Positions 1 to 25,283 of a DNA stretch of 25,283 nucleotides are shown here, piece after piece. Origin of the DNA: a virus. Position 1 is the stretch's first letter, and each line of letters opens with the position of its first letter. The stretch lies in the IMG/VR virus record IMGVR_UViG_3300031576_001277, positions 1 to 25,283 of that record; one strand, given 5' to 3'. The notes beneath the pieces were generated by a model, which saw only the letters and a list, made by a program, of their open reading frames with translations, made no database searches and was not told where the DNA came from. The position numbers and the translations under genes were made by a program.

Positions 1-1269
1 CTATAACGCCAAAAAAAAATCATGAGGGTCAGATGCCCCTCCTCCCACCGCATTTGCGACTACGAGCATCGTAACAAACTTTTGACTCGGATCGGCGTCA
101 TCCATAATAAACGTGATCGGATCCGCCCACGTTTTTACGTCCATCAATGCTTCCAAAACACTACTTGTATTTATACTTGCATACACCGCATCGTGTTCAC
201 TCGCGGTTGTAACTTCGCTATCTAGAACAGCATCCTCGTCATGAATTGCACCTACAAAGCGATGTGTTGCATCACTTGCCGCACCAACACTCCAAGAGTC
301 ATGCACGGTGGGTGCTCCTACCGTATGCTCGACTTTACAAGCCGAAATTATAAATACACCCGCTGGGGTGCCTCCCAGTGAACCTGTGTTGATATCTGTG
401 CTTGTATCCGTCTGTGTCAGCACTGATTGCACGCTCCATACCCCCCCTTTCATCGCTATAAAATAATTTCGGCAAAGGGTAGGAGGCACGATAATTTGAT
501 TGAGGGTAAATCCATCGGCGTTGTGCGATACAAAATCCCAACGCGCTCCCAGTACTGATCCTCCTGCGGCTACCATACAAGATAGACATTCGGCATCCGT
601 GCAATAACTATCTGTGTCCATTGTCGCAGAGCCTTCATCTGATCCACCTGTTAGGGTTCCCCGTTGCGTTGGGGATACAGCAAAACCCAAGCCAAGCATT
701 TCATTTCCCGCCCGTCCGCCAGGTGCAGCTGCATCTATACTAGCTGCGACCAATGTTACAACATCTGGTTGGAATGCAAGGGCTGCTGTAATCACTTTAT
801 TTCCTGTTGAGGATGTGTCCAGCCAAGTTCCAAATGCAGCAGCATCCAAACCTGTATAGATGATATAACCAACTCGATAGTCTCTTGGCATAACATCATC
901 TACAATAAGTCTGAATCCATCAGAGAGCCATGAATCAAAGTCAATCAACCCGTCTGTTGCAGTCCCCACATCACAACTGACGATGCACGCTGCATTACTA
1001 TGATAGGAACCCCCTGTGGCTGCTGCAACGGCATCCTGTGACTGAGACACCACACCAAAACGCACGGTGCTGGAAAGAGCTGCCCCAAACCCCTTATATC
1101 GTGTGGCACGCCCTGATGTGTCCACATTCTCTGTACGCCCCACCATGAAAAACTTCACCACACTCACACCCGAAATAGTGATCGCTGGTGAAGAGGGTAT
1201 CACATCAATGGTTGTTCCAATTGCTCCGGTACCTGTATTGAATGCACCCACAGCACAACTAACTGTCAT
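1..1269 (-). CDS. Tail adhesin-like protein with internal repeats
   Basis: A 422-aa protein, complete: the TAG stop occupies bases 1-3 and AAGGAT stands before the ATG. It is beta-rich with three repeats of about 130 residues. Each has a hydrophobic strand (VSVVKFFMVGRTENV; DVVTLVAASIDAA; GVFIISACKVEH), then an aromatic or glycine strand pair (YKGFGAALSS; MLGLGFAVSP; DSWSVGAASD) and a segment with S/T/A-rich turns. The first two repeats end in cysteine-containing strands (SNAACIVSCD; CTDAECLSCM). No family is recognised. Its place after the fibre genes suggests a receptor-binding or accessory adhesin; it could also be a virion decoration protein. Confidence 0.6.
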   Translation of the reverse strand: MTVSCAVGAFNTGTGAIGTTIDVIPSSPAITISGVSVVKFFMVGRTENVDTSGRATRYKGFGAALSSTVRFGVVSQSQDAVAAATGGSYHSNAACIVSCDVGTATDGLIDFDSWLSDGFRLIVDDVMPRDYRVGYIIYTGLDAAAFGTWLDTSSTGNKVITAALAFQPDVVTLVAASIDAAAPGGRAGNEMLGLGFAVSPTQRGTLTGGSDEGSATMDTDSYCTDAECLSCMVAAGGSVLGARWDFVSHNADGFTLNQIIVPPTLCRNYFIAMKGGVWSVQSVLTQTDTSTDINTGSLGGTPAGVFIISACKVEHTVGAPTVHDSWSVGAASDATHRFVGAIHDEDAVLDSEVTTASEHDAVYASINTSSVLEALMDVKTWADPITFIMDDADPSQKFVTMLVVANAVGGGASDPHDFFLAL

Positions 1270-1362
1270 GTCGGTTTATCCTTGCTATGATAATGATAAA
1301 CATGGTGGAAAGCACAGAAATGACAAGATAGGGATACAGGCAAAACCAAAGGAGTTCCATCT

Positions 1363-3216
1363 TTAGTCCACCTGCCGCACTGCAACACAATCAATTTTCG
1401 TGTCTGTGAAATTGTAGATGAACCCAATATATAGGGTTTTGTTAGCAACCGTCGTGCTCGGCAGCAGGGTCCCGCGATAAATGGAATTCCACGCCAAAGT
1501 TTGCGCGCCACCATTGTCTTTGATTCGTACTATCATTTTATAGCCCTGTATCGGACTTCCGCCAGGCACACCGAATGTGGCTCCAGCCGCAAGCGCAGTG
1601 ACCGTAAAAAGTAGATCGTTCAGGAATGACGTAGGCGTAGGTGTTGCACTGGATGTTATTGTTTCAGTAGGAGGATCATTGCCTACTGCGGAAGCAAGAT
1701 ATAGATTTGTCCCGTCTGACCAGAGTTCCAAATAGGTTACTGAACTGGCAACCAGGCTGATCTGTGGAATGTTTATGAAAACTGCATTCCATGTTGGGTT
1801 TCTTCCACCAGTTCCGTCTTGAATAAGTTTCAGGAAATATTTTTCGCCAGCAACAAGATTTGTTGGAGCCGCCATCGTTCGACTGCCAGCAAATGTCACC
1901 TGCGCGCTACGTCCCAGCGCAACATTCCAATTCACCGTTGCGCCGTCGGTCAATGTCTGATGAAGTTTCGTTGGCTCCTTCGCCACATAATAAAGATTTG
2001 TTCCGTCACAGCCAAATTCCAGATACGTGATTGCACTAGGAGTCTCATCAATCGGCGGGACATTCTTGAAGACACTATTCCACGTCGGGTGTCTTCCGCC
2101 CGTGACATCCTGGATCACTCGCAGGTAGTATCTGCCTCCCTGCTTGATATTTGTTGGAGCCGCCATCGTGCGATTACCAGCGAATGTCACCTGCGCGGAT
2201 GCACCTAAATCTGTATCCCAATTGACTGTCGCTCCATCGGTCAAGGTTTGATGTGTCTCGGATGGATTTACATTGATTGGCTCGCTAAGAGTCTTGCCCG
2301 ATAAAGTTTGTGAATCGGTTGTTCCAACTACCACTCCGCTTGGAGGAGCCTTGGTTGCCCAAGTATCCAGATCAGCATCCCAAGCCTGCACCTGCGAGCC
2401 AATGGCTACACCGAGATTTGCCCTGGCTGTTGCCGCACTTGCAAGATCGGATAGATTATTTGCCGATAGCAATGCCCCTGCCAGATTATGCTCAAGCACA
2501 CTCCAACTTGTACCCACTGCAGCTTCTGTGCCACCCGCATTATCAGCCGTTGCGAAATAGACATCTCCCACATCTACGGACTTTCCGCTTGCACCACCTA
2601 CTTTTCCAGCAACACTGACAATGTAAGAATCGCCTTTCAATGCTGCTGGGTAATTCGGATTAGTGCTTGCATCGGTGGAACCCTTGAAGTCCAACAGACC
2701 CACAACAGCCGCATCCACGTAAGCCGTGTCTGCGACGGTTCCACTTGGGGGGGTTTTGGTTGCCCACACATCCAGATCGGTGTCCCAAGCCTGGACGTTC
2801 GTGCCAATCACCAACCCAAGCAACGTGCGAATTGCCGCATAATCTGCCGCGGCGAGAATGGAGAACACATTGGTGCTACTGGATAATTCCTCCCAGTCGC
2901 CTGCGCCAGCAGTTGACCGAACCATGATCTTATATTGACCAGTTGCATCCACGATCTTGGCAAGGGTTACAACGCCAGTGTCTATCGTCCAGACTAGACC
3001 GCTTCCAGAAACTGTAATGTCTCCCTTATCCCCATTGGACGGCTCTCCGCCTCCTCCGCCCGTTCCCAATGGACCCGTTTCCGTGCCTGCATCGTCCATC
3101 ACATACAAGCCGTCTGCCAGGAAATATAAAAAGAAATGATCTGCTGGGGGTGGATCAGCAGGTGAAGATGCCAGTAACCCTAATTGGATAATTTCATTTT
3201 CGATAACTGTTGTCAT
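1363..3216 (-). CDS. Tail fibre with repeated modules
   Basis: A 617-aa fibre protein. The N-terminal part has GGGGGEPSNGDKGDITVSGS and a series of trimeric-fibre motifs (NNLSDLASAATARANLGVA; also a pair QAWDTDLDVWATKTPPSGTV and QAWDADLDTWATKAPPSGVV). The C-terminal half has two near-identical modules of about 85 residues (each with HQTLTDGATVNW, QVTFAG-R-TMAAPTN, GGR-PTWN and TYLE-DGTNLY) and a third, divergent one (IKDNGGAQTLAWNSIY). GGAG 5 nt before the ATG supports the start. Repeat modules of this kind are points where fibres recombine to change host range. Confidence 0.7.
   Translation of the reverse strand: MTTVIENEIIQLGLLASSPADPPPADHFFLYFLADGLYVMDDAGTETGPLGTGGGGGEPSNGDKGDITVSGSGLVWTIDTGVVTLAKIVDATGQYKIMVRSTAGAGDWEELSSSTNVFSILAAADYAAIRTLLGLVIGTNVQAWDTDLDVWATKTPPSGTVADTAYVDAAVVGLLDFKGSTDASTNPNYPAALKGDSYIVSVAGKVGGASGKSVDVGDVYFATADNAGGTEAAVGTSWSVLEHNLAGALLSANNLSDLASAATARANLGVAIGSQVQAWDADLDTWATKAPPSGVVVGTTDSQTLSGKTLSEPINVNPSETHQTLTDGATVNWDTDLGASAQVTFAGNRTMAAPTNIKQGGRYYLRVIQDVTGGRHPTWNSVFKNVPPIDETPSAITYLEFGCDGTNLYYVAKEPTKLHQTLTDGATVNWNVALGRSAQVTFAGSRTMAAPTNLVAGEKYFLKLIQDGTGGRNPTWNAVFINIPQISLVASSVTYLELWSDGTNLYLASAVGNDPPTETITSSATPTPTSFLNDLLFTVTALAAGATFGVPGGSPIQGYKMIVRIKDNGGAQTLAWNSIYRGTLLPSTTVANKTLYIGFIYNFTDTKIDCVAVRQVD
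1700..2255 (-). repeat. Tandem coding repeat in the tail fibre gene
   Basis: Two adjoining units of about 270 nt (near 2255-1985 and 1985-1700). Shared DNA such as TTTGTTGGAGCCGCCATCGT (plus strand) stands at 1859 and 2150, so the units are close enough to have arisen by duplication. Confidence 0.75.
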
Positions 3217-3224
3217 AGTAACTC

Positions 3225-4580
3225 CTAAAGGATCGTCAGCGACGCATCGCCGTTCAAGGTCAGACTAAACTCATTCAAATTGATGTAACTCTTGATCACC
3301 AATGACGCACCATTGGCAAGCGATAAGTCTTCCTGTAGGTTCCGTTGAAACGCCATCGCGCTGCCCCTGCCTACTCCATCACTCCCGATAACATGCGCCA
3401 ATACCCTATCAATAGACCCAACAGAAACAACAGAAGTTTCGATCCTCACCGGATGACTGCTGGGCACCCAGTCTCCATCGGCGAAATACTCAATCGCTGC
3501 TTCAGTATCGCTCCAAGTAGTGCCGTCGAACGCCTTGCCCCGAAGCCTGAAAATAGGCTGGTCTTCTTTTACATTCTCAGGTGAAGCGGCAGTGCCATCG
3601 GCCTTCCAGCCAGTGATGTAAGGGGCAACATCCGCGCCGTATGCGACCATCTCCAAGTGTGGGGATATATCATCTTCACCGATCATCCAAAAACCGTATA
3701 TTCCTAGATTCGATGGATAGGTAGGAATTGCCGTTATTTCACCAAGAATGAGCAATCGTAACAACTCATCAAAGATGAATTCAGGATCGGTAGTGATCGC
3801 GCCAGCGTTATCCGTGATGACAACCCGATCCCCGTCCAGAGTTGGTAAACTCCCACCACCTCCGCTTGAAGTGATCGAGCGCACATCAATAAAATCATTG
3901 ATGGAATTGGGATCGCGATAGAGCTGTGTCTGGCTGTCATACAAACGCACTGCGCAGGATGGTATGCGCCCGGATGTAACGGGGGGAATATCTGCAATAG
4001 TGAGCAATTCTTTTGCATCCACCAAATCACCCTCGGTGACGTAGATCACGCCATCCTCGTCTGCTTCGATGAGAACGTATTTCGCTCCCGCTGTTGGAAC
4101 ATAGGATGATAGATCGAGCGTCTGATTTGCGATCCAGCCGAATGTGCTGTCACCCTTAATTATGATATCGCCGTAGATCTGCACGGTGAATCCGCCACCC
4201 TCGATGGGGAAGACAAAGAAGGGCAGAAAACGATCACGACCAATGAACAGCTCCTCGTGAGAATGACGCGAGATCTGTCCGCCACCTGCAGGAGCTCCGT
4301 AAGAATCACGAACTCCCTTGACGCGATAAATATCCTCGCCCACTAATCGCCCCACTTCCACCTGCAAGCCAGGGCGATTCGTTGGCGCAATCGAGTTATA
4401 GACCGTGATGACCTGCCCGTTCAGGGGATCGCGCACAAAAACGATTCCATCAACTCCCGTGGTGATCGTGCCATCCGCTTTGCCCATCACTTTATAGGAG
4501 ATGTCAGTCCAGCCGGTTTGCAGTTTCTGAACTTGTTTAAGCGCTTTGCGCAATCGTGAATTGGTGCGTGGAATTTGCAT
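3225..4580 (-). CDS. Tail fibre or upper baseplate protein
   Basis: A 451-aa beta-rich structural protein coupled to the tail-tip gene by TAATG. It opens with a helix (LRKALKQVQKLQTGW) and continues with strands, including GADGTITTGVDGIVFV-like and RHSHEELFIGRDRFLPFFVF segments, a glycine linker (SSGGGGSLPTLDGD near 240), and a C-terminal domain ending SLTLNGDASLTIL. Long beta segments with glycine hinges are usual in adhesins. No catalytic motif is seen, and the protein sits between tip and fibre genes. Its stop is 8 nt before the next ATG. Confidence 0.55.
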   Translation of the reverse strand: MQIPRTNSRLRKALKQVQKLQTGWTDISYKVMGKADGTITTGVDGIVFVRDPLNGQVITVYNSIAPTNRPGLQVEVGRLVGEDIYRVKGVRDSYGAPAGGGQISRHSHEELFIGRDRFLPFFVFPIEGGGFTVQIYGDIIIKGDSTFGWIANQTLDLSSYVPTAGAKYVLIEADEDGVIYVTEGDLVDAKELLTIADIPPVTSGRIPSCAVRLYDSQTQLYRDPNSINDFIDVRSITSSGGGGSLPTLDGDRVVITDNAGAITTDPEFIFDELLRLLILGEITAIPTYPSNLGIYGFWMIGEDDISPHLEMVAYGADVAPYITGWKADGTAASPENVKEDQPIFRLRGKAFDGTTWSDTEAAIEYFADGDWVPSSHPVRIETSVVSVGSIDRVLAHVIGSDGVGRGSAMAFQRNLQEDLSLANGASLVIKSYINLNEFSLTLNGDASLTIL

Positions 4581-7549
4581 TAGATATATCCTGGTACGAT
4601 AACCTTCATGATCTGCAAACTAATAGGGATCAGATAACCGATGTTGCCTTCCTTGTTCACCCAGGATATGTTGCCGAAGTCATTGGAATAGCGGATGACG
4701 CCGCGCGCTGCGATCCAACGACTGGCAGTGGTGAGACCCCCAGCGTATGTAAAGCAATAATTTCCACCTGCAGGGAGTGTTGGAAGACCAGACCAGCTCG
4801 CCCCGCCATCAGATGACTTACCTCTTACACCTGCTGCGGCGTCCCAACCGGCCAGCATATACATTCCATCGGGGTGCAGGGCAAACTCAGGAGCGAAGAT
4901 CTTATCGGTATCAATGTCGGAGAATGTCGCGCCGCCATCCGTTGAACGCGCAATCAGATCGCCATCGCCGTTATAAGCAATCAATACCTTGGATGTGCCT
5001 GCACGCCAATGACCAGGCGTTCCACCGGCGCCAGTGATGTTTGTGATATTGACAGCAGAGAGTTGTGAAGTTCCGCCCGCGGCAAATCTCCGGAACGTTT
5101 TTACGCTTCCTCCATTATTGGAAGTGATATATCCCCATTCATTCCCGCCGAATGTCAGCGGATTAGCGAACTGTCCAAGAATTGATAATGCCGCTTTTTG
5201 TACGAAGCCGTTATGATCTCCCAGCCAAAAATGCTTGGCTACTTCGAACACGGTTTGATTCCCTGCTATGAAGGCGACCTCTTCCGGTTTGTTTGGATTG
5301 AACCCCAGCCCGCTGATCCCTTCATCGCCACCCGGTTCATTTGCGACAAGCCATGCAAGATCAATCACTTTGCGGAACTGCGCACCCAGCGCTGGGGCAT
5401 AATAGATCGTATCGAGCCACCTGGCAAAGTTTTTATCATATACTCCAACCCAGACTGAGCCGTTGGGTGTCATAAAGACCATGACCCTGCCATTGCCTCC
5501 CTGCGTGATCCATGGAACATCAGCTGTATCGATCCCCGCATTCCAAAAGACCCATGTTGGCGATGTTTCGTGAAAATTTCGTGTGTATAACAATCCTTTA
5601 TTATCATCCACGATCAATACCGTTGACGGTCCATCGGGCGTGGATGAAACATCACCGGGGAATATAAATGGAAGATCAGGCAGTGTTGGAAAGCCGGGCA
5701 TCGCAGGGATCGAAGTATCCTCCACGTCAGGGATATCGCCATCGGTGTTGATCTGCTCGAAGGTCTCGGCTTCGAAGTTAAGTTCGGGGTGCATGAAGCC
5801 ATCCTCGCCAGAGAAATAAAGCGCAATGCGGCGCGGGATGAGATTGCCTTCGAAGGCGATCTCACGCGGCGTATCTGTTGTTTCCATCGTGAGTGCACAG
5901 AGTTGACGCGGCCATAGATCGATCATGCGGTTGTTCTGCGCCAGGATCACAGGCACATCGGGAAATTCATTGATATGCCAGCCGAGCGCGAGACCGGCGA
6001 GTGAATTGGATTCACTCTGCGATGCCGCAAGCAGGCGATCAATCCCCATCGGGTCCCCATACCGCCGCGGCACATGGCCGGGTGACAGACTGTACAGCGT
6101 GATCACGTTGCCCGATTCATCCACTTGTTGCGATGAAAGCGTGATGAGCGATACATCTTCAACGGTGACGCGTTGCAAATCTATGCCTTCCTGCCAGTCA
6201 TCATCGGTGAGCTGCATCACAGTGGGCCAGTCACGATCTGCTGAAGGGACCATTTGCGGATCCACTTCAACGAACAACCTGCCGAAACGATCCACGCCAG
6301 GCGATGCCAGCAAATGCGATTGTGTAACGTCGACTAATTGACCGCCGATCATCGAAGCCAGTGATTTCCCATCGGGCAGAAATTTTGTATCATTGCTCGG
6401 ATAGAAATCCATCGTCTCGATGACGGTCGAATGCCAGTAAAGAATATGCCAGAGCACGCGGTCAACCGTCATGGATGGAATCACCGACCACGAATCGGGC
6501 GTGTTGGTTGCGAATGTCAATTCGATCGGGAATGCTTTCACCTTGTTGAGCCAGTAGTGCGGACCCTGCACTGTGAAATGGACCATGCCCGTTTCACGAT
6601 CCCAGCGGATGGATTCTCCCATGATGCGCCCAACACACACAATATTTTCACGGTTCTCTATTGGACCGATGGACTGCTTCGTCTCGCCATACCAATCCTC
6701 AGCGAAGAGCACCACCAGCGACCGGTTACGGATCTCACTTAAACTGGCTTCGGCTTCCATGGTCATGTCGAACATCCAGCCGCCCGTCTCGTAATCTGCG
6801 ACCGCTTGTGACAGTTGAAAGACCGTAGCGGGCTGGTTCTCATCGCGGTCATACACAAAGACGTAACGCACACCTGTAGTGACCTTGCCGTTTGCCGCGG
6901 TGACTTCGCAATAGACTCGATAAATTCCAGGAGCATCATACGTGATCGCGGGCGTGGCTGTTGCCATGCCGCTCGATGCGCTCGAACCTGGCGCGGTCCA
7001 CGCGAAGGCTGAGATCGTTGAATCAAACACCCATGAGTCGGATGCGTCGAAGTCCACATCCACCGTCGCATCATCCAGCCACAAGACTGCATGGGATCCC
7101 ATGATCGGCACGGGGTTGAAATCCGTGTGCTGATCATCGTATTCCACATCCACATCCATCGTGAGCGCGCTGTCTGCGATCACTGCGTGCTTTGCCCACA
7201 AATCGAAATCATCCACGACTGTGAGATAACAATTTGCCTGCCAGTTGATCTCGCTGGTGAGACCGATATAAAACACGCCAGCGACCGGGTCCTTGCGGAT
7301 GCGGCACATGCCCAGGTCATACGCGCCCGCACTGGTGCCAACATACAACGTCATGCCAGGCTTCACATCGCCGAGCGTGCCTGAGCCTGTATCGAATGCA
7401 ATCGTATGGACCAGATCGGTGGATGTGGGAACAATATCCAGCCGCGCTGTGTAGATCGTGTTATCAATTTTGAAACCACAATAGAGCTTGCTCCATTGCG
7501 TGTCGGAGCGCTGGAGCGCCAGTTCATCAACAGTAATTTCACGCGCCAT
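4580..7549 (-). CDS. Tail-tip protein with PKD-like and BNR propeller domains
   Basis: A 989-aa protein that starts at the stop of the distal tail gene. Residues 1-150 look like a baseplate or tip core (YTARLDIVPTSTDLVHTIAF). Residues about 158-232 form a PKD-like Ig domain (AVLWLDDATVDVDFDAS to PGIYRVYCEVTAANGKVT). The middle (235-620) is the tip scaffold. After a proline-rich linker (near 625-645) the C-terminal third resembles a sialidase-type beta propeller, with Asp-box motifs YITSNNGGSVKTF (near 810), ARSTDGGATFSDI (866) and GKSSDGGASWSGL (915). This suggests host-surface glycan binding; catalytic residues of a sialidase cannot be assigned. It overlaps the next gene as TAATG. Confidence 0.7.
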   Translation of the reverse strand: MAREITVDELALQRSDTQWSKLYCGFKIDNTIYTARLDIVPTSTDLVHTIAFDTGSGTLGDVKPGMTLYVGTSAGAYDLGMCRIRKDPVAGVFYIGLTSEINWQANCYLTVVDDFDLWAKHAVIADSALTMDVDVEYDDQHTDFNPVPIMGSHAVLWLDDATVDVDFDASDSWVFDSTISAFAWTAPGSSASSGMATATPAITYDAPGIYRVYCEVTAANGKVTTGVRYVFVYDRDENQPATVFQLSQAVADYETGGWMFDMTMEAEASLSEIRNRSLVVLFAEDWYGETKQSIGPIENRENIVCVGRIMGESIRWDRETGMVHFTVQGPHYWLNKVKAFPIELTFATNTPDSWSVIPSMTVDRVLWHILYWHSTVIETMDFYPSNDTKFLPDGKSLASMIGGQLVDVTQSHLLASPGVDRFGRLFVEVDPQMVPSADRDWPTVMQLTDDDWQEGIDLQRVTVEDVSLITLSSQQVDESGNVITLYSLSPGHVPRRYGDPMGIDRLLAASQSESNSLAGLALGWHINEFPDVPVILAQNNRMIDLWPRQLCALTMETTDTPREIAFEGNLIPRRIALYFSGEDGFMHPELNFEAETFEQINTDGDIPDVEDTSIPAMPGFPTLPDLPFIFPGDVSSTPDGPSTVLIVDDNKGLLYTRNFHETSPTWVFWNAGIDTADVPWITQGGNGRVMVFMTPNGSVWVGVYDKNFARWLDTIYYAPALGAQFRKVIDLAWLVANEPGGDEGISGLGFNPNKPEEVAFIAGNQTVFEVAKHFWLGDHNGFVQKAALSILGQFANPLTFGGNEWGYITSNNGGSVKTFRRFAAGGTSQLSAVNITNITGAGGTPGHWRAGTSKVLIAYNGDGDLIARSTDGGATFSDIDTDKIFAPEFALHPDGMYMLAGWDAAAGVRGKSSDGGASWSGLPTLPAGGNYCFTYAGGLTTASRWIAARGVIRYSNDFGNISWVNKEGNIGYLIPISLQIMKVIVPGYI

Positions 7550-7921
7550 CTATGCCGCCACCAAATTGCGGAATGTGACCACGTAATTTTTGCGGCTGCC
7601 AAACCAGCGACCCATGCCATCATTCGGACAGATCATCTTCGCTTGAAAGTCTGCATAGGTATCATCGTCCACCTTGGTGCGAATGTAGACCACTGCTGAT
7701 GCACCCGGGCAGAAGGTTCTCAATTGGGTATATTCCTCGATGGAAAGCAATTGGAATGTCCACGTGACAACCTTCGAACCAACGCCACGTGTCCCGCCGC
7801 TTCCCAAATTCACCACACGCGCAAACGGCATGAAATCGAACTGCGGCAATGGGACTGGCGTCGCCAGAGACTCAAGATTCGTCATGCCAACTTCTGTTGT
7901 GCCAATCATAAACTCTGCCAT
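7550..7921 (-). CDS. Distal tail-like protein
   Basis: A 123-aa protein between tape measure and tail-tip genes. It begins MAEFMIGTTEVGMTNLESLA, has a beta core (KVVTWTFQLLSIEEYTQLRT) and ends with GSRKNYVVTFRNLVAA. Small beta-sandwich proteins in this position form the ring joining tail tube and tip (Dit-like) or the lambda gpM-like tip proteins. There is no unique motif. The stop TAG directly follows the next gene's start (contact without overlap), indicating tight coupling. Confidence 0.55.
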   Translation of the reverse strand: MAEFMIGTTEVGMTNLESLATPVPLPQFDFMPFARVVNLGSGGTRGVGSKVVTWTFQLLSIEEYTQLRTFCPGASAVVYIRTKVDDDTYADFQAKMICPNDGMGRWFGSRKNYVVTFRNLVAA

Positions 7922-7935
7922 AATTTTCCTATTTC

Positions 7936-7990
7936 GCTCCCCTCTCCAAATTCGTCTTTTGAATTTGGGGAGGGGCTGGGGGTGGGGCTA
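7936..7990. repeat. GC-rich intergenic inverted repeat R1
   Basis: Arms CCCCTCTCCAAATTC (7939-7953) and GAATTTGGGGAGGGG (7961-7975), followed by CTGGGGGTGGGG. It lies between the tape measure stop and the distal tail gene's upstream region. Confidence 0.75.
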
Positions 7991-9745
7991 TGCGCCTCCC
8001 AATGCACCGATGAGCGTGTTCATGATCTGCTCATTGTTCTCGGCGATCATACTGCTCACCTGGCGCGTCGTGAGACCGCCCGCGAATTGCATGGTGATGT
8101 TTTGCTGATTCGAATTAGCCATATTGTTCACTGGTCTTGCCATCATGCGCGCGATATCATCCGGGTTCATGCTTTTCCTGAGACCCGATTGATATCCGCG
8201 ACCACTGAAGAGTCCAAGTTCTTCGAATACCGTACTGTCGGAGTGAATGCCAAGTTTATTTTTTATGGTGGTCAAAGCTGCAGCTGCAGCCTTTGCCGCC
8301 GCAGCGATCAATGACGGAATCCCAAGCAGCATCCCGTTGGCAAGACCAGAAAGAATGTTCTTCCCAATCTGACCCCAGTTAACATTTGTGAATGCCGAAG
8401 AAATGTATTCACGCACACGTGTCAGCGACGTGCGCAGAAAGTTCATGAAATTCGACCAGGCTTGCTGGAAGCCTGATAGACCATCGAAGATCGCCGATAA
8501 TCTTGCCTTGAAATTATTCAACAATTCTTGAAGAATGGTAAGTGTTGTGGCTGTATCACCCTGCAGGAACGCCATAAAAGCCTGCCATAATTTCTTCATC
8601 ACCAGAATCGCTCCGTTGATCACATCCCGCATTCCAAAAATATTGTATTTCCACGCCAGATATAGAATGCCAACAGCGATCGCAATTGCCGCCAGGACGA
8701 GCAGGATTGGAGCCAGCGCAGTAAGTAGCGCACCGATTGCAGGCAATAATGTTCCTGTTATTACGGCTCCGACCGTTCCCAATGCCGCTCCAATCACAGG
8801 TAAAGTAATTCCCAAGCCACCTAACATGGTAACAAAAGCTGAAATGCTCGAAATCGCGCTGATGATCGTTCCGATAAACATGAGCACGGGTCCGGCAAGC
8901 GCTACAAGTGCAAGCAAAACCATGATGGTCTTCTGCAGGAAAGGCGGCATTGCCGAAAATGTTTCAACCATTTTGGTGAGACCTGCGATCAAAGGCAAAA
9001 GCATCGGAATGAGCGCCCCGCCAACAACCTCTTTCATATCGTCGAATGCGTTTGTTAACTGTGCCATCTTGCCAGCGGTGGTGTCCCCCGCCGCCTTCGC
9101 CAGCCCGCCGAACTCAACTTCTAATTCCTTTAGGATAATATTTTGAGCCGAAGCAATATCATTGACCGCCATGAATGCCTTGATCTGGTCTTCCTGTTCG
9201 TCGGTCAGCATGACACCCACACGCCGCAAGGCTGTTACGCCCTGAATAGGATCATTCAAAGCCTTACCCAATTGCACGGATGCGCTTTCGATGCTGCCGA
9301 ATTTCTCTGCCATGTTGAGCATGGCTTCCGTTGCCATTGGGAAAACATCCTTCCCGATCTTGGTAAAGGTCAACAACATGGATTGACCCGACATAATTTC
9401 ATCGTCGGAAAATTTCGTAACCTTCTGCAGTTCGGCAGCCATCTTTTCGATTTCGTCTGCCGTTACTCCCGCCGCTCCCCCAGTGGACTTCAGGACTGCG
9501 TTTAATTCTGCCAGCACACTTTCAGCTTCAACGGCAGAATCAACGGATGCTTTGAAGAAGGCAACGATTGGCACAGTGAGACCCAGAGTCATCAACCCGC
9601 CTATTTTCTGCATCCCCCCACCGATGGCAAGCCCAGCTTGTTGAAGGTTTTTCAGGCTTGACATGCCTGAAGCCACACCAGATTTTATTCCGCTGGCATC
9701 CAGCGAAACTTTTCCGTATGCGCTACCAAGATTGATCGCCATCAT
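7988..9745 (-). CDS. Tail tape measure protein
   Basis: A 585-aa protein in the expected place after the chaperone. It opens with AINLGSAYGKVSLDASGIKS, typical of tape measures, followed by a helical region (DEIEKMAAELQKVTKFSDDE), a long hydrophobic middle (about residues 255-375, several potential membrane segments, used in DNA entry), and a glycine/alanine-rich C-terminal part. By the usual rule of about 0.15 nm per residue the tail would be roughly 85-90 nm (inference). Two ATGs stand in tandem at the start. No lysozyme or peptidase motif is seen. The stop lies in repeat R1. Confidence 0.88.
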   Translation of the reverse strand: MMAINLGSAYGKVSLDASGIKSGVASGMSSLKNLQQAGLAIGGGMQKIGGLMTLGLTVPIVAFFKASVDSAVEAESVLAELNAVLKSTGGAAGVTADEIEKMAAELQKVTKFSDDEIMSGQSMLLTFTKIGKDVFPMATEAMLNMAEKFGSIESASVQLGKALNDPIQGVTALRRVGVMLTDEQEDQIKAFMAVNDIASAQNIILKELEVEFGGLAKAAGDTTAGKMAQLTNAFDDMKEVVGGALIPMLLPLIAGLTKMVETFSAMPPFLQKTIMVLLALVALAGPVLMFIGTIISAISSISAFVTMLGGLGITLPVIGAALGTVGAVITGTLLPAIGALLTALAPILLVLAAIAIAVGILYLAWKYNIFGMRDVINGAILVMKKLWQAFMAFLQGDTATTLTILQELLNNFKARLSAIFDGLSGFQQAWSNFMNFLRTSLTRVREYISSAFTNVNWGQIGKNILSGLANGMLLGIPSLIAAAAKAAAAALTTIKNKLGIHSDSTVFEELGLFSGRGYQSGLRKSMNPDDIARMMARPVNNMANSNQQNITMQFAGGLTTRQVSSMIAENNEQIMNTLIGALGGA

Positions 9746-9754
9746 TTACTCCAA

Positions 9755-9803
9755 AACAAAACAGACGTTCAACACGGATGCGAACCCGTGCAGAACGTCT
9801 GCC
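9755..9803 (-). terminator. Intrinsic terminator before the tape measure gene
   Basis: Stem AGACGTTC (9800-9793) with GAACGTCT (9770-9763), inner stem CACGG (9790-9786) with CCGTG (9777-9773), and the T-rich tail GTTTTGTTTT directly after. It ends the E1 cassette and leaves only the ribosome-binding site GGAG before the tape measure ATG. Between the amber-interrupted frame and this hairpin nothing else is seen. Confidence 0.8.
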
Positions 9804-9822
9804 TTGTTGAGCCGTGCTGAAT

Positions 9823-10161
9823 TTACGTTGTAATGCCCGAAGGTGTGATGAAGTGACCGCCTAACCTCGGGATCTGCTTGCTGATCTGCCCAATTATGAA
9901 AGATGCCTCGTTGTTCCAGATGTAAAGCACCTTTGGTGATCGAGCCTACATCTCGCTGATCGAATGCAACATGCGGATATTCTCGAACAGATCGAGCGCT
10001 TCCTTCTCGATGCCCTTTGTTTGCAGATAATATTGAAGGGTATCGCTGGCGTAATCCTCCATCGCAGTCAGGAACTGACGTGAGAACATCGGCTACTCTC
10101 GTTCGATAGGTTCCTCCGGCGACTCGACTAGCACTGCCTCTTTCGTGGTTCTCTTTCTCAT
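9823..10161 (-). pseudogene. Amber-interrupted small gene of E1 cassette
   Basis: A 112-codon frame from the ATG at 10161, which has AAGGAG 8 nt upstream, to a TAA at 9823. It is broken by in-frame TAG codons at 23 (10095-10093) and 72 (9948-9946). The parts read MRKRTTKEAVLVESPEEPIE, then PMFSRQFLTAMEDYASDTLQ and more, then VLYIWNNEASFIIGQISKQ. The middle part alone (ATG at 10089) could give a 47-aa protein. PMF at codon 24 and WNN at 82 match PMF at 26 and W-F-N-N at 80 of the E2 protein, so the two may be distant paralogues. Other genes here end in TAG, so general TAG reassignment is not supported: decay, or local readthrough. Confidence 0.5.
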
Positions 10162-10334
10162 TTGACCGTCTCCTTAACAAAGTGCTGCCACAGAATGAAC
10201 ACTGTCGGGAGACGGTCATCTCGGCGGCAACTTCGTTTTCTGTGGCAGCACTTAGCCATGAATCTAGATTTTGATTGAAGGCAATGTTCCTTAAAAAACA
10301 AACTGCCGCCTTCATGGATGAGATTGACCGTCTC
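10162..10334 (-). ncRNA. E1 structured leader RNA (candidate translational switch)
   Basis: About 173 nt, paralogous to E2. In order: 5' copy GAGACGGTCAA (10334-10324); helix P1 CCATGAA (10317-10311) with TTCATGG (10262-10256); inside it GGCGGC (10310-10305) and hairpin TGTTT-TTTAAG-GAACA; helix P2, 14 bp (10251-10238 with 10195-10182); in the P2 loop GCCGCC (10228-10223) and antisense GACCGTCTCC (10217-10208); then the true site AAGGAGACGGTCAA and ATG. The antisense can pair 9 bp with the 5' copy or 10 bp with the ribosome-binding site. E1 and E2 keep GAAGGCGGC, the TTTAAG loop, CTGCCAC/GTGGCAG, GCCGCC, ACTTTG and GTTAAG, while paired positions change together. Confidence 0.75.
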
Positions 10335-10343
10335 GTTAGATTC

Positions 10344-10372
10344 ATTGTAAGTCTGCTTTCATCAGTTGTCAA
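10344..10372 (-). promoter_or_regulatory. Sigma70-like promoter of E1 cassette
   Basis: Minus strand TTGACA (10372-10367), a 17-nt spacer and TACAAT (10349-10344). It begins just after the chaperone stop codon. The -10 box ends exactly 9 nt before the first GAGACGGTC, as in cassette E2. Confidence 0.75.
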
Positions 10373-10385
10373 GGAGTTGACCAAG

Positions 10386-10667
10386 TTACCAAGTTCCATC
10401 TGCGTTGATCCTTATTCTTTTCTTTACAAGATTTTTCGCGCTTCGATAGCCGCGCTTTATTGCGCCGATCAGGCCTGTTTCTTCGAAACCTGCGAAGGCA
10501 TCCTTGCCGTTGCTCAGGTTATTTTCAACCTGCCGCCCAACAACCAGACACGCCTCGTCTAATTGCCAGGCGGCGAGCTCGGTTTCGAACATAAAGAAAT
10601 CGCTCGGCTTTTTTCCGTAGGCAGTCGCGGAGTTATATAGTCTCCACAGGTTTATTTTGTTCGTCAC
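10386..10667 (-). CDS. Tail assembly chaperone, C-terminal (gpT-like) frame
   Basis: 93 codons from a GTG at 10667, in the +1 frame relative to the upstream gene and overlapping it by 35 nt. The sequence NLWRLYNSATAYGKKPSDFF followed by ETELAAWQLDEACL is the usual signature of gpT-type extensions (W-R, G-K-P-S, A-x-x-L-D). The GTG lacks a ribosome-binding site, so production as a fusion by frameshift is likelier than a separate start; CCC TTT C at 10674-10668, just upstream, is a plausible +1 slip site. A GT fusion would be about 240 aa. Confidence 0.65.
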   Translation of the reverse strand: MTNKINLWRLYNSATAYGKKPSDFFMFETELAAWQLDEACLVVGRQVENNLSNGKDAFAGFEETGLIGAIKRGYRSAKNLVKKRIRINADGTW

Positions 10668-11088
10668 GAAAGGGACGGATGTTTTCCGCCTCCCTGTTCA
10701 CGAAAGAGAAGATCGCCATTTTGTCGTCTGCTGGAATTTCACCCAGCAGGATATGTGCATCGTCTGCCTGCGCGCCGATCATTGGTTCCACCAGGCACAG
10801 CTCCACCAACACATTCAACATCTGGTTGAACTCGCCGGTATTCTTGGCAAGCAATTCCAGATCGAATTCTTTCGCACCTGTTTCTGATGCATCCTTTGCC
10901 AGGCCGATGATCGCATCGGGCAGCTTCCCTGTGAACATCAAATCGGTCATGCTCACATCACGCAGTTTGACATGCAATCCGCTGGGTAATGTCTGCTCAT
11001 GAACGCGGCTGGCTCTCCATTCGGAAAGGTTTTTTTGTGTTGCTTGTTGCGATTGCTTCAACCGATCTAATCCATTATTTTTTGACAT
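10633..11088 (-). CDS. Tail assembly chaperone, N-terminal (gpG-like) frame
   Basis: A 151-aa protein between the major tail and tape measure genes, the usual place of lambda gpG-like chaperones. It is helical and acidic, with LPSGLHVKLRDVSMTDLMFTGKLPD (residues 36-60, shown in part) followed by a helical region. Such proteins coat the tape measure during tail assembly. Its last 12 codons overlap the following frame, which suggests a frameshift extension. GGAG stands close before the ATG. Confidence 0.75.
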   Translation of the reverse strand: MSKNNGLDRLKQSQQATQKNLSEWRASRVHEQTLPSGLHVKLRDVSMTDLMFTGKLPDAIIGLAKDASETGAKEFDLELLAKNTGEFNQMLNVLVELCLVEPMIGAQADDAHILLGEIPADDKMAIFSFVNREAENIRPFRDEQNKPVETI

Positions 11089-11104
11089 GGCTCCTCAAGG
11101 GTTT

Positions 11105-11143
11105 GCTGATGGGCAGTGTAGGAAACACCACTCGCCCATCAGC
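11105..11143 (-). terminator. Strong hairpin after the major tail gene
   Basis: A 10-bp perfect stem GCTGATGGGC (11143-11134) with GCCCATCAGC (11114-11105), with extra partial pairing inside. No T-run follows, so it may slow or partly stop transcription, or protect the upstream message from decay, rather than end it. Confidence 0.5.
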
Positions 11144-11160
11144 CTTTATGAATATCGAAC

Positions 11161-12000
11161 TTATGCGGTCTCGAAATCAATGACCGTATTCGCAAGCGTC
11201 TGACCGAACACGTCGGTGACGCCTGGCACGATCACCAGGTGATCTGTCGCTGCGCCCAAATTGCTCGAAGGGTTCAGCGTGACAACCTTGCGATTCGTTG
11301 AAATCGTGCGCGCCACTGTCACGGGTACACCTGCGGCCGTGGTCAACATGATCCCTTCTTCCTCGCCTGAAGCGAGAGCATTGCTGAAGGTGAGAACAAC
11401 ATCCACACCCACAGCCACGCCAGTTGCACCATCCGCCGGAACGCTCGAAAGCGTGAAGGCGGGCGGAGTACCTGGCAGAGCGGGCAGATCGTCCGCAGTC
11501 TCGTTGGCAACCACATCGTATGCCTTGCCCGAAACTTTCACGCCGGTAAATTCCGTATCCAGCATAAAGAACTCGGCGCGCTTGAACGTGCCTTTCGGCG
11601 ATGATGTGAGCTTTGCCTTGAAGATCTTGATGTGCACATCATCGCCTTCATCGCCCAGCGATTTCCCATAGATCTTGAAATACGGATACGTGGTCGAATC
11701 GCCCTGCAGGGTTGCGACCTGGTTCGGCGTGGAACCAGTCACGGCATAGTCGTGACCCGTCATCAGCGACAAGGCACTGAGCGGGTATCCCCCCTGCTTG
11801 AAGGTGCCTTTGACACCGATCGGCTGGGTCACAATGCCTTGCAGATCGTCGTTGCCGTAAAACTCGCCGGTCACGACCATCTCTTCAAAACCGAGTTCCA
11901 ACGCGGCAGGCAGGCTCACGCGTACGGTCCCTGCCAGGTTCTCGATAATGATTTCTTTCAATCCGAACGGCTTATCGTTTTGTCCAGGTGTTGCAGTCAT
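11161..12000 (-). CDS. Major tail tube protein with C-terminal Ig-like domain
   Basis: A 279-aa protein. Residues 1-175 have the beta-rich look of tail tube proteins (LKEIIIENLAGTVRVSLPA, FKIYGKSLGDEGDDVHIKIF, AEFFMLDTEFTGVKV). Residues about 178-279 form an SbsA/Big_5-type Ig-like domain (SSVPADGATGVAVGVDVVLT, then LTTAAGVPVTVARTIS and VIVPGVTDVFGQTLANTV). Such C-terminal Ig domains decorate the outside of some siphovirus tails and may bind cell-surface sugars. AAGGAG stands 7 nt before the ATG. A strong hairpin follows the stop and may set off this highly needed gene from the next. Confidence 0.75.
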   Translation of the reverse strand: MTATPGQNDKPFGLKEIIIENLAGTVRVSLPAALELGFEEMVVTGEFYGNDDLQGIVTQPIGVKGTFKQGGYPLSALSLMTGHDYAVTGSTPNQVATLQGDSTTYPYFKIYGKSLGDEGDDVHIKIFKAKLTSSPKGTFKRAEFFMLDTEFTGVKVSGKAYDVVANETADDLPALPGTPPAFTLSSVPADGATGVAVGVDVVLTFSNALASGEEEGIMLTTAAGVPVTVARTISTNRKVVTLNPSSNLGAATDHLVIVPGVTDVFGQTLANTVIDFETA

Positions 12001-12025
12001 AACAAATCTCCTTTTTTCTAATTTC

Positions 12026-12108
12026 CGTTCCCCTAAATTCGTGCTTTCCGAATTTAGGGGAAAGCGGCGACATCGTCCCGGTGTTCTTCCGGGAAGCCGA
12101 AGGGGGTC
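12026..12108. repeat. GC-rich intergenic inverted repeat R2 (long)
   Basis: Arms CCCCTAAATTC (12030-12040) and GAATTTAGGGG (12050-12060), then AAAGCGGCGACATCGTC and a second hairpin CCGGTGTTCTTCCGGG, ending in AGCCGAAGGGGGT. It is the longest copy, with an extra stem in the side arm, lying between the tail terminator and the major tail protein genes. Confidence 0.75.
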
Positions 12109-12127
12109 AGGTTGGGTTGCAGTGAAG

Positions 12128-12541
12128 TTACAATTTCCTCACCACATTGAATCTCAACGAACCCAGTGGACAATCTAATGCCTGGTCTCGTTGTTGATAC
12201 ACTCCGCCTACATACTCCATATTCCATATCTGCCCGATCTGTTGTTCGTTGAGATCGGCAAACGCGAACGCCATCGCAGGCTCGATGACGGAATAACCCG
12301 AGCGTTGATAAAAATAAAGCACCGCCGTTGTGCGCACGCTCGTCAAATACGGTCCGGCGGAAACCTCATTCGGGATTTTGATTAACGCGCACGGCTTGAT
12401 CTCCTTCGTGGTTGCATCGAATGCCGATGGCGTATCCTGCCTGTTGATCTCCTCCACGTCGTTATGAATACTGCCGGTCAACAGAGCCACCAATGGAGCG
12501 TCCGCTTGCAACGCTGTTTTGATATCATCACTCAGTGACAT
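12128..12541 (-). CDS. Tail terminator-like protein
   Basis: A 137-aa alpha/beta protein placed between the neck/portal group and the major tail protein. The N-terminal helix (SLSDDIKTALQADAPLVALL) and the later strands TTAVLYFYQRSGYSV and SLRFNVVRKL fit the small tail-terminator or tail-to-head joining proteins (gpU/gp17-like) that cap the tail tube. The start has GGAG 5 nt upstream. There is no unique motif; position and size carry the call. Confidence 0.5.
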   Translation of the reverse strand: MSLSDDIKTALQADAPLVALLTGSIHNDVEEINRQDTPSAFDATTKEIKPCALIKIPNEVSAGPYLTSVRTTAVLYFYQRSGYSVIEPAMAFAFADLNEQQIGQIWNMEYVGGVYQQRDQALDCPLGSLRFNVVRKL

Positions 12542-12552
12542 ACAAACTCCAG

Positions 12553-12587
12553 CCTTCCCCCTTTAGGGGGAACGGGAAGGGGGTCAT
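12553..12587. repeat. GC-rich intergenic inverted repeat R3 (short)
   Basis: Arms CCTTCCCCC and GGGGGAACGG with a short core, followed by GAAGGGGGT. A reduced copy of the family described at 13800, between the gpF-like gene and the tail terminator gene. Confidence 0.65.
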
Positions 12588-12607
12588 CATTCTGCATTCA
12601 TCATTCA

Positions 12608-13780
12608 TCATTTCGTCAACTTCTCCAGATCTTCACTGAAAAGCCACACAGCCAGGTTGATCGCATTCGGCAAAACAGATTTGGACACATCGCCGCCGAG
12701 CATATTTTCATATTGATCTAACTCCGCCCAATCTTGCTCGCCCTTCAACCAGCCGTTCAACTTCGATGTGAATTCCTTTTCAGCCATCAGCACTGCCGTC
12801 TTGTAGCACAGGCAGTTCGGGTGCAACGGCAGTTCAATCGTGCCAACTTCATATACCCCATCCACTTCCTCGCCTCCTCGGGCAACGTCATCGCATTTGT
12901 CTGTTTTCCCATGTGCCGGGCTCAAATTTATCTTCTCCGCCTTCACCCACGGCTGGCTCGCCAAAATCTTATCGGTCGCTAGTGCATGAGCCTTTGAGAT
13001 CTCTGTACGTGAAAGCCTAAGCGCATTGTACGAAACGCCGCTTCCATCACATTCATCGCCGCGTAAGAGGCCCGTAGTATCGCCAGCTGCGATCTCGCTC
13101 TTCGTCCTTCCATACAACCGCGTCGAAGTCCAGCGCGGACAATCTTCATTCGCGCCCAGAAATTGTTCCAGATCCTTGGCGATATTCCACGCCGAATCGC
13201 CGTTCGTGATTCCCTTCAACAGTACGACATTGATTCCATCCTGCGCTTCGCGGTCCACGTTCCAGATCCGCGCTGAGAGATTTAATGAGTCGCCATACAA
13301 ATGCTCACTCGCAGCATTCAAAAGCACCGACAACTGCGGCGAAAAAACACCGTCTTCCACAGATTCAAAAAGGTTTTCTTCGCGCTCTTTGCGCTCTTCG
13401 CGGTTCAAAAGATTTGGCAGTATAAGGCGCTCGTGTGCCACCGCCATCACCCCGAACGGAATGCTCGCCGCCTCCACACGCAATCGCTGAAATTCACTCT
13501 TCCAAATCTCGAACGTCTTCTCCCACATCTCCAGCAACTTGATCTGCACCTGGTAGCCTGTTGCGCCGTCCAACACCTGATCCTTGCCAGCCTTTTTCAA
13601 GATCAATGCTTGCGCCTTCTCGCTGAACTCGCCGAACAACTCATGCGTGCGACCTGTGAAATACAAATGCAAACGCACCACCGCTTTGAATGAAGCCTCG
13701 TACATCCGCGTCAACGGGATTTTCTCCAACTGCGTCAACAACTTCTTTTGCTGGCTCTTTGTTTCAACCATATCAAGCAT
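12608..13780 (-). CDS. Mu gpF-like minor head protein
   Basis: A 390-aa head morphogenesis protein, encoded directly after the portal as usual. The diagnostic C-terminal part reads RLSRTEISKAHALATDKIL, then LSPAHGKTDKCDD (about residues 287-297) and LPLHPNCLCY (317-326), the histidine/cysteine pattern of the Mu gpF family. The N-terminal half is helical. Residues 123-135 (NREERKEREENLF) are encoded by a low-complexity repeat of a genomic type (13377-13410) and look like an in-frame insertion in a linker. The start ATG has GGAG 7 nt upstream. The protein is thought to join portal and capsid and may be injected or processed. Confidence 0.85.
   Translation of the reverse strand: MLDMVETKSQQKKLLTQLEKIPLTRMYEASFKAVVRLHLYFTGRTHELFGEFSEKAQALILKKAGKDQVLDGATGYQVQIKLLEMWEKTFEIWKSEFQRLRVEAASIPFGVMAVAHERLILPNLLNREERKEREENLFESVEDGVFSPQLSVLLNAASEHLYGDSLNLSARIWNVDREAQDGINVVLLKGITNGDSAWNIAKDLEQFLGANEDCPRWTSTRLYGRTKSEIAAGDTTGLLRGDECDGSGVSYNALRLSRTEISKAHALATDKILASQPWVKAEKINLSPAHGKTDKCDDVARGGEEVDGVYEVGTIELPLHPNCLCYKTAVLMAEKEFTSKLNGWLKGEQDWAELDQYENMLGGDVSKSVLPNAINLAVWLFSEDLEKLTK
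13377..13410 (-). repeat. AACCGCGAAGAGCGCAAAG-type repeat inside the gpF-like gene
   Basis: The minus strand reads TTGAACCGCGAAGAGCGC then AAAGAGCGCGAAGAA, two units of a heptad-like A-A-A-G-A-G-C-G-C motif. Similar repeats are common between genes in Chloroflexota and Cyanobacteria (recalled, not searched). Here it is in frame and translated. Confidence 0.5.
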
Positions 13781-13799
13781 TCAAAATCTCCATTACATG

Positions 13800-13856
13800 T
13801 CTTCCCCTAAATTGCGATAGCAATTTGGGGGAAGTGCCCGAAGGGCAAGGGGGTTA
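13800..13856. repeat. GC-rich intergenic inverted repeat R4 (type copy)
   Basis: The clearest copy of a family found nine times in the window. On the plus strand: CTTCCCCTAAATTGC, a 4-nt loop, GCAATTTGGGGGAAG, then the side hairpin TGCCCGAAGGGCA and AAGGGGGT. All but one copy sit between a stop codon and the next ribosome-binding site, and here the portal's TAA starts inside the repeat. The strong stems could form RNA hairpins that adjust mRNA stability, or the family could be a mobilised REP/MITE-like element; no terminal coding or transposase is seen. Confidence 0.8.
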
Positions 13857-15119
13857 GATACTCACGCCTTTCAAATTCTGCGCGAACTGATCCACGCTGA
13901 AACCGTCCATGCTCAAAATATCGTCGTCAACGTTCCGTAGATACATCGCCGCCAGCGCCTGAATAATTTCATCCTTCACACCCAGCAACTTATAACGACT
14001 CAACGCATCAGCCAGATCGCGCAGGTCTGCGGGTGTGAGCGGCTTTGCTGTGCGCCACACGATTTCATAATCCACTGCATCCGGCAGGATGCCCGCCAAC
14101 AACCACTGACGTTCCAACAACGGAGCCACGATCTGTTCGGTCAGCCACTCCCTTCCTTGCGATAACGTCTCTTCATATTCCTCTTTCTTCTCGCCGAGAA
14201 TGTCGCGGTTCAACTCGCCGCCGTAGGCGATCAACTCCATCGGCACGTCGCTCGCGGTCATCATCGTCGCCACGTGATGGTTTACGTCGCCGATCTTGTC
14301 GATATTTCCATCGCCTTGCGTCACAGTCACTGTGCCAGGCTTGTTGGAAAACAGATCGGTCACGGCCGAAATTTTCCCGAACGCAGCCCTGTTGTTTTCT
14401 TTGTAAGCTTCCACATCCGAAGGTGAACCTTCGATGACGTGATGGCGGATCTGCGCGCCACCGATCTTGCGCCGCACAGCCACATTCAACTCGCCGTCCT
14501 GCACGCGCTTGAATGCGGATGTGGAAGCGGAAAACATCGGCGTGCCGTATCTCTGCCCTTCATCGTGATTCCATGGCGCATGGATCATCTGCCATTGTGC
14601 GAACCAGATCGCATCCTTCGGCGCCTCGGGTGTCATCCACGTGTCGCCGCTCATCCAGAATGCCTGTGCAGGGTTCTCGAATTCATCCTGCTTGTTGCTG
14701 TTGCGCCGCACCTGAAGCGTGGGCTTGCGGCTCATCTTCGTGATGTTCAACGCTTCATCCACAACAATTTCATAAAATGAATCGCCGTCGCGCGACGTTT
14801 CGCGCACCGCGTTCTCCAACACCTGGTTGATTCCCAACCGCTTCTGCAACTCAGCCGCGATCTGCTTCGCTTCGAGATTCTTTGTCTTCACGATGAACCC
14901 CGCCCGCACGATGTCGCGTGCATAGAAACGATGCGCCTTCTCCACGCGCGGGTCGGTCGCGTACATCGTGCGGCACGTCTTGATCGTGGCGATGCGCTCA
15001 CGGTCCGCCTTCAACTTTTCATACTCCGCGGTCACCGATTCAACTCCTCCGCCTCGTTCGGTCGTGACCGCGCTTGGCGGATTGAAAAACGCGTTGATTC
15101 TCTGCATCAAGGTTGCCAT
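13854..15119 (-). CDS. Portal protein
   Basis: A 421-aa portal protein, the dodecameric channel at the head vertex. Recognisable parts are the helical N-terminus, the wing with YATDPRVEKAHRFYARDIVR (residues 53-72), SRDGDSFYEIVVDEA, the core motif NHDEGQRYGTPMF with AFKRVQDGELNVAVRRK, and the C-terminal crown region DLADALSRYKLLGVKDEIIQALA. It is slightly shorter than many portals but complete. Its position is odd: it follows the capsid and neck genes instead of the terminase. It is paired with the Mu gpF-like gene, as is usual, so the two have moved or stayed together as a unit. Confidence 0.85.
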   Translation of the reverse strand: MATLMQRINAFFNPPSAVTTERGGGVESVTAEYEKLKADRERIATIKTCRTMYATDPRVEKAHRFYARDIVRAGFIVKTKNLEAKQIAAELQKRLGINQVLENAVRETSRDGDSFYEIVVDEALNITKMSRKPTLQVRRNSNKQDEFENPAQAFWMSGDTWMTPEAPKDAIWFAQWQMIHAPWNHDEGQRYGTPMFSASTSAFKRVQDGELNVAVRRKIGGAQIRHHVIEGSPSDVEAYKENNRAAFGKISAVTDLFSNKPGTVTVTQGDGNIDKIGDVNHHVATMMTASDVPMELIAYGGELNRDILGEKKEEYEETLSQGREWLTEQIVAPLLERQWLLAGILPDAVDYEIVWRTAKPLTPADLRDLADALSRYKLLGVKDEIIQALAAMYLRNVDDDILSMDGFSVDQFAQNLKGVSI

Positions 15120-15122
15120 AAT

Positions 15123-15560
15123 TTACCCTTTGAAAACATCCTGTACCATGCGTTCCAGCTTCGGAAGGTTCCGTTCCAGCGTGCTCATAATGATGGCGAA
15201 TCTTCCGCCATTCGATAATTCCAAAAACTTTCCATAAAAAACAGTATGTCCCAGTGTGATGATCAGCGTGTTCGCGTCGCCGCTTTCCACAGTCACGTCG
15301 CTCATCTCCGCTTTCGCTTCGGGTTTCACGTCGCCCGTCAGCGGACTCAGTCCGAATCCATCCACCGCGAAGAAGATGCCGCCGCGGGCGTTGCCCGTTC
15401 GGTCTTCCCAGGGCACTTCCTGTCTCGCTTCATCCTGGTTGGACTGTCCCCAGTAATTCGCAACGGCTTGAATGGCGATCAATGCTTTCTGACCGTAATC
15501 TTCCAAACCATCGGCGATCACCTTCGGCGAAACAACCCATTGAAAACCGCTGGCGTTCAT
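15123..15560 (-). CDS. HK97 gp10-like tail completion protein
   Basis: A 145-aa protein of the gp10-like family: N-terminal helix with the long central helix (GQKALIAIQAVANYWGQSNQDEA), the element W-E-D-R-T-G-N-A-R-G-G (residues 51-61), and near the end HTVFYGKFLELSNGGRFAII followed by a helix (LERNLPKLERMVQ). The pairing of DRTGNAR with YGKFLEL is the hallmark of the family, which closes the neck or tops the tail. It is translationally coupled to the stopper gene and followed within 4 nt by the portal start. Confidence 0.85.
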   Translation of the reverse strand: MNASGFQWVVSPKVIADGLEDYGQKALIAIQAVANYWGQSNQDEARQEVPWEDRTGNARGGIFFAVDGFGLSPLTGDVKPEAKAEMSDVTVESGDANTLIITLGHTVFYGKFLELSNGGRFAIIMSTLERNLPKLERMVQDVFKG

Positions 15561-15868
15561 TCTTCCACCACCGCTTCTGCGATCGTGCCAGCGATACGGT
15601 TCAACTGAATAAAAACGACCCTGATCAACTTCCCGTCGTAAGTCAGGCGATCTTCCTTCTTAATGTCCAAATCGTGCTCACCCAGGATAAACACTGTCTG
15701 CTGTGCGGACCGTGCGGCGTCGCTTTGCAATTTGAATCCACGTGCGCCCGCATACTCAATGCGCATCAACTGAGCAGTCAGCATGGACTCGCCGCGCCGA
15801 ATCACCAGGCTTACTTCATTTCTTCGGCGGATCTTCCTCAAACGTTCTCGATAAAAAGTGGTATTCAA
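15557..15868 (-). CDS. Head-tail stopper-like protein
   Basis: A 103-aa protein that begins at a TTG with TTGGAG close upstream; the alternative ATG at codon 29 would remove conserved-looking sequence. The composition is beta-rich (VSLVIRRGESMLTAQLMRI, DRLTYDGKLIRVVFIQL), the size and shape of small head-closure proteins. It overlaps the following gp10-like gene as ATGA. Position between the connector and gp10-like genes is the main support; no diagnostic motif is visible. Confidence 0.5.
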   Translation of the reverse strand: MNTTFYRERLRKIRRRNEVSLVIRRGESMLTAQLMRIEYAGARGFKLQSDAARSAQQTVFILGEHDLDIKKEDRLTYDGKLIRVVFIQLNRIAGTIAEAVVEE

Positions 15869-15880
15869 AATTCTCCAATT

Positions 15881-15940
15881 CTCTCCCCCTAAATATCCCG
15901 AAGGGTATTTGGGGGGATGCCCGAAGGGCAGGGGGGTCTA
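15881..15940. repeat. GC-rich intergenic inverted repeat R5
   Basis: Arms TCCCCCTAAATA and TATTTGGGGGGA around a CCCGAAGGG core, then the side hairpin TGCCCGAAGGGCAGGGGGGT. The connector gene's TAG is formed in the last bases. Confidence 0.75.
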
Positions 15941-16558
15941 CGTGATGTATTGCCCGTTATAAACTCTGCACGCTTCCAAATATTCTTTATCCACAGCTTC
16001 AGAATCTTTGCGTGATGAATCGCTCATACCACCCAAATCTTCGCTCACCGCGCCAAAACTGTATTTGATCGAATCGCCACTTTGCGCATTGGAGATCTTC
16101 GATAAAGCAATCGCCTTGGCTTTCAACAACACGATCTGCGCTTCATCTTCACCCAGCGTGGTGTAATCGCCGCTTGTGGCAACCCATCCCGCTTTGTATT
16201 TGAAATAGCGTGTCATCGAATAAGCCGGTGTGGGTAGGAACGTGATTTGCTTATTGGCAATTGTCCACTCTTCTTCGAAATCTTTGCTGAGGGGAATCAA
16301 CCCCCCTTGCGAAACGATCACGCCATCCACACCCACCAGCGCATCGAGCGAGATCATCTTCAGGAAGTCAGCGGGCAGGTCATACGTTGCCGTGCCTGAG
16401 ACGATGGCGAGCGTCGAGATCTTCGTCAGTCCACACCGGCGCGAAAAATCAAGGACCGCATCCTTCACGGCCTGCTCATACTGCGCAGACGTGGGTACAC
16501 TATCCACCGCAGGAACTTCAGATTGCAAGAGAGTTTTCAGATCAGCGAGTGTAGTCAT
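15938..16558 (-). CDS. Head-tail connector protein (gp6/gp15-like)
   Basis: A 206-aa protein right after the capsid gene. The N-terminal helices (TLADLKTLLQSEVP, SAQYEQAVKDAVLDFSRRC), the central beta part (TLAIVSGTATYDLPADFLKM) and the helical region DEAQIVLLKAKAIALSKI match the adaptor proteins that dock under the portal in HK97- and SPP1-like phages. ATYDLPADF is typical of this group. The C-terminal tail is charged and ends in a tyrosine-containing segment. The call rests on pattern and position between capsid and stopper genes. Its stop codon is in repeat R5. Confidence 0.65.
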   Translation of the reverse strand: MTTLADLKTLLQSEVPAVDSVPTSAQYEQAVKDAVLDFSRRCGLTKISTLAIVSGTATYDLPADFLKMISLDALVGVDGVIVSQGGLIPLSKDFEEEWTIANKQITFLPTPAYSMTRYFKYKAGWVATSGDYTTLGEDEAQIVLLKAKAIALSKISNAQSGDSIKYSFGAVSEDLGGMSDSSRKDSEAVDKEYLEACRVYNGQYIT

Positions 16559-16580
16559 TTCAGTTGAAAAATTTTTTTCT

Positions 16581-16634
16581 AATTCCCCTTCCCCCGATTT
16601 GGGGGAAGGGGTTAGGGGTTGGGGGTGGCTCTTA
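16581..16634. repeat. GC-rich intergenic inverted repeat R6
   Basis: Arms CCCCTTCCCCC and GGGGGAAGGGG around a 5-nt core, followed by TTAGGGGTTGGGGGTGG. It lies between the capsid gene stop and the start of the connector gene; the capsid TAA is in its edge. Confidence 0.75.
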
Positions 16635-19310
16635 CGCCTGCGTCAACACATACGCCGCCTTGCCGCCGATTGGGGCGAGCGAAGCGTTGTACTCTTCGGC
16701 ATAGTATTGCTCAGCCGCCACGAGCTTGCCGTTGCTGTAGGTCGGGAAGGGACCCTTGACCGTCATCGGCTGAAACACGCGGTGCATCACGATCTCGCGG
16801 TTCATCACCAGGAACCACGTGTCGCGCATCTGGGTGGTTGCGAAGACGGGCAGTCCCTTCACGATCATGTTGGCGAAACCAGCCGCGCTCAACAACGCGT
16901 TCGGGAACCCGTCGCGTTGGAAGCCTGTCCAGTTGCTCAGGCGTTCGGCGTTCGTCACACTGCACAAAATGGATGTGGGCTGGTAATAGCGGTTGGCAAC
17001 CTTCACCGAAGCCACGCCGAGTTTCTTCACCAGGTCGGTGTAATCAGCATCGCTGATGTCCCATGTGCCGCCCGAGTTCGAAGCCACAGCCAAAGCCGCG
17101 GCAAGCGCCTTTTCGATCAAGGTCTTGTCAATGTCCAGTCGGATCTGGCGGATCAGGTTCGCCATCGTGCGCGTGACGGCATCCCAACCGAGTTGCGAGC
17201 GGCTGAACACGATCGCCTCGTGCGAGATGTAATCAGCCAGTCGCATTGCGCTCGCTTCGATGGTCTGACTGCTGAGCGACACCTTGGCGCGCTCGATCTC
17301 GGTGTTCTCACCTTTGCGTGTGGCGTGATAGGTGTAGGTCACAAGCACGTCATTCGCTCCAACGGCACCAGCGGCAAGGTGCTTGATCTTGCCATATTCG
17401 TAATCAATCACGAAGTCGGTGCCTTCCACATACGTGGTGCCTGCGGGGTTGCTGGTGACGACCACCGTGCCAGGCACGATGTTCTTGTTCGCCAGGTCAT
17501 ACCATACTTCTTCCGCACCGCTTGTTTCCAATTCATCGACCACGTCCACACTGTAGCCAGTCTCGCCAGTGAAGGCTTCGTAGAAGATTTTGGTCGGGGT
17601 TTGCTCCATGATGCCCATGTCAAAGACATTCGCGGCAACCAGGTTGGCAATGACCTCTGGAATAATCGTGCGGCTCACAGAATACGGCAGGTTGAGGTCT
17701 GTCGTCAATTCCGCTTCTTCAAACCTTTGCGATTCGTAGTAGAGACCTGCGGGTTGACCACGTTCATCAACTGTCTTGAAATACTTCTTGTCAAAGCATT
17801 CCAATACTAGCATCGCGAACATAGCACCGCGGTCCTGCCGCTTGCGAAGATCGATTTCAGAACGCATTTCGCTCTTGCGCAGCGATTCACTGATCTCGAA
17901 GGATGCACGCGCAAATTCGGGCGTACCCGTTTCAGTCTCCAGCACATTGCCGATTATCTTCACGCTCTTCCTGGATTCGTCCCAGCCCATGCCAACGAGC
18001 AATTTCTTTGAAGCCAGCTTGCCATATTCTTTGTATTTGCTCTCGGTAAATTTCTTCACCGCTTCGGGCGTGGTGAGTTCAGCTTCATTGAGCGAATCAA
18101 CAAAAGCCGCGTTCAATTCCTTACCAAACGGAAGATCCTTGGTGGCTTCTTTGATCGCATTCTTGACCTCAGCCTGCTTCTGGCTCTCTTTGAAAGCCTT
18201 GGCGTCGCGCAGGGTCTCATCCAGCGCCTTGGCAAGATCGGCATTGGTATCAATGCCGAGTTTCGTGCGGATCGATTCCTCGATCTTCTTCAATTGCGCC
18301 TCGCTCATTTCCACAAGCTGGGTTTCGGTGAATCCTTTGCCGAACAGTTCAGGGTGTTCAGCCAGTAATTTTTTCAGTTCCTCTAACATTTCGTCATCTC
18401 CTTGTGAGTGATTTGATTCTTGTAATTCCGCCGCATTCTTGAACGACGGATCGCCAACCAGGTCAGCGCCGGTCATCGAGATCCAAAGCATCCTCTCAAC
18501 TTTCTCCCCCTTGACCTTTTCGATTTTGGATTCCCCTATACCTCTAACACTGCCGCCTGGGTTTACGCCAGCCTCCATCAGGATCTCAACATCTTTTCCC
18601 TTGCTGGTTAGGATGAGATCGCCCTCGATATCGAGCCGCTCACCGTTCCAGTCCAGTGTGTCCCACCGCACTACTGTTTCAAGGTACTCCGTCTGTTTCT
18701 TGCCTTTGGTGATTGGATGTTCAACTTCACCGGTCAGTATTTTCAAACGTCCCTGACCCGCTGATTCGTGAAGATGCGATCGCCAATCAGCGACCAGCGC
18801 TTCAATGACAGCGGATTCATAAAGACGGTTGTTTCCATTGACTACATTTGCCACCATGAATCCATTGATTCGAATTCGACGTGTGCCTTTCGATTCATCC
18901 TTCGCCTCAAGCAGTCTCACATGGCTCGGGGCGATCGCTTCCTCGAATCGCTTCCCACTCTTCTTCTTGCTCTCAGTCACTACCGTCTGCGGTTGATACG
19001 TGAGCTCTACAATCTCCCACTGATCACGTGCCGCAAACACATATTCGCGCTGAGCGGAGCCGTCAGGCGCAGACGAAGCGTCTGCCTTCGAATAAGTGAC
19101 CTTGTAATACTCGTCGGTCTTCAACGGGCTGGAAGAACCATATTCAGTAACGATCACATGATCGTCGAAGATCTCAGCGATATAACAGTTAAGACCATCC
19201 TCTTGATAAGGAAACAATGCGCGAAAAGCCTGGTTGATCAGGCTCATCGTATATTCCATGCTTCCCTTCACCAGCTCCTCGATTACTTTACCTTTTCCAA
19301 TTTTCTTCAT
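16632..19310 (-). CDS. Fused prohead protease, scaffold and major capsid protein
   Basis: An 892-aa protein joining parts that are usually separate. Residues 1-105 are a distinct N-terminal domain (AFRALFPYQEDGLNCYIAEI). Residues 145-293 resemble T4 gp21-like maturation proteases: NGNNRLYESAVIEAL, GEVEHP (H198), PGGSVRG (S254, likely nucleophile) and GADLVGDPSF. Residues 308-455 are a charged helical scaffold (MLEELKKLLAEHPELFGKG). From about 470 the major capsid protein follows (LNLPYSVSRTIIPEVIANLV, DIDKTLIEKALAAAL, LPVFATTQM), with a beta-rich insertion near 610-665 (AGTTYVEGTDFVIDY). Codon 308 is an ATG with AAGGAG 8 nt upstream, so a 585-aa scaffold-capsid product may be made separately. 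The protease would cut itself and the scaffold away during head maturation. Confidence 0.85.
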   Translation of the reverse strand: MKKIGKGKVIEELVKGSMEYTMSLINQAFRALFPYQEDGLNCYIAEIFDDHVIVTEYGSSSPLKTDEYYKVTYSKADASSAPDGSAQREYVFAARDQWEIVELTYQPQTVVTESKKKSGKRFEEAIAPSHVRLLEAKDESKGTRRIRINGFMVANVVNGNNRLYESAVIEALVADWRSHLHESAGQGRLKILTGEVEHPITKGKKQTEYLETVVRWDTLDWNGERLDIEGDLILTSKGKDVEILMEAGVNPGGSVRGIGESKIEKVKGEKVERMLWISMTGADLVGDPSFKNAAELQESNHSQGDDEMLEELKKLLAEHPELFGKGFTETQLVEMSEAQLKKIEESIRTKLGIDTNADLAKALDETLRDAKAFKESQKQAEVKNAIKEATKDLPFGKELNAAFVDSLNEAELTTPEAVKKFTESKYKEYGKLASKKLLVGMGWDESRKSVKIIGNVLETETGTPEFARASFEISESLRKSEMRSEIDLRKRQDRGAMFAMLVLECFDKKYFKTVDERGQPAGLYYESQRFEEAELTTDLNLPYSVSRTIIPEVIANLVAANVFDMGIMEQTPTKIFYEAFTGETGYSVDVVDELETSGAEEVWYDLANKNIVPGTVVVTSNPAGTTYVEGTDFVIDYEYGKIKHLAAGAVGANDVLVTYTYHATRKGENTEIERAKVSLSSQTIEASAMRLADYISHEAIVFSRSQLGWDAVTRTMANLIRQIRLDIDKTLIEKALAAALAVASNSGGTWDISDADYTDLVKKLGVASVKVANRYYQPTSILCSVTNAERLSNWTGFQRDGFPNALLSAAGFANMIVKGLPVFATTQMRDTWFLVMNREIVMHRVFQPMTVKGPFPTYSNGKLVAAEQYYAEEYNASLAPIGGKAAYVLTQA
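18387..18403 (-). promoter_or_regulatory. Internal ribosome-binding site and ATG in the fused capsid gene
   Basis: AAGGAG followed by ATGACGAA and then ATG at 18389, in frame within the 892-aa gene. The site lies exactly at the join between the protease end (after DPSFKNAAELQ) and the scaffold start (MLEELKKLL). It is as good as the sites used by neighbouring genes, so it would yield a 585-aa scaffold plus capsid product. Confidence 0.65.
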
Positions 19311-19331
19311 CGTTTATCTCCTCAAACAATC

Positions 19332-20939
19332 TCAACCATCAAACATTCCAACTTGCAAACCTTCAAACAGCGACTCGGCAGTAACAACAATTGCTTCACT
19401 GCTCGCGGTCTTCTGGTCGCCGCCATCCTCGGCGATCATTCCCACACCACCACTCACGCTATCCACATCATCGTCATGGCGTCCCTTCGGAAACGAAGTT
19501 GCCTCGCGAATAAAATCCAAGTTCCACGGACCACGCACCAGCTTCACGTATCCCTGCTTCGCGCGCAATGCCCAGGGACGTGCCCGCGACACTTTATCTT
19601 TATCGACAATAATCGCCTGTATCCTTACTTTGACAAGTTGCTTGTCCTTCAAAAAAGCCTTTACTACCAATTTTTGAAAGGCATTGCTCTCGATGCCCCA
19701 TTCAGTGTTCAACTCAGCATCCGAAAGCATCGCAGTTTTTGCCAACGGTAGGAAGGCTTCAAGTTTGTGTTCCTTGATTCGATCCCGCAAAATCAAATTA
19801 CCTTCCGTGTCCAATGCAACCGCAAGGGAAGAATTCCAATCGCTTGTTTGTGTCTCACCCAAAGCCAGGTCGCAATACCGAAACCACTGCAACCCTTCAG
19901 GCGCTTTCTCGATGATCCCAAAATCCTTATCGTCGAAGAACTCACCGTCTGCCATGCGCGGCAGTTGCTGGAAGATCGCTTCGAAGTCGAAATCCAGCAT
20001 GTTCGCCCGCGTCGTTGCCAGCTTCTTCGCATCCGATCGTTCAGGCCACAATGGTTCCCCTGGCTTTCGACCAAGCACGTCGCCGTTCATCGGGATATAA
20101 ATTCCGCGCAATAAATTCTCGCGATACTCTTCCTCGGTCTTTGGATATTTATCTTCATCCAAAGCGAGCGCAGGCAGGAAGACAACATCAAACTGATCGG
20201 CTTCAGTGTCGCTGATCATCAGAGTCAATAACTGCCCTGCCAGGTCTTCCTGGTCCCAGCGTGTGTGCATGATGATGATCGCCGCACCTGGCGTATTCGC
20301 CACACGGGGATACACTACGGATCGGTACCAGCTCATCACTTTGCTTCGATACGTTGTGCTCTCTGCATCTTCACGGCTCTTGAACGGGTCGTCGATCACG
20401 ATCAGGTGGGCAGGTCGCCCTGTGATACCGCCTCCGATACCAGCCGCAAAAACGGACCCGCGGTGACCCTTCAAATTCCACGAAACAACCGAACGGCTCT
20501 CAGGGCTCAACTCGACCGGCTCATCCACTGCGGAGCGCTGTCCAAAGATATTGGCATATGCATCGCTTCCAACGTAATTCCGCATGATGCGGCTGTTCTC
20601 AGTTGCCAGGTCCGCGCCATAGGATGTAAGAATGATTCGCGAGTCGGGCAGGTCTCCCAACAGCCACGATGGAAACAGGCGGCTTGCCTGTTCGGTCTTT
20701 CCGTATTGCGCTGGTTCGCAGATCAACAGGCGGCCGATCCCCTCAGCCCCTTTTGTTTCGATAAATCGCTTCACCTGTTCAAGTTTTTCAGCCAGGTAAA
20801 TATGATGCTTCGCGGGCTTATACCAGGGCGCCACATACATGCTGTAATCAATCAAATGACGACGCGCCAGCTCACGCTTTGCCATCTCGGCGCGTGCCAT
20901 CTTGGGTGTCACACGTGCTCGCACTGCTGAAGAAGACAT
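19332..20939 (-). CDS. terL: Terminase large subunit
   Basis: A 535-aa packaging motor. The ATPase half carries a deviant Walker A (ICEPAQYGKTEQAS, lysine 81), Walker B HLIVIDDPF (D183, D184) and the coupling motif MHTRWDQEDLAGQLL (224-238). The nuclease half shows acidic metal ligands in YCDLALGE (D357), GIESNAF (E417) and HDDDVDSVSGG (489-499), the RNase H-like arrangement of terminase nucleases. Length is usual for the family. It cuts concatemeric DNA and pumps it into the prohead through the portal. It follows terS closely, and the fused protease-capsid gene follows after about 20 nt, without the portal gene usually found here. Confidence 0.93.
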   Translation of the reverse strand: MSSSAVRARVTPKMARAEMAKRELARRHLIDYSMYVAPWYKPAKHHIYLAEKLEQVKRFIETKGAEGIGRLLICEPAQYGKTEQASRLFPSWLLGDLPDSRIILTSYGADLATENSRIMRNYVGSDAYANIFGQRSAVDEPVELSPESRSVVSWNLKGHRGSVFAAGIGGGITGRPAHLIVIDDPFKSREDAESTTYRSKVMSWYRSVVYPRVANTPGAAIIIMHTRWDQEDLAGQLLTLMISDTEADQFDVVFLPALALDEDKYPKTEEEYRENLLRGIYIPMNGDVLGRKPGEPLWPERSDAKKLATTRANMLDFDFEAIFQQLPRMADGEFFDDKDFGIIEKAPEGLQWFRYCDLALGETQTSDWNSSLAVALDTEGNLILRDRIKEHKLEAFLPLAKTAMLSDAELNTEWGIESNAFQKLVVKAFLKDKQLVKVRIQAIIVDKDKVSRARPWALRAKQGYVKLVRGPWNLDFIREATSFPKGRHDDDVDSVSGGVGMIAEDGGDQKTASSEAIVVTAESLFEGLQVGMFDG

Positions 20940-20946
20940 TATTCTT

Positions 20947-21693
20947 TCACGCCTCTTCTTCTTCCCCTAAATCGGATGCTTCTCCCGATTTGGAGGAAGT
21001 GCCCGATAGGGCGATGGGCGTCGTGTTGCGTCGTTCCAACTCATTGCTGGCAGATGATGCGATCTCCCTCAGCTCGTCGTCGCTCAAGTCGCTTTCGCCA
21101 ATGCTCCCTTTGCTGAGCTTCTTGGCGATCTCAGCCGTGATCTTCGATGACGGTGTGTAGATGCCTCCCATCTCGAACATCAACTTGCGGTCTGCATGAC
21201 CCTTGTAATCCGCTTCGGTGGCTACCTCCACCATCGCATTTAACGCATCCGGCAGCGCATCGAAAATGATCGAACCCTGTAGCATCGAGATCATCTCATC
21301 GATCGCCGGGTTCTTCTTCCTCCAGGTCGCGATCGCGCGGTCAGAATTTAACGCCAGGCATTTTGTTGCCAGCTCTTCCTGCGTATCAGGCCAGCGATAC
21401 TTTTTCGGTTGACTTGCCCAGGCGATATACACTGCCACACGCCACTTCCATCCCCCTTCCATCAGTCGTTTGAATAAGTCCATCCAACGCGGAATAATTT
21501 CGCGTTCACCCATCGCGATCTTTTTTCCATCTTCGCCGTGGATGAAGTTTTGCTCTTTTACCCGTAATGCAGAGAGAGCCGCAAGCGCGGCTTCGCTCGA
21601 AAGCTTCTCCTCGTTCTGCGGAATCGCTTCCTCGATGCCAACCAATTCCATTGGCAATTGATAAACAGGCTTGTCCAATCGTCCGTTAGTCAT
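20947..21693 (-). CDS. terS: Terminase small subunit (phBC6A51-like)
   Basis: A 248-aa protein directly before the large terminase. Residues about 80-135 contain WKWRVAVYIAWASQPKKYRW, then TQEELATKCLALNSDRAI and TWRKKNPAID, a helix-turn-helix layout typical of the phBC6A51 type of small terminase, which recognises phage DNA and loads the motor. A second helical region (SKITAEIAKKLSKG) would serve oligomerisation. The last 30 residues are low in complexity (SGTSSKSGEASDLGEEEEA) and are encoded by a copy of the GC-rich repeat family (R7), so the C-terminus is a recent extension over an intergenic repeat. Eight bases separate it from the terL ATG. Confidence 0.7.
   Translation of the reverse strand: MTNGRLDKPVYQLPMELVGIEEAIPQNEEKLSSEAALAALSALRVKEQNFIHGEDGKKIAMGEREIIPRWMDLFKRLMEGGWKWRVAVYIAWASQPKKYRWPDTQEELATKCLALNSDRAIATWRKKNPAIDEMISMLQGSIIFDALPDALNAMVEVATEADYKGHADRKLMFEMGGIYTPSSKITAEIAKKLSKGSIGESDLSDDELREIASSASNELERRNTTPIALSGTSSKSGEASDLGEEEEA
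20958..21020. repeat. GC-rich inverted repeat R7, inside coding sequence
   Basis: The plus strand shows CTTCCCCTAAATCGG, a short loop, CCCGATTTGGAGGAAG and then TGCCCGATAGGGC, the same order as copies R4 and R5. Here the repeat is translated as the C-terminus of the small terminase rather than lying after its stop codon, and its G-run is interrupted. Confidence 0.7.
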
Positions 21694-21708
21694 TATTCTC
21701 TTTCTGTA

Positions 21709-22071
21709 TTAAGGCGTCTTTCCGAACACCAGGTACAGCAACCCAATGACGACGAGTGTGATAATTTGCGGAAGGACTTTATCCCGCAGGTACGTCCAGA
21801 AATCAAAACGTTTTTCCAGCACCGCCTTGATCTTCTGCGTTGTCGTCAACAGATCAGTCTCGCGCTTTTCTTCCCGTTCTTCCCTTTTCCTGCGCACTTC
21901 CCTCAACTCACCTTTGAAGTCGTTCAGGTCAATACGGAAATCAATTTCATTTTTCCGTATACTTGAAATTTCACCGCGCGTATACCGTAGCATGTCGAAG
22001 ATGGTCGCTAATTGATCGGCTAATGGCATCTTTACGAATGATTGTTTCTCTTGGTCAGATATTTCGATCAT
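21709..22071 (-). CDS. Coiled-coil protein with C-terminal membrane anchor (XhlA-like)
   Basis: A 120-aa protein. Residues about 20-85 form a charged coiled coil (many E, K and R; REVRRKREEREEKRE) and residues about 98-117 form one membrane segment (VLPQIITLVVIGLLYLVFG). This layout, a helical N-terminus plus a C-terminal hydrophobic anchor at 80-120 aa, is that of XhlA-like phage proteins found in lysis cassettes. Similarity rests on architecture, not on a conserved motif. It is the last gene before the terminase pair; the next ATG follows after 15 nt. Confidence 0.5.
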   Translation of the reverse strand: MIEISDQEKQSFVKMPLADQLATIFDMLRYTRGEISSIRKNEIDFRIDLNDFKGELREVRRKREEREEKRETDLLTTTQKIKAVLEKRFDFWTYLRDKVLPQIITLVVIGLLYLVFGKTP

Positions 22072-22160
22072 CCCAACACCAAATTTCCATACAGGCGAAT
22101 ACGGATCGTACCGACATGATCTTTCTTGCGGGCATTCAACAACGAGATCAATTCGTCCAC
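22068..22160 (-). CDS. Possible 30-aa small protein
   Basis: The gap between the 89-aa and 120-aa genes holds a frame with good coding character (DELISLLNARKKDHVGTIRI) that ends in a TGA overlapping the next ATG as ATGA, the coupling used elsewhere here. The best start is GTG at 22160, but no clear ribosome-binding site precedes it. In-frame coding continues upstream to a TAA without an ordinary start codon, so the true start is uncertain. Confidence 0.3.
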   Translation of the reverse strand: MDELISLLNARKKDHVGTIRIRLYGNLVLG

Positions 22161-22179
22161 GTTTTGTTCGGCTAACGGT

Positions 22180-22449
22180 TTAGATTACCTGCTTTGGGGC
22201 GGGCGTGGATTCGCTTTCAGATGCCGCAGATTCCCCAAAGTCAGGTGCATCTTTTGTTAGCCAACCATCATCGGTAGGCTGTTGTGTTTGCTGATAAGAC
22301 CATTCAAGCAATTCTATGCAAGTTGAATTATTCAAACGCTTTCCAGTTTGCGAAATGAAATCGGCGGCAAGTTCATCGAGCATTTTATGTAACTCAACAT
22401 GACGAGCCTTGTGATCCATTTCGCTTATTTTTTCAGTGTGTTTTACCAT
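22180..22449 (-). CDS. Hypothetical 89-aa helical protein
   Basis: An 89-aa protein without membrane segments. Residues 1-55 are helical and charged (SEMDHKARHVELHKMLDEL, IELLEWSYQQTQQ), and the tail is acidic and low in complexity (GESAASESESTPAPKQ). The ATG overlaps the end of the upstream gene. No family is recognised; position between membrane-protein genes suggests a small accessory gene of the lysis group, which is inference only. Confidence 0.55.
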   Translation of the reverse strand: MVKHTEKISEMDHKARHVELHKMLDELAADFISQTGKRLNNSTCIELLEWSYQQTQQPTDDGWLTKDAPDFGESAASESESTPAPKQVI

Positions 22450-22649
22450 TTCAATCCTTTCGTTTGCAAGCGGTTGGCTAACTCGATATCGATCACGGTC
22501 ACGCGCTCGGTTTCCAGATAAGTCAAGGCGGGAAGTTCCTTCGCCACGCGCGATACATACAATATGATCGGTCTTGATTCCTGTTGTTTGCGCGGTTGTT
22601 TCACCGGTTCACTCCGGGCGGACGCCTGGCACTCACACCAAGCATCCAC
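22443..22649 (-). CDS. Hypothetical 68-aa protein
   Basis: The start is a GTG 8 nt after the stop of the holin-like gene. The protein begins with VDAWCECQASARSEP, has a basic stretch (KQPRKQQ), and continues with IILYVSRVAKELPALTYLE and IDIELANRLQTKGLKW. No family is recognised. The end overlaps the start of the next gene by seven bases, which supports translation as part of the same operon. The two cysteines close to the N-terminus (CEC) are the only notable residues. Confidence 0.55.
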   Translation of the reverse strand: MDAWCECQASARSEPVKQPRKQQESRPIILYVSRVAKELPALTYLETERVTVIDIELANRLQTKGLKW

Positions 22650-22657
22650 CCAATCAC

Positions 22658-23050
22658 TTATTTCTTCGCGGGTTGAAATCCCTTGATAGTTCCGTGTACG
22701 CCGAACGCACCAAGTATTGTCACCAGCAAAGTAAGGGCTACTGCAACCGATGCCTGTGCAGGCTCCGGAACCGCTGAAAGCAAGGCATTGAAAAACAGGA
22801 CCACCGCGCTTGTAATGGATGCGGCAATCATCGCCGCCCAGCCTGTCAGGTCTTTGCCGAGTTTCGAAGAGACCGACTTCAAGCCTGCGGTAACAACGAA
22901 GATCACAACCAGCGAGATTATTCCTTCAAAGTCAACCGGCAATGTCAGATCTCCTGCAGGGGGTTCCTCGCCCTGGGCAAAGACTGGCGTCACAGTGAGC
23001 GCAAGCATTGCCAGCAAAAGGAACAGAAAAAAAATACGTTTGGTCTTCAT
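22658..23050 (-). CDS. Holin-like membrane protein with signal peptide
   Basis: A 130-aa protein. Residues 1-25 form a classic signal peptide (MKTKR, a leucine/phenylalanine core, then PVFAQ with a likely cut after VFA). A short acidic, proline-rich segment follows, then three hydrophobic segments near residues 43-62, 72-95 and 100-122 and a basic tail (FQPAKK). Small size, several membrane segments and a charged C-terminus fit a phage holin, but a cleaved signal peptide is unusual for one. The ribosome-binding site AAAGGAG stands before the ATG. The gene leads the putative lysis group upstream of the terminase; no endolysin is recognisable nearby, so the lysis role is inference. Confidence 0.6.
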   Translation of the reverse strand: MKTKRIFFLFLLLAMLALTVTPVFAQGEEPPAGDLTLPVDFEGIISLVVIFVVTAGLKSVSSKLGKDLTGWAAMIAASITSAVVLFFNALLSAVPEPAQASVAVALTLLVTILGAFGVHGTIKGFQPAKK

Positions 23051-23067
23051 ACAATCATCTCCTTTGA

Positions 23068-23130
23068 ATGTCTTCCCCCAAATCGTGATCGCCTATTTGG
23101 GGGAAAGCGGCGAAGCCGAAGGGGGTGGAT
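23068..23130. repeat. GC-rich intergenic inverted repeat R8
   Basis: Member of the family described at 13800. It shows the arms CTTCCCCCAAAT and ATTTGGGGGAAAG and the side hairpin GCGGCGAAGCCGAAGGGGGT. It lies between the P2 leader and the ribosome-binding site of the 130-aa gene. Confidence 0.7.
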
Positions 23131-23215
23131 TAAACGGAAAGCGCCCGATGTCAAGTGACATCGGGCGCTAACTCCGATAAGTTGCCCGTTACCAGAACGG
23201 GCGTGCTAAATTTGC
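23130..23215 (-). ncRNA. Structured leader or small RNA downstream of P2
   Basis: From the predicted P2 start (about 23215) the RNA would contain hairpin GCCCGTTctggtAACGGGC (23202-23184) and then a perfect 14-bp stem (23169-23156 with 23153-23140) with a 2-nt spacer, followed by TTTCCGTTT. If the second stem terminates, the product is an 85-nt small RNA; if it is read through, this is a 165-nt leader of the 130-aa gene. Its long perfect stem could also be a processing site. I do not recognise the family. Confidence 0.5.
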
Positions 23216-23221
23216 CCCCAA

Positions 23222-23250
23222 ATCTTAAACCCAAATTCCTCCCGCGTCAA
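23222..23250 (-). promoter_or_regulatory. Sigma70-like promoter P2
   Basis: Minus strand TTGACG (23250-23245), a 17-nt spacer and TAAGAT (23227-23222), placed immediately after terminator T1. It is the natural promoter for the holin-like gene and the late genes that follow. Confidence 0.65.
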
Positions 23251-23255
23251 GAGTC

Positions 23256-23304
23256 TAAAAATGCAAACACCGCGGCCTGAGGGGGGCAGGTCACGGCGTT
23301 TGCA
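23256..23304 (-). terminator. Intrinsic terminator T1
   Basis: An 11-bp stem with one G-U pair, TGCAAACGCCG (23304-23294) with CGGTGTTTGCA (23272-23262), an extra inner CCTG/CAGG pairing, and TTTTT directly after. It sits just downstream of P1 and would also end the E2 cassette transcript. Confidence 0.85.
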
Positions 23305-23310
23305 ATGGTG

Positions 23311-23338
23311 ATTATAGAATGTTTTCAGGATTTGTCAA
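23311..23338 (-). promoter_or_regulatory. Consensus sigma70-like promoter P1
   Basis: Minus strand TTGACA (23338-23333), a 16-nt spacer and TATAAT (23316-23311). Both hexamers are perfect consensus. The predicted start, near 23304, falls on the first base of terminator T1, so by default P1 would give only an RNA of about 50 nt. Confidence 0.75.
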
Positions 23339-23401
23339 TTAGCCACTCCCAGCATTCATCAGTCCCGCGTATTTCTACACGGGACCAAAATAAGCTAATT
23401 G
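23336..23401 (-). promoter_or_regulatory. Nested inverted repeats overlapping -35 of P1
   Basis: An outer inverted repeat CAATTAGC (23401-23394) and GCTAATTG (23343-23336) encloses a 10-bp hairpin with a GAAA loop (23385-23376 with 23371-23362). The outer right arm overlaps the TTGACA box of promoter P1 by three bases, so it could be an operator, or the inner hairpin could end transcripts of the 102-aa gene. There is no T-run after the inner hairpin. Confidence 0.45.
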
Positions 23402-23436
23402 CCTGTTCTTTACTTCTCTTTCGCATGATCAACGTT

Positions 23437-23745
23437 CTACCCGATCTCCCACTTTATTTCTTTCGTTGCATCTCCTACCGCTTCCGTTGTCATCTGGTTG
23501 TTGAACCATGAAACCAACCCATCGTGTTCACGCATATAGATTTGCGCTTGCATGATCAATATTATCAATTCCACCAGATGGTGCACATGCTTGTTGTTCG
23601 GTAACTCCTCTTCGATCCTCCTGTGCAATCTCAGCGCCAGCATCCTCAAAAAAACATCATCGAACATCGGCTTGTGGATAGGATCGAGCCACGTCCCCTC
23701 TTTATCTGAAACAACTACTTTTCGTTCATCAATTTTTGTATTCAT
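23437..23745 (-). CDS. Unknown 102-aa protein of E2 cassette
   Basis: The start chosen is the ATG at 23745, directly after the conserved AAAGG site at the end of leader E2; an in-frame ATG 19 codons upstream lies inside the leader structure and is unlikely. The protein is soluble, helical and charged, with N-terminal MNTKIDERKVVVSDKEG, then PMFDDVFLRMLALRLHRRI, a histidine-rich helix (NNKHVHHLVELI) and WFNNQMTTEAVGDATKEI near the end. No signal peptide, membrane segment or known motif is visible. It is the only gene between its own promoter and terminator T1, so it looks like a separately controlled accessory (moron) gene. The amber-interrupted frame of cassette E1 has PMF and WNN at nearly the same positions, a hint of common origin. 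Confidence 0.7.
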   Translation of the reverse strand: MNTKIDERKVVVSDKEGTWLDPIHKPMFDDVFLRMLALRLHRRIEEELPNNKHVHHLVELIILIMQAQIYMREHDGLVSWFNNQMTTEAVGDATKEIKWEIG

Positions 23746-23925
23746 TTGACGGGTGCCTTTCTTAACGCAAAGTCCTGCCACAGACTGACATCCTCCGGGC
23801 ACCCGTCAAGGCGGCGGCGACTCACTTTCCGTGGCAGGATTTTACCTGTGAATATAGGGGGTTGTTATTCGGAAGGCTGTCACTTAAATGACAAAGCCGC
23901 CTTCACAATTGCCTTTGACGGGTGC
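23746..23925 (-). ncRNA. E2 structured leader RNA (candidate translational switch)
   Basis: About 180 nt of 5' UTR ahead of the 102-aa gene, paralogous to E1 at 10162-10334. In order on the minus strand: a 5' copy of the ribosome-binding region (GCACCCGTCAAA, 23925-23914); helix P1 (23908-23902 with 23852-23846); inside it GGCGGC (23901-23896) and a hairpin TGTCA-TTTAAG-TGACA (23893-23878); helix P2, 12 bp (23839-23828 with 23784-23773); within the P2 loop GCCGCC (about 23818-23810), able to pair with GGCGGC, and the antisense TTGACGGGTGCC (23809-23798); last the true site GGCACCCGTCAA (23757-23746) and ATG. The antisense can pair 11 bp with the 5' copy or 12 bp with the ribosome-binding site. 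Relative to E1, helix changes are compensatory. No known riboswitch class was recognised. Confidence 0.75.
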
Positions 23926-23934
23926 AATGGTCAG

Positions 23935-23963
23935 ATTCTACACCTGAATCATTCACAAAACAA
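23935..23963 (-). promoter_or_regulatory. Sigma70-like promoter of E2 cassette
   Basis: On the minus strand TTGTTT (23963-23958), a 17-nt spacer and TAGAAT (23940-23935). The -10 box lies exactly 9 nt before the first copy of GCACCCGTC. That is the same geometry as the promoter of cassette E1, which is the main support for a rather weak -35 box. Confidence 0.55.
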
Positions 23964-23985
23964 CCCGAACGTGCGTTCTAATTTG

Positions 23986-24579
23986 TCAAGTATTCCACCT
24001 GGCAATGCGATCCCTCGGCTCGATCCAGTCAAGCCCCAAAAATCGCAAGAAGTCCGTCTCATCTTCAAACCCAATAAGCCTTTCGCCGATCAGCGACTTA
24101 GTCTTCAGCGGACCTTCCCACACTGCACCATCCTGCACACGGAAATTATTCGGCAAAGCACCACCGTTGCGTTTCCTGGTCACGCACCAATGACTGAAGT
24201 CCGCTGGACCAGTGCGAATCACTTTCAGCACACCCCACGTCGCCGGTGGCAAGACAAGAAACAGATCCACCTGAATCCCCGCACACCCCAAATAAAATGA
24301 CTTCAACCGATCACCGTTCTTCCCAAAGCGGATATCTCCATCCGCCGCCATCTTCGCGATAAGTTGATCCAGCGCAGTTTTATACTTCATCGGGATAGGC
24401 TTCCCAAACTCCGCCTTGGGCTTCGGCAACGGCGACAGATCCGGAATCGCCAGGATCTCGATATCCTTCACTTCGAACTTCTCCCGTCGAATGGATCCCG
24501 CGATCTCGATCCGCACGCACGCCGGTCGCAAATGCCCAACCAATGACTCTGCAACTTTCAAAGCCGCTTCATGTTTCAT
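23986..24579 (-). CDS. Minimal DNA polymerase beta-like nucleotidyltransferase
   Basis: A 197-aa protein with the catalytic pattern of the Pol beta superfamily. G28-S29 sit in IEIAGSIRR, the two metal ligands are D39 and E41 in VKDIEILAIP (D-x-E in place of the usual D-x-D), and the third acidic residue is D105 in GIQVDLFLV. The C-terminal half resembles the thumb of family X polymerases (THWC-like segment SHWCVTRKRNGG, then RLIGFEDETDFLRFLGLDW). The 8-kDa lyase domain and the helix-hairpin-helix region of full family X polymerases are absent, so this is a stand-alone palm and thumb. It may add nucleotides to DNA or RNA, or modify a small molecule or protein; the sequence does not say which. 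Confidence 0.75.
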   Translation of the reverse strand: MKHEAALKVAESLVGHLRPACVRIEIAGSIRREKFEVKDIEILAIPDLSPLPKPKAEFGKPIPMKYKTALDQLIAKMAADGDIRFGKNGDRLKSFYLGCAGIQVDLFLVLPPATWGVLKVIRTGPADFSHWCVTRKRNGGALPNNFRVQDGAVWEGPLKTKSLIGERLIGFEDETDFLRFLGLDWIEPRDRIARWNT

Positions 24580-24590
24580 GCTTCACCTCT

Positions 24591-24640
24591 TGCTCCCTTC
24601 CCCCGCTCAGGGGGAAGGGCTGGGGATGGGGGTCTCCTAC
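24591..24640. repeat. GC-rich intergenic inverted repeat R9
   Basis: Member of the repeat family described at 13800. It holds the inverted arms CCCTTCCCCC and GGGGGAAGGG with a short loop, followed by CTGGGGATGGGGGT. It fills the gap between the ASCH gene stop and the ribosome-binding region of the nucleotidyltransferase gene. Confidence 0.7.
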
Positions 24641-25002
24641 CTCCAATAAATCACTTCCAACTCATTCTCCAACACATCGTCTGCATACCGCTCGAAGAAC
24701 TCAAGGAATTCATAGACGTTTTTGAAACCATCAGCCTTTGCAAACTGTTGCATGAAATCAAATTGCAAACGCTGACCAATCAAAAACACATAGTGCATGG
24801 CAGGGTAAATCCTGATCGGTTCCACACGCGTGCAATCCACCACCTTCAACAAACGGCATTGCTTCGTCCGCATCCCCGTATACAACTGCAACACATCCCC
24901 CGATTTCGTCGCCCTTTTCCTTCTTTTGCGAATCGTCTGCCGCTTGCTCCCATCCAAAATCGCCTCCACAAACCGCGCCTGAAAGTTATACGCTGGCATC
25001 AT
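24637..25002 (-). CDS. ASCH-domain protein
   Basis: A 121-aa protein with the ASCH pattern: an N-terminal Y-x-F strand, the motif GSKRQTIRKRRKR at residues 18-30, and LQLYTGMRTKQC at 38-49. ASCH domains share the PUA-like fold and are thought to bind RNA or nucleotides; phage copies of about this size with the K-x-Q-T-I-R signature are common, and their role is unknown. The C-terminal part (FMQQFAKADGF, YEFLEFFERYADDV) is a helical region usual for the family. The start overlaps the stop of the J-domain gene as ATGA. The stop codon lies at the edge of GC-rich repeat R9. The domain call is fairly firm; the function is open. Confidence 0.8.
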   Translation of the reverse strand: MMPAYNFQARFVEAILDGSKRQTIRKRRKRATKSGDVLQLYTGMRTKQCRLLKVVDCTRVEPIRIYPAMHYVFLIGQRLQFDFMQQFAKADGFKNVYEFLEFFERYADDVLENELEVIYWR

Positions 25003-25283
25003 GCACCTCTTCCCATCGCCAATTCATAAGCAGTTTGCACCTGGCGAAACAGATCTACATTTCCGGTCCCTTGATTATCAGGATGATATTTCTTCGCCAA
25101 ATCAAAATAAGCTTGCTTTATTTCTTGATTGCTCGCGGTCTCAGCCAGGTTGAAAACCTCGAACCATTTCTTGGTATCCGGGTCAGGCAATGCCGCGAAA
25201 CCTTTGAACGCACGGTGGATCAGCGCAGGCGAACCGTCGCGCTCGATCTGCCGCAGTGCATCGAGTGTTCGACATAACGCCCA
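24999..25283 (-). CDS. J-domain (DnaJ-like) phage protein, 5' end outside window
   Basis: The frame stays open to the right edge of the window, so the N-terminus is missing; about 94 codons are visible. The C-terminal 60 residues form a J domain: helix II (NQEIKQAYFDLAKKY), the HPD motif in KKYHPDNQ, and a helix III ending in FRQVQTAYELAMG. The HPD tripeptide is the part that stimulates Hsp70 ATPase in known J proteins. The residues before it (including GSPALIHRAFKGFAALPDP) look like the end of another domain, so the whole protein is probably larger than a bare J domain. A start at the TTG near 25190 would give a 63-aa protein but would ignore the good upstream coding. It overlaps the next gene as ATGA, suggesting translational coupling. 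Its partner (host DnaK or another phage protein) is not shown by the sequence. Confidence 0.8.
   Translation of the reverse strand, partial: WALCRTLDALRQIERDGSPALIHRAFKGFAALPDPDTKKWFEVFNLAETASNQEIKQAYFDLAKKYHPDNQGTGNVDLFRQVQTAYELAMGRGA

Follow-up and report, generated by a model that had tools for sequence, protein, structure and literature searches.

Does a small transcription unit set among the tail genes of a phage belong to a family of mobile accessory genes, and what would hold such a family together? The question is raised by a cassette in IMG/VR virus record IMGVR_UViG_3300031576_001277, the whole of which (25,283 bases, with the genes on the minus strand) is referred to here as the window. 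The cassette runs from 10372 to 9755 on the minus strand, as do all its features given below, flanked upstream by G and GT, the genes for the tail assembly chaperones (10386–11088, minus), and downstream by the tape measure protein gene (7988–9745, minus). The two chaperone frames (10386–10667 and 10633–11088, minus) overlap, presumably as expected for a programmed frameshift of the G/GT type.

The cassette opens with a predicted promoter, TTGACA-17-TACAAT (10344–10372), which matches the consensus at 11/12 positions and is the best of nine promoter matches in 7900–13000, where 4.5 are expected. The leader that follows (about 180 nt, ending at the ATG at 10161) has the order A, P1, P2, hairpin, P1′, P3, P2′, C, P3′, B, start codon. 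Segment A (core 10325–10334), 8 nt after the −10 element, marks the predicted 5′ end of the transcript. P1 pairs 10311–10317 with 10256–10262, and P2 pairs GGCGGC (10305–10310) with GCCGCC (10223–10228), the latter within the loop of P3. The arms of P3 (10238–10253 and 10180–10195) form a perfect 16-bp inverted repeat. Segment C (10208–10219), in the loop of this long stem, is complementary both to A at the 5′ end and to B (10162–10173), which extends from the Shine-Dalgarno GG through the base preceding the start codon. An intrinsic-terminator-like hairpin (9755–9808) lies ahead of the tape measure gene; the 85 nt 5′ of that gene fold at −39.2 kcal/mol and have a T-rich tail, and the terminator is absent from the output of a consensus scanner. 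Across the cassettes found elsewhere these elements recur: predicted promoters are present in 15/15 (8–11/12 consensus, with a spacer of exactly 17 nt), A starts 6–9 nt past the −10 element in the same 15/15, and a terminator hairpin with a T-rich tail is present in 9/9 tail-site cassettes (−28 to −43 kcal/mol), whereas five empty junctions fold at just −11 to −19 kcal/mol.

The preliminary description of this unit as promoter, leader, small frame and terminator therefore holds for the promoter, the leader and the hairpin, and needs amending for the small frame, which runs from the ATG to a TAA over 112 codons (9823–10161) and has TAG at codons 23 and 72. This frame aligns with the intact genes of L004 and L005, and because of the two in-frame TAG codons the gene of the window is probably a broken copy, although its leader is intact. 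Amber recoding is not favoured, since 7 of the 25 genes in the window end in TAG. An overlapping 217-aa frame (9746–10399) was discarded as the cassette gene, being without a family match or other support.

The second cassette, E2, was said to be organized in the same way, and it does have the same layout and the same leader. Its gene (23437–23745, 102 aa) is preceded by a weak promoter, TTGTTT-17-TAGAAT (23935–23963, 8/12), and by a leader of the same RNA class (23738–23935, with A at 23926–23915, C at 23809–23798 and B at 23757–23746), all on the minus strand. A covariance model built on six leaders scores the two window copies at 162 and 175 bits, values that are high by construction, as both are among the six. 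The idea that one regulatory module governs both cassettes emerges stronger than originally claimed, on the homology of the leaders and the three-strand covariation described below. The two leaders are not predicted to cross-pair, their cores pairing at −18.8 to −23.1 kcal/mol within a leader and at −4.0 to −7.6 kcal/mol between leaders.

Several features of the E2 neighbourhood are recorded here in their own right. The palindrome GAACGCACGTTC/GAACRNRYGTTC (23967–23978) lies just upstream of the E2 promoter; GAACRNRYGTTC, which we take to be LexA/DinR-box-like, has one exact occurrence in the window and is also present at L002 2323–2334, L015 2390–2401, L084 8226–8237, L080 2649–2660 and L088 5561–5572. 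In L080 and L088 it occupies the spacer of a full promoter 5′ of a small-terminase-like gene, without the switch leader; a different structured leader follows that promoter (L080 2640–2740, L088 5550–5650), with a hairpin that covaries (GAACGTCCAA/TTGGGCGTTC versus GAACAGCCA/TGGCTGTTC). At 23338–23245 (minus) of the window a 12/12 promoter is followed at once by a terminator-like hairpin, giving a possible RNA of about 60 nt beside E2; as an antisense regulator, this sRNA-like unit (23310–23245) was rejected, since its pairing with the leaders is matched by that of shuffles. A 33-codon frame after E2 (23328–23426, minus) resembles the start of a 190-aa gene that follows the L084 cassette (L084 8845–9417). 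An HNH endonuclease was also considered as a mover of the cassettes and set aside: the L084 neighbour looks HNH-like by eye, and Pfam did not confirm it.

Morons, as one account defines them (PMC2629481), are usually independently expressed genes found, on comparing relatives, to be inserted in a phage operon. A viral scan with a chaperone alignment gave 54 loci, of which eight were unmeasurable (cut or without a hit) and 46 could be measured from chaperone stop to tape measure start. Cassettes of 523–1429 nt are inserted at 10 of the 46 junctions (L025, L026, L030, L036, L039, L045, L046, L058, L059 and L060), and in the other 36 the junction is empty, so that not all relatives carry the cassette, universal presence being what would have spoken against a moron. 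Emptiness was confirmed by direct reading in L003, L007, L008, L009 and phage record KX853513; the apparent gaps of 229–232 in L066, L068, L072 and L073 proved on reading to be a misplaced tape measure start in L066 and L072, and L068 and L073 were counted empty by likeness to these. The covariance model detects the leader at nine of the ten cassette junctions and also in L057, which is cut at its end; L058, on the contig of L005, retains promoter, A, B and gene but lacks the switch stem. L056 and L057 are 98.8% identical over 2836 nt and diverge exactly at the junction, where only L057 enters a cassette. The empty junction of L029 retains GATTGACATGACCAAA, resembling the promoter of the L006 cassette, which implies that cassettes are also lost. 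On the chaperone tree the cassette-bearing group requires seven changes, at least four of them forced; these counts are indicative only, with L044 and L065 (cut before the junction) labelled as lacking a cassette and the shared L056/L057 row as having one. The absence of the cassette from most relatives suggests that its gene is dispensable for virion assembly, and ordinary recombination would give the same pattern of presence and absence as active mobility.

The tail junction is one of several sites. A nucleotidyltransferase is encoded upstream of E2; used as a query it gave 55 loci, of which four carry the leader (L081, L084, L085 and L087), L085 and L087 being on the contigs of L015 and L002, respectively. 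On the L081 contig the tail junction is empty (L031); on that of L026 (also L083) the tail site is occupied by a cassette and no leader match lies near the nucleotidyltransferase; the window carries the leader at both sites. When 400 genomes from the order to which G006 belongs were searched with model R1, G006 itself and one weak match, G408 (30.2 bits), came up; on reading, G408 has the complete A/C/B layout. A second model, including A:C and P2, found a further copy on the G408 contig, itself outside the model, at 72 bits. It is flanked by a major-tail-like gene on one side and, on the other, by a small gene that precedes a tape measure gene; the first copy is situated before an integrase-like gene. 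Two cassettes with a single RNA thus occur together in another phage as well; G408 is a Chloroflexota prophage-like contig distinct from the window phage. One leader copy occurs in a contig of an Anaerolineaceae metagenome bin, identical in sequence to virus contig L015, and the G408 contig is grouped in the same order as that bin copy. The genome draws (396, 400, 400, 21 and 366) overlap and are not additive. The host is likely to be found in Anaerolineae. Cassettes at other sites in other phages, with the 10 occupied junctions and the L056/L057 split, bear out the moron-like form first proposed for the tail-site unit.

What joins these cassettes is most evident in the pairing of A and B with C. 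Covariation was assessed in 17 leaders from 15 records, with 15 distinct A/C combinations and, in the 16 that have B, 14 distinct B/C combinations. Core A:C pairs are standard in 150/150 cases (mean 108.2 when C is reshuffled among leaders) and B:C pairs in 152/154 (mean 114.6); in neither test did any of 10,000 reshufflings, which ignore relatedness among the leaders, reach the observed value. Changes on both sides occur at 9/10 A:C positions and 9/11 B:C positions. An earlier count in 13 leaders, over a longer stretch with one flanking position that the later counts omit, gave 115/120 for A:C and 124/132 for B:C. P3 is paired in 110/110 cells (15 leaders, 10 distinct). P2 (48/49 cells, 15 leaders; 5/10,000 reshufflings reach the observed value) and P1 (41/42 cells, 15 leaders; 90/10,000) vary less and are weaker tests. 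When 11 leaders are aligned with MAFFT from sequence alone, the A:C helix is 100% paired and 7/9 of its pairs have changed on both strands; sliding the whole structure as a control gives 30–53% paired, and none of 500 shuffles matches the whole structure. Two comparisons give the clearest single events: L006 differs from L023/L025 by a single base altered jointly in A, C and B, and L045 and L046 differ by 4 per 1000 nt, two of the differences being a compensatory A:C pair with B unaltered (L046 has one B:C mismatch).

Two controls bear on the choice of segments. In 1.18 Mb, a layout search blind to sequence picked out 13 distinct leaders, against zero in the reversed sequence; it missed 3 of the 16 leaders then known (L004, L046 and L057). 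In shuffled regions a perfect 10-mer for A and B arose in 0–4 of 1000. In L005 a short form (9480–9550) consists of the promoter, A, B some 19 nt further on, and the gene. C and the stem are missing, so either A and B may remain in place where there is no switch, or its loss is recent. With Rfam 15 at the gathering score, no matches were obtained in the window, L136, L134, L026, L081 or L046, and permissive thresholds gave matches far below the cut-off only; in the open-access literature searched, including the available text of PMC9004378, PMC2629481, PMC13273304 and PMC11228461, the leader is undescribed. It appears to be a previously undescribed RNA common to a small family of phage genes.

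The tail leader folds at −62.9 kcal/mol (z −4.2), with 1 of 200 shuffles equally good. Its minimum-energy fold contains B:C, that of the E2 leader A:C, and the energies of the two states, calculated without the pseudoknot, lie up to about 9 kcal/mol apart in either direction, which is in keeping with a bistable switch. The covariation of A:C and B:C supports competition for C. As judged by covariation and predicted energies, the leader has the mutually exclusive structures of a riboswitch, one of them hiding the ribosome-binding site.

We consider it probable that these cassettes are morons of one family, controlled in common by a bistable switch of translation in which A:C pairing would be the on state and B:C pairing the off state. 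Each member would be an accessory gene, equipped with a promoter and terminator of its own, that phages gain and lose among their late genes, and the members would have one cis-acting RNA leader in common. In this leader two copies of one sequence, A at the 5′ terminus and B by the start codon at the ribosome-binding site, would compete for C in the P3 loop. Given its position 6–9 nt after the −10 element, A would be transcribed first and could pair with C as C emerges; A:C, stacked with P2, would leave the ribosome-binding site free (ON). B, the last to emerge, could take C from A, and B:C together with P3 would form an H-type pseudoknot hiding the Shine-Dalgarno sequence to about the base before the start codon (OFF). 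Translation would then be controlled by the choice between A:C and B:C, and a signal, perhaps a small molecule or protein bound to the conserved core, would tip the balance. The observations on which this reading is built are the presence and absence of the cassette, the homology of the leaders, and the covariation of A:C, B:C, P3 and, weakly, P1 and P2. Against it count the short form of L005, the B:C mismatch of L046, the broken gene behind an intact leader at the tail site of the window, and the gap of up to about 9 kcal/mol between the two states. The core is conserved in most leaders but eroded in L045/L046, L081 and L134, which also counts against it, being unusual for a small-molecule aptamer. 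A wider proposal, made tentatively, is that of a new class of mobile, phage-borne RNA switches in which a rewritable three-strand code (A identical to B, both complementary to C) insulates each copy from its paralogues, and through which accessory genes scattered over the genomes respond to a single shared signal of infection or of the state of the host.

Other uses of the same RNA were weighed. The leader might sort transcripts by origin, the gene being silent on read-through late mRNA and translated only from own-promoter transcripts starting at A, or the reverse. The spacing between A and the −10 element in every cassette checked, by which A and the transcript 5′ end coincide, and the location of the tail-site cassettes in late operons are in keeping with such sorting, but A is present in both kinds of transcript and the same leader is also found outside tail operons, and we regard this explanation as unlikely.

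Alternatively, the leader might belong to the mRNA of a type I toxin-antitoxin-like system. Its folds would hold back translation while the mRNA is being made, and the outcome would be decided by an antisense RNA rather than a ligand, as in timP, whose 5′ UTR combines a pseudoknot with mutually exclusive folds and sequesters the ribosome-binding site (PMC11228461). The promoter-terminator unit of about 60 nt beside E2 could supply such an RNA, but its pairing with the leaders does not exceed that of shuffles, and no opposite-strand promoter-like site was found in 9755–10372 or 23437–23980, though such an RNA could act in trans. The products, of 95–173 aa (52 aa in L134), are also unlike small membrane toxins: among 13 cassette proteins GRAVY is −0.60 to 0.12 and the best 19-residue window at most 1.64, so that none fits a small hydrophobic toxin. 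Such a system seems to us quite improbable.

Control by a leader peptide, in which translation of a short upstream frame (MKAAxxI) starting in P1 would disrupt A:C, is very improbable. The motif [AG]TG AAR GCG GCN with an in-frame stop about seven codons on is found in L002, L004, L006, L015, L023, L026 and L057, but L045/L046 have no start codon, the tail leader, L036 and L081 have no early stop, and the Shine-Dalgarno sequence is not steady; a conserved upstream frame is thus not universal. That A and B are no more than direct repeats created when a mobile element inserted, their match to C being incidental, is scarcely credible, since the repeats of L005, about 19 nt apart without C, are outweighed by the compensatory changes, C changing along with A and B in every leader and A and C changing without B in L045/L046, which already contradict it.

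As for the products, most cassettes encode one family of about 100–124 aa that has no known relatives; the L002 protein has 173 aa with an insert, and L015, L134 and L136 encode other small proteins. This diversity of products under one RNA argues against a leader that senses its own product. Pfam, PHROGs and PADLOC gave no convincing match for the cassette proteins. An AlphaFold2 model of the L026 protein has four helices (pLDDT 72.5, pTM 0.61), and Foldseek searches of it against BFVD and the PDB gave no match under E 0.9. Our guess is that the helical product of about 100 aa acts on the host or on competing phages. As a separate observation, the insert of L002 interrupts its E2-type gene (1577–2095, minus) midway through the helical domain and adds about 55 codons in frame.

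Morons have been described as single, independent genes, and to our knowledge no moron family is characterized by an RNA switch that its members share. The cassettes resemble the morons of lambdoid and P22-like phages in their predicted promoter and terminator and in their variable content at a fixed junction, and differ from them in that the members have one complex RNA leader in common and recur at several junctions. In translational riboswitches one strand hides the Shine-Dalgarno sequence and another competes for it (anti-SD and anti-anti-SD). The leader follows the same logic, but its competitor and target are the same 10–12 nt sequence, rewritten in step between leaders. The timP leader of the timPR type I toxin-antitoxin system likewise has exclusive 5′ UTR folds, a pseudoknot, a hidden ribosome-binding site and control by structure rather than cleavage; as far as the available text goes, it differs in its enterobacterial chromosomal location, its small membrane toxin and its antisense TimR, and does not have the three-strand design of A identical to B and complementary to C (PMC11228461). 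The glutamine riboswitch of phage Melnitz is a structured regulatory RNA among phage genes, of a kind described as rare in phages (PMC9004378); it belongs to a known class, whereas the present leader matches no Rfam family.

A triplet covariation that reveals both conformations from sequence alone is rare, and it makes the switch testable with a few point mutations. If a dispersed moron family is indeed tied together by one RNA switch, phages would share a regulatory currency for their accessory genes, and a ligand, if one exists, would make the leader a new class of riboswitch, from viruses whose hosts, the Chloroflexota, are poorly studied.

What the first reader, a model, noticed from the sequence alone, without database searches (positions are those of the whole stretch)
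10162..23925. Two paralogous structured leaders (E1, E2) of an unrecognised RNA class
Leaders at 10162-10334 and 23746-23925 (minus strand), 13.5 kb apart and before different genes, share one architecture: 5' RBS-like copy, helix P1 enclosing a TTTAAG-loop hairpin, GGCGGC, long helix P2 whose loop holds GCCGCC and an anti-RBS, then the RBS and ATG. The helices covary: P1 CCATGAA/TTCATGG against TTGTGAA/TTCACAG; small hairpin TGTTT/GAACA against TGTCA/TGACA; and in P2 a G-C pair becomes C-G. Loops and joining segments (TTTAAG, GAAGGCGGC, GCCGCC, ACTTTG, GTTAAG) stay fixed. Compensatory change with fixed unpaired bases is what a conserved cis-acting RNA shows. I do not recognise it as a known riboswitch or phage motif.
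Basis: partly seen in the sequence, partly recalled or inferred. Interest (0 to 1): 0.9.

Follow-up and report, generated by a model that had tools for sequence, protein, structure and literature searches.

The report
Phage moron leader with three-strand switch
Two small accessory genes in this phage are each preceded by a folded RNA leader of a family not in Rfam, in which one strand can pair either with the RNA's own 5' end or with the ribosome-binding site; all three strands change together between copies, so it looks like an on/off switch for translation.

Summary
Both leaders exist, and five further copies were found in five other IMG/VR phage contigs. A 5'-terminal strand A, an internal strand A' and the RBS strand A'' change together: A pairs with A' over 13-14 bp in all seven copies, and A' pairs with A'' over 11-12 bp in all six full copies. 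The two pairings exclude each other. P1 and P2 also covary, including a copy (L024) whose P2 sequence is almost wholly different. A lies 0-3 nt from the predicted TSS in all seven copies. In every full copy the leader sits inside a complete transcription unit: promoter, leader, small ORF of one divergent family, intrinsic terminator. At the tail chaperone/tape-measure junction two phages carry the unit and five relatives have an empty site. It is therefore a phage moron with a structured leader. No match in Rfam or named phages. Most likely it is a cis-acting translational switch resembling the tac/ucb/dcb exchange of hok mRNA, but without that family's 3' fold-back element, antisense promoter or hydrophobic toxin. 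The trigger and the product's function are unknown.

The parts
10367..10372 (-). E1 promoter -35 TTGACA
   Evidence: TTGACA-17-TACAAT, 11 of 12
10344..10349 (-). E1 promoter -10 TACAAT
10325..10334 (-). E1 strand A (GAGACGGTCA; inner TCTC follows to 10320), about 3 nt from the predicted TSS
10311..10317 (-). E1 P1 5' strand CCATGAA
10305..10310 (-). E1 C, GGCGGC (invariant)
10256..10262 (-). E1 P1 3' strand TTCATGG
10239..10251 (-). E1 P2 5' strand
10223..10228 (-). E1 C', GCCGCC, in the P2 loop
10209..10222 (-). E1 A' (GAGATGACCGTCTC), pairs with A or with A''
10182..10194 (-). E1 P2 3' strand
10163..10172 (-). E1 A'' (GAGACGGTCA), overlaps the Shine-Dalgarno GGAG and its spacer
9823..10161 (-). 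E1 small ORF; homologous to the L018 and L011 proteins over its length but interrupted by two in-frame TAG codons
   Evidence: E 8.6e-15 against L018 with TAG read through
9759..9806 (-). E1 unit: intrinsic terminator (CAGACGTTC...GAACGTCTG TTTTGTTTT)
23967..23978 (-). LexA-type box GAACGCACGTTC upstream of the E2 promoter (also at L010, L018 and L056)
23935..23963 (-). E2 promoter TTGTTT-17-TAGAAT
   Evidence: sequence; same layout in L010 and L018; the scan tool's threshold does not report it
23916..23925 (-). E2 strand A (GCACCCGTCA)
23902..23908 (-). E2 P1 5' strand TTGTGAA
23896..23901 (-). E2 C, GGCGGC
23846..23852 (-). E2 P1 3' strand TTCACAG
23828..23840 (-). E2 P2 5' strand
23810..23815 (-). 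E2 C', GCCGCC
23799..23809 (-). E2 A' (TTGACGGGTGC)
23772..23784 (-). E2 P2 3' strand
23747..23756 (-). E2 A'' (GCACCCGTCA), ends next to the ATG
23437..23745 (-). E2 small ORF, 102 aa
23261..23306 (-). E2 unit: intrinsic terminator

Best explanation
Each leader is a cis-acting translational switch on a phage moron (an independent promoter-to-terminator unit placed between late genes). The transcript begins at A. One internal strand, A', has two exclusive partners. With A at the 5' end (13-14 bp, extended by GGCGGC/GCCGCC) it leaves the Shine-Dalgarno and start codon free: ON. With A'' (11-12 bp, covering the Shine-Dalgarno GG and the spacer to the ATG) it closes them: OFF. P2 holds A' in its loop in either state. 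P1 with its conserved TTTAAG and GGCGGC probably decides which partner wins. SHOWN by sequence: the strands, their co-change, the promoter spacing, the terminators and the empty sites. INFERRED: that the two pairings set translation, that A:A' forms first and is the default, and that the P1 domain or the state of the 5' end is the input. The different A sequences of E1 and E2 make the two switches of one phage unable to cross-pair.
For: A:A': 91 of 91 cells standard over seven copies, every one of 13 positions changed on both sides in some copy; A'':A': 60 of 60 over six copies, 6 of 10 positions double-changed; P2: 7 of 13; P1: 2 of 7. Own-partner duplexes are -24 to -30 (A:A') and -21 to -25 kcal/mol (A'':A'); E1 against E2 type only -4 to -10; among permutations of partners only 2/5040 and 4/720 (the true one and swaps of identical strands among them) do as well. 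Shuffle and slide controls. L020, not used in the model, scores E 9e-15. A begins 7-10 nt after the -10 hexamer in all seven. A'' always reaches the ATG, and A' ends in CC that can match the Shine-Dalgarno GG but not A. Terminators close all six full units. Two carriers have a 600-644 nt insertion where five relatives have none. No other 9-mer copy of A or A' lies in the window.
Against: No expression, probing or ligand data. Seven copies only, in groups of close relatives, so independent changes are fewer than cells. C:C' does not vary, hence is untested. The pseudoknotted states cannot be scored by the folding programs used; nested energies of the alternative states mostly lie within a few kcal/mol of each other (L024 favours P1+P2 by far), so the default state is not decided. 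E1's gene has two in-frame TAGs while its leader is intact, which is odd if the leader serves only that gene.
Confidence: 0.72

Rival explanations
1. Ligand- or protein-sensing riboswitch: the conserved P1/TTTAAG/GGCGGC domain binds a metabolite, a host factor or the moron product, and the A/A'/A'' exchange is its expression platform.
For: TGAAGGCGGC, TTTAAG and ATTCA are constant in all copies while the helices around them change, as expected of an aptamer core.
Against: No candidate ligand; the same core stands before one gene family only, which has no known function; few copies.
Confidence: 0.3
2. Kinetic timer or 5'-integrity gate: A:A' forms during transcription and permits translation; later refolding, or loss of the 5' end by decay, lets A' close the RBS. 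No ligand is needed.
For: A is the first strand made and lies at the predicted TSS in all seven copies. Transient open structures of this kind are described for the MS2 5' UTR and metastable structures for hok and aapA mRNAs (PMC6733600).
Against: A:A' is at least as stable as A':A'', so spontaneous refolding would be slow; no processing data.
Confidence: 0.3
3. Type I toxin-antitoxin unit of the hok kind, with a toxin mRNA kept silent by folding and an antisense RNA.
For: The A / A' / A'' exchange has the form of tac / ucb / dcb in hok mRNA (own knowledge; coupled covariations are the title finding of Gultyaev et al. 1997, reference list of PMC6733600).
Against: No significant anti-A element between ATG and terminator and no consistent antisense promoter; the product is about 100 aa and not a small hydrophobic peptide.
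Confidence: 0.07
4. Nascent-RNA antitermination element (put-like) at the 5' end of a transcript, acting on RNA polymerase rather than on the ribosome.
For: Two copies in this phage, each at the predicted 5' end of a transcript; strong structure.
Against: All six full units end in a strong terminator shortly after the small ORF; A' covers the RBS exactly and is fitted to the ATG, which antitermination would not need.
Confidence: 0.06
5. DNA-level feature: A and A'' are target-site duplications of an inserted element, or repeated operators.
For: A and A'' are direct repeats flanking about 150 bp.
Against: A keeps a nearly fixed distance to the -10 hexamer and A'' to the ATG in every copy; A' changes with them; P1 and P2 show compensatory change. 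The real insertion is the whole promoter-to-terminator unit.
Confidence: 0.03

Closest known systems
hok mRNA family (tac / ucb / dcb strand exchange)
   Same: 5'-terminal strand and RBS strand are alternative partners of one internal strand; three-way coupled covariation; control of translation (own knowledge of hok).
   Different: No 3' fold-back element or antisense promoter detected, no small hydrophobic toxin, no Rfam match; P2 hub and a conserved P1/TTTAAG domain not known from hok; different genomic setting.
aapA type I toxin mRNAs of Helicobacter (PMC6733600)
   Same: Successive alternative anti-Shine-Dalgarno pairings decide translation, supported by covariation.
   Different: There the anti-SD strands are several and the final OFF state is a 5'-3' end interaction; here one anti-SD strand has two partners inside the leader.
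Translational riboswitches with pseudoknots
   Same: Conserved unpaired core plus an expression platform that could free or hide the RBS.
   Different: No ligand known; found before one phage gene family only; the competing strand is the 5' end itself.
Phage morons (HK97 gp15, JBD26 Tab; PMC10884400)
   Same: Independent unit, present or absent in relatives, between late genes; here at the tail chaperone/tape measure junction and by the lysis genes.
   Different: I know of no moron with a conserved structured leader of this kind (own knowledge, not an exhaustive search).

Membership tests
Rfam 15 families | Match at gathering score | tested here: not met
   none at gathering; chance-level hits only with the permissive threshold
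Phage moron | Own promoter upstream of the gene | tested here: met
   sigma-70-like promoter with 17-nt spacer in all seven copies
Phage moron | Own terminator after the gene | tested here: met
   strong hairpin plus T-run in all six full copies
Phage moron | Present/absent polymorphism between related phages | tested here: met
   600-644 nt insertion in two phages, about 0 to -52 nt gap in five relatives
Phage moron | Expressed from the prophage, not needed for growth | not testable with these tools
   no host or expression data
hok/Sok type I toxin-antitoxin | 5' strand and RBS strand both complementary to one internal strand, covarying | tested here: met
hok/Sok type I toxin-antitoxin | 3' fold-back element complementary to the 5' strand | tested here: not met
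   best anti-A in the ORF/3' region no better than shuffles, fraction 0.11-0.87
hok/Sok type I toxin-antitoxin | Antisense RNA gene over the leader | tested here: not met
   no consistent antisense promoter by consensus scan
hok/Sok type I toxin-antitoxin | Small hydrophobic toxin | tested here: not met
   products of about 100-124 aa, charged, no family match
Riboswitch | Conserved unpaired core flanked by covarying helices | tested here: met
Riboswitch | Direct binding of a small ligand | not testable with these tools
   needs binding experiments

The most novel reading that the evidence does not exclude
A new RNA class: moron leaders that use their own 5' terminus as the ON strand, with a private 'address' sequence per locus so that several copies in one phage do not cross-regulate, and with a sensing domain (P1/TTTAAG/GGCGGC) that couples moron translation to an unknown host or phage signal.
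Probability: 0.35. Interest if true: 0.8.

Novelty: new variant of a known kind. Interest (0 to 1): 0.63.

Why it matters
Morons are thought of as simple promoter-gene-terminator cassettes. A conserved switch in front of them would add a layer of RNA control to genes that prophages use in their hosts. The three-strand covariation gives unusually clear, directly testable predictions from sequence alone, and the private strand of each locus suggests selection against cross-talk between copies in one genome.

Tried and rejected
Upstream ORF: the 3' half can be read as an ORF with CxFCGxTL in E1, L011 and L018, but it is broken in E2, L010 and L024, so it is not conserved. Read-through gating by upstream sequence pairing with A: no excess complementarity. 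Further A or A' copies in the window or transcript: none. TAG reassignment: TAG ends 6 of 24 window genes, so it is not recoded genome-wide. Scan of about 1 Mb of fetched DNA for the A...A'...A''-ATG pattern: outside the family only an operator-like GGTTCAT array and a match inside a coding gene. Genome-contig hits of the pattern were inspected and none has the 3' half; one Morganella hit at E 2e-4 (L036; short calibration, rough E-values) lacks the architecture on inspection. BLAST in named phages and plasmids: nothing real. Close relatives by terminase: 30 contigs, no copy. Protein family search by alignment could not run for lack of a conserved stretch; with the L018 protein only L018 itself was found. 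Structure prediction of the product was of low confidence (pLDDT 53) and was not used.

Full report
WHAT WAS CHECKED. The window is a 25.3-kb viral contig (IMG/VR record) of a tailed phage: terminase, capsid/protease, major tail protein, tail chaperone and tape measure were recognised, all on the minus strand. Their similarity begins in the 5' strand A and ends at the ATG; the flanks differ. Both fold better than shuffled sequence. Rfam has no match.

MORE COPIES. Pattern scans of viral contigs found L010, L011, L018, L020 (5' part only) and L024; wider scans found no more. A covariance model from six copies finds each in its full contig, one per contig besides the window's two, and recovers L020, which was not in the model, at E 8.9e-15. 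Thirty phages with related terminases have none; nor has the nearest named phage, Virus Rctr41k. Genome contigs gave only unrelated matches.

ANATOMY. In order: sigma-70-like promoter with a 17-nt spacer; A, starting 7-10 nt after the -10 hexamer; P1 5' strand; GGCGGC (C); a hairpin or loop holding TTTAAG; P1 3' strand; P2 5' strand; GCCGCC (C') joined to A'; P2 3' strand; ACTTTG and a short linker; A'' (Shine-Dalgarno and spacer); ATG. A:A' with C:C' makes one long helix that crosses P1 and P2. A':A'' also crosses P2. So both candidate states are pseudoknotted.

COVARIATION. Four different A sequences occur among seven copies, and each comes with its own A' and, where the copy is complete, its own A''. 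A:A' has 91/91 standard pairs with double-sided changes at all 13 positions counted; A'':A' has 60/60; P2 has 75/78 with 7 double-sided positions, mostly because L024 carries another P2; P1 has 49/49 with two (hand alignment). On an automatic alignment the structure A:A' + C:C' + P1 + P2 has 15 double-changed pairs against 8.3 in shuffles (0/500) and at most 5 in slid controls; A':A'' exceeds its controls on cells paired and covariation score, though MAFFT misaligns A'' in two copies. Swapping partners between copies destroys the pairing unless they share an A type. Cells count sequences, not events; E2, L010 and L018 are relatives, as are E1 and L011. C:C' is constant and gives no evidence either way.

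SURROUNDINGS. Every full copy lies in a complete unit that ends in an intrinsic terminator. The unit holds one small ORF of a divergent family without database matches (L024's membership is weak), in L018 followed by an HNH endonuclease and in E2 by what looks like a remnant of one. Units of the E1 type (E1, L011, L020) lie after the tail chaperone and, where the contig shows it, before the tape measure gene; five relatives have no insertion there. Units of the E2 type (E2, L010, L018) lie by the lysis genes and share a GAAC-N4-GTTC box, the LexA motif of Gram-positive bacteria (PMC3323433), upstream of the -35; relative L056 has the box in the same place but another gene behind it. This is the make-up of a moron. 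Morons within late operons, such as Tab, act in phage defence (PMC10884400); whether this one does is unknown.

HOW IT PROBABLY WORKS. A' ends in CC that can match the Shine-Dalgarno GG in A'' but not A, so pairing with A'' is fitted to hiding the RBS. Pairing with A is slightly longer and can form first because A is made first and A' before A''. The simplest reading is: default ON through A:A', OFF through A':A'' when A is unavailable. What makes A unavailable (ligand or protein at the P1 domain, time, loss of the 5' end) is open. The nearest parallel is the exchange of tac, ucb and dcb in hok mRNA, from own knowledge and the title of Gultyaev et al. 1997 as cited in PMC6733600. Three defining features of that family were tested and not met (and product properties), so it works like it but is not filed as a member.

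ODDITY. E1's ORF is homologous to the family along its length but has two in-frame TAG codons; TAG is an ordinary stop in this phage. The leader is intact. Either the gene died recently, or the codons are suppressed, or the RNA has a role of its own.

Noticed in passing
window 9823-10161 (-): E1 small ORF has two in-frame TAG codons in an otherwise homologous frame, while TAG ends 6 of 24 other genes.
   Followed up: partly
window 23967-23978; L010, L018, L056 at the same place: GAAC-N4-GTTC box (Gram-positive LexA motif), the only one in the window, upstream of the E2-type promoter; in L056 it lies between -35 and -10 of a promoter for a different gene.
   Followed up: partly
window 23338-23311 (-): Perfect consensus promoter (TTGACA-16-TATAAT) that reads straight into the E2 unit's terminator hairpin at 23306-23261; it would make an RNA of about 50 nt.
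   Followed up: no
window 23426-23325 (-); L095 after the small ORF: HNH endonuclease after the small ORF in L018; truncated remnant after E2.
   Followed up: partly
L010, inside the small ORF: In-frame insertion of a segment that looks like a bacterial intergenic repeat (CACTTCGACAGGCTCAGTACAAGCC).
   Followed up: no
window 12552-12576, 16586-16610, 20977-21001, 24595-24619: Palindromic CCCTTCCCCC...GGGGGAAGGG repeats between late genes, REP-like or terminators.
   Followed up: no
L100, near 14382 (-): Array of GGTTCAT / ATGAACC repeats upstream of a short ORF, operator- or iteron-like.
   Followed up: no
E1, L011, L018 leaders, 3' half: The P2 3' strand can be read as CxFCGxTL, a zinc-knuckle-like stretch, but the frame is not conserved in the other copies.
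   Followed up: yes
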